Assembly (NCBI RefSeq): GCF_003854935.1
Contig: NZ_CP033971.1
Span: 124,001 to 188,000 of the forward strand
Direction: 5' to 3'
From: Cupriavidus pauculus
GTDB taxonomy: Bacteria; Pseudomonadota; Gammaproteobacteria; Burkholderiales; Burkholderiaceae
Length of the DNA stretch: 64,000 nt
Shown: positions 1-64,000 of the stretch, one piece after another
How positions within the stretch are numbered: the first letter of the stretch is position 1
Layout of the letters: every line of letters begins with the position of its first letter
Made by a program: the position numbers and the translations under genes
The notes under the pieces: model-generated
Told to the model about the DNA's origin: nothing
Seen by the model: the letters and a program-made list of their open reading frames with translations, nothing else
Databases searched by the model: none

Positions 1-380
1 TGCTCGGGAATGCCTGGCGTCGTATGGAGCGCCACAGCGGTCCACACTTTCGCTACGTCAGCCTCGTCCACCTGGTGGCTGCGCAGAAAATCGCGCGCCG
101 CGTTGGCGCCGTCAACTTCGAAACGCAGTTCGCTTTCGCGATAGGACGAGGTCAAACCGATATCGTGGAACATTGACGCAACGTAGAGCAGTTCCGGGTC
201 GAACGCTACGCGCTTTCGCTCTCCCAGTAGTGCGCCCCATAGATAGACGCGCGTGGAGTGGTTGAAGAGCAGTTCGCTTTCGGTGTCCCGAATGAGCTGC
301 GCGACCTCGCGCGCTAGCTGGCTGTCGGGGATGACGACACCAAGACTTTCGATTGCGGGCGCTGCCTTATCCTGCTTCAT
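1..380 (-). CDS. HD-domain protein (cyanamide hydratase-like), 3' end outside window
   Basis: Translating the minus strand from the ATG at 380 gives an uninterrupted frame to the left edge, so the C-terminus is missing. The product carries an HD-type metal-binding core: a first histidine in LLFNHSTRVYLWG (about residues 40-52) and the His-Asp pair in MFHDIGLT (about 75-82), followed by RFEVDGANAARDFLRSH. This arrangement is that of small HD hydrolases related to cyanamide hydratase; the true substrate cannot be read from sequence. It is a clear paralogue of the complete gene at 61957-62598. The gene diverges from the MocR regulator starting at 559, which makes regulation by that neighbour plausible. 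Confidence 0.85.
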   Translation of the reverse strand, partial: MKQDKAAPAIESLGVVIPDSQLAREVAQLIRDTESELLFNHSTRVYLWGALLGERKRVAFDPELLYVASMFHDIGLTSSYRESELRFEVDGANAARDFLRSHQVDEADVAKVWTAVALHTTPGIPE

Positions 381-558
381 CGGATTCCTCGCGTTGTTGA
401 GAGCGTGCGATTCCTGCAGCACGCTTGATTTCCGGAGCCCGCCGCGTGAGTCATTGAACCCGAACGGGCCTAGCGGCATGACACCGACAAAATTACACCT
501 CTCCTTGGGTCATGGAAAAGGCCTAAGATTGGACAATTCGAATGTACTATGCGCGTCC

Positions 559-1968
559 ATGACAAAGCTTTCTATCGGCCTCGATCGGTCCGGGCGCATC
601 TCTCTATCGGCGCAAATTTACGGCTCGATTCGAGAAGCGATCGAGTCGGGCCAGCTTGCCGCTGGCGCACGGCTGCCGTCCTGGTCTGATCTTTCCACCC
701 AGCTCGGCGTGTCCCGGGGCACAGTGCGGGCCGCCTATGAACGGCTAATTGACGAGCAATTCGTGATCGGCCTTGGCGCGGCCGGCACCCGAGTAGCCGC
801 GCGGCCATTGCCGGCGACGACGGGATGGTCGCCGGAGGCGCCGCCGCTTCCGGATCTGTTCTACGACTTCAGCACAGCGCCGTTGGCGTTCCAAATGGGG
901 GTCCCCTCCCAGGACGCCTTTCCATTCAAGCTCTGGTCGCGCATTCAGGCGCGTGCGGCCCGCCGAGCAGCAGCGGCTCCCGTCGGCTACCCCGACCCAC
1001 GTGGCGAGCCGGATTTGCGCCAGGAGATCGCTGCGTATCTTGGCGTCTCGCGCGGGCTTCGATGCAGCCCCTCCCAGGTCTTCGTCACCGCAGGGTTCTC
1101 CGGCGCGCTCAATCTGGCGATTCGCGGGCTTCGCTTGGAAGGTCGCCAAGCCTGGCTGGAAGAGCCCGGCTTTCCGCTCACACGCGCGGCGCTCGGGCTG
1201 GCCGGCATAACCGTGGCAGGAGTGCCGGTCGATGTGGACGGGCTCAATGTCGACGCCGGCATTCAGATCGCTCCCGAAGCCGCCCTCGCGGTGGTCACGC
1301 CGGGCCAGCAGGCGCCGTTCGGAATGACGATGTCGCTTTCTCGAAGAATCTCACTGCTCGGCTGGGCCCAAAAAAACGATGCCTGGATTGTCGAAGACGA
1401 TTATCTCGGCGACTTGCAGCTGAAAGGGCGGGCCGCGCCGGCGCTGGCGTCGCTCGATTCGGATGGACGGGTGCTGCACATCGGGACCTTCAGCAAGACG
1501 ATCAGTCCGGCACTGCGTTTGGGGTTTCTCGTTGTCCCGCCTGCCCTGGCACGCCACTTTGGAGACGTCGCAGCGTGCCTTGCGCCCGCGCCGACTACTT
1601 CCGTGCAACACGCCGTTACCGAGTTCATGCACGACGGACACTATCTTCGCCATCTGCGGCGTATGAAACGTCTCTACGCTGCTCGACAGGAATCACTCGT
1701 TCGTTGTCTGAAGGGCCTGGCCTCGCAATCGATCAGAGTGCAGGCGGCCGCCGGCATGACCGTCGTGGTCGCGACGCCCCCTTCGGCCTCTGATGTCGAT
1801 ATCGCTGCGCGGGCGCGAGCTTTCGGGCTAGCCCCAGTTCCTCTCTCACCTTGGTACACGAGCCATCCGGCGCAGCAGGGGCTACTGCTCGGCGTCACGA
1901 ATATCGATGAACGAACCCTTGCGTCCAACTGTTCACGCCTGCTGGAACTGGTTCTCGGACGCCACTGA
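559..1968 (+). CDS. MocR/PdxR-type transcriptional regulator (GntR HTH fused to aminotransferase fold)
   Basis: The 469-residue product starts with a winged GntR-type helix-turn-helix (about residues 12-80, containing LSTQLGVSRGTVRAAYERLI) and continues into a fold-type I aminotransferase domain (about 110-460). The PLP-binding lysine is visible in FSKTISPALRLGF, and WIVEDDYLGDL is the conserved Asp region. Members of this family sense PLP or amino compounds and usually control a neighbouring gene. The frame is open back to 253, but the ATG at 559 gives MTKLSIGLDRSGRISLSAQI, the usual N-terminus, so I chose it. The divergent HD gene starting at 380 is the likely target. Confidence 0.88.
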   Translation: MTKLSIGLDRSGRISLSAQIYGSIREAIESGQLAAGARLPSWSDLSTQLGVSRGTVRAAYERLIDEQFVIGLGAAGTRVAARPLPATTGWSPEAPPLPDLFYDFSTAPLAFQMGVPSQDAFPFKLWSRIQARAARRAAAAPVGYPDPRGEPDLRQEIAAYLGVSRGLRCSPSQVFVTAGFSGALNLAIRGLRLEGRQAWLEEPGFPLTRAALGLAGITVAGVPVDVDGLNVDAGIQIAPEAALAVVTPGQQAPFGMTMSLSRRISLLGWAQKNDAWIVEDDYLGDLQLKGRAAPALASLDSDGRVLHIGTFSKTISPALRLGFLVVPPALARHFGDVAACLAPAPTTSVQHAVTEFMHDGHYLRHLRRMKRLYAARQESLVRCLKGLASQSIRVQAAAGMTVVVATPPSASDVDIAARARAFGLAPVPLSPWYTSHPAQQGLLLGVTNIDERTLASNCSRLLELVLGRH

Positions 1969-2091
1969 TGGACCCGTGGCGCTAGATCTTTCGTCGCGTC
2001 TTGGTACATCGAAAATGTTCATTCATGGTGCTTTCTGAGTAGCCGCCTGTCGCACGACAATTCTGGGAGGTAAATCGGAGCCCCAACTTCC

Positions 2092-2508
2092 ATGAACATT
2101 CGACGTATCGTAGAAGCCGTCTGCACAGCTGTGGCCTTTGGCATCGCCCTTCCTGCCAACGCGCATGACACGACGGAGACTGTCACACCAAACTTTCAGC
2201 GTGCCATTCCCAACATCCCGGGCAAGTCCTTGATCGCTGTCGTCGTTGACTATGCACCGGGCGCAGCGTCGCAGGCGCATAGGCACGCAGGCTCGGCTTT
2301 CATCTATGCCTACGTCGTATCAGGCGATATAGAGTCACAGGTCGATGATGCCCCGAAGCGTGTCTACCATGCTGGCGAGAGCTTTTTCGAGGAGCCAGGC
2401 GCCGTTCATCGCATAAGCCGCAACGCGAGCGAAACAAGGCCCGCAAAGCTGCTCGCCGTATTCGTCGCGGACAGCAACGACAAAGTGCTGACCACCCCTA
2501 TCAAGTAA
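2092..2508 (+). CDS. exported cupin-domain protein
   Basis: A 138-residue protein beginning with a Sec-type signal peptide (MNIRRIVEAVCTAVAFGIALPANA, cleavage near residue 24). The rest is one small cupin barrel: metal-ligand histidines lie in QAHRHAG (about 62-68), with the glycine-rich first cupin motif around YAYVVSGDIESQV and the second motif ending in EEPGAVHRI. Function is open; single-domain periplasmic cupins often bind small oxidisable compounds. The stop is 24 bases before the next gene, so both are probably cotranscribed. A GGAGG-like element lies about 20 bases before the ATG, rather far for an ideal ribosome binding site. Confidence 0.85.
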   Translation: MNIRRIVEAVCTAVAFGIALPANAHDTTETVTPNFQRAIPNIPGKSLIAVVVDYAPGAASQAHRHAGSAFIYAYVVSGDIESQVDDAPKRVYHAGESFFEEPGAVHRISRNASETRPAKLLAVFVADSNDKVLTTPIK

Positions 2509-2532
2509 TTCCGTACCTCAAGGAGTCACCTC

Positions 2533-2988
2533 GTGAGCAAGCGTCTTGACTACGTTCAGATTGCGCCGGAGGGCGTCAAAGCCCTTGGCGGCGTCTACGG
2601 CTACGTCATGCAGAGCGATCTTTCGCCGGTTCTCGTCGATCTGGTCTACCTGCGCGTCTCGCAGATCAACAACTGCGCCTATTGCCTCGACATGCATACA
2701 CGCGACCTGCTGAAAAAAGGCGCTACGGTCGATAAGCTGGCGCTGGTGCAGGCATGGAGGGAAGCGGGCCATCTCTTCGACGAGCGCGAGCGTGCGGCAC
2801 TAGCGTGGGCCGAATCGGTTACGCTGGTTGCACAGACTGGCGTGCCCGACACGGCCTACGAGGCGGCACGCGCCGTGTTCGATGAACGCGAGCTTGTTGA
2901 CCTGACCATCGCCATCAGCCTGATGAATACCTATAACCGCATGGCGATCAGCTTCAGGAACACGCCTCAGGCCGTAATGGAGTTGTAG
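2533..2988 (+). CDS. carboxymuconolactone decarboxylase/AhpD-family protein
   Basis: A 151-residue all-helical protein starting at GTG with an AAGGAG element about 9 bases upstream. The AhpD-type redox motif is intact: NNCAYCLDMHTRDLLKKG contains the CxxC pair and the following histidine. Proteins with this motif act as alkylhydroperoxidase-like disulfide reductases, whereas gamma-carboxymuconolactone decarboxylases proper usually lack the cysteines, so a redox role is the better guess. It follows the exported cupin closely and is probably in the same transcript; no signal peptide is present, so it acts in the cytoplasm. Confidence 0.88.
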   Translation: MSKRLDYVQIAPEGVKALGGVYGYVMQSDLSPVLVDLVYLRVSQINNCAYCLDMHTRDLLKKGATVDKLALVQAWREAGHLFDERERAALAWAESVTLVAQTGVPDTAYEAARAVFDERELVDLTIAISLMNTYNRMAISFRNTPQAVMEL

Positions 2989-3402
2989 AACGCCGTCGCT
3001 TCCGATGGGCGCGACAGCTGCCGACGGGCATGTGCGACGGCAAGACAAGGTGTGTCGTGCAGCGACTCGGATTCTGGAGGGAACGAGCGCCGCCGGACGG
3101 CGCGTCCCTTCCATGGCGAGGTGTCTGCGATCGCCCGCCGAAAGGAGCCTTCCGTACTCAGCGCGTTAACGGGATTCTTGACAGCCATACCGTTCTCAAT
3201 GGAAGCCGGAACGGCAGATGCAGCAAGAATTTCTGATTGACCGAGTATGACTTCACCTGTATAACCGACCTCGCAGGATCTTCAAGCTAGTCTCGCAGCG
3301 TCAGTTGCAGCCCGTTAGGGCCACTTTCTCTCCATGCATCTTCCTTGATCGTCGTGCCTCGTCTGCATCCTTCGCCGGCGAGAATCTTTAAGGAGTCCTC
3401 AC
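2989..3402. other. intergenic region, cold-shock gene leader
   Basis: I see no convincing gene here; short open frames have no recognisable features. The last 150 bases or so are likely the long untranslated leader of the cold-shock gene, a usual trait of that family, but no specific structured element could be established by eye. Confidence 0.4.
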
Positions 3403-3606
3403 ATGGAAACCGGTACTGTAAAGTGGTTCAACGATTCGAAAGGCTTCGGCTTTATTTCCCCCGACGCAGGGGGCGAAGATCTTTTCGCACATTTTTCTGA
3501 AATTCAAGGCGCTGGCTTCAAGAGCCTCCAAGAAGGACAGAAGGTTCGTTTCGTAGCAGGCAAGGGCCAGAAGGGTCCCGCAGCAACGAAGATCGAGCCA
3601 GTCTAA
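3403..3606 (+). CDS. cold-shock protein, CspA family
   Basis: A 67-residue single cold-shock domain, the usual length. Both RNA-binding motifs are present: RNP-1 as KGFGFISP (residues 13-20) and RNP-2 as DLFAHFS (26-32), preceded by the classic TGTVKWFND start. Such proteins bind single-stranded RNA and DNA, melt secondary structure and act as antiterminators or RNA chaperones. A good ribosome binding site (AAGGAG) precedes the ATG at about 9 bases. The gene stands alone and is closed by an intrinsic terminator immediately downstream. Confidence 0.97.
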
Positions 3607-3624
3607 TCAGTTTCCTAGATTTAT

Positions 3625-3658
3625 GAAAAAACCCCGCCAGCGATGACGGGGTTTTTTT
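3625..3658 (+). terminator. intrinsic terminator of the cold-shock gene
   Basis: An A-tract and CCCCG arm is followed by a short loop and the complementary CGGGG arm and T-tract. The symmetric A/T flanks make it potentially bidirectional. Confidence 0.9.
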
Positions 3659-4083
3659 CATTGCCCCGAGTGCAAACAACATTGTGGACGGCGCTCTTTT
3701 GCACTGCGTAGGTTCCTACCGAAGCTCTAGTCTGCAGAAGGCATATCTATGCTCGCAACTGAGGGACACCCCTCGCCACCGTCTCGTCAGATATCGTTCG
3801 TCTCCCGGATCGCGCCGGCAGAAGATCGCGTCATGCCAGCGCTGCTTGAAACGCTAAGGTAGCGCGATTCAACGTCCGCGATCGGTTGACCCGCTCGCGG
3901 CACTCTTTCAAAGCGTCGCCGGCAAGTCGGTCGCGATACTGCGCCGAAGGAGAGGCGCGGCCGGCGAGCCTTCTAGATTTATTCCGCCACGGAAACTATC
4001 GAACCACAAAACTTCACTAGGCTGCCGTCCGGCCGGCGCTGATACTCGATCCGCAGTGACACCACGATGACGAGGAAATCAGC
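3659..4083. other. intergenic region before Bug receptor
   Basis: No supported gene. One short plus frame (3750-3861, about 36 codons) lacks family features and could be chance or decay. The stretch near 4000-4083 is the presumed promoter and leader of the Bug gene, with an AGGAAATC element just before its ATG. Confidence 0.4.
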
Positions 4084-5058
4084 ATGAGGAAGACAGCAAT
4101 TCAAGCACTGGCTGCGGGGATCTTCGGCACGCTGCTGCTTGCGCCGGCTGCGGCGCAGGCGGCGTGGCCGGAGAAGCCGGTGCGCTTGATCGTACCGACC
4201 GCGCCGGGCGGCGCACCGGACATCGTTGCGCGCTTGTTTGGCGACGCGTTGTCGAAGCGGCTTGGCCAAGCCGTGATTGTCGAGAACCGGCCCGGAGCGG
4301 GCGGCAATATCGGCATGCAGGCGCTGCTGGCCGCGCCGGCGGACGGCTACACGATCGGTTATGGCAACAACGCCACGATGTCGACCAACCGTTTCCTCTA
4401 TACCAAGCTGCCCTACGACCCCGACAAGCTAGTGCCCATTGTCGGCTTGGTGACGACCTTCAACATCCTTGCGGTCAACCCCTCGCTTCCGGTCAAGACC
4501 ACGCAGGAACTGGTGGCTTACGCCCGCGCCAATCCGGGCAAGCTGTCGATGGGCTCGGCCGGCAACGGCACCACCAGTCACCTGGGCGGCGAGCTGTTCA
4601 AGGTCATGGCCAGCCTGGACATCGCCCACGTGCCCTACAAGGGCAGCACGCCGGCGCTGCAGGATCTGGTTGGCAACAACGTGCAGCTCATGTTCGACAA
4701 CGTGCCGTCGATCGGGCCCTACGTGGCGTCTAACCGTGTGCGGGCGCTGGCGGTGACATCGAGCAAGCGGTCGCCGCAGTTCCCGGACCTCCCCACTATG
4801 GCGGAGGCCGGCCTGAAGGGCTATGAATTGACTGCATGGGCTGGACTGGTGGCCGCGCCAGGGACGCCTGCCGAGGCCCTCGACCGCCTGAACCGGGAAG
4901 TCAATGCCATCATCAAGGATCCGTCTTTCCGTGCGCATTTGGACAAGCTCTCGTTCGAACCGGTGGGTGGCACCGCGCGCGACTTCCAGCAACTGATCAC
5001 GACGGAGACCGTCAAGTTCGGCGAACTGGTGCGCAAAAGCGGCGCCAAGGTCGACTGA
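4084..5058 (+). CDS. Bug-family (TctC-like) periplasmic substrate-binding protein
   Basis: A 324-residue exported solute receptor. A Sec signal peptide covers about residues 1-25 (hydrophobic run to AAAQAAWP), then follow the family hallmarks WPEKPVRLIVPTAPGGAPD, VENRPGAGGNIG and the AHVPYKGSTPALQDLVGNN loop. Bug proteins bind carboxylates and related small anions, and sometimes amides, for TctAB-type transporters or for signalling. No TctAB membrane genes are adjacent, so the receptor probably shares a distant permease. It is 11 bases ahead of a D-aminoacylase-like amidohydrolase, which hints at an N-acyl amino acid ligand; this is inference from context only. Confidence 0.93.
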   Translation: MRKTAIQALAAGIFGTLLLAPAAAQAAWPEKPVRLIVPTAPGGAPDIVARLFGDALSKRLGQAVIVENRPGAGGNIGMQALLAAPADGYTIGYGNNATMSTNRFLYTKLPYDPDKLVPIVGLVTTFNILAVNPSLPVKTTQELVAYARANPGKLSMGSAGNGTTSHLGGELFKVMASLDIAHVPYKGSTPALQDLVGNNVQLMFDNVPSIGPYVASNRVRALAVTSSKRSPQFPDLPTMAEAGLKGYELTAWAGLVAAPGTPAEALDRLNREVNAIIKDPSFRAHLDKLSFEPVGGTARDFQQLITTETVKFGELVRKSGAKVD

Positions 5059-5069
5059 GGGGGAGCGTC

Positions 5070-6521
5070 ATGCAAAAGCACTATGACCTGATCATCCGCA
5101 ACGGCGACCTGATCGACGGCACCGGCGCGCCGCGTCGCGCCGGCGACATTGGAGTGTTGGACGGCGAGATCGCCGCGATCGGAAACCTCGTTGCGGCGCG
5201 GGCGGACACCGAAGTGGATGCTACTGGGCTGATCGTTGCGCCGGGCTTTATCGACACCCACACACACGACGACTGGATGGTATTCCAGTCCCCGGAGATG
5301 CTGCCCAAGGTTACGCAGGGCGTCACCACCATTATCGCAGGCAACTGCGGCATCAGCCTGTTCCCCCTGGTGACTGACGCCATCCCGCCGGCCCCGCTCG
5401 ACATCATGCGCGGCGGCTACCGCTTCGATTCAGTGCGGGCCTACCGGGAATCATTCGCGGCGCAGCCGGCCGCGGTCAATGTCGCGGTGCTGGTGGGCCA
5501 GTCCACGCTGCGCGCCAGGCATCTGCGCCAGCTCGGCTTGCCCGCCAGCGATGTGGAGATCGAAGGCATGCGGCAAGACATCGAGGCCGCGCTGCGCCAG
5601 GGCGCGATCGGTGTGTCCACCGGCACGTTCTATCCGCCATCGGCCGCGGCATCCGAGGATGAGATCGTGCGTATGTGCGAGCCGATGAAGCGGCTCGGCG
5701 GCGTGCTGGTCTCCCATATGCGCGATGAAAGCGACAACGTCGGCGCATCGATCGACGAGACCGCGCGCATCGGCAAGGCCCTGGGAGTATCGACGGTGAT
5801 CTCGCACCACAAGCTGGTGGGCAAGCAGAACTACGGCCGCAGCCGCCACACGCTGGCGCAGGTGCGGGGGCTGGCCAAAACCATGCCGCTGTGCCTGGAC
5901 TGCTATCCGTATGCGGCATCGTCGACTATGCTGCGTCCCGAGCGTGTGTATCAATGCGACCGCATCCTGATTACTTGGTCCGCTGCGCATCCTGAAGCCG
6001 CCGGACGTTACCTGGAGGACCTTGCGCAGGAATGGGGCCAATCACGCCGTGAAGTTGCCCAGGCGCTGGTGCCGGGGGGTGCCGTGTACTTCATCATGCA
6101 CGAGACAGACGTGCGCGACATCCTGGCCTATCCCGACACCATGATCGGCTCTGACGGCATTCCTTCCGATGAAACGCCGCACCCGCGGCTGTGGGGCACG
6201 TTCCCGCGCGTGCTCGGCTTGTACGCGCGTGACCTAGGTCTGTTTCCGCTGGAGCTCGCGGTCCACAAGATGACCGGTTTGCCGGCACAGCGTTTTGGGC
6301 TGGAGCGGCGTGGGGAACTCAGGACTGGCTATGTCGCCGATATGACCGTCTTCGATCCGGCGACGATCCAGGATCGCGCCACCTTCGATGATCCACAGCA
6401 GCCTTCCGTTGGCGTGCGGCACGTGTTCGTCGCTGGGGAGGCGACCCTTCGCGACGGCCAGCCGGCCAGCAGCCGACCCGGTCGCTTTGTCACCTCTACC
6501 CTGGTAAAGACGCAGGGGTAG
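5070..6521 (+). CDS. N-acyl-D-amino-acid deacylase-like amidohydrolase
   Basis: A 483-residue amidohydrolase-superfamily enzyme of the D-aminoacylase group. It has the N-terminal small beta domain (YDLIIRNGDLIDGTGAPRRAGDIG), the metal motif FIDTHTHDD (about residues 63-71), the conserved GNCGIS loop and SHMRDES/ISHHK histidine segments, and the catalytic aspartate region MIGSDGIPSDE (about 355-365). Such enzymes hydrolyse N-acyl-D-amino acids to the amino acid and carboxylate in the cytoplasm. The ATG at 5070 has GGGGGAG 7 bases upstream; an open extension to 4836 overlaps the Bug gene and is rejected. It forms an operon with the Bug receptor. Confidence 0.88.
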   Translation: MQKHYDLIIRNGDLIDGTGAPRRAGDIGVLDGEIAAIGNLVAARADTEVDATGLIVAPGFIDTHTHDDWMVFQSPEMLPKVTQGVTTIIAGNCGISLFPLVTDAIPPAPLDIMRGGYRFDSVRAYRESFAAQPAAVNVAVLVGQSTLRARHLRQLGLPASDVEIEGMRQDIEAALRQGAIGVSTGTFYPPSAAASEDEIVRMCEPMKRLGGVLVSHMRDESDNVGASIDETARIGKALGVSTVISHHKLVGKQNYGRSRHTLAQVRGLAKTMPLCLDCYPYAASSTMLRPERVYQCDRILITWSAAHPEAAGRYLEDLAQEWGQSRREVAQALVPGGAVYFIMHETDVRDILAYPDTMIGSDGIPSDETPHPRLWGTFPRVLGLYARDLGLFPLELAVHKMTGLPAQRFGLERRGELRTGYVADMTVFDPATIQDRATFDDPQQPSVGVRHVFVAGEATLRDGQPASSRPGRFVTSTLVKTQG

Positions 6522-6524
6522 CAA

Positions 6525-7433
6525 CTAGCGTCGGTTTGCTTCCGCGCTCTGCTCCAGCAGCCACGCGATAAAGGTCTCCATGGCGGGGCTGTCCCGCTTA
6601 TCCTCGCGACAGATGAAGTAGTAGGCCTTGGGCGAGACATAGGGCTCGTCGGACAGGCGCAGCAGACGGCCCGCCTTGATGTCGTCGCCAGCAACATACT
6701 CCGGCAGCAGCGCCAGGCCCAAGCCGCCGAGGGCAGCCTGCAGGCCCATGGTCAGCAGGCCGTAACGCGAACCGTCATGCGGGTGCGCGAGCTTGATGCC
6801 GGTCTGCTGGAGATAGGCCGGCCATGCTTCCAATGCGGCGTTCTGGTGCAGTAAGGGCAGGATTCTCACCGCTTTGGCCAGCGGAGTGCCGGCCGGCATC
6901 AATTCACGGGCGCAGACCGGATACAGTTCCAGCGGCATGACCTTCAGGCTGAAATGGCGCGGTGGCGGACCCGCGCAATACATGATGGCCGCGTCGAGCC
7001 CGGCGCTTTCGAGGTCTACCGGGCCGACCTTGGTGGTGACGTTGAGTTGGATATGCGGCTGTTCGCGCGCGAACCTGAGCATGCGCGGCAACAGCCAGAT
7101 ATTGCCCAGCGACACCGGCACGGACAGGTTCAGTCGCCCGCCCGAGGCCCGTCCCGATTGCACCTCCATCGTGGCCTCCTCGAGCATGGCAAGGGCCTTG
7201 CGCACACTCTTGAGGTACTCCTCGCCGGCAGGCGTCGGCGCCACAGCGCCCTTGCGGCGGTTTAGCATGCGCGCGCCGAGGAAGGATTCCAGCTCGGTGA
7301 TTTGCTTGCTGACCGCGCTTTGCGTCAGGCACAGTTCTTCGGCGGCGCCAGTGACGCTACCCGTGCGCGCGGTAGTCTCGAATGCAATCAAGTTCGCCAG
7401 CGCGGGCAGGTGGCGGCCGTTGGTACTCTTCAT
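6525..7433 (-). CDS. LysR-family transcriptional regulator (GcvA-like)
   Basis: A 302-residue LysR regulator. The winged HTH lies in residues about 10-70 (LIAFETTARTGSVTGAAEELCLTQSAVSKQI) and a periplasmic-binding-protein-like effector domain follows (about 95-300), with the GcvA-subgroup pattern PLLHQNAALEAWPAYL. The frame is open to 7496, but the ATG at 7433 gives a normal 15-residue lead before the HTH. It diverges from the amidase at 7588 and ends 3 bases after the deacylase on the other strand. A role in controlling the amidase, possibly also the Bug-deacylase pair, is likely. Confidence 0.9.
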   Translation of the reverse strand: MKSTNGRHLPALANLIAFETTARTGSVTGAAEELCLTQSAVSKQITELESFLGARMLNRRKGAVAPTPAGEEYLKSVRKALAMLEEATMEVQSGRASGGRLNLSVPVSLGNIWLLPRMLRFAREQPHIQLNVTTKVGPVDLESAGLDAAIMYCAGPPPRHFSLKVMPLELYPVCARELMPAGTPLAKAVRILPLLHQNAALEAWPAYLQQTGIKLAHPHDGSRYGLLTMGLQAALGGLGLALLPEYVAGDDIKAGRLLRLSDEPYVSPKAYYFICREDKRDSPAMETFIAWLLEQSAEANRR

Positions 7434-7535
7434 GTCGATAGGCTGGGCTAGGCAGCCGGGTCCGGTTGCGGGGTGCGTGCCGGTATTGTCGTGCATTCAT
7501 TCCGGGATGGAAAGATGGATCGACAAAACATCCAT

Positions 7536-7548
7536 TGCCTACCGGGCA
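7536..7548. promoter_or_regulatory. candidate LysR operator (T-N11-A)
   Basis: The sequence TTGCCTACCGGGCAT contains the dyad TGCC-N5-GGCA with T-N11-A spacing. It lies between the divergent LysR and amidase genes, where such a box is expected. It is a candidate by position and symmetry only. Confidence 0.4.
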
Positions 7549-7587
7549 TCGGCGGGCCAATACTGCTTAAATACCAAATGCTCGACG

Positions 7588-9075
7588 ATGACCCCCAGTT
7601 CTTCCGCTGCTCCGACTGACAGTTTCGATCCGTTCGAAGCCTCCCTGCGGGAGCTCGCGGCCGCCATGCGCACCGGCACCCTTTCGGCGTCCGGTCTGGT
7701 CGACTTCTACCTCGCCCGCATCGCCGCCTTCGACAAGTCCGGCCCGCTGATCAACGCGATCAGTTGGGTCAATCCCGTCGCCTTGGAAGAGGCGCGTGCC
7801 CTTGACCAGGAGTTGCGCGCAAGCGGCCCGCGTGGGCCGTTGCACGGGATTCCCATGGTGGTGAAGGACAATATCGATACCGTCGGCATGCCGACCACTG
7901 CCGGGTGCTTGGCATTGTGCGAAGCTTATCCGAGCGCGGATGCGCAGTGCGTGGCGCGCCTGCGCGAAGCCGGTGCTATCGTGCTGGCCAAGGCCAATAT
8001 GTCGGAGCTAGCTGCATCCAACGGCCGCTTCGGCTACAGCTCCGCCAATGGCCTGACGCTAAATCCCTATCGCCTGTCGCGCAATGCCAGCGGTTCCAGC
8101 AGCGGCACCGGCGCGGCAGTGGCGGCCAACTTCGCGGCCTTCGGGCTTGGCACCGATTCATTCGGTTCCGTGCGAGGCCCTGCCTGCGTGCATGCATTGA
8201 CTGGCGTGCGGCCCACCCACGGGTTGCTCGATGCGGAGGGCGTACTGCCGCTGGCGGCATCGTTCGACACCGTAGGGCCGGTGGCGCGCTGTGCCGCCGA
8301 TGCGGCCGTGGTTCTGGATGCACTGGCCCCAGGCGCAGGTTTCAGCGGCACGCCAACATCGATGCCCGGCCGCAGGCTGGGCGTCGTGGCCGACTTCGCG
8401 GGCGGCAATGACGAGATCGATGGGCTCTTCCTTGCGGCGACGCAGACGCTGCGTGGGGCGGGCGCGGAGACAATACCCGTACGCCTGCCAGCGGGTGCGC
8501 GCACGCTATACACCGACCTCCTTGGCGATATCGCCCGCGCTGAATGGGTGTTCGGGCTCGATAGCTGGCTGGAACGATTGCCTGGCGGCGCCCCCGCCGA
8601 CACCTCTGCGTTGCTTGCACGGATGGCCGCAACGGATGTCCGCCGTCCGGTGAACCCGCTTACCCTTCTCGCGCTAAGGCAAGCGTACGAGACACGAGAC
8701 CTGCCACCGCGAGCCGATCGCCAGGCGGCTCGCCGCTTTGGCGCCATGCTAGACGAGATATTCCTTGCCAATGGGGTGGAGGCATTGGTATTCCCCACGC
8801 TGTCATGCCCCGCATCGCCGCGCTTCGACATGGTCGATGCGACCTACCACTGCCGCGCCGAACAGCCCCTAGCGCCGATGCATATGGCGAGCGCCGCCGG
8901 CTTTCCGGAGATCAGCGTGCCGATGGGATTCACGTCGGCCGGCGTTCCCGCTGGCGTATCTTGGCTAGGCCGGGCAGGCAGCGATGTGCTGCTCTTGCGG
9001 CTGGCATCGGCCTTCGAGCAACTGACCCGGCACCGCCGTCCACCGGCCAGTACGCCGCCGCTGCGGCTTGGTTAG
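7588..9075 (+). CDS. amidase (amidase-signature family)
   Basis: A 495-residue cytoplasmic amidase. The Ser-cisSer-Lys triad is visible: Lys in GIPMVVKDNIDTVG (about residue 95), the cis-serine in NASGSSSGTGAAVAAN (about 172) and the nucleophile in GTDSFGSVRGPA (about 196). Family members hydrolyse a wide variety of amides to acid and ammonia; the specific substrate is not determinable. The ATG at 7588 is used because the open frame upstream (to 6874) runs antisense through the LysR gene. Divergent LysR control is likely, and the adjacent deacylase suggests scavenging of amides or acylated amino acids. Confidence 0.92.
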   Translation: MTPSSSAAPTDSFDPFEASLRELAAAMRTGTLSASGLVDFYLARIAAFDKSGPLINAISWVNPVALEEARALDQELRASGPRGPLHGIPMVVKDNIDTVGMPTTAGCLALCEAYPSADAQCVARLREAGAIVLAKANMSELAASNGRFGYSSANGLTLNPYRLSRNASGSSSGTGAAVAANFAAFGLGTDSFGSVRGPACVHALTGVRPTHGLLDAEGVLPLAASFDTVGPVARCAADAAVVLDALAPGAGFSGTPTSMPGRRLGVVADFAGGNDEIDGLFLAATQTLRGAGAETIPVRLPAGARTLYTDLLGDIARAEWVFGLDSWLERLPGGAPADTSALLARMAATDVRRPVNPLTLLALRQAYETRDLPPRADRQAARRFGAMLDEIFLANGVEALVFPTLSCPASPRFDMVDATYHCRAEQPLAPMHMASAAGFPEISVPMGFTSAGVPAGVSWLGRAGSDVLLLRLASAFEQLTRHRRPPASTPPLRLG

Positions 9076-9623
9076 ACTGAACGCGACACAGGCATCGCAG
9101 TAACCTACGTAGCAGCATTCGTAAAGTCGTCGTACACCCTGCCAATCCATGCCGCCGCGCTCATCGTGCAACGCAAGCACCAGTGCGGCCGGATTGTGCG
9201 GCATGCTTCTTCCGACATTTGATTCCGAACTACGACACTAGGATAATCGGCCACACGTACTGTTCTGGCTTTGCCAAAACGCCATACGGGCAGCCATTCA
9301 AAGGTGTCCGCTCGGGGTGCGGCTTGTGCGGGTTCGAATGATCGAAGGGTGACGGTAGGGCGGTGGTGCTGGTCGTTGCCACCTAGCGGGTAGCACGGCG
9401 GAGCGAGATACTTGCCGCGGGCGCCGTCTTAAAAGGAATAGCTGGTTGGCTGCCAGTTAGGAGCTCCAGGATGCCCCATTGCGAGGGGTAGGGCGCCACG
9501 TCGCAGAACGACCCTGTGGCGCCCTCCGGCGGTCTTCTCTGTGAATGACCGAAATAATCGGGCGTCTAAGGGTGGTCTTGCCGTGCGCGGCAACTCCAAG
9601 GCCCACCGCTTAATAGGCCCGGG
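9076..9623. other. intergenic region between convergent genes
   Basis: About 550 bases between the 3' ends of the amidase and the metallo-hydrolase genes. I see no supported gene, terminator with T-tract, or repeat. Short minus-strand frames near 8965-9204 overlap the amidase end and have no family features. Confidence 0.45.
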
Positions 9624-10658
9624 CTAGATATCAGCCTGCAGTCCTGCGTAGACCATTCTCGTAAATTGATCGCCGTTGAACACGAAGTTTCCCCATTTGG
9701 CGTCGAAGTTTGCCGTTGGCTTGGCAGCCACAATTTCCTCGAGCGTCTTCCCGGCCTTCTTGAGCGCCGCTACGTTGTTGCGCACGGTCACCAGCATGTC
9801 GCGAAACTCAATGAGCTGAGCGCGAGTGCCTACAGTCCCATGCCCCGGAATGACAATCGTGTGGGAGGTCGTCCGAGCTACCGCCTTGCTGGCCCATGCG
9901 ATCGCGCCGTCGATGCTTCCCCCGTCTTCGTTGTCGATATACGGATAAAACCCGTTCCAGAAAGTGTCGCCCAGCACCAGCACGTCGGCGTTCTTGAAGT
10001 AGACCCACAAATCCCCGTCCGTATGACCTTGGCCGAAGTTCTCCACTTCAATCACAGCACCGCCAAAGTTGAACGTCATTTCGCCGTCGACTAGCAGCGT
10101 TGGGCGTGCTGATTGTTGCACGGGGTCAAATGTCCAGTTCCAGGCGTTCACGTGTGTTCTTTCGGTAAGATGCCTGTAGGTATTACTTTGTGCGACGATC
10201 GTGGCCCCTGCCTCGTGCAACCATGCATTCCCGTCCGTGTGGTCCCAGTGCCAATGCGTGTTCACGACGTACCGGAGCGGGCGCTGTCCGATTTCTTTGA
10301 AGGCCGCCTGCAGTTTCTCCCGTGACTTGCTGATGCCGGCATCGACCAGAAAGTTTCCTTCCCGAGTCGCGAGCACAGTGATGTTGCCCCCCGAGCCCAT
10401 CAGTACGGTGATATTACCCCGCAGCGGCTTCTTGACGAGATCGTCGTCGGCACGGCGCAAATACCTTGCGCCCGCCCCAGTATGAAAATAGTCGTCGGGC
10501 AACACCTTCGTGCTGGCAACGCTTGCCTGGATTGCATCGGAAGCCGATGCAGCGAAGGGTATGAACGCTGCGGCCGCGAGGCTGATTCCTATCGGCAAGA
10601 GGCTGGACACGATACTCGTGGTTGCTCGGGACTTCTTGAATTTGGAAGGGATGGTCAT
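9624..10658 (-). CDS. exported metallo-beta-lactamase-fold hydrolase
   Basis: A 344-residue protein with a long Sec-type signal segment (about residues 1-40, MTIPSKFKKSRATTS then a hydrophobic run ending AASASDA). The MBL-fold zinc motif HxHxDH is intact in VNTHWHWDHTDGN (about 137-149), followed by GHTDGDLWVYF and IPGHGTVG, so a dinuclear zinc hydrolase in the periplasm is expected. Function could be lactonase, esterase or antibiotic-inactivating; nothing selects one. The ATG at 10658 is chosen over an open frame to 10940. It lies 83 bases downstream of the nitroreductase gene on the same strand and may be cotranscribed. Confidence 0.88.
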   Translation of the reverse strand: MTIPSKFKKSRATTSIVSSLLPIGISLAAAAFIPFAASASDAIQASVASTKVLPDDYFHTGAGARYLRRADDDLVKKPLRGNITVLMGSGGNITVLATREGNFLVDAGISKSREKLQAAFKEIGQRPLRYVVNTHWHWDHTDGNAWLHEAGATIVAQSNTYRHLTERTHVNAWNWTFDPVQQSARPTLLVDGEMTFNFGGAVIEVENFGQGHTDGDLWVYFKNADVLVLGDTFWNGFYPYIDNEDGGSIDGAIAWASKAVARTTSHTIVIPGHGTVGTRAQLIEFRDMLVTVRNNVAALKKAGKTLEEIVAAKPTANFDAKWGNFVFNGDQFTRMVYAGLQADI

Positions 10659-10741
10659 CTGATACGTGTTGTGCAGTGTTGCCTTCGAAGTGGCTGAGGC
10701 CCGGTCCGGTCGGACGGGTTTATGCGAATTCGGCCGTGGGA

Positions 10742-11464
10742 TTACCGACCGGCCGCGGCAGAAAACCCGAATAGGCGGGCGAAGTCCTGCACACGTTCGC
10801 GTGGCATCCTCGTCTGATTGACCTCGGCTTCGGGTTCGCCGAAGCCCAACGACATACCGAAAGCGGTAACTTCCTCGGCAGGCATGCTCAAGTACGATGC
10901 AATCTGCTCGTGGAACGGTGCGAAGGCGACCTGGGGGCATGTGTCAATGCCTCGCGCTTTCGCGGCAATCATGAGGTTCTGCGCGAAAAGCCCGATATCG
11001 ATCCAACTGTGGGGTTTCAGTCTGCGGTCTATGCTGAAAATTAGTCCCACCGGAGCACCAAAGAACGAGAAGTTCTTTTCGGTCTGGCGCGAGCGGGCCG
11101 CCGTGTCGTTGCGATCGATACGAAGCGACGCGTAGTAGCGCGCGCCGAAATCAATCAGTCTTTTGCGAAAAAGTTCGGGCAATGGCTCGGGGAAGTGAGC
11201 AGGAGCAGGAGCTGCCCCAGCTCTGTAGGCAGCGACCAGGATGTTGGCAAGTTCGTCCTTGACCGCACCTGTAACCACGTACACGCGCCAGGGCTGAATG
11301 TTGGCTCCGCTTGGTGCGGTGGCTGCTTCCTGCAGGATCTGTTCGACCGTTTCCTGACACACGGGGTCTGGCTTAAACGCACGGACTGAACGCCGCGAGG
11401 ACACTACTGAGGCAACACATTGCGCGATCGCCTCCTGAGACCATTCACTTGCTGTCTTCACCAT
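10742..11464 (-). CDS. pnbA: nitroreductase, probable 4-nitrobenzoate reductase PnbA
   Basis: A 240-residue FMN-dependent nitroreductase. The FMN-phosphate arginines are in SSRRSVRAFKPDPV (about 22-35) and the APSGANIQPWRVYVV segment (51-65) is the usual flavin and substrate loop; a GLMSLGFGEPEAE-type C-terminal motif is also present (FGMSLGFGEPEAE). The family is broad, but the gene starts 3 bases after a PnbB-type lyase, and that pairing is specific for p-nitrobenzoate catabolism: PnbA reduces 4-nitrobenzoate to 4-hydroxylaminobenzoate with NADPH. The name rests on that context plus length, so I am moderately sure of it. Confidence 0.85.
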   Translation of the reverse strand: MVKTASEWSQEAIAQCVASVVSSRRSVRAFKPDPVCQETVEQILQEAATAPSGANIQPWRVYVVTGAVKDELANILVAAYRAGAAPAPAHFPEPLPELFRKRLIDFGARYYASLRIDRNDTAARSRQTEKNFSFFGAPVGLIFSIDRRLKPHSWIDIGLFAQNLMIAAKARGIDTCPQVAFAPFHEQIASYLSMPAEEVTAFGMSLGFGEPEAEVNQTRMPRERVQDFARLFGFSAAAGR

Positions 11465-11467
11465 GAC

Positions 11468-12016
11468 TCACTCCTGCGGGGCTTCGTGATATGAAATACG
11501 CCCCGAAGGCAAGAAGAACAGCGCGATCACGGCGCCACCCTTTGCTTCGGGGTAGTGATGGCTCCCGGGAGCCGGGGCGGTCCAGCCACCCGCACACCAA
11601 CCATTCGGACCGTTGAGTGCCGCCCCGGCGTTCAAAGGAACGACCATGTTGAACTCCCCATACGGATGGCCGTGGTATTGCCCCCGAAAGCGACCATCCG
11701 AGTGTCCCTGGGCATTGCCAGCGCTGTCCATGTACACGGCAGTGATGCTGAAGTGCAGCGTGCGTTCGGAGGGCTCCGCGATGCGACTACGGCGATAGGT
11801 TGAGCCTTCAATGTCAATATTGGCCGCCCAGCCATCCTCCACACCCTTGCGCACAAGCGAGGCCAATGTCTTGTAGAGCTCGCTGTCAGGTCCGTATTTT
11901 TGGTTGAGCCAACTCTCCACCTCGGTACCGGTGGTGAGGTCCTTTACTTCCTCAAGGAAGGGGATGCATCGCTCGATCAGTGCTTCGCGATCGTTTTGCA
12001 GCGTTTCTGAAGTCAT
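11468..12016 (-). CDS. pnbB: 4-hydroxylaminobenzoate lyase, PnbB (DUF4863 family)
   Basis: A 182-residue cupin-like protein of the PnbB family, which converts 4-hydroxylaminobenzoate to protocatechuate and ammonia. Recognisable segments are STYRRSRIAEPSERTLHFSITAV split across residues about 70-95, GRFRGQYHGHPYGEFNMVVPL with candidate metal histidines (about 108-128) and SHHYPEAKGGAVIALFFLPSGRI near the C-terminus. The ATG at 12016 is preceded by a strong AGGAGG element at about 6 bases, which settles the start against an upstream in-frame ATG. First gene of the pnbBA unit, divergent from a LysR gene. Confidence 0.85.
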   Translation of the reverse strand: MTSETLQNDREALIERCIPFLEEVKDLTTGTEVESWLNQKYGPDSELYKTLASLVRKGVEDGWAANIDIEGSTYRRSRIAEPSERTLHFSITAVYMDSAGNAQGHSDGRFRGQYHGHPYGEFNMVVPLNAGAALNGPNGWCAGGWTAPAPGSHHYPEAKGGAVIALFFLPSGRISYHEAPQE

Positions 12017-12075
12017 GGTTCGCCTCCTGTCCAATATTGGAAGCCATGATGCGCCGCCATTGAATGGAATGGAAT

Positions 12076-12088
12076 TGATGTCTGTGCA
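12076..12088. promoter_or_regulatory. candidate LysR operator in pnbB-regulator intergenic region
   Basis: TTGATGTCTGTGCAA (12075-12089) is a TTG..CAA dyad with T-N11-A at its core, midway between pnbB and the divergent LysR gene. Position and symmetry fit autoregulation plus activation of pnbBA. Confidence 0.45.
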
Positions 12089-12126
12089 ACTGCATAATGA
12101 GCGGCATTCAACTACGGGGCGCCATC

Positions 12127-13107
12127 ATGAGCATCGGACGCACGGACCTGAACCTTCTGAAAGTATTCGAGGCCGTCTATGAAGAGCGGAATCTGATCCT
12201 GGCCGGTAAACGTCTGCACCTCACGCAATCTGCGGTCAGTCATGCGCTACGCAGGCTGCGCGAGCTGGTGGGGGACGAGCTTTTCATACGGAGGGGCAAG
12301 GGCATGGTTCCGACCGGCCGTGCCATGTCGATGGCGCCAACGTTGCTGGATTCGCTTCGCAGGATCGAAAACGCTTTGGGCACGGAACCGTTCTCGCCAG
12401 GTCAATCCAAACGCAGATTCGTGATTGCGGCGAACGATCACGTCACTGAAGTAATCGTTGCGCCACTCTCCCGCCTGCTGGAGAAGTTGGCGCCCGGCGT
12501 GGACCTCGTCATTCGGCCGTCAACGCGACTGGATCTCGCGGAGCAGATCGACTTGGGCCGTATCGACATCGCTATTGGCATCTTTTCCCAGGTTCCCCCT
12601 CGCCTTAACTCGTGCGACTTGATGTCTCTCGGTGAATCGATCTTGATGTGCAAAGGACATCCGGCCTCGCGAAGAAAGCTCAGGCTCGAGGATCTGGCGA
12701 AGTACCCCCTTGTCACACTGTCAGTAGGCGGGCAGGAGGAAGGGGCGATAGGTGGATTCATCGTCGAGCGCGGGCTGGCTCGCCAGTCGGAGATGTTCGA
12801 TCGACGGGCGTTGGAGGAGGCGCTCCTTGCGTGTGGAGAGACGCCGCGACTAAGAGTCACTACCCCACACGCGCTCGCCATTCCAGCCCTGCTTCGCCAG
12901 ACCGACATGCTGTCGGTCGTGCCAGCGTCGCTTGCTCTCGCACTCGCGGACCGTGGGGGTCTAGCTCGTCGCGTACCACCTTACCCATCACGCACCGAAA
13001 TCATGCGCGCGGTCTGGCATGGCCGGGACGATGACGATGTGGGGCATGCCTGGCTGCGCGAGATGATTTTGAAGACCGCAAAGACGTCAGAGAAAGCGCT
13101 GAAATAG
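12127..13107 (+). CDS. LysR-family regulator, probable activator of pnbBA
   Basis: A 326-residue LysR protein with the NodD/NahR-like N-terminus DLNLLKVFEAVYEERNL and recognition helix LTQSAVSHALRRLREL (about residues 35-50), then an effector domain to residue 320. This subgroup responds to aromatic acids, consistent with a PnbR-like role for the divergent pnb genes. The ATG at 12127 gives the usual lead; an in-frame ATG at 12097 has no ribosome binding site. The C-terminal region RRVPPYPSRTEIMRAVWHGR is typical for the subgroup. Confidence 0.9.
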   Translation: MSIGRTDLNLLKVFEAVYEERNLILAGKRLHLTQSAVSHALRRLRELVGDELFIRRGKGMVPTGRAMSMAPTLLDSLRRIENALGTEPFSPGQSKRRFVIAANDHVTEVIVAPLSRLLEKLAPGVDLVIRPSTRLDLAEQIDLGRIDIAIGIFSQVPPRLNSCDLMSLGESILMCKGHPASRRKLRLEDLAKYPLVTLSVGGQEEGAIGGFIVERGLARQSEMFDRRALEEALLACGETPRLRVTTPHALAIPALLRQTDMLSVVPASLALALADRGGLARRVPPYPSRTEIMRAVWHGRDDDDVGHAWLREMILKTAKTSEKALK

Positions 13108-13409
13108 TCCGCTTGCCTCTCTCATAGTCGGAAGTTGGCCGATTGGCTCATATAGCGTTGCCACATGCGTCAGTCGTGGTTCGTCGCGTCGATTTTGAAT
13201 GGCCGAGCACTTTCCGTGCACGTAGAATCTTCTGTTGCCCTCCTGTGGATGGCGCTAGCGGTGGCTGCCATGCCAATGCACATATGCCTTCGACGGCTAG
13301 CATCGTTGCGTCGGTGCGGCAACGCCGGCGTGCAGGAGGTGACGCTGACTAGCGTGGGCGAGCGCAAGCGGATCCACGGGTATTCGGAGACGGACCGGAA
13401 GTAGGGTGG
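13108..13409. other. intergenic region
   Basis: About 300 bases between convergent genes. A plus frame at 13165-13404 (79 codons) contains a short hydrophobic run but no recognisable family or ribosome binding site, so I leave it unannotated. Confidence 0.35.
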
Positions 13410-14402
13410 CTATCCGCCGGCCTCTGAATCGCCGGGCGACAGGAAATGGGCCCGGTACTGCTGCGGCGTGATGCCCAGCCGCCGCTTGAAGACCTGCCGC
13501 ATCGTGTGCGCATCGCCAAAACCGCATTGGCTGGCGATGCGCTTCAATGGCACGTGGCTTTGCTCCAGCAGCACGCGCGCTGCATCGACCCGCGCACTCT
13601 CGACGAATACCGCGGGCGTCATCCTGGTCTCCTGCGCGAACACGCGCGCGAAGTTGCGCAGGCTCTGCCGGGCGACGCCGGCCAGCACGCCGACGCTCAG
13701 ATCCTCCGCCAGGTGTTCCCGCACGTACGCCTGCACCTGTGCCACCGGTGACGCGTACTCGGTGTACGGCATCAGGTAGGGACTGAACTGCGACTGGCCG
13801 CCGGCGCGCTGCGTGAAGACCACCAGCCGCTTGGCCACGTCGAGCGCGATGGCCTTGCCATGGTCCTGCGCCACGAGGTACAGCGCTAGGTCGATGCCTG
13901 CCGTGACGCCGGCCGACGTGTACAACGCGCCATCCTGCACAAAGATGTTGTCCGCCACGACGTTCGCATCCGGACACAGCGTGCTTAGCGCCGTCGCCGC
14001 GTTCCAGTGCGTGGTGACCGTACGCCCGGCCAGCAGGCCGGCATGGGCGAGCACGAAGGCCCCGTTGCAGATCGACCCATGGCGCCGCGCCGCCGTGCAG
14101 AAACGTCGCAGCCATGCGTAGACATCGACGTCCCAGGCATCGCCCTGCAATCCGGCGCCGCCGGCGGCCAGGACGAGGTCGTACTGCTGCTCGCCAGGGG
14201 CGACCTCCGAGTAAGCGTGATGCGGCTGCAGGACCAGACCGTTGCAGCAGGCGATGGGGCCCGGCTCGGTGCCGATCACTGTCAGGACATAGCGTTCGTC
14301 GTGCGGAAGAAATCGGTTGGCCTCGGCAAAGACGTCCATGGGGCCGGTCACGTCCAGCGCCTGAACGCCGGGGAAGACCAGCAGCGCAATGTGTCGGGTC
14401 AT
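13410..14402 (-). CDS. GlxA-type regulator (DJ-1/PfpI domain plus AraC HTH)
   Basis: A 330-residue two-domain regulator. Residues about 5-190 form a DJ-1/PfpI-like amidotransferase fold (IALLVFPGVQALDVTGPMDVF, with the nucleophile-elbow cysteine in GSICNGAFVLAHAGLL), and residues 220-325 hold two AraC helix-turn-helices (SVGVLAGVARQSLRNFARVF; IASQCGFGDAHTMRQVFKRR). The ATG at 14402 is chosen because it begins directly with the first beta strand. It diverges from a Bug receptor and leuCD-like genes, which are the likely targets. A second GlxA-type gene occurs at 60864-61850. Confidence 0.92.
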   Translation of the reverse strand: MTRHIALLVFPGVQALDVTGPMDVFAEANRFLPHDERYVLTVIGTEPGPIACCNGLVLQPHHAYSEVAPGEQQYDLVLAAGGAGLQGDAWDVDVYAWLRRFCTAARRHGSICNGAFVLAHAGLLAGRTVTTHWNAATALSTLCPDANVVADNIFVQDGALYTSAGVTAGIDLALYLVAQDHGKAIALDVAKRLVVFTQRAGGQSQFSPYLMPYTEYASPVAQVQAYVREHLAEDLSVGVLAGVARQSLRNFARVFAQETRMTPAVFVESARVDAARVLLEQSHVPLKRIASQCGFGDAHTMRQVFKRRLGITPQQYRAHFLSPGDSEAGG

Positions 14403-14655
14403 AGGGTGGCTGGAGCGCCGCGGCTCCGGATTGGCAAAGCTGGCCCAAAGATAACGGAAAGGACCCACCCGCGCCACCGCCGAAAGTCACCGCTATTTGG
14501 CCGAATTCGTACGCACGCGGCGCTAGCTTGCGGCACCGGTTCTGCGCTACGCAACCGGCATCTTCTGCCGGCTGGCGCGGCGATGCCCGGCCCGATCGGC
14601 ATCACATGCCGGGATGCGGTGCGTAGAGTCTCCGAAAACACTACGGAGACAATCA

Positions 14656-15630
14656 ATGAACAACCTGCGGCGCGTCCTTCTGATCGCACCGATTGCCATG
14701 GCGTGCACCGTGGCTGCGGCGCAAACGACACCGGCCTACCCCAGCAAGCCGGTGAAAATCATCGTGCCGTTCGCACCGGGCGGCACCACCGACCTGCTGG
14801 CCCGGATACTCGCCCAGCGCATGACCGTGGCATGGGGCCAGCCGGTGATCGTGGAGAACCGGCCAGGCGTAGGCGGCACCATTGGTGCCGGGATGGTGGC
14901 GCGGTCGCCCGCCGATGGCTACACGTTGCTGCTCGGCACCGTCCATCACACCATCGCGCAAGCGGTGTACAAGAACCTGCCCTACAACTTCGGGCGCGAC
15001 TTCGCGCCGGTCAGCGTGATGGCGATGGTGCCCAACGTGGTCGTGGTGAATAACGCGGTACCGGCGACCACCATTGAGGCATTGGTGGCGCTGGCCAAGT
15101 CCCAGCCCGGCAAGCTCAATTACGGCACGGCCGGGGCCGGCACCGCCCATCACCTGATCGGCGAGATGTTCAAGACGCGCGCCGGCGTGGACCTCGTCCA
15201 CGTGCCCTACAAGGGCAGCGGGCCTGCCGTGGCGGACCTGATGGGCGGCCAGGTGCAGGTGATGTTCGACACGCTGACTTCGGCGCTGCCGCAGATCAAG
15301 GCCCACAAGACCCGGGCGCTGGCGGTCACCACTGCCCGGCGTGCCTCGGCCATGCCCGAACTGCCGACCCTGTCGGAAACCGTGCTGCCGGGGTTCGACG
15401 TCGGCACCTGGTTCGGCATCGTGGCCCCGAGCGGCACGCCCGCGCCCATTGTCGACAAGATACAGGGCGAGATCCGCCGCATGGTCGCCGCGCCCGAGGT
15501 GCGGCGGCAACTGCACGACATTGGGGCCGAGCCCGTCGGCAGCACGCCCGCGCACATGGGTGCACAGATCAAGGCCGAACTCCAAGCGTACGAGACGCTC
15601 GCAAAGCAGGTCAAGCTCGTCGTCGAGTAA
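14656..15630 (+). CDS. Bug-family (TctC-like) periplasmic substrate-binding protein
   Basis: A 324-residue exported receptor with a Sec signal peptide (about 1-23, MNNLRRVLLIAPIAMACTVA then AAAQ), the YPSKPVKIIVPFAPGGTTD start of the mature domain, VENRPGVGGTIG and VHVPYKGSGPAVADLMGGQ. It precedes leuCD-type genes by 45 bases, so it probably imports the carboxylic acid processed by them. No TctAB genes are nearby. The ATG at 14656 is preceded by CGGAGAC; the open frame upstream to 14614 lacks a signal peptide. Confidence 0.93.
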   Translation: MNNLRRVLLIAPIAMACTVAAAQTTPAYPSKPVKIIVPFAPGGTTDLLARILAQRMTVAWGQPVIVENRPGVGGTIGAGMVARSPADGYTLLLGTVHHTIAQAVYKNLPYNFGRDFAPVSVMAMVPNVVVVNNAVPATTIEALVALAKSQPGKLNYGTAGAGTAHHLIGEMFKTRAGVDLVHVPYKGSGPAVADLMGGQVQVMFDTLTSALPQIKAHKTRALAVTTARRASAMPELPTLSETVLPGFDVGTWFGIVAPSGTPAPIVDKIQGEIRRMVAAPEVRRQLHDIGAEPVGSTPAHMGAQIKAELQAYETLAKQVKLVVE

Positions 15631-15675
15631 GTCACCGGCCACTTCCGATTTCACCACTACTGGAACCACATACCC

Positions 15676-17109
15676 ATGCCATCGAACAGGGAACCCCGGA
15701 CGCTTTACGACAAGCTCTGGCAGAGCCATCTCGTGCACGTGAACGACGACGGCGAAGCGCTGCTCTACGTCGACCGTCACCTGCTTTACGAAGTGACCAG
15801 CCCTCAGGCCTTCGAAGGTCTGCGCGCGGCGGGCCGTGCGCCGTGGCGCCCCGAAACTGTGGTCGCCACGGTGGACCATAACGTGCCCACCACTCGGGCC
15901 GAACGCACGAGCGTTGACCGCATCGCCGATCCCTTCTCGCGCCAGCAGTTGCAGCAACTTGGCAAGAATTGCCGAGAATTCGGCATCTCGGCATTCGAAC
16001 TGGGCGATGTCCGCCAGGGCATCATCCACGTCGTGGGTCCGGAGCAGGGTGCCACCTTGCCCGGCATGACGGTGGTGGCCGGCGATTCCCATACCAGCAC
16101 GCATGGCGCATTCGCGGCGATGGCATTCGGGATCGGTACGTCCGAGGTGGAGCACGTGCTCGCGACGCAATGCCTGGCCATGCGTCCCATGAAGACCATG
16201 TGCGTCAAAGTGGAGGGCAAGCTGGCCACGTCTGTCACCGCGAAAGACCTGATCCTGGCCATCATCGGCCGCATCGGCATGGGCGGCGCCACAGGCCACG
16301 CCATCGAGTTCGCGGGCAGCACCATCGCGGCGCTGTCGATGGAAGGCCGTATGACGCTGTGCAACATGGCTATCGAAGCTGGCGCGCGGGTTGGCTTGGT
16401 AGGCGTCGACGACACCACGATCGACTATCTGCGTGGCCGGCCGTACAGCCCGGCCGGCGCCGAATGGGACCGGGCCGTGCTCCATTGGCGCACGCTGGTC
16501 AGCGACGCCGGCGCCCGCTTCGACCGCACGGTGGAGATTGATGCGAGCACCATCGGGCCGATGGTGACGTGGGGCACGTCGCCCGACATGGTGGTCGCGG
16601 CTGATGGCCGAGTGCCAGACCCGGCCCGGGAGCCCGATCCGATTCAGCGTGCGAGCATGGAAGCCGCCCTGGCCTACATGGGGCTCGCGGCAGGCACGCC
16701 CATGCGCGACGTCGCGATCGACAAGGTCTTCATTGGCTCGTGCACGAATTCGCGCATCGAGGACCTTCGCGCCGCCGCGGCCGTCGTGGCGGGCCGACGC
16801 GTGGCCGATTCGGTGCGCCTGGCCTTCGTGGTGCCGGGCTCTGGCCTGGTGAAGGCGCAGGCCGAAGCCGAGGGGCTGGACGGGATCTTCCTATCGGCCG
16901 GCTTCGAGTGGCGCGAGCCGGGCTGCTCGATGTGCCTGGCGATGAACGATGACAGGCTGAGCGAAGGAGAGCGGTGCGCGTCGACGTCCAACCGCAACTT
17001 CGAAGGCAGGCAGGGCGCCGGCGGGCGCACCCACCTCGTGAGCCCGGCGATGGCCGCCGCGGCAGCCATCGCCGGCCATTTTGTTGATATTTCCCGGGAG
17101 ACACGTTGA
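15676..17109 (+). CDS. leuC: isopropylmalate dehydratase-type large subunit (LeuC paralogue)
   Basis: A 477-residue aconitase-superfamily large subunit of normal LeuC length. The [4Fe-4S] ligands are present as Cys in [12 protein letters not shown] (about residue 358) and the pair in GCSMCLAMN (about 418 and 421); the [26 protein letters not shown] segment holds substrate residues. LeuC with LeuD isomerises 2-isopropylmalate to 3-isopropylmalate. Here the genes stand with a Bug receptor and a GlxA regulator, without leuA or leuB, so a catabolic hydro-lyase on another 2- or 3-hydroxy diacid (for example a methylmalate) is possible. Family is certain; substrate is not. Confidence 0.9.
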
Positions 17110-17745
17110 ATGGAACCGTTCAAGACGCTAGACGCGGTGGTGGCGCCGCTGGATCGCCGCAACATCGACACCGATGCCATCATCCCGAAGCAGTACATGA
17201 AGTCGATCTCGCGTACCGGCTTCGGCCAGCACCTGTTTGACGAATGGCGGTATCTGGATCGTGGCCGCCTGGGCCAGGACGCATCGACGCGCCCGCTGAA
17301 CCCGCGTTTCGTGCTGAACCAGCCTTGCTATGCGGGCGCGCAGATCCTGCTGGCCCGCGAGAATTTCGGCTGTGGTTCAAGCCGGGAGCACGCACCGTGG
17401 GCGCTGCGGGATTTCGGCATCCGCGCACTGATCGCGCCGAGCTTTGCCGACATCTTCCACGCCAACTGCTTCAAAAACGGCATCCTGCCCATCGTGCAAC
17501 CGTCGGCAGTGGTGGACGACCTGTTTCAATGGGTCGGCCAGCAACCGGGCTGCACGCTTCAGATCGACCTCCAGGCGCAGATCATCTCACTGCACGGCCG
17601 CACGATACCGTTTGACATCGCCCCAGGGCGCAAGCACCGCTTGCTGCACGGGCTGGACGACATCGCCGTGACGCTGCAGCAGGCAAATGCCATCCGCGCC
17701 TATGAAGCCAAGCGCAGGGTATCCGAGCCTTGGCTCTTCGCCTAG
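17110..17745 (+). CDS. leuD: isopropylmalate dehydratase-type small subunit (LeuD paralogue)
   Basis: A 211-residue small (swivel-domain) subunit. The family start [16 protein letters not shown] and the [18 protein letters not shown] loop that binds the substrate side group are intact, as is [11 protein letters not shown]. The ATG directly follows the stop of the large subunit gene, which is strict translational coupling. The two subunits together make the active-site cavity; the specificity loop near [19 protein letters not shown] matches the leucine-type enzyme more than aconitase. A weak stem (17758-17772, CTTGGC-GCG-GCCAAG) follows the stop and may end the transcript. Confidence 0.9.
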
Positions 17746-18152
17746 GGGGCATGGGGACTTGGCGCGGCCAAGATTTCCCGTTGCTGCCACGATGTGATCG
17801 AGCTTCCGCGCGGCTGATAGCTCTTCGCCGATCGAAGTTTCTTCGGAATGGACAGATTGGCCGAAGTTCGACGACGCATCTTTCGATACGGCCGTTGGCA
17901 GGCCCCGGCCGTCGGAGTACCGGAGCTAACCACGCAGCAGCCAGAGGTTCGGCCGAAGCGGACTCCCTGATTTAGCCCGTACACAAGGACTGTCGAGGCT
18001 TTGCGCAAGAAACTTAGGGGGCAATTTCAGATGTGGGTACGGGCGCTTCCCGACCTCAAACGCGTGATCGCATAGCACCCGGGCCAGCGCCGGTCCCTTC
18101 CACTCCAATGAGACACAAGTCCGCCAAGTGGACGTCTGGCGGTACGGTACAG
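17746..18152. other. intergenic region after leuD
   Basis: Apart from the weak hairpin at 17758-17772 I see no gene or RNA element here; short frames on both strands look random. Confidence 0.4.
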
Positions 18153-18206
18153 CGCTTGACCGCTTGACCGCTTGACCGCTTGACCGCTTGACCGCTTGAC
18201 CGCTTG
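18153..18206. repeat. 8-bp tandem repeat, six full units plus six bases
   Basis: The octamer CGCTTGAC is repeated head to tail six times without a mismatch, followed by the partial unit CGCTTG. It is outside any supported gene, about 200 bases upstream of the GTG start of the ClpP-like gene at 18409. A perfect array of this unit size is prone to slippage. Confidence 0.95.
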
Positions 18207-18408
18207 GACGTGCAGCCTATGCTGTAGAAGAGCCGTCAAAAGCGCCGCTATTCTTATGAGGATCGGCTGCTGAAGGATGGCGGGACGCAGCGCCAGCGCA
18301 CCGTCCCGCAGGTCAATCGCGGACCGCGCATGGTTCGCAGTCGATAGCAGCGCTCGTAGCATCTGCTCATTTAACACTAACGATCCAGACCCGGAGGAAT
18401 CCGTTCCC

Positions 18409-19317
18409 GTGATTGCATGCTTTCAGCGCAGCGGATCGGTGCTGCGACACAGTGCGGCGCTACTGCCATGGCTTTTCCTCCAGGCCATGCTCGTTCCAGT
18501 CGAAGCGTTAAGCATGGAGTTCCGCTTCTATCAACAGCCCGAGCTTAACCGGCGAATGATCATAGCGGAAGGACGCATCGATGAGGGCGATGCCGACAAG
18601 CTTCGCGCGGTTGCGCGACTCGCGGACCGCGATGACGACGGACTTGTGACACTGATCCTGAACAGCCAAGGCGGCAACGTCGAAGCAGCGTTCAGACTCA
18701 TCGATGTCATGGACAAGATTCGCGTCTATACCGTTGTTCCAGACAACGCTCAATGCGCGTCCGCCTGCGCTTCGATTTTGTTTGTCTCCGGGGAGCGCCG
18801 CGGCATTCTGGGATCGGGAAGGCTGGGATTCCATAGCTGCTACAAACGGACTGGACAGTCCTACGTGAGCGATTCGCTCTGCAACGAGATCGTTGCCGCA
18901 AACGCAATGCAACGAGGCGTCAGTCATGCCGCCATCAACCGCTTTGTCGCCGATCACGGAGCGCGCGACATGGCTTGGCTCGGACGTGGCGTCGCCTGCA
19001 GATTGTTGCAAGGACTATGCAAGCCCGGCAAGTTGGAGGATCTTCCGGCAACCCGCAACGCCGTGATGCGCAGCCTAGATTGCAGCAAGCTAAACTCCAC
19101 CGTCTTGCAGCTAATCTGTGGTGACACTGAGTTGGCTCGCGTCGAGCGCGACCTCGCCGATCTATACAGGGAAAAGCTGTCTGAAAGCCGCACCAAGGCG
19201 GCAATCCGAGACGATCAACGTGACTGGGTAAGGCGTTCGCGCAATCAATGTACGGACAAGACCTGCTTGCTTCGTGCATATAGGCTTCGCATCGAGGAAC
19301 TGCGACGGGCGCGGTAG
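18409..19317 (+). CDS. exported ClpP-like protein with C-terminal LprI-like segment
   Basis: A 302-residue protein. Starting at GTG 18409 (GGAGGA 10 bases upstream) gives a signal peptide (hydrophobic run LLPWLFLQAMLVPVEALS). Residues about 35-190 resemble the ClpP/crotonase-like periplasmic family: LILNSQGGNVEAAFRLIDVM and CASACASILFVSGERR, the latter with the candidate nucleophile region. The C-terminal 75 residues, with CSKL..LARVERDLADLYREKL and CLLRAYRLRIEEL, resemble the cysteine-containing LprI/DUF1311 lysozyme-inhibitor domain. This fusion is unusual to my knowledge. A longer frame to 18277 lacks a signal peptide. Function unknown. Confidence 0.75.
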   Translation: MIACFQRSGSVLRHSAALLPWLFLQAMLVPVEALSMEFRFYQQPELNRRMIIAEGRIDEGDADKLRAVARLADRDDDGLVTLILNSQGGNVEAAFRLIDVMDKIRVYTVVPDNAQCASACASILFVSGERRGILGSGRLGFHSCYKRTGQSYVSDSLCNEIVAANAMQRGVSHAAINRFVADHGARDMAWLGRGVACRLLQGLCKPGKLEDLPATRNAVMRSLDCSKLNSTVLQLICGDTELARVERDLADLYREKLSESRTKAAIRDDQRDWVRRSRNQCTDKTCLLRAYRLRIEELRRAR

Positions 19318-19671
19318 CGATAGCGCTTTTGCGGACGCACGCAGAGTGCTTCTGTTCCGTCCGTCTAGTCACCCCTGGTTGCGGAACGTGCGCCAGTCTT
19401 TAACACCAATTTATCACCGTGCGATCGCCGCTGTGAGAGACAGGAGCGAACGGAATCGGGCAGGCGATGGCGAAGCGGACGTCACAAAATTGTCTCCCCC
19501 TGGCTTGCCCTCAATTGAAACTCCGGGGGCACTGGAACGCCCACGGTGTCCTGAGCCCAAGGTCCAATGGCAAGCCAAGCGAGCATCGTGCAAATTAATG
19601 TCGGAATTGTCGGCTCCGTGCGGTCCTTGTGCGCAGCAAGCGACATCCGAGGCGACCACGGGAGACGGAAG
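19318..19671. other. intergenic region
   Basis: About 350 bases without a supported gene; presumably carries the promoter of the small exported protein at 19672. Frames on either strand lack family features. Confidence 0.4.
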
Positions 19672-19926
19672 ATGAACACGCGGGGAGCAATGGCGAAGGC
19701 CGTTACGGTTGCGATTGTGTTCCTGAGCAGCATCTCAGCCGCAGCTACTGAGCAGGCGCAGCAGCGTCGTCAAGGCAGGGATGTGCGCCAGGACACGAGG
19801 CAAGATGCACGGGAGAATAAGCAGGATTGCCGGGCGGCAAACCAGCAGAGCAATTCACAGTGCCGCCAGGACAAACGGCAAGCGAAGCAGGGCGGGCGTC
19901 AAACGGCTCGCGACATCAAATACTAG
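19672..19926 (+). CDS. small basic exported protein of unknown function
   Basis: An 84-residue protein beginning with a Sec signal peptide (MNTRGAMAKAVTVAIVFLSS, cleavage near ISAAA-T). The mature part of about 60 residues is very rich in Gln, Arg, Lys and Asp, with repeated short units of the type RQDxRQDARENKQD, and holds two cysteines (DCRAANQQSNSQC) that could form a disulfide. A GGAGA element precedes the ATG by about 6 bases. I do not recognise the family; low-complexity and charge suggest an envelope-associated or nucleic-acid or polyanion-binding protein, but that is only a guess. Confidence 0.6.
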   Translation: MNTRGAMAKAVTVAIVFLSSISAAATEQAQQRRQGRDVRQDTRQDARENKQDCRAANQQSNSQCRQDKRQAKQGGRQTARDIKY

Positions 19927-20430
19927 ATGGCTCGGCACGCTCTCAGCGTGCGCAAACGTCGCTTTTATACCGTTCAGATCATGCGACGTGTTAGATAGGT
20001 CTGGCTAGCTCCCATCGGACGCCACGGTCTTGTTTGTGGCGTTCGGCAGGCTTGTCAAGGTCACACCCCTTGACGTTTATCGTGCGCCCCCTCGGCAAAT
20101 CGGTTATCCCACGCCCCGTCTCAACCCTCGAACGCGACGACTGCTGGTCCTTTAGTCGGGCCAACCTGCAGCGGGACTTGTCGACACTCGCGGCGATTCC
20201 AGGCCAATCGACGTCATTCTCCACGTCCCAGTTGCATCGGCCGGGAAGAGGAACAGAAGCCCGCGCCGACATGTAGACGGCACTTTGGGGCAGAGAGCGC
20301 GCTTGCACCACTGCGACGGCAGCCTATGCTGAACGAGAGTCGTAGCCCCAGCTTGGCGCTCTCTTTCGCCTGCCCAAAGTCGCTGGGTAGGCATAGCCGT
20401 GCAAGACTCGAAAGTGAACGGTGCAACGTG
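19927..20430. other. intergenic region before lytic transglycosylase
   Basis: About 500 bases with several short overlapping frames on both strands but none with a recognisable family or good start signal. The last part is the presumed promoter region of the transglycosylase gene. Confidence 0.4.
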
Positions 20431-21930
20431 ATGCAAACTCCTCGCAAGTGGCTTCGGTCCGGACTTGTCGGCGTGGCTCTGTGGCTGTCCGGCACGCTTT
20501 CGGTCCTCGTATGGTCCGCCCTGCCGTCCGCACCAGCGTCTGCACCACCAGCCCCGAACACCGCCAGAAGGCTTGACCTGACCGTGAAGCCCTGGCGGGG
20601 CGACTTCGACGCGATGCTCGAACGACGCGTGATCCGGGTGCTCGTCCCATTCAGTCGCTCGCTCTACTTTAATGATCGGGGGCAGGAGCGTGGGCTAACC
20701 GCCGATTTCGCGCGAGACTTTGAGCGATTTATCAACAAGACTTACGCGGGCAAACTGGACAAGCGGCCCGTGACAGTGGTGATGATCCCGACAACACGGG
20801 ACCGTTTGTTGCCGGCCCTTAACGAGGGTCTTGGAGATATCGCCGCCGGCAACTTGACCGTCACCGACGAGAGATTGAAGCAGGCCGATTTCGTTACAGC
20901 AAGCGCGCGTAAGCCCACCCGGGAATTGATACTGACGGGGCCGAAGTCGCCAGCGCTCACCACCCTCGACGATCTGAGCGACAAGACTGTCCACGTGCGC
21001 CGCCACAGCAGCTATTACGAAAGCGCGAACGCGCTCAATGGCCACTTCCGCCAATCGGGTAAGCCGCCGATGAAGATCGTGCTGCTGCCCGATGCGCTGG
21101 AGGACGAGGATGCGATGGAGATGATGAATGTGGGCCTTCTCCAGATTCTGGTGGTGGACGACTGGAAGGCGCGCATGTGGGCGCAGATGCTGCCACAGGT
21201 AAGAGTCCACGAGAACATCGCCGTGCGCGAAGGTGGCTATGTGGGCTGGGCCATACGCAAGCAGAGTCCCCAGTTGCAGGCGGCCGTCAGCGACTTCTAT
21301 GAAAACTACATCAGGAAGCAGAGCATCGCAGAGATCCGACTGAAGCAGTATATGCAGGGGATCAAGCAGATCCACAACAACTCTGAGAGCACCGAGCTCA
21401 AGCGGTTCACACAGACGGTCGCAATTTTCGAGAAGTACGGCCAGCAGTACCGCTTTGATCCCCTGATGTTGGCGGCGCAGGGCTTTCAGGAATCGCAACT
21501 CAGGCAGGACGCTAAGAGCCGGGTTGGCGCGGTCGGGATCATGCAAGTGATGCCCGCCACCGGCAAGGAGTTGAACGTTGGTGACATCAAGGTGGCTGAG
21601 TCGAACATCCACGCCGGAGCCAAGTACCTGGATCAACTCATGAGCCGTTACTTTCAGGACGCCAAGTTCTCCGAGGTTGACCGCCCGCTATTCGCGTTCG
21701 CCAGCTATAACGCGGGGCCGGGAAACATCGCGAAAATGCGGAAGCTGGCGGTAGATCGCGGGCTCAACCCCGATGTCTGGTTCAACAACGTCGAGATTGT
21801 CGTAGCGGAAAAAATTGGAGTGGAGACGACGACATACGTGAGGAATATTTATAAGTACTATGTGTCTTACCGGCTGCTCAAGGACGCTGAGACACAGCGG
21901 CAGCGTGCGGTACAGCAGATCAACCGCTGA
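20431..21930 (+). CDS. MltF-like membrane-bound lytic transglycosylase
   Basis: A 499-residue protein: an N-terminal signal or anchor (MQTPRKWLRSGLVGVALWLS), an extracellular-solute-binding-protein family 3 domain (about residues 60-285, from RVIRVLVPFSRSLYFND on) and a C-terminal SLT transglycosylase domain (about 310-460). The catalytic glutamate lies in AAQGFQESQLRQDA, followed by GAVGIMQVMPATG and FASYNAGPGNI. Such enzymes cleave the glycan strands of peptidoglycan non-hydrolytically in the periplasm. There is no lipobox cysteine, so anchoring is by the N-terminal helix if it is not cleaved. It stands alone in the plus strand. Confidence 0.92.
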   Translation: MQTPRKWLRSGLVGVALWLSGTLSVLVWSALPSAPASAPPAPNTARRLDLTVKPWRGDFDAMLERRVIRVLVPFSRSLYFNDRGQERGLTADFARDFERFINKTYAGKLDKRPVTVVMIPTTRDRLLPALNEGLGDIAAGNLTVTDERLKQADFVTASARKPTRELILTGPKSPALTTLDDLSDKTVHVRRHSSYYESANALNGHFRQSGKPPMKIVLLPDALEDEDAMEMMNVGLLQILVVDDWKARMWAQMLPQVRVHENIAVREGGYVGWAIRKQSPQLQAAVSDFYENYIRKQSIAEIRLKQYMQGIKQIHNNSESTELKRFTQTVAIFEKYGQQYRFDPLMLAAQGFQESQLRQDAKSRVGAVGIMQVMPATGKELNVGDIKVAESNIHAGAKYLDQLMSRYFQDAKFSEVDRPLFAFASYNAGPGNIAKMRKLAVDRGLNPDVWFNNVEIVVAEKIGVETTTYVRNIYKYYVSYRLLKDAETQRQRAVQQINR

Positions 21931-22469
21931 CCGCATCGGTTAATGCGCGTGGGAGTGCTTGGCCGACCTGTGATGGCGGTGGTGTGCGCAGTGTTCGCTT
22001 GCTGCGAATTACTCGCAAGCACAGGTAAGGTCCGCGCGATATCCGGCTGAGTTGAATGCCGCTTCACCAGAGGAACCGAGCAGTCCAGCTTCGCGCCTGA
22101 GACGCGAGATAGCCACTGGCAGAAGAAAGGCATTCGCCGTCGCCCGGGATACGATGTCGGGCCAGACTTGCGCCTTGCAACGCGGTCGGGGACGCATTTA
22201 CGGGGATTCCTATCCGAGGAACTGGCATCTAAAATCGGAGCCGTTGGGCTGAGGGCAAGTACGGACGCGCGACCACCTCCCCCCTGATGAAGGGGGGGAT
22301 TGAGTCCCGGCTGCGCCGAGCCATCCAAAGGGCTTGCTAGGGCAACGAGGCACCGCCGAGACGTCCTGTCTTCGCAAGACGGAATCCCAGGATACCCCGC
22401 CTTTCCTCCTTACGAGGCGGATGCTTGTGTGCACGATAATGGCCGAAGAGCTCGTTACTAAGGAACTCA
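21931..22469. other. intergenic region with GC hairpin
   Basis: No supported gene. A perfect stem CCCCCCT-GATGA-AGGGGGG occupies 22279-22297, but neither side carries a T-tract, so it is not a typical intrinsic terminator. It may be a transcript-end or decay signal of the upstream gene. Confidence 0.4.
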
Positions 22470-23369
22470 ATGCGCATTCCGCCAATGAAGAGCATCGTTG
22501 CCTTTGAGAGCGTTTCCCGCAACCGAAGCGTCAGTAGGGCAGCAGAAGAACTTGGTTTGACTGCGTCGGCGGTCAGCCATCAACTCGCCAATCTGGAGGA
22601 GGCTATCGGCCAGCCGCTGTTCTTTCGCCAAGGCCGGGGTCTTGTCCTTACGCCCGTCGGTGAGCAGTATCTCCGGGACATCACCGGAGCTCTCGCGGAG
22701 CTCAACAGGGCGACCGAGCGTGCCTCCACCCCTGCAGCAATTGACATCCTGCGCGTTCATACCAGCCCAAGCTTCGGACTTATGTGGTTGCTTCCGCGGC
22801 TGGGGACTTTCCAGGCTGACAATGGCGATATTCAGATTAACCTGTCGTGCTCCTACGAGGATGTGTCCTTCACCGCCGGCTTCTATGACGTGGACGTGCG
22901 GCATGGCCACGCACACTGGCGAGATCTTGAGGTTAAAACGCTCCGACACGAACGAATTCTTCCCCTCGCGTCGCCTGAGTACCTGAGCAAGAATCCGGTT
23001 CAAAAACCCGCCGACCTTGTGCAACGACGGCTTATCAACTCCGAAACTCCGCTGATTCGGTGGGAGCAGTGGTTTGCGCGGTTCGGAGTGCCCGCGATGC
23101 ATAAGAACTTCGACTTCGCTTTCGACCGTTCATACATGTCACTAGAAACGGCTGCCCTGGGTCTAGGGGTGGCACTTGAGAGCTCGCTCCTCGCATCGGT
23201 GATGCTACGGAAAGGGACGTTGGTTCCTGTGTTCGAAGAGCAATATTCAGTGGAGGTCGTCAGCCATCACGTGGTGTATCCAGCCCAAAATGCCGACTTG
23301 CCGCGGGTCCAGCGTTTCCTGACCTGGCTCGATCGGGAGGTCAATCGCCGTCAGGAGGGTGCGGACTAA
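22470..23369 (+). CDS. LysR-family transcriptional regulator (GcvA-like)
   Basis: A 299-residue LysR regulator with the recognition helix in AAEELGLTASAVSHQLANLE (about 25-44) and an effector-binding domain ending with a GcvA-type C-terminus (FLTWLDREVNRR). An AAGGAA element precedes the ATG by 5 bases. The gene lies 139 bases upstream of, and codirectional with, the SDR-MFS-transketolase operon, and a T-N11-A dyad lies in the gap, so it is the likely regulator of these genes. The inducer is unknown. Confidence 0.92.
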   Translation: MRIPPMKSIVAFESVSRNRSVSRAAEELGLTASAVSHQLANLEEAIGQPLFFRQGRGLVLTPVGEQYLRDITGALAELNRATERASTPAAIDILRVHTSPSFGLMWLLPRLGTFQADNGDIQINLSCSYEDVSFTAGFYDVDVRHGHAHWRDLEVKTLRHERILPLASPEYLSKNPVQKPADLVQRRLINSETPLIRWEQWFARFGVPAMHKNFDFAFDRSYMSLETAALGLGVALESSLLASVMLRKGTLVPVFEEQYSVEVVSHHVVYPAQNADLPRVQRFLTWLDREVNRRQEGAD

Positions 23370-23404
23370 CGGGGTTTTCCCTAATCTCGTGAACCCTCGA
23401 TATC

Positions 23405-23417
23405 TGAAAATTTCTCA
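23405..23417. promoter_or_regulatory. candidate LysR operator before SDR-MFS-transketolase operon
   Basis: CTGAAAATTTCTCAG (23404-23418) is a near-palindrome with a T-N11-A core in the gap between the LysR gene and the SDR gene, about 90 bases before the SDR start. Confidence 0.45.
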
Positions 23418-23508
23418 GCAATAGTTGAAACCGAATGCATTGATTGGAAGTGCTCCAGAGACAAAACTCGACCCATCAACACACCACGCATAACCAAGGA
23501 GACATGAG

Positions 23509-24258
23509 ATGCTGGTCGAGAACAAAGTAGTCATCGTCACGGGAGCAGCCTCGCCTCGTGGTATCGGCAAGGCAACTGCCCGCGCGCTGGCGGAACAGGG
23601 CGCAAAAGTAGTCATCGTCGACCTGCAGCTCGATGCAGCCCAGACAGCGGCCGCGGAACTGGGTGACGGCCATCTGGGACTGCGCTGCGACGTCACGGAC
23701 AAAGCATCATGCGACGCTGCGGTGCAGGCCACTATCGAGCGCTATGGCCGCATTGATGGTCTCGTCAACAATGCCGGTATTACACAGCCAGTCCGCACGC
23801 TCGATATCGGTGCCGCCAATTTCGATGCGGTTGTTGATGTGAACCTGCGCGGTACGCTTTACATGTCACAGGCGGTACTGCCGCAGATGAAGGAGCAGAA
23901 GAGCGGAAGCATTGTCTGCATGTCGTCAGTTTCCGCGCAACGCGGCGGCGGCATTTTTGGCGGCCCGCACTATAGCGCCGCGAAAGCCGGCGTTCTCGGG
24001 TTGGCTAAGGCCATGGCCCGGGAATTTGGCGGCAATCGTATTCGCGTGAATTCCGTTACTCCTGGGCTGATTCAAACCGACATTACCGGGGACAAGCTGA
24101 CCGCCGAAATGCGGGCAGACATTATCAAGGGTATTCCGCTTGGACGGCTTGGCGATGCCGCTGACGTAGCCAACGCTTGCCTGTTCCTGGTCAGCGATCT
24201 TTCCACATATCTCACTGGCATCACGCTGGATGTGAACGGCGGCATGCTGATTCACTGA
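23509..24258 (+). CDS. short-chain dehydrogenase/reductase
   Basis: A 249-residue classical SDR. The nucleotide-binding turn is VTGAASPRGIGKATA (about 10-24), NNAGIT lies near residue 89, and the catalytic Ser and YxxxK are in SSVSAQRGG and YSAAKAG (about 158-164). An aspartate at the end of beta-2 (VVIVDLQ) suggests NAD(H) preference. AAGGAG is about 9 bases before the ATG. As first gene of the transketolase operon it probably oxidises a polyol or sugar to a ketose, or reduces a product; the substrate is unknown. Confidence 0.92.
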   Translation: MLVENKVVIVTGAASPRGIGKATARALAEQGAKVVIVDLQLDAAQTAAAELGDGHLGLRCDVTDKASCDAAVQATIERYGRIDGLVNNAGITQPVRTLDIGAANFDAVVDVNLRGTLYMSQAVLPQMKEQKSGSIVCMSSVSAQRGGGIFGGPHYSAAKAGVLGLAKAMAREFGGNRIRVNSVTPGLIQTDITGDKLTAEMRADIIKGIPLGRLGDAADVANACLFLVSDLSTYLTGITLDVNGGMLIH

Positions 24259-24332
24259 TAGCGGCCCGAGGGCCGCCTCCCCACCATGTCAAAGCACCCG
24301 GGACCACCCGGGGCACCGGCAGGAGACATTCC

Positions 24333-25664
24333 ATGAAGACCAAGTATGCAGCGTCGGCCCTTGGGGCCGGCATGGTGACAACGCGCGCCGATGAAGCCAC
24401 GTTCGAGTCTCGCACCTACGGCAAGGTGATGCGGAGGCTGATTCCGTTCCTGATGCTGTGCTACCTGGGAGCATACCTTGATCGCGTCAATGTGGGCTTT
24501 GCCAAGTTGCAGATGCTGAACGATCTGCAATTCAGCGAAACCATTTATGGCCTTGGCGCCGGTATTTTCTTCCTGGGTTATTTCATCTTCGAAGTGCCGA
24601 GCAACGTCATCCTGCACAAGGTGGGCGCGCGCAACTGGCTAGCGCGCATCATGCTGACCTGGGCGGTCATCTCGGCGGGCTTCGCTTTCGTCAGCACGCC
24701 AACGCAGTTTTACGTACTGCGTTTCATGCTCGGTGTCGCCGAGGCCGGCTTTGCACCTGGTGTCATCCTTTACCTCACGTATTGGTTCCCGTCGGAGCGC
24801 CGCGCGAAGGCATTGTCGATGTTCTTCATGGCGATTCCTTTGGCCGGCATCGTGGGTGGACCGCTGTCGGGCTGGATCATGCATGAATTCCACGGTGCGC
24901 ATGATCTGGCCGGCTGGAAGTGGCTGTTCCTGATCGAGGCATTGCCTTCTCTGGTTCTCGGTATTGCCATTCTGTTCTATCTCGACAATGGCATCCAGGG
25001 CGCAAAATGGCTCACTGATCAAGAAAAGGCGTTACTCCAGCGTAATGTGGAGGGTGACAACGCCCAGAAGGTGCAGCACGTTTCGATTCGTGCCTTTATG
25101 GTGGATCGCCGGCTGTGGTTGATGGCTGCCATCTACTTCTGCGTGGTGCTGGGCCAGTATGGTTTGACGTTCTGGCTCCCGACGATCATCCGCAAGACTG
25201 GTGTCGCGGACCCGCTATGGGTTGGCATCCTCACCGCTGTGCCGTATCTGTGCGCCATCGTTGCACTGCCCCTGATTGGCCTGTCGGCCGACCGTCGGCG
25301 CGAGCGCCGTCTTCACTTGGCCATTCCGATGCTGGTGGCTGCTATTGGCTTTGCCACGCTGCCAATGCTCGGCAGTGTTACCGCAGCAGTCATTTGCCTC
25401 TGCATTGCTGCTGCCGGAATCATGACCTCGTCATCACAGTTCTGGGCACTACCCACGGCCGTACTGGGCGGGATGTCGGCGGCAGCAGGTATTGCTGCGG
25501 TGAACTGTGTAGCGAACCTGGCAGGCTTCTTCTCACCCGCCATCGTAGGCTGGCTCAACGACTTCACTGGCAAGTCAACTGCGGGCCTGATCTTCATCTC
25601 GGCAACGGTCGTTTTCGGCGCGCTGCTCGTATTCCTGGTGCCGGCGAAAGCTGTGAATCGCTGA
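24333..25664 (+). CDS. MFS transporter, anion:cation symporter type
   Basis: A 443-residue twelve-helix carrier of the ACS group of the major facilitator superfamily, which moves organic anions, sugar acids and similar solutes with H+. The first conserved stretch YLDRVNVGFAKLQM follows TM1, FEVPSNVILHKVGARNWLARI is the A-like loop and PSERRAKALSMFF the second; a large central loop separates the halves. AGGAGA stands 7 bases before the ATG at 24333; longer frames overlap the SDR gene. It is in the operon with SDR and transketolase and presumably imports the substrate. Confidence 0.92.
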   Translation: MKTKYAASALGAGMVTTRADEATFESRTYGKVMRRLIPFLMLCYLGAYLDRVNVGFAKLQMLNDLQFSETIYGLGAGIFFLGYFIFEVPSNVILHKVGARNWLARIMLTWAVISAGFAFVSTPTQFYVLRFMLGVAEAGFAPGVILYLTYWFPSERRAKALSMFFMAIPLAGIVGGPLSGWIMHEFHGAHDLAGWKWLFLIEALPSLVLGIAILFYLDNGIQGAKWLTDQEKALLQRNVEGDNAQKVQHVSIRAFMVDRRLWLMAAIYFCVVLGQYGLTFWLPTIIRKTGVADPLWVGILTAVPYLCAIVALPLIGLSADRRRERRLHLAIPMLVAAIGFATLPMLGSVTAAVICLCIAAAGIMTSSSQFWALPTAVLGGMSAAAGIAAVNCVANLAGFFSPAIVGWLNDFTGKSTAGLIFISATVVFGALLVFLVPAKAVNR

Positions 25665-25691
25665 GCCAACCACCATCCAACGGAGTCAATC

Positions 25692-26537
25692 ATGAGTCGT
25701 ACAAATCTCGAGGCGCCTGTCTCGCTGGCAGAACGCGCCTATCGCATCCGACGCAATGCCATCCTGATGGGCGAAGTCCAAGGGCAGGGCTATGTCGGCC
25801 AGGCTCTCGATATCGCGGACGTGCTTGCCGTCGCCTACTTCGGTGCCATGAAGTACCGTCCAGAGGATCCGCAATGGGATGGCCGAGATCGCTTCCTGCT
25901 TTCCAACGGTCATTACGCGATTGCGCTGTATGCCGCGCTGCTCGAGGCGGGCATTCTGCCTGCCGATGAACTCGAAACTTACGGAAGCGATGACAGCCGA
26001 TTGCCCATGTCGGGCATGGCTAGCTACACACCGGGTATGGAGATGTCCGGTGGGTCGCTTGGCCAAGGCCTCACGATTGCCGTGGGTCGTTGCCTGGGCC
26101 TGAAGCGCAAGAACTCGGATGCGTTCGTCTACACGCTGTTTTCGGATGGAGAACTGGACGAAGGATCGATCTGGGAAGGCATCCTGTCCGCCAGCCACTG
26201 GAAGCTGGACAACCTTATCGCCATGGTTGACGTGAACAACCAGCAGGCCGACGGACCGTCGGCGCAGATTCTGGCGTTCGAGCCACTGGTTCCGAAGCTG
26301 GAGGCGTTTGGCTGGTATGTGCAGCGTGTGGACGGCAATGACATCGATGCGGTAGCCACGGCCTTTGACAACGCCCGCGCGCATAAAGAAGCGCAGCCGC
26401 GAATGATCGTCTGTGACACGCGAATGGGCTGCGGTGTGCCGTTCCTTGAGCAACGCGAGAAGAATCACTTCATTCGGGTGGATGCGCACGAATGGCAACT
26501 GGCCCTGCAGGCCCTCGAAGATGGGAGAAAAGCATGA
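25692..26537 (+). CDS. transketolase, N-terminal (ThDP-binding) half
   Basis: A 281-residue protein equal to the PP domain of transketolase. It has the family start RAYRIRRNAILMGEVQGQG, the HYAIALYAALLEAG helix and the ThDP/Mg motif in FSDGELDEGSIWEG through DVNNQQADG (about 155-190); the first Gly of the usual GDGE is Ser here. It pairs with the next gene to form a split transketolase that transfers two-carbon ketol units. An overlap of 4 bases (ATGA) couples both. The cluster contains no sugar kinase, so the substrate may be non-phosphorylated or phosphorylated elsewhere. Confidence 0.92.
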   Translation: MSRTNLEAPVSLAERAYRIRRNAILMGEVQGQGYVGQALDIADVLAVAYFGAMKYRPEDPQWDGRDRFLLSNGHYAIALYAALLEAGILPADELETYGSDDSRLPMSGMASYTPGMEMSGGSLGQGLTIAVGRCLGLKRKNSDAFVYTLFSDGELDEGSIWEGILSASHWKLDNLIAMVDVNNQQADGPSAQILAFEPLVPKLEAFGWYVQRVDGNDIDAVATAFDNARAHKEAQPRMIVCDTRMGCGVPFLEQREKNHFIRVDAHEWQLALQALEDGRKA

Positions 26538-27541
26538 GCAGCAGCATTCAATCGGGCAAGCCCCGCCTGAAGACCTCGGCCATGATTGCGTCGATCGCTG
26601 GCGAAGGGCAGACTACGCGGTCGGCGCCATTCGGTCACGCGTTGACGGCACTGGCGGCCGAGCGACAGGACATCATCGGCATGACGGCTGACCTGGGCAA
26701 ATACACCGACCTCCATATTTTTGCGAAGGCCTACCCGGATCGCTACTATCAGATGGGCATGGCGGAGCAACTGTTGATGGGAGCGGCCGCAGGCTTTGCG
26801 CACGAAGGTGCAGTTCCCTTCGTCACGACCTACGCAGTGTTTGCAACGCGCCGCGCATACGATTTCATGCATCAGACGATTGCAGAGGACAACCTGAACG
26901 TCAAAATCGTCTGCGCGCTGCCCGGGCTTACCACCGGCTATGGCCCGAGCCACCAGGCTGCGGAGGACTTGGCGCTGATGCGTGCGATGCCGAGTATGAC
27001 GGTCATCGACCCATGCGACGCCATCGAGATCGAACAGATGGTGCCAGCCATTGCGGCACACGACGGCCCGGTCTATACCCGCCTGCTACGCGGCAATGTG
27101 CCGGTGGTCCTGGACGAGTATGACTACAAATTCGAACTTGGGAAGGCGAAGCTGCTCAGGGATGGTGCCGACGTGCTGATCATCTCGTCCGGGATCATGA
27201 CGATGCGCGCCTTGGAGGTTGCGAAGGAATTAGAAGCTGACCGTGTCGGCGTGGCCGTGCTGCATGTCCCCACCATCAAGCCGCTCGACACGGAAACCAT
27301 CCTGCGTGAGGCGCAAAAGTCGGGTCGGCTGGTGATTGTGGCGGAGAATCATACCGTCATTGGGGGGCTTGGAGAGGCGGTTGCTGGAACATTGCTGCGC
27401 GCGGGCGCGCACGTGCCTTTCAGGCAAGTGGCTCTGCCCGACGAGTTCCTGGATGCCGGCGCCCTCCCGACGCTCCATGACCGCTATGGCATTTCCACCA
27501 ACGTGGTTATTCAGTCGATCAAGAAATGGCTTAGCGAGTAG
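26534..27541 (+). CDS. transketolase, C-terminal (Pyr plus C-terminal) half
   Basis: A 335-residue protein with the pyrimidine-binding domain of transketolase, whose catalytic glutamate is in YYQMGMAEQLLMGAAAGFAHEG (glutamate near residue 80), the GLTTGYGPSHQAAEDLALMRAMP loop and a C-terminal transketolase domain beginning near residue 200. The ATG at 26534 overlaps the previous stop, and the final NVVIQSIKKWLSE is a normal end. Together with the N-terminal half it makes a heteromeric enzyme, as in other split transketolases of catabolic operons. A strong hairpin follows 12 bases after the stop. Confidence 0.92.
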   Translation: MSSSIQSGKPRLKTSAMIASIAGEGQTTRSAPFGHALTALAAERQDIIGMTADLGKYTDLHIFAKAYPDRYYQMGMAEQLLMGAAAGFAHEGAVPFVTTYAVFATRRAYDFMHQTIAEDNLNVKIVCALPGLTTGYGPSHQAAEDLALMRAMPSMTVIDPCDAIEIEQMVPAIAAHDGPVYTRLLRGNVPVVLDEYDYKFELGKAKLLRDGADVLIISSGIMTMRALEVAKELEADRVGVAVLHVPTIKPLDTETILREAQKSGRLVIVAENHTVIGGLGEAVAGTLLRAGAHVPFRQVALPDEFLDAGALPTLHDRYGISTNVVIQSIKKWLSE

Positions 27542-27552
27542 AAGGAGTTGGA

Positions 27553-27582
27553 ATGCGGCACCGACAAGCGACGGTGCCGCAT
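27553..27582 (+). terminator. strong hairpin at end of transketolase operon
   Basis: ATGCGGCACCG and CGGTGCCGCAT form a perfect 11-bp stem with an 8-base loop. No T-tract follows, so it may be a terminator of the T-less kind or a 3'-end stabiliser. Confidence 0.5.
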
Positions 27583-28262
27583 ATGCCGATATGGTCTTAA
27601 ACTGGCGAGCCTGATTCAAGACTGTTGGGAACTTCTCACGCGAGTCTTCCGAAAAATCGGGTTAGCTCTCGAGCGCGAAATTCCCGTATCCGAGCGTCCG
27701 AAGTTCACTGCCATCCGGCAACTGAAACGCTGCCTCTGTACGACCGAAATTGGCCGGCCTCGGCCCTCGGTCCACCTGGGTAGGACCTAACGGCCCGTCA
27801 GATTGCTCCAAACCGGGCAATGGCGCGGCGCCTTGGGCTCACTTGGAATCAGAGCCTGAGGTTCGGTCGTGCCTGCCGGATTTCAACTCCACTCGTACCG
27901 AGAGCGTGAGCATTAGGGTGGGTAAGCCAGGCGATGTCATTTCTGGACGACAACTTTCCAACCCATACAAAACCTACGCCCAGCGAGAAGAGGCCTAGGC
28001 GTCACCGCACGACGCATTCTGACATGACTCAATCAGCTCCGGAATCAAGTAGAGCATGAGTACCTCTTGCCAAGTCGGCCGGAGGTTGAGACCCTCATCG
28101 ACGTAACAAGCTTGTTTGCAGCCTCCACGCAACGGTAAATCGCCAGCCTAGCCAAATCGGGATGCACCAAGCCATAACCATAGACGGAACCCGCGCCGTA
28201 CGCCCACTGGCTGGAACGCTACCGCGCGCAGTCGGCCTGAACCTGAGCCAGCGCTGGCCGGG
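27583..28262. other. intergenic region
   Basis: Nearly 700 bases between convergent operons. Short frames are present but none has a recognisable family, start signal or signal peptide. I see no repeat or tRNA. Confidence 0.4.
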
Positions 28263-29735
28263 TCAGAAAGATCCGACCAGCGTACCCAGCACGATCACGG
28301 CCACAAGCGCCAGCAGCGGCCCAACGATGCCGACCATCACGATGCCGCCGTAGCTTTGCTTGTGCGTGGTGCCGCAGACGGCCAGCAGCGTGACCACGGC
28401 GCCGTTGTGCGGCAGCGTGTCGAGCGTACCGGCGCTCATCACGGCCACGCGGTGCAGTACAGCCGGATCGAGCCCGATTTCGAGCGCACGCGCCAAATAG
28501 GTGCTGCCCAGCGCGTCGAGCGCGATGGTCAGGCCGCCCGATGCCGAGCCGGTCAGCGCTGATAGCACATTCGTCGCGACGGCCAGCGATACCAGCGGCC
28601 CGCCCTCAATCGATAATACCCAGTCCCGTACCACGGCAAAGCCCGGCAGCGCGGCCACCACGGCGCCAAATCCGACCAGGCTGGCCACGCTGAGCACCGG
28701 CAAGGCTGCCGCGTGCGCGCCTGCACCCATCGTTTCGCGCAGCGCGGTCAGGCGACGCCAGTTCAGCAGCACCAGGCAGAGGATGGCCGCCGCCAACGCC
28801 ACGATCACCGACCACACGCCGCCCACGGCCTGCAAGGTGGTGGCGCCCCATTCGGGCAGGGCCAGATAGTCCGCGTCAAGGCGCGGCAACACGACCAGGC
28901 TCATGGTCAGGTTCACGGCAATCACCACGATCAGCGGCAGCAGCGCCACCAGCGCCCCGGGCGGCTCGGCACTGCGCTGGCCGTGACGCGCTTCGGCCGG
29001 ATCGAATTCGTGCGCGGTGCTGGCGCGCTCGCGGATCAGCGGCCGTTCGGCCACCTCGGCCACTTCCGCCACCCCGTCCACGCCGGCAGACCCCCCGTCG
29101 CCATAGCCCTCGCCTTTGCGCCGCGCGGCGCCTTCGCAACGCGTCAGCCACCACATGCCGAACGCCAGCATCAGCAGGCTGGCGATGATGCCCAGCCCTG
29201 GCGCTGCGAACGGCTTGGTGCTGAAGAAGGGCATCGGGATCGCATTCTGGATGGCCGGCGTGCCGGGCAGCGCCGACATCGTGAAGGTCGAAGTGCCCAG
29301 CACGATGGCCGCCGGCATCAGCCGGTGCGGGATGTCGGCCGCACGAAACAGCGCATGGGCCATCGGCGCCAGCACGAAGAACGCCACGAACAGGCTGACC
29401 CCGCCATAGGTGAGCAGCGCGCCGGCCAGCACCACGGCCAGCATCGCGCGCCGCGGGCCCAGCGTGCGTGTCATCCAGTCGGCAATCGCGCTCACCGATC
29501 CACTGTCGTCCATTAGCTTGCCGAACAGCGCGCCAAGCAGGAACAGCGGAAAGAACTGGGCCACGAAGCCCGCCGCTGTGCCCATAAAGGTTTGCGTCCA
29601 GTGTGCCAGCAGAGGCTCGCCCGCCGTGGCGGCAGCCAGCAGGGCGGCGGCCGGGGCAATAAGAAGGATGCTCCAGCCACGGAATGCCATCCAGATCATC
29701 GCCGCAAGGGCGATGACGATGCCTAGCAAGCCCAT
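28263..29735 (-). CDS. GntP-family permease
   Basis: A 490-residue integral membrane protein with about 12-14 hydrophobic segments over its whole length. Features of the gluconate/GntP family are FMGTAAGFVAQFFPLFLLGA, LYGGVSLFVAFFVLAP-like stretch (TYGGVSLFVAFFVLAPM) and TFTMSALPGTPAIQNAIPMPFF, where the polar residues of the substrate path lie. Members import gluconate, citrate or other hydroxy acids by H+ symport. A hydrophilic low-similarity loop (about 210-255, with EVAEVAERPL) lies in the middle. It starts 3 bases after the patatin gene stop, so they are one operon. Confidence 0.9.
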   Translation of the reverse strand: MGLLGIVIALAAMIWMAFRGWSILLIAPAAALLAAATAGEPLLAHWTQTFMGTAAGFVAQFFPLFLLGALFGKLMDDSGSVSAIADWMTRTLGPRRAMLAVVLAGALLTYGGVSLFVAFFVLAPMAHALFRAADIPHRLMPAAIVLGTSTFTMSALPGTPAIQNAIPMPFFSTKPFAAPGLGIIASLLMLAFGMWWLTRCEGAARRKGEGYGDGGSAGVDGVAEVAEVAERPLIRERASTAHEFDPAEARHGQRSAEPPGALVALLPLIVVIAVNLTMSLVVLPRLDADYLALPEWGATTLQAVGGVWSVIVALAAAILCLVLLNWRRLTALRETMGAGAHAAALPVLSVASLVGFGAVVAALPGFAVVRDWVLSIEGGPLVSLAVATNVLSALTGSASGGLTIALDALGSTYLARALEIGLDPAVLHRVAVMSAGTLDTLPHNGAVVTLLAVCGTTHKQSYGGIVMVGIVGPLLALVAVIVLGTLVGSF

Positions 29736-29738
29736 GGG

Positions 29739-30782
29739 TCAGACCTCCTGCAGCAGTTCGTCGAGATTGAACGACGAGCAGTTGCCCAGCGCATCGCCGT
29801 GCATCCCCAAGAACTGCTCGGCCGCCGCGCGGCCTTCGTCGCGCAGCATGCACAGGAACGGCCATTCGGCATTCATCTTCGACGACGAACCGAAGTCGGC
29901 CATGCGCTCGCTGGCAATGCGGTGGATGCGCATGTCGGCCCATTGGGCACCCTCGGCGTCGCCGGGGTCGGCCACGCGTTGCAGTACGGCGATCATGCGC
30001 AACTCCTTGAGCAGGGCGGCATTGAACGAAATCTCGTTGACCCGGCTCAGGATGTCGCGCGCGCTGCGGGGCACGCCGGCGCGGGCCACCGGATTGATCT
30101 GCACAAGGATGGTGTCGCGCGACTGGCATTCGCGGACCAGCGGCGTGATGGTGGGATTCCCGGCGTATCCGCCGTCCCAGTACGGCACGCCGTCGATCTC
30201 CACGGCCTGGAACACTGTCGGCAGGCAGGCCGATGCCAGCAGCACGCTGGCCGTGACCTCGGTGTTCTTGAACACGCGGCCGCGCCCGGTTTCCACATTG
30301 GTGGCGGTGACAAACAGATGAATCGGCGCCTGGGCCAGCACATCGAAATCGATGGTGGCCTGCAGCACCTCGGCCAGCGGATTGCTGCCGGCGCGGTTCA
30401 GGTCGTAGGGCGACCAGAGGCGCGCGGCCAGGTCGGCGGCAACAAAAAGCGGGGAGTTGTCGAGCGTCCAGCGGCCCAGGATCACGTCGAGAGGGGTGCG
30501 CCGGAACGGGCTGAAGCGGGCCGCATCGGACACCCGCTGCCAGAACGCCTCCAGTGCCCGGCGGGCCCCCGCGGCGCCATCGAGCGCGTGGCCGTAGACC
30601 AGCACGGCGGCATTCATCGCCCCGGCCGAAGTACCCGATATCCCGTCGATATTAAGCCACGGTTCTTCCAGCAGCCGGTCCAGCACCCCCCAGGTAAAGG
30701 CGCCATGGGCCCCACCGCCCTGCAGCGCCAGGTCGATCAGCAGCGGCTCGCGCGCCGGGGGGGACTTGCCTTCCTCGTTCAT
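29739..30782 (-). CDS. patatin-like phospholipase
   Basis: A 347-residue cytoplasmic patatin-family acyl hydrolase. The oxyanion motif LALQGGGAHGAFTWGVLDRL (about 20-39), the nucleophile elbow GTSAGAMNAA (Ser near 54) and the catalytic aspartate in DGGYAGNP (about 203) are all intact. No signal peptide or beta-barrel domain is seen, so it is not a secreted ExoU/PlpD form. The ATG at 30782 has GGAG 7 bases upstream and is preferred to a GTG eight codons earlier. It precedes the GntP permease; regulated polyester or lipid turnover is possible, as some patatin proteins act on polyhydroxyalkanoate granules. Confidence 0.9.
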   Translation of the reverse strand: MNEEGKSPPAREPLLIDLALQGGGAHGAFTWGVLDRLLEEPWLNIDGISGTSAGAMNAAVLVYGHALDGAAGARRALEAFWQRVSDAARFSPFRRTPLDVILGRWTLDNSPLFVAADLAARLWSPYDLNRAGSNPLAEVLQATIDFDVLAQAPIHLFVTATNVETGRGRVFKNTEVTASVLLASACLPTVFQAVEIDGVPYWDGGYAGNPTITPLVRECQSRDTILVQINPVARAGVPRSARDILSRVNEISFNAALLKELRMIAVLQRVADPGDAEGAQWADMRIHRIASERMADFGSSSKMNAEWPFLCMLRDEGRAAAEQFLGMHGDALGNCSSFNLDELLQEV

Positions 30783-31212
30783 CCAGCACTCCCGAAGGTG
30801 ACTCACGTGAGGTACAAGCCCCTCTATTATTTGTTGTGCAGTGCAACTTCCGCAAGGTTGATTGCTGGATCACTTATGCAGGAGCTTTGGAAGAGGTTGC
30901 GTCAGGGTGGGTGAGTGACTTGACGAGGCGCCTTCGCGGCCACGGGAAGGTCGTCAGAAAATCATGACAATCATGACTTGCAGTGTTTTAGGTAAGGCGC
31001 TTAATGCGAAAACACAGAGCTGTGGAGAACGGCGGCTAACATCACCCGGTGTGCGATGGCGAGGCGCGACTAAGGGCATTTTGGGACATTCAATATGTTC
31101 GCCCGGGTCCGGGTTCACTTTCGGGCGCCTGGGCGAGATACTATGTTTTGGCACAAGCTTATGGCCGAACGCGGACTCGCGTCCGCGCAAGGCTAGCGCA
31201 ACGGAGCGGGGC
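30783..31212. other. intergenic region
   Basis: Contains the presumed promoter of the patatin-GntP operon (AT-rich patch CCTCTATTATTTGTTG near 30830) and the end of the SDR gene. No gene is supported. Confidence 0.4.
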
Positions 31213-31968
31213 TCAGATGCGCTGGCCGCCCGATACCTCAATGCGTTGCGCATTGATCCACCGGTTATCGGGGGAAAGCAAACTCGCAATCATAGGGCCG
31301 ATATCGTCGGGCACGCCGACGCGGCCCAGAGCGGTCATCGCTGCGAAGGACTGGTTCAGCTCGGGATTGTCTCGCACCGCACCGCCGCCGAAGTCGGTCT
31401 CGATTGCTCCCGGTGCCACCGTGTTGACCGCGATGCCACGCTGGCCCAACTCCTTGGCCATGTAGACCGACAGCACCTCGATGGCGCCCTTAGCCGCTGC
31501 ATAAGCGGCATAGCCGGGATAGCTGACGCGTGTCAGGCCCGACGATAGATTGACGATGCGGCCGCCATCGGCAATCAGGGGCAGCAGCGCTTGCGTCAGG
31601 AAGTAGACGCCTTTGAAATGCACCTCCACCAGGCGATCAAATTGCGCCTCGGTAGTATCGGCGATCAGTGCGTAGTCGCCGTGCCCAGCGTTGTTGACCA
31701 GATGGTCGAACGAATTGCGGCCCCAATGCTGTTGTAACGCCTTCCGCAGTTGTTCGGCGAACGGCGCAAAGGCGGCGACAGCCCCGGAGTCAAGCTGGAA
31801 CGCCACCGCCTTGCGTCCCATGGCCTCGATCTCAGCCACGACGGCTTGGGCGTCCTGCGCCCGGCTTTGATAGGTGATGATGACGTCTCCGCCCTGGCGG
31901 GCGATGCTCAGTGCGGTATTGCGGCCGAGCCCACGGCTTGCGCCGGTAACAACGGTGATTCGGGTCAT
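31213..31968 (-). CDS. short-chain dehydrogenase/reductase
   Basis: A 251-residue classical SDR with VTGASRGLGRNTA (about 6-18), NNAGHGD near residue 92, and the catalytic YxxxK in YPGYAAYAAAKGAIEV (about 155-170). ITYQSRAQDAQ after beta-2 has an Arg that suggests NADP(H). The last residues WINAQRIEVSGGQRI are typical of the family. It diverges from an AraC-type activator, an arrangement in which the SDR is commonly the target and reduces aldehydes or ketones. Confidence 0.93.
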   Translation of the reverse strand: MTRITVVTGASRGLGRNTALSIARQGGDVIITYQSRAQDAQAVVAEIEAMGRKAVAFQLDSGAVAAFAPFAEQLRKALQQHWGRNSFDHLVNNAGHGDYALIADTTEAQFDRLVEVHFKGVYFLTQALLPLIADGGRIVNLSSGLTRVSYPGYAAYAAAKGAIEVLSVYMAKELGQRGIAVNTVAPGAIETDFGGGAVRDNPELNQSFAAMTALGRVGVPDDIGPMIASLLSPDNRWINAQRIEVSGGQRI

Positions 31969-32110
31969 GTCTGGCTCCTGTCTCTAGTGTGGATGACTGG
32001 AAGCCAGTATCGAATTCCACCGCCTCGAAGGGTTGTCCAAAACTCGGCGATTCTTGCCTAATCCTGCAAATGCGTCGCGCCGCTGCAGCCACAGGTGTAG
32101 TCTTGTCGCC

Positions 32111-33004
32111 ATGGAATCAACACTGCTCTCCGCCGTCCGACGCTATGCCGACGCCCATTCCGATGCAGCGGGCACGGCCCTGACGCCTGTTCCCGGACTC
32201 ACCATCATCCAGGCCACGTCGGCGAGCGCGCTGCACTATTCGATCTCGCGGCCATTGATCTGCCTCGTACAGCAGGGCAGCAAACGCGTGACGGTAGATG
32301 CACAGAATTTCGATTTCACCGCTGGGGATTCGCTGGTGATTTCGGCCGATGTGCCGACCGTCAGCCAGATCACCGGGGCAAGCATAGCCGCCCCGTATCT
32401 GTCGCTGGTCATGGAGCTCGATAACCTGCTAATCGCCGAGCTGTGCCAGGAGATTGGCACTGTCGGCGATATCGATGAGACGCCCGTACGCGTCGATCGT
32501 ACCGATACGGAAGTCACAGACGCTGCCTTTCGCTTGATGCGTTTGCTCGATCGTCCAGCGGCTGTCCCAGTATTACGGGCACAAATCGTGCGCGAACTGC
32601 ACTACTGGTTGCTGATGGGGCGCTACGGCACGGCAATCCGAAAGTTGGGCAAGGTAAATAGTCACGCGCAACGCGTGGCACGCGCGGTGGCCGTGATTCG
32701 CGCTGAGTTCGACAAGCCGCTGACTGTGGAGCGGCTCGCAGCGGTGGCAGGCATGAGCCAGGGTGCCTTTCATCAGCATTTCCGTTCAGTGACATCGCTG
32801 ACACCGCTGCAATTCCAGAAGTACCTTCGCCTCATCGAGGCCCGGCGCTTGATGCTGTCGGAGGGCGTAACTGCCAGCCGGGCGGCCTTCGCCGTCGGCT
32901 ATGAAAGCGTGCCGCAGTTCACGCGCGAATACGGACGCATGTTCGGCCAGTCGCCGGCGCGAGATACGCGGACGGCGCGCAGCAATATCAAGGATGCGGC
33001 ATAA
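32111..33004 (+). CDS. AraC-family transcriptional regulator
   Basis: A 297-residue regulator with the AraC_N (type 1) effector domain (about 15-175, SISRPLICLVQQGSKRVTV and ISADVPTVSQITGA) and two C-terminal HTH motifs (about 195-290: LTVERLAAVAGMSQGAFHQHF; SRAAFAVGYESVPQFTREYGRMFG). The ATG at 32111 is preferred to an upstream frame to 32033. It is divergent from the SDR gene, with about 140 bases between, where its binding site is expected. The inducer is unknown; related proteins respond to electrophiles or oxidants. Confidence 0.93.
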   Translation: MESTLLSAVRRYADAHSDAAGTALTPVPGLTIIQATSASALHYSISRPLICLVQQGSKRVTVDAQNFDFTAGDSLVISADVPTVSQITGASIAAPYLSLVMELDNLLIAELCQEIGTVGDIDETPVRVDRTDTEVTDAAFRLMRLLDRPAAVPVLRAQIVRELHYWLLMGRYGTAIRKLGKVNSHAQRVARAVAVIRAEFDKPLTVERLAAVAGMSQGAFHQHFRSVTSLTPLQFQKYLRLIEARRLMLSEGVTASRAAFAVGYESVPQFTREYGRMFGQSPARDTRTARSNIKDAA

Positions 33005-33504
33005 GGCCCATTATTGCCAAAATGGTACTTTGACCCCATGGGGAGGCGCACCGGGGAGCTCTCACACCTGCCGTCGGTTTTGCGCGAGGAGGCAAGCTGG
33101 AGCCGGTCGATGCCGAGCCCGCCATTACCCTCTAGGAAGGCCGCCGCTTGCGCCTAAGCCGGGGAGGAGGCGCGAGGAAAGCGAGTTTTTCATCCCGGGC
33201 CAGCCTCGTGCCAAGCTTATTTGACTTGTACTTTATACATCACTTTACTTCGAATAAAGCTTATGTTAAATTAGGTGCGTAGATCAGAATCAATTTCCCA
33301 TCTACAGGATGCCCAAGTGTGGCGCGCGCGACCGTCGACTGGAGGTCACATTAACCCTAGCATCTCTCTCCCCAACCCAATGGATGCCGGGTGGTGGCTT
33401 TTGAGCACCCTAGGGAGGGCTTCGAAGACTAAATTTAAATTTCGCGGCCCGCTTGGCGCGGTTCTGCACAACGTTTGGCATCTGACGATGCTCGGAAACT
33501 GAAT
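33005..33504. other. AT-rich intergenic region, left edge of island-like stretch
   Basis: About 500 bases without a supported gene. The stretch 33210-33275 is strikingly AT-rich against its GC-rich surroundings, with imperfect inverted copies of AAGCTTATT and a possible promoter (TTTACT, 16 bases, TTAAAT) pointing right with no gene behind it. This suggests foreign or remodelled DNA. Confidence 0.4.
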
Positions 33505-34215
33505 TTAAGGCGCCGCAGGCAGCGCAACGGCATCGCCAGGCTTACCCTTAACCTTCGCGGGTCTGGGCGGCCTCGGCGGAGTTCTCTCCGCCATGCGCTT
33601 GACGGCTTCCTCGTGAACGTAAAGGGACTCGATAACATGCTCCATAACTCCCACCAGAACGTTCAGATCCTCCTCTGAAGGGATATGGCCTCGATGAATG
33701 GTCGCGTGGCCGACGTCGAGCACCGATTCCAGTTGTTTTTTCATGAGGAGAGACACATGCCCTTGCTGGAAGAGCTTCTCGAGATTCTCATCGAAGCCGC
33801 GATGATCGCCTCCGATCTTGTCTATCATCGCTTGTTCTAGGGCGGCGCGTACCCCCATCGCAGCGAGGTGCGGCATGTCATTTTGAAGCGCCTTATAGAT
33901 CTCATTGCAGATCACGCGCACCGGCTCTTTCAAGCCTTGCGGGCCAAACCAACGCGACATCCACTTCGGCGGCTTTCGTAGGGCCGCAGGAGGATAGTCC
34001 GTTACCGTCGACTCGCCAAACATGCCAGATCCTGTCCAATCATTGCGAAGCTTTACGTTCCGACAGCCGCCGCATTGGATAGTCAAGTCAGTGTTCTCTT
34101 CCCAGCCGTCTTGGTCGCCAAGGTGTTGCGCTACGATATGAAGCACCGTATGCCAGGTGCGGCAGCCGCAAACGTTGCAGAATGACTGAACGCTGTCCCC
34201 TAAGTTGAAAGCCAT
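33505..34215 (-). CDS. DUF4145-type protein with N-terminal zinc-ribbon-like cysteines
   Basis: A 236-residue protein. Near the N-terminus are two cysteine pairs, SFCNVCGCRTWH (about 12-23) and QCGGCRNVKL (about 48-57), that may bind zinc. The central part, VRVICNEIYKALQNDMPHLA and GVRAALEQAMIDKIGG with a helical C-terminal domain and HATIHRGHIPSEEDL, matches the DUF4145 fold often found in restriction-related or mobile-element proteins. The ATG at 34215 has GGGTGGG in front; the TTG start at 34230 is less likely. The tail (TPPRPPRPAKVKGK) is proline-rich and disordered. Function unknown. Confidence 0.75.
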   Translation of the reverse strand: MAFNLGDSVQSFCNVCGCRTWHTVLHIVAQHLGDQDGWEENTDLTIQCGGCRNVKLRNDWTGSGMFGESTVTDYPPAALRKPPKWMSRWFGPQGLKEPVRVICNEIYKALQNDMPHLAAMGVRAALEQAMIDKIGGDHRGFDENLEKLFQQGHVSLLMKKQLESVLDVGHATIHRGHIPSEEDLNVLVGVMEHVIESLYVHEEAVKRMAERTPPRPPRPAKVKGKPGDAVALPAAP

Positions 34216-34389
34216 CTCGACCCACCCCAAGAAATATCCCTCAAGGCGCCAATTCTAGCCGTGTCAGAAGAGGCGACCCCGCTCCGCGACCGTCCAACTC
34301 GCGATGACCAGCTCGCGGCCACCCTGCAGAAATGCCGAAACGCGCTCGGGACCGATGAAAGGTCGCAGCAATGTCGCGCGCGGCCGAAC

Positions 34390-34722
34390 CTAAGAACCGA
34401 GGTGCGAACCAGTTACGTCCGGCGAAAGTGCCACCTCGACGACGTGTCCAGCCGCGGTCTCGTAATGAAGCACATGCCCATCAAGGCGATGCTTCTTTTC
34501 CTCATCTAGCGTCGGCTCAAACACGTGCCTCCGCACAGCAGGCACGGTGTCACCGCTCAGTACTGTGGCCCGCAAAGTTCCTTTCACCGGAACATTGGAG
34601 GGAGTGTGGTCAAACACAACTAGGCCCGAACCCTTCCCTCGCACCCAAATCCCGGGAATTCCGGATCCGTCGCCCTCCCAGCCGCCGCGAACGGGATGCC
34701 GCCTTCCCATGGTGTTTCGCAC
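34390..34722 (-). CDS. hypothetical protein
   Basis: A 110-residue open frame whose C-terminal two thirds look protein-like (GLVVFDHTPSNVPVKGTLRA, TLDEEKKHRLDGHVLHYE, GHVVEVALSPDVTG), suggesting a small beta-rich domain. I recognise no family and the first 30 residues are rich in Gly and Arg, so the real start may be further in. It lies between the DUF4145 gene and the PadR gene; the remaining bases from 34216 to 34797 hold no other gene. Confidence 0.4.
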   Translation of the reverse strand: MRNTMGRRHPVRGGWEGDGSGIPGIWVRGKGSGLVVFDHTPSNVPVKGTLRATVLSGDTVPAVRRHVFEPTLDEEKKHRLDGHVLHYETAAGHVVEVALSPDVTGSHLGS

Positions 34723-34797
34723 CGGGTTGTGGGTTCATGAACTGGCGGTTGACTTTCCCATGACGCTATGTAGACTTACAACATAGGGGGTAAGCGT

Positions 34798-35082
34798 ATG
34801 AAGATGTCTCAGTCCGGGTTGTTAGTGCTGAAGGTTTTTTTGGAGCATGCCAGTGCACCGATCTATGGCTATACCTTGATGCAGGCAGCCGGCATATCCT
34901 CGGGCACGCTCTATCCGTTGCTGGCGCGATTTGAGGCCGAAGGACTTCTCACAAGCGCCTGGGAAACGTCCGACCCGGCCAAAGCAGGCCGTCCACGGAG
35001 ACGCCTCTACCGGATGACGGCGCACGGTACGCGCGTTGCCACAGAAGTCTTGAGCCAACTTCGAGGAGGTGTGCTGGTATGA
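34798..35082 (+). CDS. PadR-family transcriptional regulator
   Basis: A 94-residue winged-helix protein consistent with a short PadR. The motif YGYTLMQAAGISSGTLYPLLARFEAEGLLTS, split here over residues about 22-53, is the DNA-binding helix set, and the wing is AGRPRRRLYRMTAHG. PadR proteins are ligand-responsive repressors and commonly sit just before a membrane protein that they control. Here the stop overlaps the start of the next gene by 4 bases (ATGA), so both are translated together. The short C-terminal helix (VATEVLSQLRGGVLV) would form the dimer. Confidence 0.92.
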   Translation: MKMSQSGLLVLKVFLEHASAPIYGYTLMQAAGISSGTLYPLLARFEAEGLLTSAWETSDPAKAGRPRRRLYRMTAHGTRVATEVLSQLRGGVLV

Positions 35083-35813
35083 GCGAGACCCTGACCAGCA
35101 TCCTGGTGTTTCTTGTTGGCCTCGCTTTTGCCGAACTGAAGGATTGGCTGCCCTGGCTGGCCCGGAAGGTGGTGTCACACGCAGGGCGGCGGTTGTCCCC
35201 GGAAATGCGTGAACGCATGGAGGAGGAATGGCTGGCCGAACTGGAGCAGATTCCAGGCAAGCTATCACCGTTGTTGTTTGCAGTAATGCTTTGCCGTGCG
35301 GCAAAAAAAATGCGACAGGACGCCCTCCCAATATCGCCAGAGGAGTGGCTCACGCGGAGGTTTGACGTGATCTTCGCCGTCGCCGTGCTGATCGGCGTCT
35401 TCCCACTGCTCCTTATCTTGTGGCTTCTGGTTCGACGACAGTCGGTTGAAGGGGGACTGATTGGACGGTCGGCATATGGTCAGGGTGGCAAGCCGGTTCG
35501 ACTATATTCCTTTGCGCTTCCGGTGGATACGACCGGGCGTCTCACGCCGCTGGGCAAGTTCTTGTATAGAACCCAGTTTCATATGTTGCCGCGGTACATC
35601 AATGTCGCTAACGGCTCGCTAGCGCTCTTCGGTCCACGCCCGCAGTGGCCGGTCGCAAAACACGATCGCACCGGTGCCGACGAACTTTCTGTACGACCGG
35701 GCCTCGTTCCGTTCGAGGCTGACGGTGTGCGCCTGTGCACTGGGCCGTCCTTACGCGAGCGGTGCATTGGACTAGGGCGGGTAGCTTGGCGCGGTTGGAA
35801 CAAGCCGCTGTGA
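35079..35813 (+). CDS. degenerate sugar-transferase-like membrane protein with N-terminal EEWLAELE domain
   Basis: A 244-residue protein. Residues 1-90 form a membrane-proximal domain with EMRERMEEEWLAELEQIPGK, a pattern known from proteins encoded next to PadR genes. Residues about 95-225 resemble the bacterial sugar transferase (phosphoglycosyl transferase) family: RRFDVIFAVAVLIGVFPLLL membrane segment, GKFLYRTQFHMLPRYINVAN, SLALFGPRP and SVRPGLVPFEA. In active enzymes the stretch before the asparagine-valine contains Asp-Glu (LDELPQL); here it is FHMLPRY, so the catalytic dyad seems lost. I infer a non-catalytic or altered protein under PadR control. Confidence 0.7.
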   Translation: MSETLTSILVFLVGLAFAELKDWLPWLARKVVSHAGRRLSPEMRERMEEEWLAELEQIPGKLSPLLFAVMLCRAAKKMRQDALPISPEEWLTRRFDVIFAVAVLIGVFPLLLILWLLVRRQSVEGGLIGRSAYGQGGKPVRLYSFALPVDTTGRLTPLGKFLYRTQFHMLPRYINVANGSLALFGPRPQWPVAKHDRTGADELSVRPGLVPFEADGVRLCTGPSLRERCIGLGRVAWRGWNKPL

Positions 35814-36188
35814 ATGTAACGCCCCGACGGCGCCGGGTTCGGCTATCGTCCCGCGCGGCGGATCGGTCGCGAAGCACCCCATAGCTCTCAACGCAGGTTT
35901 GGGCGGAGTCACCAGCCTGCGGTGCGAACTGCTGTCCGTCCTTCGGAATGCCGATGGGTCCTTCCTCACCAAGAAATCGCCGGCGCTGGAACATGAAGAT
36001 CGACGGAAATGGGTAAGCGCAACCGCGGGTCCGTGAGGGTACTAGACAATCTTTTCTATGCCGGCCCGTCCTAGGACGGGTCAGGATCTCGAGCTCGACA
36101 CACTGCAAAAGCACGGTGGCGCTGCTCCAGCGTACCAACCAGATCCACGCCTTGGGCATCAACTTGGGCGACGCCACGCGCAGGCAGA
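35814..36188. other. intergenic region
   Basis: No supported gene. The right part (from about 36058) may contain decayed sequence of the integrase remnant, since short frames here change phase repeatedly. Confidence 0.35.
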
Positions 36189-36528
36189 TTGGGGCCGAAC
36201 GACCTGGAGGCTATCTCGCTGTGGCTGGCGAACTATGTAGAGAGCCTGGCGACGCACGCGAACTATCGAAGGGAAGCCGATCGGCTGCTCCTCATGGGCC
36301 CTCGCGGATGCCCTGGCGGAGCCGGCAGCCATCGACGCAGGAGGACCTACGCCTGTTCCGCGCTTTTCTAGCGACGCCGGCGCCAAGCAATTTGGCCGAA
36401 CAACGCGACCAAGCCCGCGCGCGATGGCTCACCACCCTCCTCTACCTGTTGGGTCTACGAATCTCTGAAGTCGCTGCCTGCACGATGGGCCACTTCGTGC
36501 GGGAGTTGAGCGCACCGCCGCCAAGGTG
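36189..36528 (+). pseudogene. tyrosine recombinase remnant (frameshifted and internally deleted)
   Basis: One frame gives PNDLEAISLWLANYVESLATHANYRREADRLLL, which parallels the core-binding start DNDYEAIQAWLALHESSATQRAYRKEAERLIL of the complete integrase downstream. Another frame then gives EDLRLFRAFLATPAP, parallel to KDATDYRAFLRRPTP, and jumps to ARWLTTLLYLLGLRISEVAACTMG, parallel to RFLLDFGYATGLRISELANAALRH with the catalytic arginine. So there is at least one frameshift and a deletion of roughly 90 codons, and everything after the first catalytic arginine is lost. It is a dead copy of the same recombinase family. Confidence 0.75.
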
Positions 36529-36700
36529 AATCGACGCAAAGCCATCGGATGAAATGGAGTAAGAGGTCCGGCTGCTCGGCACCACTGCAATGCGCTCGGG
36601 TGCCGCAAGGCGGACAGTTCCGGAGCTACCAGGAAGTATTCAGTTTGCCCTGAGGTAACATCGCCCCCGAAGGGGCGGAAGTTAGCTCGAATTCTTTGAC

Positions 36701-36844
36701 TTACTTGGTCCGGTACCGGTCCCGGCGGGTAGCCACGCGTTCCGGCATGCCACAGTTCTGTGAGGAGTGTTCTTTGTCGGCCGGCGGCAGGCTTTGCAGG
36801 GTGACTGCCAGGGCGAGAAGGAAGGAAATTAGCGACGCTTTCAT
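36701..36844 (-). CDS. small exported protein, unknown function
   Basis: A 47-codon frame with an N-terminus of signal-peptide character, MKASLISFLLALAVTLQSLP, and a short, very polar, basic mature part (about 27 residues, with a single cysteine in SQNCGMPERVA and ending DRYRTK). A GAGAG/CGGA purine stretch lies in front of the ATG. I do not recognise a family. Its presence in the island-like stretch next to the integrase fits a strain-specific gene. Confidence 0.5.
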   Translation of the reverse strand: MKASLISFLLALAVTLQSLPPADKEHSSQNCGMPERVATRRDRYRTK

Positions 36845-36936
36845 GGTTCCGGCGCTCTCAATCGAGCTCTGTTATTGAAGGAACTCAGTTAAGCGATGTC
36901 TGTTTAGTCAAGAAAACTGGTTCTTTGGACTTGCAC

Positions 36937-37128
36937 ATGCTTCGTTGCCCAAAATTTGACGTAGCCATTGACTGGCGCGGTACGCTGCGCAAGTTGGCGA
37001 AAGTGATGTTCGGGAAAGACGGGTCGCTGTACGTCATGTTCCCCGGTTTTCGAAATTCCCTTGGCATCGCTTCCCACCTCGTGATGCCGGCCGCTCCGTC
37101 GCCCCCGCTTTCCGCTCGCTGCGCATAA
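36937..37128 (+). CDS. short hypothetical protein, possibly truncated
   Basis: A 63-codon frame whose middle part, DVAIDWRGTLRKLAKVMFGKDGSLYVMFPGF, looks like a genuine small beta domain; the last part (PAAPSPPLSARCA) does not, and may be out-of-context readthrough caused by truncation. No ribosome binding site is evident before the ATG. It is between the recombinase remnant and the complete recombinase. Function unknown; treat as a possible gene fragment. Confidence 0.35.
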   Translation: MLRCPKFDVAIDWRGTLRKLAKVMFGKDGSLYVMFPGFRNSLGIASHLVMPAAPSPPLSARCA

Positions 37129-37199
37129 AAACGTCGCTACAGAGATAAGAGTTATTATCTCGGTACCGCTATCTTGGTACGTAACTCGCTTCGCACAAA

Positions 37200-38873
37200 A
37201 TGCCCCGACGCCTCACTATTCCCGATGGCCTGCCCGACCCCGCCGCCCTTGCCGCGCTGCGCGCCTGGTACGAGGGCGCTTCCTCGCGTGAGGCGGCAGA
37301 CCGCTACCTACGTGATCGGATTGCCGATGGCCAATCGGCTAGAGGCATCGTTGGCGCGATCCGGCGCCAGCTCGTTCAGTATGCCCGGCAGCGCCGGCGC
37401 CACGATCTGGCGGACATCTTCGTGTGCTCCACAACCGAGCGCGTGGGTTACGCCCGGGCCGCCGCGGCAGCCATCGAGCAACTGCGTGTGACCGCAGCGC
37501 CTTCGCCGCAGATCAGCGATGCTGTGGCACAGTGGCTGCCAGCGCGCGCGGTACGCGCCCTGCAGGCCGCTGGCATCACCAACCTGGCCGACCTTACCGT
37601 TCGTATCCCCCGCCGGCGACAGTGGTGGACCGCCGTCCCGGGCCTCGGACCCGCCAGCGCCCGCCAGATCGAGGCGTTCTTTGCCACACACCCGGCGCTT
37701 ACCGAGCGCGCCCGCGCCTTGGTCGTCGCCGATCGAAAGCCCATCGTGACGCCGTGGGAACACCTGCGGCTGCCCCACGAGGTTGACGGCTCCGCCGGCG
37801 CCTTCCGCGCTCCGCTGTCGACCTGCATCCTGGGCGTGGACAACGATTACGAGGCCATCCAAGCCTGGCTGGCCCTCCACGAATCCTCGGCCACGCAGCG
37901 CGCCTACCGCAAGGAAGCCGAACGGCTGATCCTGTGGGCCATCGTCGCGCGAGGGAAGGCCCTTTCATCCTTGACGACCAAGGACGCGACCGACTATCGG
38001 GCATTTTTACGCAGGCCCACGCCGCGCGAGCGCTGGGTCGGACCACCACGGCCACGCACGTCGCCGGACTGGCGCCCGTTTGTCGATAACCTCTCGGCGC
38101 GCTCAGTCGCGCATGCGCTGGCCGTCCTCAGCGCGCTGTTCCGCTGGCTGGTGGAACAGCGCTATGTGCTTGCCAACCCCTTTGCGGGTATCAAGGTGCG
38201 CGGCAGCCAGCGTGCCATGGCCGTGGAAACTACCCATGCCTTCACCGAAGGAGAATGGCTGCTGGTGCGCACCATCGCCAACGGTCTCGAGTGGTCGTAC
38301 GGCTGGCAAGCCGCGGCCGCACAGCGGCTTCGTTTTCTGCTGGATTTCGGATACGCCACGGGACTGCGGATCAGCGAACTGGCCAATGCCGCGTTGCGTC
38401 ACCTCGACGTCGACGCCGCAGGCGATCACTGGCTGCACCTGGTTGGCAAAGGTGGCAAGCCCGCTAGGGTCACATTGACGCCCTTGGCGCGGGCAGCGCT
38501 GGAACGCTACCTGCTGGAGCGCGGGCTCCCTGTCAGCCGTGCTCGCTGGAACCCCGATATGCCATTAATCGGTAGCCTGGATGGTGGCGAAGCCGGCATT
38601 ACGCCTCTGCGCCTGTGGGAAGTCATGCGCCGATTCTTCAGGCTTGCGGCGCACATCATCGAAGGCGATCATCCACCTTTGGCAGAGAAGCTCCGGCGGG
38701 CGACACCACACTGGATGCGGCACACCCACGCGACCCACGCGCTGGCAAAGGGCGTCGAACTGAGCGCTGTGCGCGACAACCTGCGCCACGCCTCAATTTC
38801 AACCACGTCCATCTACTTGCATACCGATGACGTCAAGCGGACGCGGCAGTTCGGCCAGGCATTCGCTGCCTGA
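37200..38873 (+). CDS. tyrosine recombinase (phage integrase family) with N-terminal extension
   Basis: A 557-residue site-specific recombinase. Residues 1-190 are an N-terminal extension of the DUF3701 kind (LAALRAWYEGASSREAADRY, and helix-hairpin-helix-like GLGPASARQIEAFFA), residues about 210-330 the SAM-like core-binding domain and 345-550 the catalytic domain. The catalytic set is visible: Arg in TGLRISELANAAL, His-x-x-Arg in HWMRHTHATHAL and the tyrosine in STTSIYLHTD. It is intact and probably active. The family cuts and joins att-like sites; a 15-bp direct repeat stands just downstream, and a dead copy upstream. Confidence 0.93.
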   Translation: MPRRLTIPDGLPDPAALAALRAWYEGASSREAADRYLRDRIADGQSARGIVGAIRRQLVQYARQRRRHDLADIFVCSTTERVGYARAAAAAIEQLRVTAAPSPQISDAVAQWLPARAVRALQAAGITNLADLTVRIPRRRQWWTAVPGLGPASARQIEAFFATHPALTERARALVVADRKPIVTPWEHLRLPHEVDGSAGAFRAPLSTCILGVDNDYEAIQAWLALHESSATQRAYRKEAERLILWAIVARGKALSSLTTKDATDYRAFLRRPTPRERWVGPPRPRTSPDWRPFVDNLSARSVAHALAVLSALFRWLVEQRYVLANPFAGIKVRGSQRAMAVETTHAFTEGEWLLVRTIANGLEWSYGWQAAAAQRLRFLLDFGYATGLRISELANAALRHLDVDAAGDHWLHLVGKGGKPARVTLTPLARAALERYLLERGLPVSRARWNPDMPLIGSLDGGEAGITPLRLWEVMRRFFRLAAHIIEGDHPPLAEKLRRATPHWMRHTHATHALAKGVELSAVRDNLRHASISTTSIYLHTDDVKRTRQFGQAFAA

Positions 38874-39018
38874 ATCGCTTTTTCAAGAGGGTGCCGTGAG
38901 TACGAAATGCAAGGAGATGGCAGCGCTGGCCGTCTGACCGCGCGTCTTGGCGCCCGGCAGGCGCTACTGACGGAGTAGCTCACGCAAAGCGCCGTCGTCG
39001 GCCCGACAGCCTGAAATG
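38874..39018. other. intergenic region after integrase
   Basis: No gene is seen. The bases form the left part of a possible recombination region with the 15-bp direct repeat that follows. Confidence 0.35.
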
Positions 39019-39033
39019 CGCCAGATTTTGCAC
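39019..39033. repeat. 15-bp direct repeat, copy 1 (possible att-type site)
   Basis: CGCCAGATTTTGCAC, an exact copy of 39104-39118, both followed by a GGAA-type extension. It lies about 150 bases after the integrase stop. Confidence 0.7.
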
Positions 39034-39103
39034 CGGAAGGAGTGCAACCGAGAAAATTGCGACCGCACAACGCATTGATATATAAGAAGAATTCAGACCA
39101 AAC

Positions 39104-39118
39104 CGCCAGATTTTGCAC
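39104..39118. repeat. 15-bp direct repeat, copy 2
   Basis: Exact second copy of CGCCAGATTTTGCAC, 85 bases after the first in the same orientation, separated by an AT-rich spacer (ATTGATATATAAGAAGAATT). Compatible with recombinase arm or core sites. Confidence 0.7.
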
Positions 39119-39201
39119 GGAAAGTACGATAGCCCCTAGCCTGGCAATCCAAAGCAAAAGGCGGCGCACCGTCGCGCCGCCCCTCACCCGGACGCCAACC
39201 C

Positions 39202-41385
39202 TCAGGCTTCCAGCTTCATCGGCATCGACCGGCGTCGTGACCGCGTTGCCTTGTACAGCGCATGCGCCACGGCAGGCGCCACTGGCCCAAGCGACACCTC
39301 GCCGCAGCCCTGCGGCGGACGGTCGCTATCGACGATCACTACCTCGATCTTCGGCATTTCGGCCAGGCGCAACAACGGATAGTCGTGGAAATTGCTCTGC
39401 TGCACCACGCCGCCCTTGAACGTGATCTCGCTATTGAGCGTATTCGTCAATGCAAAGCCGATGCCGCCCTCGATGTTAGCGCGGATCAGGTTCGGATTGA
39501 TCGCCCTGCCGCACTCCACCGCGCACACCACCCGCTTCACGCTGAATGACTTGCCCGCGCGCTTCAGCTCCAGCGCCATCGCCACGTAGGTCTGGAATGC
39601 CTCCCCGCGCCCCGTGTAGAGATTGAACGTGAAGGCGCGCGTGACGTTGGCCTGGGGCTTGCGATCCCAGTTGGCAGCCTTTGCCGCCGCATCGAGCGTG
39701 CGCAGCGCCAGGGGATTGTGGGCCAGCAATACACGCCGGTAGCGGTACGGATCCATGCCTGCCGCATCGGCCATCTCGTTGACGAAGCTCTCCAGCATGA
39801 AAATGCTCGATGTCGAACCCACGCTGCGCATGAAGCTGACCGGAATCGGCTGCTTCACGTCGATCATGTCGACCTTGAGGTTCGGCACGCGGTAGACGCA
39901 GTCGTAGATGGCTTCGAGCATCGTTTCGTCCCAGCCGCCATTCTTCGCCATGCGATCGGCCTTGATGACGCCGTAGAGCGACTGCCCCGTCAGGCGCGCG
40001 TGCATGGCCACCGGCATGCCCTTGTCGTCCAGTACGGCGCGGAAGCGGCCCGAGACGCCGGGGCGATAGAAGCCGTGCCGGATATCGTCCTCGCGCGAGC
40101 GGATCACCTTGACCGGCTTGCCGACCGCGGCCGAGGCGCGCGCGGCATGGATCACGAAATCCGGCAGGAACTTGCGCCCGAAGCTGCCGCCCAGGAATGT
40201 CGTGTGAACGATCACGGTCTCCGGCTTGCGGCTATACAGCTTGCCTAGTGCGTTGCGCACGAAATCCTGGCCCTGGATCGGCCCCCAGACCTCGATCGCA
40301 TCGTCGCGCACATGCACCGTGGCGTTCACCGACTCCATCGTCGCGTGCACGATGTACGGCGTGTGGTAGTCGGCCTCCACGATCCGCCCGCCCGCAGACA
40401 GTGCCGCGTCGGCATCGCCGAGCCGGGTGGCGACAACCGCCTCCGGCGCACCGAGCGCAGCCTGGCGTGCGGCCATGATGTTGTCGCTGTCCAGGTCTTT
40501 CGCCGCGCCCGGATCGATATCGAGCTCCAGCGCGTCGGCGCCCTTCTTTGCCAGCCAGTAGCTTGTCGCGACGACAATTGCCGCGTCGGGGGCCCGCACC
40601 ACGGCCTTGACGCCAGGCATCGCCTGGACCGCGTCGGCATTGCGGATGCCGGTGACCTTGCCGGTCACGGTGGGCGGCATCTTCAGGGCGCCGTACAGCA
40701 TGTCCGGCACTCTGACGTCGATGCCGAACTCGGCCGAACCGTCGACCTTGGCCGGCGTATCGAGGCGCAGCAGGTCCTTGCCGATCAGCTGGTGCGCCGC
40801 CTCGTTCTTGAGGCGCGGCGTCGGATTCAGCGGCAGCTTCGCTGCTTCCAGGGCCAGTTCGCCATAGGAGAACGAGCGCCCGGTGGCGCCGTGATACACG
40901 CGGCCCTTGTCGGTATGACACTGCCCGGGCCGTACCTGCAGCCGCTTTGCCGCCGTCATCATCAGCACTTCGCGCGCCTGCGCGCCGGCAATGCGCAGGC
41001 GCTGGTAGAACAGCGTGGCCGACATCGACGCGCCGACGAACTGCTGCGGATCTTCATACGCCGCCCCCGTGCGGTAGGCATCGCGCCCGGTGACGAACGT
41101 CACGGTGATGTTCTGCCAGTCCGCGTCGAGTTCGTCTGCGAGGACCTGCGGCATGCCGGTGTAGACCCCCTGCCCGCACTCGCACTGCGACAGGCCGAGC
41201 GTGATCTTGCCGTTCGGCTCGATCCAGATCCAGTCGGTTATCTCGTGGGTGCCGTGGGGGCCGCTGTCGACGGTGCGGCTGGCCAGCGCCGGCAGCGGGA
41301 TGCACAAAGCGCCCGCCAGCGCCGCACTGCCCTTGAGGAAGCCGCGCCGCGCGGGGCTCGCCAGGATCTCACTTTGCTGCGGCAT
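39202..41385 (-). CDS. molybdenum hydroxylase large subunit (isoquinoline 1-oxidoreductase beta-like)
   Basis: A 727-residue protein of the xanthine-oxidase superfamily, IorB type. It opens with a twin-arginine signal ([20 protein letters not shown]), so it is exported folded with its partner. Segments for the molybdopterin-cytosine cofactor include [27 protein letters not shown]-like ([16 protein letters not shown]) and [14 protein letters not shown], and the catalytic glutamate is in [20 protein letters not shown] near the C-terminus. Such enzymes hydroxylate N-heteroaromatics or oxidise aldehydes using water. It overlaps the small-subunit gene by 17 bases. Confidence 0.92.
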
Positions 41386-41809
41386 GGATGGCCTCCCGGA
41401 TGCGGTGATAGGTGGCGCAGCGGCACAGGTTGGTCACGGCCGCGTCGATTTCCTTGTCGGTGGGGTGCGGGTTCTGCTTGAGCAGCGCGCTGACCGCCAT
41501 CACCATGCCCGACTGGCAGTAGCCGCATTGCGGCACATCCTTGGCGATCCACGCCTGCTGCACCTTCGACGATCGGTCGGGCGACAGGCCTTCGATCGTG
41601 GTGACGCTGCGCCCCGCCACGCTGGACACCGGCGTCACGCACGACCGCTGCGCCTGCCCGTCGACGTGGACGGTGCATGCCCCGCATGCGCCGATGCCGC
41701 AGCCGTACTTGGTGCCGGTCATCCCGGCGTCGTCGCGTATCACCCACAGCAGCGGCGTATCGCCGTCGCCACCGAAGTGCGTCGCCTGCCCGTTCAACAC
41801 AAAGTCCAT
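41369..41809 (-). CDS. (2Fe-2S) small subunit of molybdenum hydroxylase (IorA-like)
   Basis: A 146-residue two-cluster ferredoxin-type subunit. The plant-type cluster ligands are in [17 protein letters not shown] (about 38-54) and the second cluster ligands in [11 protein letters not shown] (about 95-105) and [15 protein letters not shown] (about 128-142). It passes electrons from the molybdenum subunit encoded just downstream. The ATG at 41809 gives MDFVLNGQ, the normal start. No cytochrome or MoCo chaperone (CoxF/XdhC-type) gene is next to it in the window. It lies 129 bases after a Bug receptor gene of the same strand. Confidence 0.93.
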
Positions 41810-41938
41810 GATTGCCTCGCTTTGTCCTCGCCAGTGCGAGAAAAGACGGCCGCAGGCCACCGCGCACTGCGCGCGGTGCGGCCGGTACGACTCGAAAATC
41901 GGATGGGATGGCGCCGCCTGGGCGCCCGGATGGTGCCG

Positions 41939-42976
41939 CTAGTCCGGCGTGATGTGGTAGGTGCGGATCAGCGTGGCCCACGACGCGGTTTCATCGCGAA
42001 TACGCGTGGCCAGTGCTTCTGGCGTGCTCGCCACGGGCTCCAGGCCCTGGCGCTGCAGATCGCTGCGGATCACCGGCGTGGCGAACAGTGTCTGGACGTC
42101 GACGGCAAGCGCATCGGCCAGCGGCCTGGGCGTGGCCGATGGCAGCAGCAGCGCGTACCACGAACTCACATCGATACCGGGCATGCCCTGCTCTGCCAGC
42201 GACCGCACATCGGGCGCGGCCGGCGAGCGCTTCGACTGCGTCACCGCAATCGCACGCAAGGCCCCGGACTGCACGAACGGCGCCAGCGTGGGCCACGTGC
42301 CGAACAGCATGGGCACCTGGCCGCCCACCACGTCGTTGACGGCCTGCGTCGTGCCCTTGTACGGCACGTGCAGCATGCTCGCCCCTGCCTTGTGGTGAAA
42401 CAGTTCGCCCGCCAGATGCAGGCCGCTGCCGACGCCGGGGCTGGCATAGCCCAGCGGCTTTCCGGCCTGGTCCGCCAGCTTCGCCAGCGCAACCAGTTCC
42501 GGCACGGTGCGCGCCTTGACCGACGGATGCACGGCCAGCACGTTGGGAGAACTGGCCAGCAGGGACACCGGGCGGAAATCACGCGCCACGTTATAGGAAA
42601 GCGCCGGAAACAGCGTGGGATTGATGGTCAGGTTGCCGGCCGGCACCACCAGCCAGGTGCAGCCATCGCCAGCCGCGCGCCTCACCGCATCGATACCGAT
42701 ATTGCCGTTGGCGCCGGGCTTGTTGTCGACGACGATGGACGTGCCCTGGCGCTGCTGCAGCCCCATGGAAAGCGTGCGGGCCAGCTGGTCGGCCGCACCG
42801 CCGGCCGGAAACGGCACGACGATCCGCACGCTCGCGCAGGAGCCGGCATGCGCCGTGCCGGCCACGGCGACGGCTGCCATCGCCGCCACCGCTGCGCCCA
42901 GCCACCGCCGGGGCCGCTGCCAAGCCTTCGCCCTCTGATTCGCCTTCTGATTCGCGGTCTGGCTGCGTTGCTGCAT
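41939..42976 (-). CDS. Bug-family (TctC-like) periplasmic substrate-binding protein
   Basis: A 345-residue exported receptor. The N-terminus is long and basic (MQQRSQTANQKANQRAKAWQ) before the hydrophobic core AAVAAMAAVAVAGTAHAG, then the mature Bug domain: VRIVVPFPAGGAADQLA, VDNKPGANGNIGID and LHVPYKGTTQAVNDVVGGQ. AGGAAGA precedes the ATG at 42976 by 5 bases. It is 52 bases after the IclR gene at 43029 and upstream of the molybdenum hydroxylase pair; I infer it delivers the aromatic or heteroaromatic acid handled by this regulon. Confidence 0.92.
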   Translation of the reverse strand: MQQRSQTANQKANQRAKAWQRPRRWLGAAVAAMAAVAVAGTAHAGSCASVRIVVPFPAGGAADQLARTLSMGLQQRQGTSIVVDNKPGANGNIGIDAVRRAAGDGCTWLVVPAGNLTINPTLFPALSYNVARDFRPVSLLASSPNVLAVHPSVKARTVPELVALAKLADQAGKPLGYASPGVGSGLHLAGELFHHKAGASMLHVPYKGTTQAVNDVVGGQVPMLFGTWPTLAPFVQSGALRAIAVTQSKRSPAAPDVRSLAEQGMPGIDVSSWYALLLPSATPRPLADALAVDVQTLFATPVIRSDLQRQGLEPVASTPEALATRIRDETASWATLIRTYHITPD

Positions 42977-43028
42977 GCTCTTCCTGCCTGTCCCTTCGAT
43001 CGTGACGATCGCTACCGTCGTGTTGTCA

Positions 43029-43847
43029 TTAGCTGGCCACCATGCCTTCCGGCATGGGCCGGTAATCCAGCAGGCGCGATAGCTCGGCTGCCGCCTCCCG
43101 CACCCTTTCCACCATCGGTTCCAGCAGCGCCGGATCGATCCGTGCCGCCGGAATCGTCGCGCCGAGTGCGGCCACCACGCGCCGGGTACGATCCCGCACC
43201 GGCGCGGCAATGGTCGAGATACTCGCCTCGAAGAACCCTTCGTGCAGCACGTAGCCGCGCTGGCGGTCACGCTGCACCATCTCGTACAACTCTTCCACCG
43301 TGCGCGGCGTGCTCTCCGAGAACACTTCTAGCCGCGACTCCGGATACAGCTCGCGCAGCTCCGACAGCGCCAGGTCTTCCAGCAGCACGCGGCCCAGCAC
43401 CGTGGCATGCGCCGGCAGGCGCGTACCGACATTGACCGTACTCGTGAACGGCCGGGCTGCCACCGACTTGGCCACGTACACGATGGACCGGCCATCGCGC
43501 ACCACGAGATTGCACGGGTAGTGAATCTCGTCACGCAGCCTGTCCAGCAGCGGCCGGCCCAGTTCGGTCAGCTCCAGCGAGGCCAGGTAGTCGAAACCGA
43601 GCCGCAGCACCGCCATCCCCAGGCGAAACTCCCGCCCGCCGTCCGTGCGCTCCACGAACCCCATCATTTCCAGGGTGGCCAGCAGCCGGAACACCGTCGA
43701 ACGCGGCACCTGCAGCCGCCGCGCCAGTTCCGCCGCCGACAGCGTGCGGTCCTTGCTGCTGAACTCGCCCAGCAGCCTGAGCCCGCGCTCCAGACCCGGC
43801 ACGATGTACTTGTCCTGCGTCTCCTCCGTGGGAGTGGCTTTACTCAT
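43029..43847 (-). CDS. IclR-family transcriptional regulator (copy 1)
   Basis: A 272-residue IclR regulator: winged HTH at about 20-85 (AAELARRLQVPRSTVFRLLATLE) and effector-binding domain at about 95-265, with the signature GYVLHEGFFEASISTIAAPV. It belongs to the PobR/PcaR-like aromatic group. It is a close paralogue of the IclR at 52562-53425, sharing long identical stretches in both domains. The ATG at 43847 follows a GAGAGAGA stretch; the open frame to 43931 is not needed. A palindromic site lies 117 bases upstream (43964-43981). Confidence 0.94.
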   Translation of the reverse strand: MSKATPTEETQDKYIVPGLERGLRLLGEFSSKDRTLSAAELARRLQVPRSTVFRLLATLEMMGFVERTDGGREFRLGMAVLRLGFDYLASLELTELGRPLLDRLRDEIHYPCNLVVRDGRSIVYVAKSVAARPFTSTVNVGTRLPAHATVLGRVLLEDLALSELRELYPESRLEVFSESTPRTVEELYEMVQRDRQRGYVLHEGFFEASISTIAAPVRDRTRRVVAALGATIPAARIDPALLEPMVERVREAAAELSRLLDYRPMPEGMVAS

Positions 43848-43963
43848 GGTCTCTCTCTGCTTGACGTTCGGTTTGCCAATGAACAGCAACGGGTCGATAT
43901 AACACGCTTCGCGCTGCCCCATGCACCCCAAGGTACATGGCCATTTCCAAACACTAGCAGAAT

Positions 43964-43981
43964 AGTTCCATATATAAAACT
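43964..43981. promoter_or_regulatory. candidate IclR operator A
   Basis: AGTTCCATATATAAAACT is an imperfect palindrome that aligns with three other sites in the window (56252, 57268, 57671). It stands upstream of IclR copy 1. Confidence 0.65.
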
Positions 43982-44090
43982 ACGATCCACAATAGGGACA
44001 ACTGCACTGTAGGACTTCTGTGTTGATGACTCAACTTAAGGAAAACCCTGACGGGACGCGGCAGGCCCCTTAAACAGCACCAGAAGAGCG

Positions 44091-44127
44091 AAAAAACCCT
44101 GCACGCCGGGAAAGTCGGCAGCAGGGC
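44091..44127 (-). terminator. intrinsic terminator of the 12-gene operon
   Basis: Read on the minus strand, CCCTGC-GCCG..CGGC-GCAGGG folds into a two-part stem followed by TTTTTT, 48 bases after the MFS stop codon. Confidence 0.8.
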
Positions 44128-44174
44128 AAACGACGACAGGCAGGTCGGCGCCTGGAGGCCAGGCGCGATTTTCT

Positions 44175-45641
44175 TCAGATTTCCAGCTCTTCCAGGACCT
44201 GGCCCTTGGTTTCGATACCGAGGAAGAACACGGTGACGGCAGCCAGCAGCGGCACCACCGCCAGCCCGAGGAAGGCGGTGCTCAGGTTGCCGGTGCCGAT
44301 GGTGGAGGCGATGATGCCCGGGGCAAAGATTGCCGACACCTTGAGCCACGCGCCGCCGAGCCCGCACCCCATCGCCCGCACGCTGGTCGGGTAGAGTTCA
44401 GGCGTATAGACGTAGGCCGTGATGAATCCGCAGGCCAGGAAGCCCATCGCCAGCGCGCAGAACGTGGCCACCACATAGACCGACGATGCGTGGAACACGC
44501 CCGCCAGGATCAGCGACGCCGCGCACAATACGAACGAGACATTGATGACCGGCTTGCGGCCAACCTTGTCCACCACCAGCGCACAGACCAGCGACCCGAC
44601 CACGCCCAGTACCGAGGCACCCGCCGCCAGGTTCAGCGCCAGTTGCAGCGGCGCGTGGTAGACGGTCTTGTAGACGGTGGGCAGCCATGTGGACAGCCCG
44701 TACTGGATAAAGCCGCAGGTGGCCCACAGCATCCATACGGCCAGCGTGCGGCCCAGATACGCCTTGCCTACCAGGTCGCGCACCCGGCGGCGCGGATGCT
44801 TGCCCATCGCGTCGAACCTCGATGCATCGCCAACCGGTGCCAGCGGCTGCTTCGCACGCGCCTCGAACTGGCGCAGCGCGTCGTCGGCTTCCGCCAGGCG
44901 GCCCTTCTCGGCCAGCCAGCGCGGCGACTCCGGAATCACGCGGCGCAGCACGAAGAACAGCACCAGCGGCGCGCCGCCCAGGAAATACATCACTTCCCAG
45001 CCATAGCGCGGCACCAGCACGGCACCCATCGCATTTGAGACCATCAGCCCGATGGGGAACACGATCTCGTACAGCAGCACGAACCGGCCCCGGCCGTGGG
45101 CGCGCGTCACCTCGTTGATATAGGTGGCCGCCACCGGCAGTTCGCCGCCAAGCCCAAGGCCCTGCACGATGCGCAGCAACAGGAAGATCTCGAACGACGG
45201 CGCGAAGCCGCACGCCAGGCTCATCAGGCCGATGATGCCCGCGCTCCAGCCAATCGACCGCAGGCGGCCAAACCGTTCGGCCAGCGCCGGAAACAGCAGC
45301 GCACCCACCAGTTGCCCCACCGACGGGGCGGCGATCAGCAAGCCGATCTGGCCCGGCGACAGCGACCACTTGCCGATCAGCAGCGGCAGCGTGGCGGCAA
45401 TGGCGATCACGTCGAAGCCATCGAAAAACGTGGCCAGGCCGATCAGCAGCCGTGCCCGCACGTGCATCATGTTGCCGGGCATGCGCTCGATACGGGCGAC
45501 GATCTGCCCGCGTGTCACGGGCGTGGCCGCCTGGGTCTGGGATGGGGTGGCGGCCTCGCCGGCCGCTGCGCCGCCGTAGGCTACGGTGCCCGCCTGCGCG
45601 CCCTGCATCGAGGGCGCTGCGTCTTGTCTCTGAATCAACAC
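44175..45641 (-). CDS. MFS transporter, aromatic acid:H+ symporter type
   Basis: A 488-residue twelve-helix carrier. Residues 1-55 are a hydrophilic N-terminal tail, then the helices start at MHVRARLLIGLATFFDGFDV, whose DGFD is the typical AAHS-type start; the conserved loop AERFGRLRSIGWSAG follows TM2 and VDKVGRKPVINVSFV is the equivalent in the second half. These carriers import benzoate- or vanillate-like acids with protons. The GTG at 45641 has GGAAGAG 8 bases in front. Last gene of the operon; a terminator follows. Confidence 0.9.
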   Translation of the reverse strand: MLIQRQDAAPSMQGAQAGTVAYGGAAAGEAATPSQTQAATPVTRGQIVARIERMPGNMMHVRARLLIGLATFFDGFDVIAIAATLPLLIGKWSLSPGQIGLLIAAPSVGQLVGALLFPALAERFGRLRSIGWSAGIIGLMSLACGFAPSFEIFLLLRIVQGLGLGGELPVAATYINEVTRAHGRGRFVLLYEIVFPIGLMVSNAMGAVLVPRYGWEVMYFLGGAPLVLFFVLRRVIPESPRWLAEKGRLAEADDALRQFEARAKQPLAPVGDASRFDAMGKHPRRRVRDLVGKAYLGRTLAVWMLWATCGFIQYGLSTWLPTVYKTVYHAPLQLALNLAAGASVLGVVGSLVCALVVDKVGRKPVINVSFVLCAASLILAGVFHASSVYVVATFCALAMGFLACGFITAYVYTPELYPTSVRAMGCGLGGAWLKVSAIFAPGIIASTIGTGNLSTAFLGLAVVPLLAAVTVFFLGIETKGQVLEELEI

Positions 45642-45765
45642 GGGTATCTCTTCCGGAATCGTGTAGGGCAGTCACCCGCGTGGCCGCTTCGTCCCTGAAC
45701 GTGCGACTCTGCCATGGCGGCGGGCAGTCTTCGTTGCCGCGCCTGTCACGGCACGGCGGGGTCCG

Positions 45766-46722
45766 TCAAAGGTCCAGCACCAGGCGCTGGCCCTTGCAAC
45801 CGGATACGCAGACCATCATCGTCTGGTTCGATTCGCGCTCGCTGTTGCTAAGCACGCTGTCGCGGTGATCGGGACAACCTTCGACCACCGCTGTCTCGCA
45901 CGAACCGCACACGCCTTCGCGGCAGCTGTACTCCACGGCCACGCCGGATTCCAGCAAAGCGTCGAGCAGCGACTTGCCGGACGGCACGCGCACGGTCTTG
46001 CCGGAGCGCTGCAGCTGGACGCTGTACTCGCCCTCCTGCACCGCTTCGGTGGCCGGGTCGGCCGCGAAGCGTTCGATATGCACGTTCGGGTAGCCGTGCG
46101 CTTCGCAGGCCGCCTCGAAGGCGTTGAGCATCGGGCCGGGGCCGCAGCAATAGAAGTGCGTGGTGGCGTCCTGCCCCGCCAGCATCGCCTTCAGGTCCGG
46201 CGGCACGCCGGCCTCGTCGTCGAAGTGAAAGCGCACGGCGTCGCCATAGGCCGACAGCTGCTCGACGAACGCCGCCTCCGCACGCGAGCGTGCGCAATAC
46301 AGCAGCGTGAACGAGCGGCCGCGCTCGGCCAGGCGCCGCGCCATGCACACGATCGGAGTCACGCCGATGCCGCCGGCGACCAGCACCGTGTGTGCGGCAT
46401 CCTCGTCCAGCGCGAAATGGTTGCGCGGCACCGCCACCGTCAGCGTGGTGCCGACGCGCAACTGCTCGTGCACGAAACGCGAGCCGCCACGGCTGTTGCG
46501 GTCGTTGAGCACGCCAACGGTGTAGCGGTCGCACTGTTCGGGCGCGCCGCACAGCGAATAGCTGCGCACCAGGCCGTTGGCCAGATGCAGGTCGATATGC
46601 GCGCCCGGCGCGAATGCCGGCAGCGGCGTGCCTTCGGGATCGCGCAGTTCGACGCTGACAACGCCACGCGCCTCGAAGCGCATGGCCTGCACGCGCAGGG
46701 TTAAAGATTGGCTCGCACTCAT
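45766..46722 (-). CDS. phthalate dioxygenase/VanB-type reductase
   Basis: A 318-residue flavin-iron-sulfur reductase. The flavin site has RSYSLCG (about 53-59), the NAD(H) domain has LVAGGIGVTPIVCMARRL (about 115-132), and a C-terminal plant-type [2Fe-2S] domain has CREGVCGSCETAVVEG plus a last Cys in MVCVSGCKG. It carries electrons from NAD(P)H to a Rieske oxygenase; the obvious partner is encoded at 54778-55833 in the same operon, nine genes upstream. Such two-component systems demethylate methoxy-aromatics or dihydroxylate aromatic acids. Confidence 0.94.
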   Translation of the reverse strand: MSASQSLTLRVQAMRFEARGVVSVELRDPEGTPLPAFAPGAHIDLHLANGLVRSYSLCGAPEQCDRYTVGVLNDRNSRGGSRFVHEQLRVGTTLTVAVPRNHFALDEDAAHTVLVAGGIGVTPIVCMARRLAERGRSFTLLYCARSRAEAAFVEQLSAYGDAVRFHFDDEAGVPPDLKAMLAGQDATTHFYCCGPGPMLNAFEAACEAHGYPNVHIERFAADPATEAVQEGEYSVQLQRSGKTVRVPSGKSLLDALLESGVAVEYSCREGVCGSCETAVVEGCPDHRDSVLSNSERESNQTMMVCVSGCKGQRLVLDL

Positions 46723-46764
46723 GGGGGCTTCCTTCTACTTCGAGACTTCCAGTCTTCCAGACAC

Positions 46765-47730
46765 TTAACGCTTTTCCGTCAGGAACTTGCCTTCCGGGCC
46801 GCCGGCGTTCTTCTGCCGGCGAGTATTGCCGTCGATGCCGCCTTCGATCGCCCATTCGGCGAACGTGGTCGGGCCTGGCTCGAATTCGCGCGGCTCCCAG
46901 TGGGCATCGAGCTGGTCTTCGTCGGCGTAGTACTCGATCAGGCCGCCGGCCGGATTCTTGAAGTACCAGAAGTACGCCGACGAGATCGGATGCCGGCCCG
47001 GCCCGAGCTGCGTATCCCAGCCCGTGCGCGACATGTGCATGCCGCCGCCAAACACCTCGTGGATATCGCGCACCGTGAACGCCACGTGGTTGAGTCCGGC
47101 CTTGCCATGCGGCAGCTGCAGCAGGAACAGGTCGTGGTGACCGCCCTCGGCCGCGCAGCGCAGGAACGCGCCACGGCCCGGGTAGTTGTCCGATTGCACG
47201 AAGCCGAACTTCTCCATGTAGAAGCGCTCGGTGGCCTTCACATCCTTCACGAAGAACACCACGTGCCCCACTTCGATGGGGATCGCGCGCTCGTAGATCG
47301 GGCTCCGCTCGTTCATGCGCGGCTTGTCGTTCCACGTGTTCATGCGCGCGCACTCCACCAGCACGTCATGCTTGCGCGATACCTGGAAGCGCACTGCCAG
47401 GCCGTTCGGGTCGGTGCAGCCGATGCGTGCCCCATCCTGCAGCGACACGAACGTCGGCTCGTTGCCGATACGGTCGCGGATGGCGGCCAGCGATGCCTCG
47501 TTGTCCACGCCCCACACCACTTCGCGCAGCGTCGGGCCGTCCTCGATCGCCGCCGCCAGCGCCGCGTCGGCGATCTTGCGCACCAGCACGCGGCAGCCGT
47601 TCAGCGTCTCGAAGTCCAGGCCCTGCGCGTCGTCGCGCTTGATGGCCAGGCCCCAGTCGCCGAAGAAGCCACGGCATGCGTCGAAGTCGTCGGCACCGTA
47701 GACGATTTCGTCAATTCCCAATACTTTCAT
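46765..47730 (-). CDS. extradiol ring-cleavage dioxygenase (VOC superfamily)
   Basis: A 321-residue protein of two vicinal-oxygen-chelate modules. In the C-terminal module the iron ligands of type I extradiol dioxygenases are all seen: His in EVGHVVFFVKDV (about 153), His in GLNHVAFTVRDI (about 210) and Glu in GGLIEYYADED (about 267). The N-terminal module starts KVLGIDEIVYGADDFDACRGFF. It should open a catechol-type ring next to its hydroxyls. It begins 1 base after the aldehyde dehydrogenase stop. The C-terminal tail (GNTRRQKNAGGPEGKFL) is an extra. Confidence 0.9.
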   Translation of the reverse strand: MKVLGIDEIVYGADDFDACRGFFGDWGLAIKRDDAQGLDFETLNGCRVLVRKIADAALAAAIEDGPTLREVVWGVDNEASLAAIRDRIGNEPTFVSLQDGARIGCTDPNGLAVRFQVSRKHDVLVECARMNTWNDKPRMNERSPIYERAIPIEVGHVVFFVKDVKATERFYMEKFGFVQSDNYPGRGAFLRCAAEGGHHDLFLLQLPHGKAGLNHVAFTVRDIHEVFGGGMHMSRTGWDTQLGPGRHPISSAYFWYFKNPAGGLIEYYADEDQLDAHWEPREFEPGPTTFAEWAIEGGIDGNTRRQKNAGGPEGKFLTEKR

Positions 47731-47731
47731 T

Positions 47732-49210
47732 TCAGTCTCCGGCCCACGGCAGCGGTTGTTCGTTCAAGCCCCAGTACACGCTCTTCTGTTCCATGTACTG
47801 CAGGATGCCAAGTCGTCCCTTCTCGCGGCCCAGGCCGCTGTCGCGCCAGCCGCCGAACGGCGTCGCGATCGAGAACTGCTTGTAGGTGTTGATCCAGACG
47901 TTACCGGCTTGCACGGACCGTGCCACCCGCCACGCACGCTTGTAGTCGCGCGTCCAGATGCCGGCCGCCAGCGCATAGACGCTGTCGTTGGCCTGCTCGA
48001 TCAGGTCGTCCTCGTCGTCGAACGGCATCGCCACCAGCACCGGCCCGAAGATTTCCTCCTGGCAGATGCGTGCGTGGTTGTCGAGCCCTTCGATGATGGT
48101 CGGCGTATAGAAGTAGCCATTGGGCAGGCCGGGCACGTCCGGGCGGATACCGCCCGTGCGCAGCTGGCCGCCGTCTGCCACGCCTACCGCCACGTACGAT
48201 TCGATGCTGTCGCGGTGCCGGTCGGTGATCAGCGGCCCCATCTGGGTGCGTTCATCGGCCGGATCGCCCACTCGCAACTTCGCCGCCGCAGCAGCCAGTC
48301 GGTCGATGAATGGCTCGTACTGCGAGCGCGCCACGAACAGGCGCGAGCCGGCAATGCACGATTCGCCCGACGAACTGAAGATGCCGTACAGCACGCCGTT
48401 CACCGCGTGGTCCAGGTCGGCATCGTCGAACACCATCGTCGGCGACTTGCCGCCCAGTTCCAGCGACACCGGCATCATCTTGTCGGCCGCGATATGCGCA
48501 ATGTGCTTGCCGGTAGTGGTGCCACCGGTGAACGACACGCGCTTCACCAGCGGGTGCTTGGTGATGGCGTCGCCAATGACCGAGCCCTTGCCCGGCAGCA
48601 CGCTGATCAGGCCACGCGGCACACCGGCCTCTTCGCAGATGGCGGCCAGTTCCAGCGCCATCAGCGGCGTTACCTCGGCCGGCTTGACGATGACAGCGTT
48701 GCCGGCGGCCAAAGCGGGCGCCATCTTCTGTGCCTCGCTGGCAATTGGCGAGTTCCACGGCGTGATGGCCGCCACCACGCCCATCGGCTCGTAGACACTC
48801 ATCGTCAGGCAATCGCCGCGTTGCGGCGTGATCTGCTCTTCCAGCGTTTCCAGTGCGGCGGCAAAGAACTGGAAGGTCGCCGCAGCGCTGGCCACCAGCG
48901 CGCGGGTTTCGCTGATCGGCTTGCCGTTGTCCAGCCGCTGGCTCTGGGCCAATGATTCGGACTTGGCGCGGATCAGCGCGGCCACACGGTGGAGCACGGC
49001 GGCGCGCTCGTGCGGCTTGCGTTGGGCCCATCCGCTGACACGGAAGGCCTGATGCGCGCCCTGGATGGCCTCCTCGACATCGGCCAGGCTGGCCGCGTTC
49101 AGTTCGGCCACCACCTCGCCAGTGGCGGGGTAGCGCGTGGCGTAGCGGTCGCCGCCGCCCGGGCGCCACTCGCCGGCAATCAGGATGGGAAGGACTTGTT
49201 GCGTCGTCAT
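47732..49210 (-). CDS. aldehyde dehydrogenase (NAD(P)+)
   Basis: A 492-residue ALDH of normal length. The NAD-binding stretch TPWNSPIASEAQKMAPALAAGN includes the oxyanion Asn, the general base Glu lies in SLELGGKSPTMVF (about 258) and the nucleophile Cys in SSGESCIAGSRLFV (about 292). In this operon its natural role is oxidation of the semialdehyde produced by extradiol cleavage, as 2-hydroxymuconic semialdehyde dehydrogenase does. The C-terminal PFGGWRDSGLGREKG motif is intact. Confidence 0.94.
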   Translation of the reverse strand: MTTQQVLPILIAGEWRPGGGDRYATRYPATGEVVAELNAASLADVEEAIQGAHQAFRVSGWAQRKPHERAAVLHRVAALIRAKSESLAQSQRLDNGKPISETRALVASAAATFQFFAAALETLEEQITPQRGDCLTMSVYEPMGVVAAITPWNSPIASEAQKMAPALAAGNAVIVKPAEVTPLMALELAAICEEAGVPRGLISVLPGKGSVIGDAITKHPLVKRVSFTGGTTTGKHIAHIAADKMMPVSLELGGKSPTMVFDDADLDHAVNGVLYGIFSSSGESCIAGSRLFVARSQYEPFIDRLAAAAAKLRVGDPADERTQMGPLITDRHRDSIESYVAVGVADGGQLRTGGIRPDVPGLPNGYFYTPTIIEGLDNHARICQEEIFGPVLVAMPFDDEDDLIEQANDSVYALAAGIWTRDYKRAWRVARSVQAGNVWINTYKQFSIATPFGGWRDSGLGREKGRLGILQYMEQKSVYWGLNEQPLPWAGD

Positions 49211-49225
49211 GGGGTATTACTCGCT

Positions 49226-50038
49226 TCAGATCGACACCGCGTGCGCGCGGTTGCCGAGGGCGCGCACCACACTGAACACGGTCAGCGCGGACGTCTTGGG
49301 GTTGGCCGCCAGCGGCTTGCCGCGCATGGTCAGCTCGAAGCCGCCGAATGCGCCGCGTGCTTCCACGTGGTGGACGTTCTCCACCGCCGACGGATCGGCC
49401 AGCAGCTTGACCGACGTGCGGTCCAGCCCCAGTCCGGCCAGCGACACGGTGGCCGCCACATTGGCGTTCTTGGGATAGAGCCGTGCGGCATCGCGCGCCG
49501 TGCCTTCGAAGATCACGGTCGGCTCGGTCAGCGCATCGAGGTCGAACAGCTGCTCGGCCGGCGTGCCGGTCCATGCGCGCGCCGGCTTGCGGCCCGTGTA
49601 GATGACCTCGTCCAGCCCGCCCACGCGGGCAGCCGCCAGGGCATCGATGGCACCGATGGCACCGGACAGCAGCTGCACCTGCGTGTTGCCACGGCGTGCC
49701 GCGGCCTCCAGGCGTTCGGCCATCCCGGGCTCCGAAAGCGCGCCCACCGACACGACCAGGCACGGAATGCCGCGCTCCAGGGCCGGTACCACGTGTTCCT
49801 CCAGCGCCTGGTGGCCCGCGCATTCGACCAGCAGGTCGGGGCGCTGGTCACCGTCGGCCAGCCGCGTCGCCACGCGCACGTGGGGCGCCAGCGTCGACAG
49901 CGCGCCGCGCGCCTCGTCCATCCCGCCTTCCGGCACGATGACCACGTCGAACGCGACATCCGGATCGGACTTCAGCAGTTCCAGCACGCCGCGGCCAATC
50001 GCACCGCAACCCACCATCGACACATGCAGCATGGACAT
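49226..50038 (-). CDS. L-aspartate dehydrogenase-like enzyme
   Basis: A 270-residue NAD(P)-dependent dehydrogenase of the AspDH/NadX family: Rossmann start HVSMVGCGAIGRGVLELL, then LLSGAIGAIDALAAAR, and PKNANVAATVSLAGLGLDRT, which contains the family's conserved Asn pair. The final VFSVVRALGNRAHAVSI is standard. The family oxidatively deaminates L-aspartate to iminosuccinate or oxaloacetate and ammonia. An amino-acid dehydrogenase inside a ring-cleavage operon is unexpected; a different carboxylic or imino substrate is possible. It is separated by 15 bases from the ALDH and 6 from the ThDP gene. Confidence 0.88.
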   Translation of the reverse strand: MSMLHVSMVGCGAIGRGVLELLKSDPDVAFDVVIVPEGGMDEARGALSTLAPHVRVATRLADGDQRPDLLVECAGHQALEEHVVPALERGIPCLVVSVGALSEPGMAERLEAAARRGNTQVQLLSGAIGAIDALAAARVGGLDEVIYTGRKPARAWTGTPAEQLFDLDALTEPTVIFEGTARDAARLYPKNANVAATVSLAGLGLDRTSVKLLADPSAVENVHHVEARGAFGGFELTMRGKPLAANPKTSALTVFSVVRALGNRAHAVSI

Positions 50039-50044
50039 CCCCCT

Positions 50045-51742
50045 TCAGGCCGCTGCCGCCGCCGTATTGGCGATCGGGGCCTGCTTGTTGACCGGCGGGC
50101 CGGCAAACACGGTCTTGAAGCTGCCGATCGATAGCATGTCGATCTCCAGCAGGAACGGACCCGGCTCTACAGTTGCGGCCTCCAGCGCGGCGCCGATATC
50201 GGCCAGGTTGCTCACGCGGCGGTGGCGCAGCGCCAGCGACTGGCACAGCTGCGCATAGTCGGGCGTGTGCAGGTCCACGTAGTGGCGGCGGCCGCCGTAC
50301 TGCGCGTCCTGGATGTTCTTGATCACGCCGTAGCCCTTGTCGTTCATCAGCACGATGACCATGTCGGCGCGCTCCTGCACCGCCGTGGCCAGCTCGCCCA
50401 GGTTCAGGATGAAGCCGCCATCGCCAGCCAGCGTGAACGTCTTCTTGCCCGATGCCGTGGCGGCCGCGCCCACTGCGGCGCCGATACCCATCGCCAGGCC
50501 CTGGCCGATGCCACCGCCCAGCGCATGCACGCCGGCACGCGAATCGAACAGTTGCAGGTGGCGGTTGCCCCAGGTGCTGTTTGACACGGTCACGTCGCGC
50601 ACCCAGTTGAAATTGCGGCCCACGGCCTGCTGCAGCGCCTGCACCAGCGCGCTGTACGGGCCCAGGCCATCGACCAGCGCGCCCACGGCGGCGTCATGCG
50701 CGCGACGCAGGTCGGCAGCGAAGTTGTCATCGATCAGCATGCGGCCTTGCAGGCGGTCGGCCAGGCCGTCAAGCGCCAGCGCGGCGTCGCCGCTGACAAA
50801 GTCATCGCTCTGGTAGCAGCGGCCTTCGGCAGCCGGATCGGCGTCGATGCGCAGCAGCGGGCGCGGCAGCTTCAGTTCGTACTTGAGCGTCTCGTTGCCG
50901 CGCAGGCGCGATCCGACCACGACCATGGCATCGCAGGTCTGGTAGAACGTTTCCACCGGCTTGTGCAGGTTGTAGGCACCCAGCGAGCGCGGATCGTCCT
51001 CGGGCACGATGCCACGGCCCTGCGTCGACGTGACCACGCCAAAGCCCATGTCCATCAGGCGTTTGACCTGCTTGCTGGCGTGGCGCGCGCCACCGCCCAG
51101 CCACAGCATCGGACGTTTGGCCTTCAGCAGGCGCTCGGCCAGCGCATCGAGCGCATGGGCCGACGGCTGGTGTTGCGGCACCGGCAGCGGCTTCAGGTCG
51201 TTCGGCATCGGAATCAATGCCGCCTGGATGTCGATGGGGATCTCCACGCTGACCGGGCCAGTCGGCGCCGTCAGCGCGGTCTGCACGGCGAGCTTGATCG
51301 TCGAGATGGCGGTGTCGGCGCTGCGGATGCGGAAGGCGGCCTTCGACACGGCCTTCAGCATCGTGAGCTGATCGGGTGCTTCGTGGATGTAGGCCAGGCT
51401 CTGGTCCAGGTACGGCGTTTCGATCTGGCCCGTGATGTGCAGCATCGGCGTGCCGGCCGTCAGCGCTTCCACCATGGCGCCGGCGGCATTGCCTGCGGCG
51501 GTGCCGGTGCTGGTCAGGCACACGCCCAGACTGCCCGTGGTGCGGGCGTAGGCGTCGGCCATGTTGGTGCCGCCCGCTTCGCCGCGCGCGGGGACGAAGC
51601 GGATCTTGCCGCGTTCGCCCATCGCATCGAGGATGGGCATGTTGTGGATCGAGATCACGCCGAATGCAGCCTTGACGCCGCACTGTTCGAGGAAGGCTGC
51701 AATGGCGCAGCCCACGGTGACTTGTTGTTGCTCGTTACGCAT
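50045..51742 (-). CDS. thiamine diphosphate-dependent enzyme (acetolactate synthase/benzoylformate decarboxylase type)
   Basis: A 565-residue three-domain ThDP enzyme. The Pyr domain has the activating glutamate in FVPARGEAGGTNMADAYA (about 50), the central domain GGGARHASKQVKRLMDMGFG, and the PP domain the ThDP/Mg motif GDGGFILNLGELATAVQERA with VLMNDKGYG (about 440-475). These enzymes decarboxylate or ligate 2-oxo acids. Here a decarboxylase for a 2-oxo acid from the ring-cleavage product is plausible. The ATG at 51742 overlaps the SDR gene end by 8 bases; an open frame to 51808 is not needed. Confidence 0.9.
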   Translation of the reverse strand: MRNEQQQVTVGCAIAAFLEQCGVKAAFGVISIHNMPILDAMGERGKIRFVPARGEAGGTNMADAYARTTGSLGVCLTSTGTAAGNAAGAMVEALTAGTPMLHITGQIETPYLDQSLAYIHEAPDQLTMLKAVSKAAFRIRSADTAISTIKLAVQTALTAPTGPVSVEIPIDIQAALIPMPNDLKPLPVPQHQPSAHALDALAERLLKAKRPMLWLGGGARHASKQVKRLMDMGFGVVTSTQGRGIVPEDDPRSLGAYNLHKPVETFYQTCDAMVVVGSRLRGNETLKYELKLPRPLLRIDADPAAEGRCYQSDDFVSGDAALALDGLADRLQGRMLIDDNFAADLRRAHDAAVGALVDGLGPYSALVQALQQAVGRNFNWVRDVTVSNSTWGNRHLQLFDSRAGVHALGGGIGQGLAMGIGAAVGAAATASGKKTFTLAGDGGFILNLGELATAVQERADMVIVLMNDKGYGVIKNIQDAQYGGRRHYVDLHTPDYAQLCQSLALRHRRVSNLADIGAALEAATVEPGPFLLEIDMLSIGSFKTVFAGPPVNKQAPIANTAAAAA

Positions 51743-52538
51743 GACGGGAGAGTCCTCCGGAAATATCGATGTGGCTGCCCGTGGTGTACGAAGACAACGG
51801 CGAGGCAAGGAACAGGATGGCGCGCGCGGCTTCCTGCGGCAGGCCGAGACGGCCCAGTTGAATGTGCTTCTGCCGGGCCAGACGCGCGGTCCACGCGGTC
51901 CAGTCCAGATGGCGGTCCTCGTCGGGGCGCGCGTCGAAGCGGCGGCGCCACTGGCCCGATTCCACCAGGCCGATCAGGATGCCGTTGACGCGCACGCCCT
52001 TGGGCGCGAACTCGGTGGCCAGCGAGCGCACGAGGTTATGCACCCCGGCACGCGCTGCGGACGTGGCCACCATATGGGGCTCCGGCTGCGTGGCCAGCAG
52101 CGAGTTCACGCAGACCATGGCGCCCTGCTTCGATTGCTCCAGCTGGGGCAGGAACGCGCGCGTCGGGTGGATCACCGAGAAGAACTTGAGCTGCAGTTCC
52201 TCGACCCAGGCCGCGTCCTCTGTGGTGGCGAACGTCGACACGCGGCCCTGGCCGGCGTTGTTGACGAGCATGTCCACGTTGCCCAGTTCGCGCGCCACGT
52301 CGGCGGCAAAGGCGTTGACCTGTTCCGGCTTGAGCACGTCGCAGGTGGCCGCGTACAGGCGGCAACCGGCAAAGCGCTCGCGCAACGCGGCTTCGGCGCT
52401 GCGCAGGCGGGCTTTGTCACGGCCGCACATGGCTACGGCGGCGCCCGCTTCCAGCAATAATTCGACCGTGGCCAGCCCAATGCCGGAGGACCCGCCGGTC
52501 ACGACGGCTACGTTGCCGTCGAGTTCAATCATGGACAT
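51735..52538 (-). CDS. SDR-family protein with non-canonical active site
   Basis: A 267-residue SDR: nucleotide-binding turn VTGGSSGIGLATVE (about 13-26), NNAGQGRV near residue 92 and a normal C-terminus ending GSHIDISGGLSRHA. The active-site stretch, however, is NSLLATQPEPHMVATSAARAG where a YxxxK pair is expected; I see neither the Tyr nor the Lys in register. The Ser is present. Either the catalysis differs or the protein has another role. The ATG at 52538 or, two codons on, at 52532 may start it. It overlaps the ThDP gene by 8 bases. Confidence 0.88.
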   Translation of the reverse strand: MSMIELDGNVAVVTGGSSGIGLATVELLLEAGAAVAMCGRDKARLRSAEAALRERFAGCRLYAATCDVLKPEQVNAFAADVARELGNVDMLVNNAGQGRVSTFATTEDAAWVEELQLKFFSVIHPTRAFLPQLEQSKQGAMVCVNSLLATQPEPHMVATSAARAGVHNLVRSLATEFAPKGVRVNGILIGLVESGQWRRRFDARPDEDRHLDWTAWTARLARQKHIQLGRLGLPQEAARAILFLASPLSSYTTGSHIDISGGLSRHA

Positions 52539-52561
52539 CGAATCCCCTCTCCCCTCTTCCA

Positions 52562-53425
52562 TCAATCGCGATACATGGCGACCACCTGGCCCGGCGCGCG
52601 CCTGGCGTGCCGATGGGGCCGGTAGCCAAGCAGGCGCGACAGTTCTCCTGCGGTTTCCCTGACTTTCCCGACCATGCGGTCGAGTTCTTCCTGCGGCAGC
52701 CGCGACGCCGGAATCGTGGCGCCCAGCGCGGCGGCAACCTTGCCGGTGCGGTCGCGCACTGGCGCCGCGATGGTCGAAATGCTGGCTTCGAAGAAGCCTT
52801 CGTGCAGCACGTAGCCACGCTGCTGCACCTGTTGCACCAGTTCGTGCAGCGCTTCCACGGTGCGCGGCGTGCTGTCCGAATAAACCTGCAGCTGCGCTTC
52901 CGGATACAGCTCGCGCAGCTGCTGAAGATCCATGTCCTCCAGCAGCACGTGGCCCAGCACCGTGGCATGCGCGGGCAGGCGTGCGCCCACGTTGATGTTG
53001 CTGGCGAACGGCCGCGACGCCGCGGCCTTGGCCACGTACACCACCGAGCGCCCGTCGCGTACGACGAGATTGCACGGGTATTCGATGTCGTCGCGCAGGC
53101 GGTTCAGCAGCGGCCCGCCCAGTTCGGTCAGCTCCAGCGATGCCAGGTAGTCGAAGCCCAGCCGCAGCACCGCCAAACCCAGCCGGTACTCGCGGCCGCC
53201 GTCGGCGCGCTCCACATAGCCCGTGGATTCCAGCGTGGCCAGCAGGCGGAACACCGTGGAACGCGGCACGTTCAGGCGGCGCGACAGGTCGGCCGCCGAC
53301 AGCACGCGGTCGCGCGCGCTGAATTCGGCCAGCAGGCGCAGGCCACGTTCCAGGCCCGGGACGATGTACCTGTCCAGGCTTTCGGCGGGCAGCGCGCTGT
53401 CTGCTGCGGATGGATTGGCGCTCAT
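52562..53425 (-). CDS. IclR-family transcriptional regulator (copy 2)
   Basis: A 287-residue IclR regulator with HTH (AADLSRRLNVPRSTVFRLLATLE, split over about residues 43-66) and effector domain (GYVLHEGFFEASISTIAAPV). It is nearly the same protein as IclR copy 1 apart from the first 20 and last 20 residues, where this copy has the extra tail HARRAPGQVVAMYRD. It is embedded inside the operon between an SDR and a cupin gene, so its level rises with the operon. Two related regulators probably read the same operator set. Confidence 0.94.
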   Translation of the reverse strand: MSANPSAADSALPAESLDRYIVPGLERGLRLLAEFSARDRVLSAADLSRRLNVPRSTVFRLLATLESTGYVERADGGREYRLGLAVLRLGFDYLASLELTELGGPLLNRLRDDIEYPCNLVVRDGRSVVYVAKAAASRPFASNINVGARLPAHATVLGHVLLEDMDLQQLRELYPEAQLQVYSDSTPRTVEALHELVQQVQQRGYVLHEGFFEASISTIAAPVRDRTGKVAAALGATIPASRLPQEELDRMVGKVRETAGELSRLLGYRPHRHARRAPGQVVAMYRD

Positions 53426-53453
53426 GGCAGGGGCTCGGCGTGTCGGTGGCAGG

Positions 53454-53996
53454 TCAGCGCTTGACCTTGGTGAGCGGATGCTCGGGCGGATAGGTCGGCG
53501 TGATCGGCTTCTTCGCGCCCAGTATCACGCACATCAGCGCGTCTTCCTCGCCGATGTTGATTTCCTCGCGGTACACGCCCGGCGGCACCGACACCAGGTC
53601 ACGGTCGGTCAGGATGGTCTCGAAGCGTTCGCCGTCCTTTTCCAGCACCAGCTTGATCTTGCCGCGCAGGATGAAGAACACCTCTTCCACATCGGTGTGC
53701 AGGTGCGACGGGCCTTCGTGGCCGGCCGGGATGATCATGGTCGAGAACGTGAAGTGCTCCGACGGCACGGTATTGGTGTCGGCGGCAACGCCGGTGCCGC
53801 CCGTGCCCAGGTAGCGCATCTGGGCGCGGCGGTACTTCGGGTCGTAGTCGGCCTGGAACTTCAGCGCGTCCCAGTCGTAGCGGCGCGTGCTGAAGCGCGC
53901 CACGCGCGATTCCATCCACTTGTCGAACGAGGCGCCCTCAGGCTGCTCCCAGCTGCGCTTGATGTTTTCCTGTTGCGACAGATCGCTCATTTCCAT
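53454..53996 (-). CDS. cupin-domain protein
   Basis: A 180-residue cytoplasmic protein with one cupin barrel in residues about 75-165: GPSHLHTDVEEVFFILRGK supplies two His and one Glu metal ligand and PPGVYREEINIG the second motif, where the usual last His is replaced. The N-terminal 60 residues (SWEQPEGASFDKWMESRVAR) are specific to this group. It may be a small dioxygenase, isomerase or decarboxylase-type enzyme for a ring-cleavage intermediate, but nothing fixes this. ATG at 53996 or 53990 are both possible. Confidence 0.88.
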   Translation of the reverse strand: MEMSDLSQQENIKRSWEQPEGASFDKWMESRVARFSTRRYDWDALKFQADYDPKYRRAQMRYLGTGGTGVAADTNTVPSEHFTFSTMIIPAGHEGPSHLHTDVEEVFFILRGKIKLVLEKDGERFETILTDRDLVSVPPGVYREEINIGEEDALMCVILGAKKPITPTYPPEHPLTKVKR

Positions 53997-54014
53997 TTCC
54001 CCTGGAGTGTTTGG

Positions 54015-54785
54015 TTATTGCATGACAAAGCCGCCGTTGACCGCCAGCGTCTGGCCGGTCACGAAACGGGCGAGGTCGGACAGCGCGAACAGCACGGCGC
54101 CGCAGACGTCATCGGGTACCTGTTCGCGCTGGATGGCGCGCTGGTTGCGGTATAGGTCGTGCCGGTGCTGCGGCACGTATTCGGTGGCTTCCACCAGCGT
54201 CAGGCCGGGCGCCACGGCATTGACCGTGACGTTCGCATCGCCGAGTTCACGGGCCAGCGAGCGGGTCATGCCGATGATGGCGCTCTTGCTGGCCACATAG
54301 GCCAGCAGGTTCGGCGCGCCCCACAGCGGGGTGTCCGATGCCAGGTTGATCACCGCGCCCCGGCCGCTGGCGCGCAACGCCGGCGTGCAGGCGGCCGTCA
54401 TCAGCCACGTGCCGCGCACGTTCACGTTCATCACGCGGTCCCACGTGGCGACGTCAAGCTCGGTCAGGCCACGGCCGCCGGAATCGGTCACCGCACCGTT
54501 GTTGACCAGGCCGTCCAGGCCGCCCAACGCTTCGGCGGCGGCACTGGCGCAGGCCTGCACCGAAGCTGGCTCGTTCAGGTCGAGCTGCAGCGGCACCACC
54601 TTGAAGCCACGTGACTTCAGCGCGGCGGCCGATTCCTGGACGCGGTCGGCCAGGATGTCGGCCATGGCTACGCTGCCGCCGGCTTCGGCGATGGCCGTTG
54701 CAAAGGCCAGGCCCAGGCCGCGCGCGGCGCCGGTGACCAGCACCTTGCGGCCGGCCAGCAGGTTTGCGTACTGGCGATCAGGCAT
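54015..54785 (-). CDS. short-chain dehydrogenase/reductase
   Basis: A 256-residue classical SDR with VTGAARGLGLAFATA (about 15-29), an aspartate after beta-2 (VAMADIL) pointing to NAD(H), NNGAVTD near 93, catalytic Ser in NLASDTPLWG and the canonical YxxxK in LLAYVASKSAIIGMTRSLA. It could oxidise a cis-diol or an alcohol side chain of the aromatic substrate. The ATG at 54785 overlaps the end of the Rieske gene by 8 bases, so translation is coupled. Unlike the SDR at 51735 its catalytic residues are complete. Confidence 0.92.
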   Translation of the reverse strand: MPDRQYANLLAGRKVLVTGAARGLGLAFATAIAEAGGSVAMADILADRVQESAAALKSRGFKVVPLQLDLNEPASVQACASAAAEALGGLDGLVNNGAVTDSGGRGLTELDVATWDRVMNVNVRGTWLMTAACTPALRASGRGAVINLASDTPLWGAPNLLAYVASKSAIIGMTRSLARELGDANVTVNAVAPGLTLVEATEYVPQHRHDLYRNQRAIQREQVPDDVCGAVLFALSDLARFVTGQTLAVNGGFVMQ

Positions 54786-55833
54786 GGCTGTGGGCTCCGG
54801 CCACCGGCTGCAGCATGGCCACCGGGTCGTCGGCCACCTCGGCATCGGCGCGGCGCTTCAGCAGGCGGCGTACACGCGTGATGCCGGCATCGTGCGCGTA
54901 GAGCATTTCGTGATCGCGCGCGCCCGGGGCCATCGACTCCAGCACCACGCGGTCCTGTTCCAGCACGTCCCAGTGCAGGCCTTCCAGGCGGTTGCGATAC
55001 AGGAAGCGCCACACGTCGCGCTCCCAGCCCTGCACCTGGCGGGTACGCCAGAAGAACACCATGCAGTGCTCTTCATCCACCGGCGTGGCGATGCCGACGA
55101 TGCCGAACGGGCCGCCGGGGCCCACCTTGTCGCGATACGGGATCGACAGGCGCAGCCACAGCGTGCCGGTCTCGCCAAATTCCACCCAGTCGAAGTTCAC
55201 GCCGCGCTGGCCGGTCTTTTCGAAGATCAGGCCATGATCGGTTTCCACGACCTGCATCACGGCGGACTTCTCTCCGCTGGCCATCGAGTGCGACACCGCA
55301 TGCAGGTAGGCGCCGTGCATCGGGTCCATGACGTTGTCGATGGCGTAGCGGTAGTTGCAGTCCCAGTGCGCCACGCACAGGAAGTTGCTGTGTTCCTCGC
55401 TGACCAGTTCCTCGGGCAGGCGCAGCGCATCGGCCTCGGCGGGCGCGCGGTCGCCGAACCACAGGAAGATGGCGCCGGCCTGCTCTTCCACGGGATAGCT
55501 GCGCACGCAGGTGCGGCCTTCCAGCGGGCAGTTGTCCACGGCCGGCACGCTCTTCACCTGGCCATCGCCACCCACTTCCACGCCGTGATACCAGCAGGCC
55601 ACGCGGTCGCCGAGGTTCCAGCCCATCGACAGACGCGCGCCACGGTGCGGGCAGCGGTCTTCCAGCGCGTTGAGCTTGCCGGCGTTGTCACGCCACACCA
55701 CGATGTTCTGGCCCAGGCGCGTGATGCCGATCGGGGCGTGCGTGACCTGCCACGACGCAGCCACCGGATACCAGTAGTTGCGCAGGCCGGTGTTCAGGCG
55801 CGCTTCGGCGCGTGCTTGCTTGTTCGATTCCAT
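54778..55833 (-). CDS. Rieske non-heme iron oxygenase, large subunit (VanA/phthalate dioxygenase type)
   Basis: A 351-residue oxygenase. The Rieske cluster ligands are in RCPHRGARLSMGWNLGD with CWYHG (C-x-H then C-x2-H, about 58-83) and the mononuclear iron site is DPMHGAYLHAVSH (Asp-x2-His-x4-His, about 170-178). The start TGLRNYWYPVAASWQV is typical of vanillate demethylase-like and phthalate-type oxygenases, which need only one oxygenase subunit and a VanB-like reductase, here encoded at 45766-46722. It is the presumed first attack on the aromatic substrate. Confidence 0.94.
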   Translation of the reverse strand: MESNKQARAEARLNTGLRNYWYPVAASWQVTHAPIGITRLGQNIVVWRDNAGKLNALEDRCPHRGARLSMGWNLGDRVACWYHGVEVGGDGQVKSVPAVDNCPLEGRTCVRSYPVEEQAGAIFLWFGDRAPAEADALRLPEELVSEEHSNFLCVAHWDCNYRYAIDNVMDPMHGAYLHAVSHSMASGEKSAVMQVVETDHGLIFEKTGQRGVNFDWVEFGETGTLWLRLSIPYRDKVGPGGPFGIVGIATPVDEEHCMVFFWRTRQVQGWERDVWRFLYRNRLEGLHWDVLEQDRVVLESMAPGARDHEMLYAHDAGITRVRRLLKRRADAEVADDPVAMLQPVAGAHSHA

Positions 55834-55866
55834 GTCTGTCTTCTCGCTTGTCGTCTCAGCCGGCGC

Positions 55867-56172
55867 TCAGGCGCCCAGGCGGCGCATTTCGGAGAGGAAG
55901 CGTTCCTCGGTCCACGACTGGCCGTCGGCAGCCAGGAAACCGGATTGATTGAACGCACGCACGATGTCTTCCGGAGATTTGGCACCGCCCCCGAAGGCGG
56001 CTTCCAGCGCGTCGCCCAGCACGGTCTCGTAGGCGGTGGGCGCGGCGGCGCGCGTCTGCCAGACGATGTTGATCACGTGGCCAGGCTTCTCGATATGACC
56101 CTTGCCGGCGACGTTGTTGGGCGCGGGACGCTCCCAGGGAACCAGGTTCGGGTTGTACGCGAGGCTTTCCAT
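55867..56172 (-). CDS. small protein with recombinase-like helix-turn-helix domain
   Basis: A 101-residue protein: an N-terminal arm (ESLAYNPNLVPWERPAPNNV) with HIEKPGHVINIVWQTR, then a helical C-terminal half (YETVLGDALEAAFGGGAKSP, EDIVRAFNQSGFLAADGQSW, TEERFLSEMRRLGA) that looks like a compact three-helix HTH similar to recombinase DNA-binding domains. I recall such small proteins from ring-hydroxylation clusters, but their role is not known. The ATG at 56172 has GGAG nine bases upstream; ATG at 56187 is possible. It is the first gene of the 12-gene operon. Confidence 0.75.
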   Translation of the reverse strand: MESLAYNPNLVPWERPAPNNVAGKGHIEKPGHVINIVWQTRAAAPTAYETVLGDALEAAFGGGAKSPEDIVRAFNQSGFLAADGQSWTEERFLSEMRRLGA

Positions 56173-56251
56173 TGCGCTTTGCTCCATAGCTTGCTTTGTG
56201 GGGGGCGGCTGGCTCAATCCGCTGTCGCGCTCCATCGGCCTGACGCTGTCG

Positions 56252-56269
56252 CGTTTTACCTATGAAACA
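56252..56269. promoter_or_regulatory. candidate IclR operator B (12-gene operon)
   Basis: CGTTTTACCTATGAAACA differs from operator D in only three bases and lies 80 bases before the first gene of the operon. A looser dyad, GTTTAGATATTGAAC, follows at 56273-56287. Confidence 0.7.
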
Positions 56270-56393
56270 CGAGTTTAGATATTGAACACAGGTACGACTA
56301 TAGACAACGACGGTTTAAAGATTGATCGGGGTTAACCCGCGCGGCGGAGGGCCCTTGGCCGATATCCGGCCAAGGGGACGCGGGGCGCGTGAC

Positions 56394-57275
56394 TCAGGCG
56401 CCGGGAATGGCGTTGCGAATCAACTGTGCGACCGCGCGAGGCTGCTCGATGTAGCACGCGTGTCCGGCATCGGCAATGGCATGAAATGGCAGGCCGAAGC
56501 GTTCGGCCATCGCCGCGGACGCCTCGGGCGTAGTGACCACGTCCTGCGCTCCGCATCCCACTTCGACCGGACGCTGGGTCGCTTCCAGATAGCGGCCGAT
56601 GTCGTCGCCGCTCAGCAGCGCCACGGCCTGTCGATAGCCATCGGCGTTCAGCCGCTGCATGTTCCAGCGCACCCATGCCTGGGCGTCCGGCGTGGCCGCC
56701 GGGCTGAGCAGCCGGGTGGGGCCGCGTTGCGCGAGCCCGTCCACACCCAATGTTTCCAGCGATGCGATGCGCTGCCGGGCCACTTCACGCGATTTCTCTT
56801 CGCTGCCCGGCGCGCCATATCCCAGCGCGGGGCTCAGCAGCAGGAACCGGTCTGGCTGCAGTGCGTCGGGCGCATGGGCGGCATAGCCGGCGGCCATCAA
56901 GGCACCGAGCGAATGACCCACGATCAGATCGGGCCGTACTTGTAGCGCCGCCAGCATCGCTTCGAGCCGCATCGCATAGTCGCGCGCGGTCGGCGCGGGC
57001 ATTGGCAGCGGCGACGACTGGCCGTAGCCCGGCGCATCCCATGCGATCACGCGCGCGTGGGCGGCCAGCAGGCTCGCGCACGGCAGCCACGACGCCGCCC
57101 CGGAACTGATGCCGTGCAGCAGCACGACCACCGGGCCCCGCGAGCCGCCGATGCGGCAGGCCAAGCGCGTACCGTCGGGGCCGGTCATTACCAGGCGCTC
57201 GGCGAAGTGGCTATCCAGCGCGGCCAGCAGGTCGACGCCGGGAGCGGGTGCGGATTGGCGCACAGAGTGTTCCAT
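56394..57275 (-). CDS. alpha/beta hydrolase
   Basis: A 293-residue alpha/beta-fold hydrolase. The oxyanion stretch is VVLLHGISSGAASW (about 50-63), the nucleophile elbow GHSLGALMAAGYAA (Ser near 119), the acid residue probably in VEVGCGAQDVVTTPEA and the histidine in AGHACYIEQPRAVA near the C-terminus. Such enzymes hydrolyse esters, lactones or the C-C bond of ring-cleavage products, which fits the regulon. No ribosome binding site precedes the ATG at 57275, and operator C covers that start; a GTG at 57263 is an alternative. Confidence 0.9.
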   Translation of the reverse strand: MEHSVRQSAPAPGVDLLAALDSHFAERLVMTGPDGTRLACRIGGSRGPVVVLLHGISSGAASWLPCASLLAAHARVIAWDAPGYGQSSPLPMPAPTARDYAMRLEAMLAALQVRPDLIVGHSLGALMAAGYAAHAPDALQPDRFLLLSPALGYGAPGSEEKSREVARQRIASLETLGVDGLAQRGPTRLLSPAATPDAQAWVRWNMQRLNADGYRQAVALLSGDDIGRYLEATQRPVEVGCGAQDVVTTPEASAAMAERFGLPFHAIADAGHACYIEQPRAVAQLIRNAIPGA

Positions 57276-57285
57276 ATATGAAATA
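57268..57285. promoter_or_regulatory. candidate IclR operator C (alpha/beta hydrolase start)
   Basis: TGTTCCATATATGAAATA is almost a perfect palindrome of the shared type, covering the start codon region of the hydrolase gene. Confidence 0.65.
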
Positions 57286-57670
57286 CAGGTTTGCGAATAA
57301 AACTTCTCGACTATAGGCGCAGACTTTCGGTTCGTGGGATCAGGGTAAACAGGGAGAAAAACTGGGGCGTTTTCGCGCTGCCCGGAACCGGTGCGCGGTG
57401 CCTCAAACCTGTGTCGCCATCATGCGGAGACCAGCAAACCGCGAAACCCGCGTCGCGTATGGCCTGGCATCCCGAAGCGCGCGAAATGTCTGCAGTTGCC
57501 TCGCTTCAACGCAGTGCGCCACGCACCACGCCCGTACGGGCGGCGCCCCTCCACGGAGTGGCATGCGGACGGCACAGCGCTGTCACTGCACGACCTCATT
57601 AGGGTTCGTACCTATCTACGCCTTGTCGGGCCATGCCTATATTCCGCTCAACGTTTCCTATGCAGTTCAT
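57286..57670. other. divergent intergenic region, hydrolase and porin promoters
   Basis: No gene is supported between the hydrolase and porin genes. Operators C and D flank this stretch, which must contain both promoters. Confidence 0.5.
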
Positions 57671-57688
57671 TGTTTTACTAATGAAACA
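57671..57688. promoter_or_regulatory. candidate IclR operator D (porin-Bug operon)
   Basis: TGTTTTACTAATGAAACA is an 18-bp palindrome with outer arms TGTTT/AAACA, 80 bases before the porin ATG. Confidence 0.7.
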
Positions 57689-57767
57689 CAAAGACACGGC
57701 AGCCCCCATACCGTTGCCAGCGGAAACGTCCACGACAAGCCCACAAGACAAGAGAAGGAAACGGTAG

Positions 57768-58862
57768 ATGAAGATCGCAAAGTACGCGGCGGGCCTGCTC
57801 GCAGTCGCGCCCCTGCTGGCCTGCGCCCAGTCCGTCACCATGTATGGCGTGGTGGACACCGGCGTGGAATTCGTCAACAACGTCGGCGCCGCCGGCAACA
57901 GCGTGGTGCGCATGAACACGCTGACCGGCACCGTGCCGTCGCGCTGGGGCCTGCGCGGCACCGAGGACCTGGGCAATGGCCTGAAGAGCGTGTTCGTGCT
58001 CGAAGGCGGCTTCGCGCCCGACTCCGGCAATGCCAACCAGGGCGGCCGCCTGTTCGGGCGCCAGGCGCTGGTGGGCCTGTCGTCGAACAAGTGGGGCCAG
58101 GTCTCGTTCGGGCGCCAGTACACGATGCTGTTCTGGGCCACGCTCGACCCGGACATCCTGGGGCCGAACGCCTTCGGCTCCGGTTCGCTGGACAGCTACC
58201 TGCCCAACACCCGGGCCGACAATGCCGTGGCCTACAAGGGCACGTTCGGCGGCCTGACCGTGGGCGCAACGTACAGCTTTGGCCGCGATACGGCCAACGC
58301 CGGCCCCAGCCCGTCCGGCACCAACTGCGCCGGCGAAAACCCCGCCAGCAAGAGCCAGTGCCGCGAATGGTCGGCCATGATCGGCTGGGACCAGAAATGG
58401 TGGGGCATCACGGCCGCCTATGACGCGCAGCGGGGCGGCCCGGGCGCCTTTGGCGGCCTGACCAGCGCCAGCCTGCGCGACGACCGCGCATCGATTGCCG
58501 GCTACGTGCTGCTGGATCGCACCAAGCTTGGCGCCGGCGTGATCCGCCGCGAAAACCAGGGCAGCACGACGCCGCTGTCGGAGCTGTACTACATCGGCGC
58601 GGCCTACGACATCACGCCCGCCTTCACGTTGGCCGGCCAGGTCTACTACCTGAACTACCAGAACAGCGCCAACAAGGCGATGCTGTACGCCGTGCGCGGC
58701 ATGTACAACTTCAGCAAGCGTACGGCGGTGTATGCCACGGCCGGCTATATCAACAACGACGGCACGCTGGCAATGTCCGTGAGCGGCGCGCAGGCCGGTG
58801 CAAACCCGAAGCCGGGCGGCCAGCAGTTCGGCGCCATGGTCGGCATCAAGCACGTGTTCTAA
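57768..58862 (+). CDS. outer-membrane porin (Gram-negative porin family)
   Basis: A 364-residue betaproteobacterial porin. A signal peptide (MKIAKYAAGLLAVAPLLACA, cleavage near residue 20) is followed by SVTMYGVVDTGVEFV, the usual first strand, RWGLRGTEDLGNGLKSVFVLE, and the end GAMVGIKHVF with the terminal Phe needed for barrel insertion. Trimeric porins of this type let anions and aromatic acids through the outer membrane. Its place, 12 bases before a Bug gene and beside the ring-cleavage operon, suggests substrate-specific uptake. AGGAAACGG stands before the ATG. Confidence 0.95.
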   Translation: MKIAKYAAGLLAVAPLLACAQSVTMYGVVDTGVEFVNNVGAAGNSVVRMNTLTGTVPSRWGLRGTEDLGNGLKSVFVLEGGFAPDSGNANQGGRLFGRQALVGLSSNKWGQVSFGRQYTMLFWATLDPDILGPNAFGSGSLDSYLPNTRADNAVAYKGTFGGLTVGATYSFGRDTANAGPSPSGTNCAGENPASKSQCREWSAMIGWDQKWWGITAAYDAQRGGPGAFGGLTSASLRDDRASIAGYVLLDRTKLGAGVIRRENQGSTTPLSELYYIGAAYDITPAFTLAGQVYYLNYQNSANKAMLYAVRGMYNFSKRTAVYATAGYINNDGTLAMSVSGAQAGANPKPGGQQFGAMVGIKHVF

Positions 58863-58874
58863 CGGAGTCGCCAT

Positions 58875-59876
58875 ATGAAACCGAACCTCGTCCGCCGCGA
58901 CGTCCTGGGGGCGATTGGCGCCGCCATCGGCACCGCCGCGCTGCTGAGCACCGCTCCGTCCATCGCAAAAGGCAACTATCCCGGCAAGCCGATCACCATC
59001 GTGGTGGCCTACCCCGCCGGTGGCGACACCGACGTGCTGGCCCGCCTGATGGCTGAAAAGCTCGCCGGGCGCCTGAAGCAGTCGGTCGTGGTGGAGAACC
59101 GCACCGGCGCCGCCGGCACCATCGGCAGCGCCTATGTGGCGCGCGCCGCCCCTGACGGCTACACGCTGCTGCTGGCGCCCAACACCGTGTCGATCGCGCC
59201 GCTGGTGCTGAAGGCCGGTACCGGCGCCAGCTACGACGTGCTCAACGACCTCACGCCGATTGCCGAGCTTGGCACGCAGTCGTTGTTCGTGGTGGTGAAC
59301 AAGAACAGCGGCATCGGCAAGATGAGCGACCTTGTGGCGCGCGCCAAGGCCGGCAAGCTCGAAACCTATGCCACGCCGGGCAACGGATCGCCGATGCACA
59401 TCATGGGCGAGCTGTTCAACAAGTCGGCCAACGTCAAGATCTCGCAGGTGCCCTACCGGGGCACGGCGCCGGCCATCGTCGACGTGCTCGGCGGCCAGGT
59501 GCCGATGACCTACGTCACCTACGGCCCCGTGGCCCAGTACGTGGGCAACGGCACCCTGGTGCCGCTGGCCGTGGCCGACCAGAAGCGCTCGCCGTTCGCG
59601 CCGAACGTGCCGACGCTGGCCGAACTGGGCTACAAGGATGTCGAGATCGGCGCCTGGCAGGCCCTGCTGGGCCCGAAGAACCTGCCGCCGGATATCGTCC
59701 GCCTGCTGAATGGCCACGTGAACGAGATCCTGAAGCAACCCGACGTGGTGGCACGCATGGCCACGATTGCCGTGACCCCGGTGGGTGGTGAACCGGCCGT
59801 ACTGCAGAAGCTGATGGCCGCCGACTACGCGCGCTATACCCGGCTGGTGAAGGAGTTCGCGATCCAGGCCGACTGA
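58875..59876 (+). CDS. Bug-family (TctC-like) periplasmic substrate-binding protein
   Basis: A 333-residue receptor with an N-terminus that resembles a twin-arginine signal (LVRRDVLGAIGAAIGTAALL) instead of the plain Sec signal of the other Bug proteins here. The mature part has YPGKPITIVVAYPAGGDTD, VENRTGAAGTIG and QVPYRGTAPAIVDVLGGQ. GGAGTCGCC precedes the ATG. It is in one operon with the porin and closed by a terminator. With the Bug at 41939 it gives two receptors in the presumed IclR regulon, maybe for substrate and an intermediate. Confidence 0.93.
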   Translation: MKPNLVRRDVLGAIGAAIGTAALLSTAPSIAKGNYPGKPITIVVAYPAGGDTDVLARLMAEKLAGRLKQSVVVENRTGAAGTIGSAYVARAAPDGYTLLLAPNTVSIAPLVLKAGTGASYDVLNDLTPIAELGTQSLFVVVNKNSGIGKMSDLVARAKAGKLETYATPGNGSPMHIMGELFNKSANVKISQVPYRGTAPAIVDVLGGQVPMTYVTYGPVAQYVGNGTLVPLAVADQKRSPFAPNVPTLAELGYKDVEIGAWQALLGPKNLPPDIVRLLNGHVNEILKQPDVVARMATIAVTPVGGEPAVLQKLMAADYARYTRLVKEFAIQAD

Positions 59877-59921
59877 GCCCGCGAACGGCTTTGGCACATC
59901 CTGATGGAAGTAGCACTGATG

Positions 59922-59948
59922 GCCCCGCTTGATGCGGGGCTATTTTTC
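59922..59948 (+). terminator. intrinsic terminator of porin-Bug operon
   Basis: GCCCCGC-TTGAT-GCGGGGC, a perfect 7-bp stem, is followed by TATTTTT, 46 bases after the Bug stop. Confidence 0.9.
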
Positions 59949-60375
59949 TCGTTTGACCAGCGTCAGAGAGATTGCGCCAAGCGTACTTCATCATGCTCGG
60001 GTTCCTCGCGGGCCGAACGACACCCCTCCGCTACGGTGGATTGATGCTCGAAGCCGCCGGATCGCCCGAACCATTCCGACGCCAGAAATCTATGCCATTC
60101 TCCAAGCTGCCTGCAGTTGCCGCCCTACCGCTGATTGGTGCTGCGGTTCTCTACTCGACATCCTATGACCAGCGCCCATCTGAGTGGGGCCAGCAGGTAT
60201 AGCGATCCAACGCTCTTTTCGGCGATCTGCAGCCGAATCCGGTGTGCAAGAGTGGTCATTTTGGGTTTCCGTTCAGATTGCTTGAGTTACTGAGCCTTCA
60301 ATCTAGTGCCGCGCAATTCGGATTTCGAGACGGCATTGGCTCAACAAGATGCGCGAAAAGATCAAAGGGCGCGCG
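59949..60375. other. intergenic region with one very short possible ORF
   Basis: A 36-codon frame at 60092-60202 (MPFSKLPAVAALPLIGAAVL start) has a hydrophobic core like a membrane or signal peptide but no ribosome binding site, so it is not annotated as a gene. Nothing else is seen. Confidence 0.3.
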
Positions 60376-60807
60376 TCACTGCCCATCGCGTGCCAGGCGG
60401 CGCCATTGCCCCGGCGTCATTCGCATTTTTTCGGTGAACACGCGCCGGAATGCCGCCACGGACCGGTAGCCGACCGAGTCCGCCACGGCTGCGGTGCTCG
60501 CGCCGGGCTTCCTCAGTTCGTTGGCCGCCAGGCTCAAGTGCATATCGGTCAGCAGGTCGCTTGCGGAGCGCCCGAGACTGGATTGGAAATGACGCATGAA
60601 GGTGGCACGCGACATGCTGCACAAGTCCGCCAGCTCTGTCAGGTTCCAGGGCCGCGCCGGCTCGGCAAACATGGCAGAAATCGCCGGGGCCAGTCGTGGA
60701 TGGCCGGCAAGCGCCAGCGATGGAAGTCCCGCTGGTGCTCCGACGGATTCGAGTTCCGGTGCGACGACGGCACGCCGCCGCGCGTAGCGTTGGGTGGGAT
60801 TCTCAAA
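60376..60807 (-). pseudogene. 5'-truncated AraC-family regulator
   Basis: The C-terminal double HTH of an AraC regulator is intact (NLTELADLCSMSRATFMRHF; VADSVGYRSVAAFRRVFTEK) and ends normally. Upstream, the frame continues for about 45 codons with the linker (GHPRLAPAISAMFAEPARPW) typical of cupin-type AraC proteins and then reaches a stop at 60808-60810, with no start codon and no effector domain. The N-terminal half is thus lost. An internal ATG at 60672 could still make a 98-residue DNA-binding fragment. Confidence 0.75.
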
Positions 60808-60863
60808 TCAACGCTTCATCCAGTCGTCGCGCTGACGTCCGCTGGAGGTATTTCAGCAGCCTG

Positions 60864-61850
60864 CTAGTCCAGCGACGAGACAAAGCGCTTGCGGTACTCC
60901 GCCGGGGTGACCCCCACCACGCGCAGGAAGGCCCGGCGCAGCGTGTCGACGCTGGAGAACCCGCACGCGGCCGCCACCTGCTTGGGCACGATATTGCCTT
61001 CCTCCAGCAACTGGCGCGCCGCCGTGACCCGCGCGGCCTCCACCCAGCTTGCCGGCGTCACGCCCACTTCTTCCTGGAACAGCCGCGACAGGTGCCGGGC
61101 GCTGACGCCGATCCGCGCGGCCAGGCTTGGCACGTCGTGCGCGCCCGCCGGATGCGCGGCAATCCAACGCTGCAGCTCCTGCAACGCGGCCCGGTTGGCG
61201 GCCGCGGGCGCCTCGCGGCGGCTGAACTGGCCCTGTCCGCCCGGCCGCTTGAAGAACATCACGAGCTGGCTGGCCACCTTCAGCGCGATGTCCCGCCCAA
61301 GGTCTTCCTCGATCAGCGCCAGCGCCAGATCCATGCCCGCCGTGACGCCGGCCGCCGTGCGCACCTTGCCGTCGCGCACGTGGATGGCATCGGCATCCAC
61401 GGCCACGCGCGGAAAACGGGCCGCCAGCGCGTCGGCGGCGGCCCAGTGCGTGGTCACGCGGCGGCCATCGAGCAGCCCAGCCTCGGCCAGCAGGAACGCA
61501 CCGCTGCACACCGAGCCGTAGCGCCGCGCCGTGGGCGCCACCCGGCGAAGCCAGTCCAGCGCCAGCGGGTCGGCCGGGGCGTCGGCCGCGTGCGGCGCGC
61601 CGGCCACCAGCAGCGTGTGGATGCGCGACGGGTGCCGGCCGTCCCGATCATCCGCGATCACGATGTCGGGCAGCAGCCGCGCGCCTGACGACGCCGTGAG
61701 GGGCCCCGCGCGCAGCGCCACCACGCGCATCTGGTAGACCGGCGTCCCGGCCTGGACGTTGGCTTCGGCAAAGACATCGAGCGGCCCCGATACGTCCAGC
61801 AACTGGACGCCTTCGATGGCCAGCAGGGCGATGGTGCGGGTAGTGGGCAT
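60864..61850 (-). CDS. GlxA-type regulator (DJ-1/PfpI domain plus AraC HTH)
   Basis: A 328-residue regulator with a DJ-1/PfpI-like domain (about 5-190; IALLAIEGVQLLDVSGPLDVF and Cys in GSVCSGAFLLAEAGLL) and an AraC-type HTH domain (about 225-325; ARIGVSARHLSRLFQEEVGV and AAACGFSSVDTLRRAFLRVV). It diverges from the HD-domain gene starting at 61957, which is its likely target. The other GlxA-type gene (13410) shares architecture but is clearly different in sequence. Confidence 0.93.
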   Translation of the reverse strand: MPTTRTIALLAIEGVQLLDVSGPLDVFAEANVQAGTPVYQMRVVALRAGPLTASSGARLLPDIVIADDRDGRHPSRIHTLLVAGAPHAADAPADPLALDWLRRVAPTARRYGSVCSGAFLLAEAGLLDGRRVTTHWAAADALAARFPRVAVDADAIHVRDGKVRTAAGVTAGMDLALALIEEDLGRDIALKVASQLVMFFKRPGGQGQFSRREAPAAANRAALQELQRWIAAHPAGAHDVPSLAARIGVSARHLSRLFQEEVGVTPASWVEAARVTAARQLLEEGNIVPKQVAAACGFSSVDTLRRAFLRVVGVTPAEYRKRFVSSLD

Positions 61851-61956
61851 GTCCGGATCTTCCAGCTATGTCTCATTACGTCGTATCACGACTATTGAAG
61901 ACATGCTACGCCGACTCCTAGACTCAGGGCAACCCCCAACCGCACAGGAGTCCACC

Positions 61957-62598
61957 ATGCGTTTCACCATCGGCGACATTGCTATCCCCGACAGCCAGCT
62001 TGCGCGCGAGATTACCGAACTGGTCCGCGATACCGAGTCGCCGCTGCTATTCCATCATTCGAGCCGCGTCTACTACTGGGCCGCGCTGGCCGGCCACCAT
62101 CGCGGGCTGGGCTTCGACCCCGAACTGCTCTACGCGGGCGCGATGTTCCACGACATGGGCCTGACGCCCGCGCACGGCAGCCCGGACAAGCGGTTCGAGG
62201 TGGACGGCGCCAATGCCGCGGCCGATTTCCTGCGCAGCCGGGGCATCGGCGAGCGCGAGGTGGAGAAGGTCTGGACGGCCATCGCCCTGCACACGACCCC
62301 AGGCATCCCGGAGTTCATGGCGCCCGAGATCGCCCTGGTCACCGCCGGCGTGGAGATGGACGTGCTGGGCATCCGCTACGACACGTTCGCCGATGCCGAC
62401 CGCGAGGCGGTGGTGCACGCCCACCCGCGCACGGCTCACTTCAAGGAAGACATCATTCAGGCGTTCTACGACGGCATCCGCCACAAGCCCGACACGACGT
62501 TCGGCAACGTCAAGGCCGACGTGCTGGCCGACAAGGACCCGCACTTCCATCGCGGCAACTTCTGCAGCGTGATCCGCAGCTCGGCCTGGCGCGGCTGA
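61957..62598 (+). CDS. HD-domain protein (cyanamide hydratase-like)
   Basis: A complete 213-residue HD-domain protein. Metal ligands are seen in LLFHHSSRVYYWAALAG (about 35-51), MFHDMGLT (about 67-74; the HD pair) and further histidines and Asp in TAIALHTTPGIPE and EMDVLGIRYDTF. The family includes cyanamide hydratase, which turns cyanamide into urea, and related hydrolases; substrate here unknown. CAGGAG is 6 bases before the ATG at 61957; longer frames overlap the GlxA gene. Its paralogue is the partial gene at the left edge, and each pairs with a divergent regulator of a different family. Confidence 0.9.
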   Translation: MRFTIGDIAIPDSQLAREITELVRDTESPLLFHHSSRVYYWAALAGHHRGLGFDPELLYAGAMFHDMGLTPAHGSPDKRFEVDGANAAADFLRSRGIGEREVEKVWTAIALHTTPGIPEFMAPEIALVTAGVEMDVLGIRYDTFADADREAVVHAHPRTAHFKEDIIQAFYDGIRHKPDTTFGNVKADVLADKDPHFHRGNFCSVIRSSAWRG

Positions 62599-62936
62599 CT
62601 AGCCCGGCCCGGCCGCGAAGCGCTGCACCAGCGCGGTCATCGCGCGCAGGCCCACGGGCTTTTCGAGCAAGAGGTCCGCACCAGCGCCAGGCCATCCATG
62701 CCACGCAGCCCGACGTCGGTCAGCAGCAGCGCCGCCCCGCCCTGCCGCCACGCGGCCCAGGCGTCGTCGCCGCGCGCGCAGGCCACCACCTCGCAGCCGC
62801 CGATACGCAGCAGTTGCTCCTGCATCATCAGCAGGTAGGCGGGATGGTCCTCGGCAATCACCACGCGCGGCAGCGGCGCCGTGAGGCTTTCCCCCGCAAG
62901 CCCGGAGGTTCGCCGTTTTTCTTGTTGCGCAGCGAT
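62599..62936 (-). pseudogene. response-regulator receiver domain remnant (hybrid sensor kinase-type)
   Basis: One frame reads [21 protein letters not shown] through [18 protein letters not shown], the first half of a receiver domain with the acidic pair and the phospho-acceptor Asp. Another frame then reads [19 protein letters not shown], the end of the domain with its conserved Lys-Pro. The part between, about 30 codons, is lost with a frame change. The pattern with AEDHPAYLL resembles the C-terminal receiver of BvgS/EvgS-like hybrid kinases. No kinase part is near. Confidence 0.7.
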
Positions 62937-63332
62937 TCACGCCATAACCGCCGCTACCCGAAACACATTCCTTTCCGGATCTGCGAGCACGGTCTGCCAT
63001 TGCCCGTAGTACGTCTCGAACGGTGCCTTGACGATGGTGCCGCCGAGGCTCCCTATCAGGTCCGCTACCGCATCGACGCGTGACGGCGTTTCCACCATGA
63101 ACGTGGCGTAGGCGATGGTCGGTGCGGTTACACCTTCGATCGGTTGCCGCGATGTGAGCCCCAGCAACTCATACGCGGGCTTTGCATTGAAACCGAACTG
63201 GAAGTCCGCGGTTTCGAGCGCGCAATAGATCGCAGAGCGACTCGACGCGGCTTCGGGCAAATCGAGTACGTGTTGATAGAACGCGAGTTGTGCGTCGATG
63301 TCGCGGCATAGCAGGTTGAACCAGAGCTTCAT
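62937..63332 (-). CDS. VOC-superfamily (glyoxalase-like) protein
   Basis: A 131-residue single VOC module pair: LWFNLLCRDIDAQLAFYQHV at the start, AYATFMVETPSRVDAVADLI in the middle, and a final DPERNVFRVAAVMA. A glutamate or histidine metal set is incomplete (the usual Glu of the last strand is Asn in ERNVFRV), so it could be a binding protein and not an enzyme. Its start overlaps the end of the oxygenase gene by 4 bases, so both are cotranslated. Confidence 0.88.
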   Translation of the reverse strand: MKLWFNLLCRDIDAQLAFYQHVLDLPEAASSRSAIYCALETADFQFGFNAKPAYELLGLTSRQPIEGVTAPTIAYATFMVETPSRVDAVADLIGSLGGTIVKAPFETYYGQWQTVLADPERNVFRVAAVMA

Positions 63333-64000
63333 AAGACGGCCTCCGGCACGTAGGTCTTGCGGTACATCTCCGTCAGATGCTCACCCGCTGTGCACGGCGC
63401 AAAGCGCGGTGTCTCGCCATCGGCCACAGTGCCTGGCACCGGTTCGATCCGCACGAGGTAGTCGGGCTCGTAGAAGAACGGAATCGAGTAGCGTGGCAAG
63501 CCGTTCGAATGCACATTGCGCACGCGATGCGGATTCGAGTGATAGTGGCCGTTGGTCCAGCGCGGCACCATGTCGCCGAGGTTCACTACGAAGCAATCCG
63601 TCATCGGCGTAGCGGCCACCCATTCGCCGTCCGGCATCTGTACTTCGAGTCCACCGTGCTGGTCTTGCGCGAGGATGGTCACGGCACCCCAGTCGGTATG
63701 CGCACCAGCGCCGAACGTTCTCTCATCGGCATCGGCGGGATGCGCCGGATAGCGGATCATGCGCAGCGTCACCATCGGACTGTTGCTCGTGTGATCGAAG
63801 TAGTTTTCAGGCAGGTCCAGCGACAGAGCCATCAACTGCATGAGCCGGCGCGCGAGCGTCAGCATCGCGTCGATATACGTCTGACATTGCGCGGGCGCCT
63901 GCGGCAGTTCAGACGGCCACTGGTTGTGACCATAGGTCTGGTAGCCCGCCATCACATAGGGATGGTCATCGGGGTACGCCATGCCGCAATAGAAACTCTC
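63329..64000 (-). CDS. 2-oxoglutarate/Fe(II)-dependent oxygenase (isopenicillin N synthase-like), 5' end outside window
   Basis: The minus frame is open through the right edge (upstream of the internal Met at 63982 it reads ESFYCG), so the start is missing. The visible 223 codons contain the double-stranded beta-helix core: iron ligands His and Asp in GAHTDWGAVTILAQDQ, His in SNPHRVRNVH and the 2-oxoglutarate-binding Arg-x-Ser in PRYSIPFFYEPD. The preceding DGEWVAATPMTDCFVVNLGD is typical of the IPNS/ACC oxidase-like group. These enzymes hydroxylate or desaturate small molecules. Confidence 0.9.
   Translation of the reverse strand, partial: ESFYCGMAYPDDHPYVMAGYQTYGHNQWPSELPQAPAQCQTYIDAMLTLARRLMQLMALSLDLPENYFDHTSNSPMVTLRMIRYPAHPADADERTFGAGAHTDWGAVTILAQDQHGGLEVQMPDGEWVAATPMTDCFVVNLGDMVPRWTNGHYHSNPHRVRNVHSNGLPRYSIPFFYEPDYLVRIEPVPGTVADGETPRFAPCTAGEHLTEMYRKTYVPEAVL

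Follow-up and report, generated by a model that had tools for sequence, protein, structure and literature searches.

Kynurenic acid is a by-product of tryptophan, and the chemistry of its bacterial breakdown has long been known. The enzymes of the kynurenate quinoline pathway carry the EC numbers 1.14.99.2, 1.3.1.18 and 1.13.11.10, and we know of no gene for any of them. The pathway consists of dihydroxylation, dehydrogenation, extradiol cleavage, 2-oxo-acid decarboxylation, aldehyde oxidation and the release of smaller acids, and the locus described here encodes proteins whose families would suit the same reaction types. The quinoline pathway of pseudomonads, however, is a body of enzymology for which we found no assigned genes, whereas our locus is known from its genes alone. 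According to the accessible part of a review (PMC11354673), kynurenate is excreted in urine, and certain pseudomonads degrade it, turning it into glutamate, alanine and organic acids. Judged by title and the start of the abstract, no gene-level account of kynurenate degradation was among the open-access papers listed for kynurenate degradation or for the AspDH cluster, with subscription papers outside the scope. A word search of PMC6449761 found neither "kynuren" nor "aspartate dehydrogenase", and one of PMC2842291 found no "kynuren".

Other described systems share parts of the locus. The homoprotocatechuate (hpa) pathway likewise has an extradiol dioxygenase and a related aldehyde dehydrogenase (ALDH), but the locus proteins fall below its equivalogs (HpaD, 66.9 bits versus 321.4; HpaE, 473.8 versus 638.35), and the hpa pathway has no place for the Rieske oxygenase, the ThDP enzyme or the L-aspartate dehydrogenase (AspDH). 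The VanAB vanillate O-demethylase is likewise a one-subunit oxygenase with a VanA_C domain and a VanB-like reductase, but the locus differs in its adjoining SDR gene, in the other electron donors of its relatives, and in its extradiol and nitrogen-handling genes. The lumichrome (lum) pathway, in the accessible portion of PMC12752717, also directs a Rieske oxygenase, an extradiol dioxygenase and a ThDP decarboxylase at an N-heteroaromatic, but there entry is by a P450, the ThDP enzyme is heterodimeric, the pyrimidine ring is lost hydrolytically and oxamate is released; a word search of that text did not find "aspartate dehydrogenase". KpnAspDH, DelAspDH, ReuAspDH and PaeAspDH, treated for aspartate production in the part of PMC5554190 available to us, belong by name alone to the same family as the locus AspDH, and "gene cluster" was absent from that text in a word search. 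Vanillate, homoprotocatechuate and alkoxy-acid pathways were set aside, given the HpaD and HpaE scores, the SDR gene adjoining the Rieske gene and the extra nitrogen-handling genes.

The window, a 64,000-nucleotide stretch of Cupriavidus pauculus DNA, carries twelve minus-strand genes running from 56172 (open frame from 56235) to 44175, with families assigned by Pfam and NCBIfam profiles. With likely starts, 33 bases separate the gene of a small PF20552 (HTH_62) protein (55867..56235; likely start 56172, 101 aa) from the Rieske gene, which overlaps SDR1 by 8 bases. Gaps of 18, 28 and 23 bases follow from SDR1 to the cupin gene (53454..53996), from there to IclR regulator 1 and on to SDR2; SDR2 overlaps the ThDP gene by 8 bases, and the remaining gaps are 6 (ThDP to AspDH), 15 (AspDH to ALDH), 1 (ALDH to extradiol), 42 (extradiol to VanB-like) and 124 bases, the largest, before the MFS transporter gene (44175..45641; aromatic acid symporter-like, TIGR00895 at 216.5 bits against a cut-off of 418.55). 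Going by this spacing, the twelve genes probably form a single transcript. A sequence-only reading had proposed this operon, and its coordinates, strand, gene content and spacing were right. The clear terminator that it described was confirmed slightly past the first hairpin, at 44132-44088 on the minus strand (-21 kcal/mol, U6 tail, z -3.74; none of 200 shuffles as good). A sigma-70 consensus scan found no promoters, against 1.8 expected in shuffles. The structure model of the HTH_62 protein has a mean pLDDT of 69.8 with confident C-terminal helices, and had no match in the PDB with E below 5. Upstream lie the gene of an alpha/beta hydrolase (56394..57275, minus strand; Pfam), a proposed ring or C-C hydrolase that sits within the operon in Ralstonia, Paraburkholderia, Burkholderia and Caballeronia among the matches listed, and plus-strand genes of a porin (57768..58862) and a Bug (TctC) binding protein (58875..59876), both assigned by Pfam.

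The Rieske oxygenase alpha subunit (54778..55833), a proposed kynurenate 7,8-dioxygenase, combines a Rieske domain with VanA_C (58.2 bits against a cut-off of 23.5), and its best PDB sequences are a putative phthalate 4,5-dioxygenase alpha subunit and DdmC; its structure model (mean pLDDT 36.1) was too low for structure comparison. Together with the VanB-like flavin/2Fe-2S reductase (45766..46722) its gene class would fit a ring-dihydroxylating oxygenase and its electron donor, and in relatives this donor is swapped for a Rieske ferredoxin or a flavodoxin set. SDR1 (54015..54785; motif YVASK in the window copy) is a proposed cis-dihydrodiol dehydrogenase of a class that would fit the NAD-dependent enzyme of the quinoline pathway. 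An SDR gene starts between -25 and +11 bases from the Rieske coding end in 80/80 named loci, which are the best 80 of 582 matches and, by record title, all Burkholderiaceae, and this adjacency leads us to expect dihydroxylation rather than O-demethylation.

The extradiol dioxygenase (46765..47730; glyoxalase fold) would by gene class suit the cleavage of 7,8-dihydroxykynurenate and is the proposed 8,8a-dioxygenase of that compound. Its triad of His156, His215 and Glu266 is kept in 79, 78 and 77 of 79 among the matches listed, with gaps in the rest. The ThDP enzyme (50045..51742; PRK07064), a proposed 2-oxo-acid decarboxylase, keeps its Glu in 80/81 among the matches listed and is related to 5-guanidino-2-oxopentanoate decarboxylase (257.3 bits, below the cut-off of 500). 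With the ALDH (47732..49210), its class would fit 2-oxo-acid decarboxylation followed by aldehyde oxidation. SDR2 (51735..52538; PRK07062) lacks the canonical catalytic Tyr/Lys (YxxxK) and is a candidate reductase of a propenyl side chain or of a ring.

AspDH acts on the C4 skeleton HOOC-C(=N)-CH2-COOH, iminosuccinate being its partner, so a 4-oxo-2-carboxy N-ring is suggested as the source of its substrate. The locus enzyme (49226..50038) lies well over the equivalog cut-off (NF009827, 516.5 bits versus 226) and is the sole PF01958 match in the genome. Its His223, which we take to be the catalytic histidine, is present in 73/73 among the matches listed and aligns with the His of the archaeal enzyme 2dc1. 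The accessible part of PMC5554190 reports that the Klebsiella and Delftia AspDHs were purified and characterized, cites those of Ralstonia and Pseudomonas as characterized, and did not reproduce the high activity of the Ralstonia enzyme. A second AspDH of C. pinatubonensis is encoded away from the cluster, so the published Ralstonia AspDH may not be the cluster enzyme. The sole AspDH match of the Klebsiella record has an open frame no longer than 133 aa, and this copy may therefore be broken. RidA-family proteins (PF01042), whose best NCBIfam model is an enamine/imine deaminase scored below cut-off, occur in 7/35 other loci, a count in which one plasmid appears twice; the window and 80/80 named loci (best 80 of 582 matches) gave no RidA match.

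The gene set forms a larger regulon than was noted earlier, comprising three units with a common operator. The imperfect palindrome GTTYCATNNRTAAAAC has three exact pattern matches in the 6.18-Mb genome, all at this locus, a rarity that is partly circular since the pattern was derived from its own sites. The putative operators precede the main operon (GTTTCATAGGTAAAAC; 56253..56268, minus strand), the porin-Bug pair (GTTTCATTAGTAAAAC; 57672..57687, minus strand) and a second operon (GTTCCATATATAAAAC; 43965..43980). A weaker operator-like site at the hydrolase start (57269..57284, minus strand) has 3 mismatches, within chance. Within the best 80 of 582 matches, the pattern precedes the operon in 26/26 loci (L034-L059) and is absent from 54/54 remaining named loci. 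IclR regulator 1 (52562..53425) is PcaR/PobR-like, and the aligned part of regulator 2 is 72-77% identical to it; both score below the 284.75 cut-off of TIGR02431 (PcaR/PcaU/PobR), at 182.2 and 179.8. These two paralogs may control all three units through the one palindrome. The regulon claimed by the sequence-only reading is thus borne out by the shared putative operator.

The second operon (43931-39202, minus strand) encodes IclR regulator 2 (43029..43922; profile match and likeness to regulator 1), the Bug2 (TctC) binding protein (41939..42976), the 2Fe-2S subunit of a molybdenum hydroxylase (41369..41809) and the molybdopterin subunit of its two-subunit type (39202..41385), the last three by profile match. 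Neither this operon nor the alpha/beta hydrolase gene had figured in the earlier reading. The MoCoBD_1 and MoCoBD_2 domains, with the 2Fe-2S subunit, are features of a xanthine dehydrogenase-type molybdenum hydroxylase. Behind similar operators in 14 Cupriavidus loci, the window included, we found the two-subunit hydroxylase in six, a three-subunit one in six and none in two; the three-subunit form also lies at most about 3 kb after the Rieske gene in L118, L160, L161 and L162, and 3/3 downstream loci of the genus Ralstonia had no molybdenum hydroxylase nearby. No NCBIfam equivalog cut-off was reached by either type, and their nearest PDB relatives are 4-hydroxybenzoyl-CoA reductase (three-subunit) and an aldehyde dehydrogenase (two-subunit). 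Because two types of molybdenum hydroxylase fill one slot in 12/14 Cupriavidus loci, and because AspDH is present, the substrate is likely to be an N-heteroaromatic acid of some kind.

The gene set is widespread. The search for it in other genomes that the sequence-only reading had called for found all nine core genes tested in 73/73 named Burkholderiaceae loci of at least 20 kb (within the best 80 of 582 matches), counted by tblastn, the ORF calls having included shadow frames; the HTH_62 protein has a tblastn match of at least 30 bits in 80/80 named loci (best 80 of 582 matches). Recognizable versions occur in Klebsiella, Acinetobacter, Novosphingobium, Pseudosulfitobacter, Nitratireductor, Paracoccus and Streptomyces records. 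The census leaves aside L001-L033, L114, L120-L138, L169-L173, and L174 onward. Among the 35 other loci in it, several represent contig ends or distant paralogs of the Rieske gene and are missing most core genes; L118 and L158 both come from a single plasmid, which carries two Rieske copies, and L151 and L159, on contigs of 913,575 each, apparently belong to one plasmid, so the 35 loci and the RidA count of 7 hold repeats. L070 is the locus of Paraburkholderia xenovorans LB400. Since the core is widespread without the accessory genes, a common natural substrate is suggested.

We lean toward a regulon that serves growth on a 4-oxoquinoline-2-carboxylate. The most likely such acid is kynurenate, and xanthurenate or quinaldate may be additional points of entry. 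The kynurenate quinoline pathway is the best fit because the gene set agrees with its types of reaction and because its last pyridine could give iminosuccinate and glutarate. All steps are drawn from protein family and gene order. The acid would be taken up by the porin, Bug and MFS proteins and dihydroxylated at C7-C8 by the Rieske oxygenase with the VanB-like reductase, and SDR1 would rearomatize the dihydrodiol to 7,8-dihydroxykynurenate. The extradiol enzyme would cut C8-C8a, leaving a pyridine that bears a 2-oxo-acid side chain, and SDR2 may reduce the double bond of that chain; the ThDP enzyme would decarboxylate the 2-oxo acid to an aldehyde, and the ALDH product would be 5-(2-carboxyethyl)-4,6-dihydroxypicolinate. 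Ring opening by the alpha/beta hydrolase, to which the cupin protein may contribute, would yield iminosuccinate (C4) plus glutarate (C5), of which AspDH would capture the former as aspartate. The pathway intermediates give a carbon balance of C10 - CO2 = C4 + C5. Xanthurenate could be fed in through ortho-hydroxylation by an FAD monooxygenase, a gene present in many sister genomes, and unhydroxylated analogs such as quinaldate through C4 hydroxylation by the molybdenum hydroxylase.

Several observations speak against the kynurenate reading. No gene specific to kynurenate was seen at the locus, SDR2 is without its catalytic pair, the molybdenum hydroxylases match no equivalog, and the window has no RidA match. 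A link of the locus to tryptophan catabolism was set aside: the Rieske oxygenase and tryptophan dioxygenase are on different contigs in 8/8 genomes of the order that hold both. Tryptophan dioxygenase co-occurs in 8/12 oxygenase-positive genomes of the order versus 49/288 (p 3e-4), an association in which genome size and kinship are confounders. No Rieske cluster was present in five stretches that surround tryptophan dioxygenase genes (L169-L173), as judged with a label set without kynurenine genes that left many flanking ORFs unlabeled.

The strongest competitor is that the same logic serves another N-heteroaromatic acid, for instance a derivative of quinoline, pyridine or indole, or else a synthetic compound, and that AspDH then captures oxaloacetate or some other imine. 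AspDH, the RidA-like proteins and the molybdenum hydroxylase with its similar operator indicate only that the substrate is N-heteroaromatic, but the C4 skeleton of AspDH points to a 4-oxo-2-carboxy N-ring and the wide spread of the core to a common natural substrate, and we consider this alternative rather unlikely. It is improbable that the Rieske/VanB pair O-demethylates a methoxylated aromatic acid to a catechol that is then cleaved, with AspDH serving nitrogen supply only. The VanA_C domain, the VanB-like reductase and the proximity of DdmC would suit such an enzyme, but SDR1 adjoins the Rieske gene in 80/80 named loci (best 80 of 582 matches), relatives have swapped the electron donor, no VanA model is among the NCBIfam matches, and AspDH, the RidA-like proteins and the molybdenum hydroxylases are left unexplained. 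The substrate guessed in the sequence-only reading, an N-containing or alkoxy aromatic acid, accordingly survives in its first half, and its alkoxy half has become less likely.

If the substrate were an aromatic amino acid, for example DOPA or hydroxylated kynurenine, that is attacked with its side chain kept, and AspDH acted on the side-chain fragment, this would account for the weak HpaD likeness of the extradiol enzyme and for an enzyme that acts on an amino acid. We think it very improbable: an initial Rieske oxygenase would be needless for a ready catechol, and the molybdenum hydroxylases would have no explanation. As the earlier reading held, the gene set is unlike the vanillate, phthalate, protocatechuate and homoprotocatechuate pathways; it matches the kynurenate pathway in reaction types instead.

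The kynurenate reading leads to a broader proposal, which we consider slightly less likely than not: that the locus supplies the genes so far missing from kynurenate catabolism in bacteria, in which kynurenate (by the Rieske oxygenase), xanthurenate (by the FAD monooxygenase) and quinaldate (by either type of molybdenum hydroxylase) would converge on 7,8-dihydroxykynurenate and end in iminosuccinate captured by AspDH, within one IclR-controlled regulon. If true, it would provide genes for the three EC numbers and a physiological role for mesophilic aspartate dehydrogenases, and would suggest a reason why many mesophilic bacteria carry AspDH. With this gene set, versions of which are also present in records of Klebsiella and Acinetobacter, kynurenate removal could be scored across genomes and microbiomes.

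The twelve minus-strand genes described by the sequence-only reading are all present in the window, closely spaced and ended by a terminator as stated there; this observation is confirmed and extended here. The accompanying guess of an N-containing or alkoxy aromatic acid as substrate held in its first part, which is supported and narrowed to kynurenate-type acids, whereas an alkoxy acid has become less likely. We consider a kynurenate-type acid the somewhat probable substrate of the operon. The window lies on a contig of 334 kb in a 6.18-Mb genome, and among the matches listed the nearest named relatives of the one-subunit Rieske oxygenase are from Cupriavidus (sp. EM10, 98.6%; C. pauculus, 97%).

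The named Burkholderiaceae loci are the best 80 of 582 matches, and 73 of them span at least 20 kb. By tblastn, nine genes (HTH_62, Rieske, SDR1, cupin, IclR, ThDP, AspDH, ALDH and extradiol) are present in every one of these 73; three of the seven shorter loci (L039, L065 and L110), which are interrupted by contig ends, lack one to three of the nine. The recurrent order among the matches listed is HTH_62-Rieske-SDR1-cupin-(hydrolase)-IclR-(SDR2)-ThDP-AspDH-ALDH-extradiol. An alpha/beta hydrolase lies within the operon in the Ralstonia, Paraburkholderia, Burkholderia and Caballeronia loci among those matches, which ties the window's hydrolase gene (56394-57275) to the pathway. Thirty-five further Rieske-bearing loci, many of them incomplete or distant paralogues, encode IclR (30), cupin (27), SDR1 (26), HTH_62 (24), ThDP (23), SDR2 and hydrolase (22 each), AspDH and ALDH (21 each) and extradiol (18). 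The enzyme set occurs in other gene orders in Acinetobacter baumannii, Novosphingobium pSA2, Pseudosulfitobacter, Nitratireductor, Paracoccus, Streptomyces and a Klebsiella cluster located between speB and tkt, and the electron donor differs among clusters (VanB-like reductase, Rieske ferredoxin with FAD oxidoreductase, or FAD oxidoreductase with flavodoxin). The oxygenase is uncommon in the samples at the match levels used, being found in 15 of 398 phylum genomes (E<=1e-60) and 12 of 300 order genomes (E<=1e-80), own genome counted in both. The Caballeronia NK8 plasmid pNK84 (L118/L158) carries a second oxygenase set of ferredoxin, HTH_62, Rieske, ThDP and extradiol genes, then a three-subunit molybdenum hydroxylase and a CoxG-like protein.

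Judged by conserved residues, the window's enzymes look intact: extradiol H156 is kept in 79/79 sequences, H215 in 78/79 (one gap) and E266 in 77/79 (two gaps), the ThDP glutamate in 80/81 and AspDH His223 in 73/73. SDR2 (PRK07062, 51735-52538) lacks the canonical YxxxK and has a TSxAR stretch in its place (consensus >95%, 80 sequences), so it is probably not a typical alcohol dehydrogenase. The PF20552 protein HTH_62 (55867-56235), whose gene adjoins the Rieske gene, is a possible oxygenase partner; its N-terminal half is conserved but modeled with low confidence, its C-terminal part has helices, and no convincing relative was found among solved structures. In the Klebsiella record CP125156.1 (L115) the sole AspDH match is unannotated with an open frame of only 133 amino acids, and the gene may be interrupted. 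Cupriavidus pinatubonensis (L193) has a second AspDH gene, 52% identical and outside the cluster; the published Ralstonia AspDH, whose high activity PMC5554190 failed to reproduce, may be this second, unlinked copy.

An imperfect palindrome, GTTTCATNNGTAAAAC, precedes the HTH_62 and porin genes. The looser pattern GTTYCATNNRTAAAAC, derived from the sites themselves, has exactly three matches genome-wide, every one at this locus (reversed control, 0). The third sits before the gene of a second IclR protein, which shares 72-77% identity with the first where the two align. Next in this unit (minus strand, 39202-43931) come another Bug gene and the genes for the FeS and Mo subunits of a xanthine dehydrogenase-family hydroxylase. 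With a minimum of 12 matches among the 14 fixed bases and a range of 700 bases ahead of the oxygenase gene, all 26 loci from L034 to L059 (Cupriavidus, Ralstonia and two records with the title Burkholderiaceae bacterium) have a site, against 0 of the other 54 named loci; the operator is thus lineage-specific.

Downstream stretches were compared in 14 same-genus loci (the window, L177-L188 and L192). Six encode the window's two-subunit type of molybdenum hydroxylase, six instead a three-subunit type 64-65% identical to the pNK84 enzyme, and two (L186 and L188) neither type within the stretch compared; a looser version of the operator pattern precedes the second unit in 11 of the 14. No molybdenum hydroxylase was found in the three Ralstonia-genus downstream stretches. 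The genome contains 11 matches to molybdenum hydroxylase domains, and proximity by itself therefore counts as mild evidence; the resemblance between the operators and the exchange of one enzyme type for the other at a single position carry more weight. Xanthine dehydrogenase-family hydroxylases act on N-heteroaromatics or aldehydes, and from their nearest solved relatives those considered here could be aldehyde or CoA-ester enzymes. An FAD monooxygenase is encoded around the molybdenum hydroxylase operon in 9/14 same-genus loci (9/13 sister loci), with no match anywhere in the 64-kb window; the best NCBIfam model for the query, below cut-off, is 3-hydroxybenzoate 6-monooxygenase. A XerC-like tyrosine recombinase (37200-38873) adjoins the window's molybdenum hydroxylase operon. 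Elsewhere in the window (60864-62598), a minus-strand AraC/DJ-1-type regulator overlaps the start of a plus-strand HD-domain ORF weakly resembling the cyanamide hydratase family (43.5 bits; cut-off 109.85).

AspDH links aspartate to iminosuccinate, or to oxaloacetate and ammonia, and some RidA-family proteins hydrolyze enamines and imines. RidA-family proteins are encoded in 7 of the 35 non-named loci, a count that includes one plasmid twice, whereas the 80 named loci have none. Taken jointly, the molybdenum hydroxylases, AspDH and RidA-family proteins suggest that the ring nitrogen departs as iminosuccinate. Such an exit is consistent with an N-C(COOH)=C-C(=O) unit, as in a 4-oxoquinoline-2-carboxylate. 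The kynurenate route needs a dioxygenase, dihydrodiol dehydrogenase, extradiol dioxygenase, reductase, 2-oxo-acid decarboxylase and aldehyde dehydrogenase, and each has a candidate gene at this locus. The hydrolase would perform ring opening and C-C cleavage, and the cupin and SDR2 may also have roles in the pathway. One CO2 would be lost, leaving nine carbons as iminosuccinate and glutarate, a balance compatible with the glutamate, alanine and organic acids reported for kynurenate in the review PMC11354673. Tryptophan dioxygenase and the oxygenase are encoded on separate contigs in all eight genomes having both. One order genome (G345, L169) has two tryptophan dioxygenase genes ~8 kb apart.

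No genes for kynurenate degradation were found in the open-access literature, covered mostly through top-ranked entries, and the pathway is not known to have assigned genes. The enzyme families are ordinary; the interest of the locus lies in their combination, its regulon and its likely identity with an orphan pathway.
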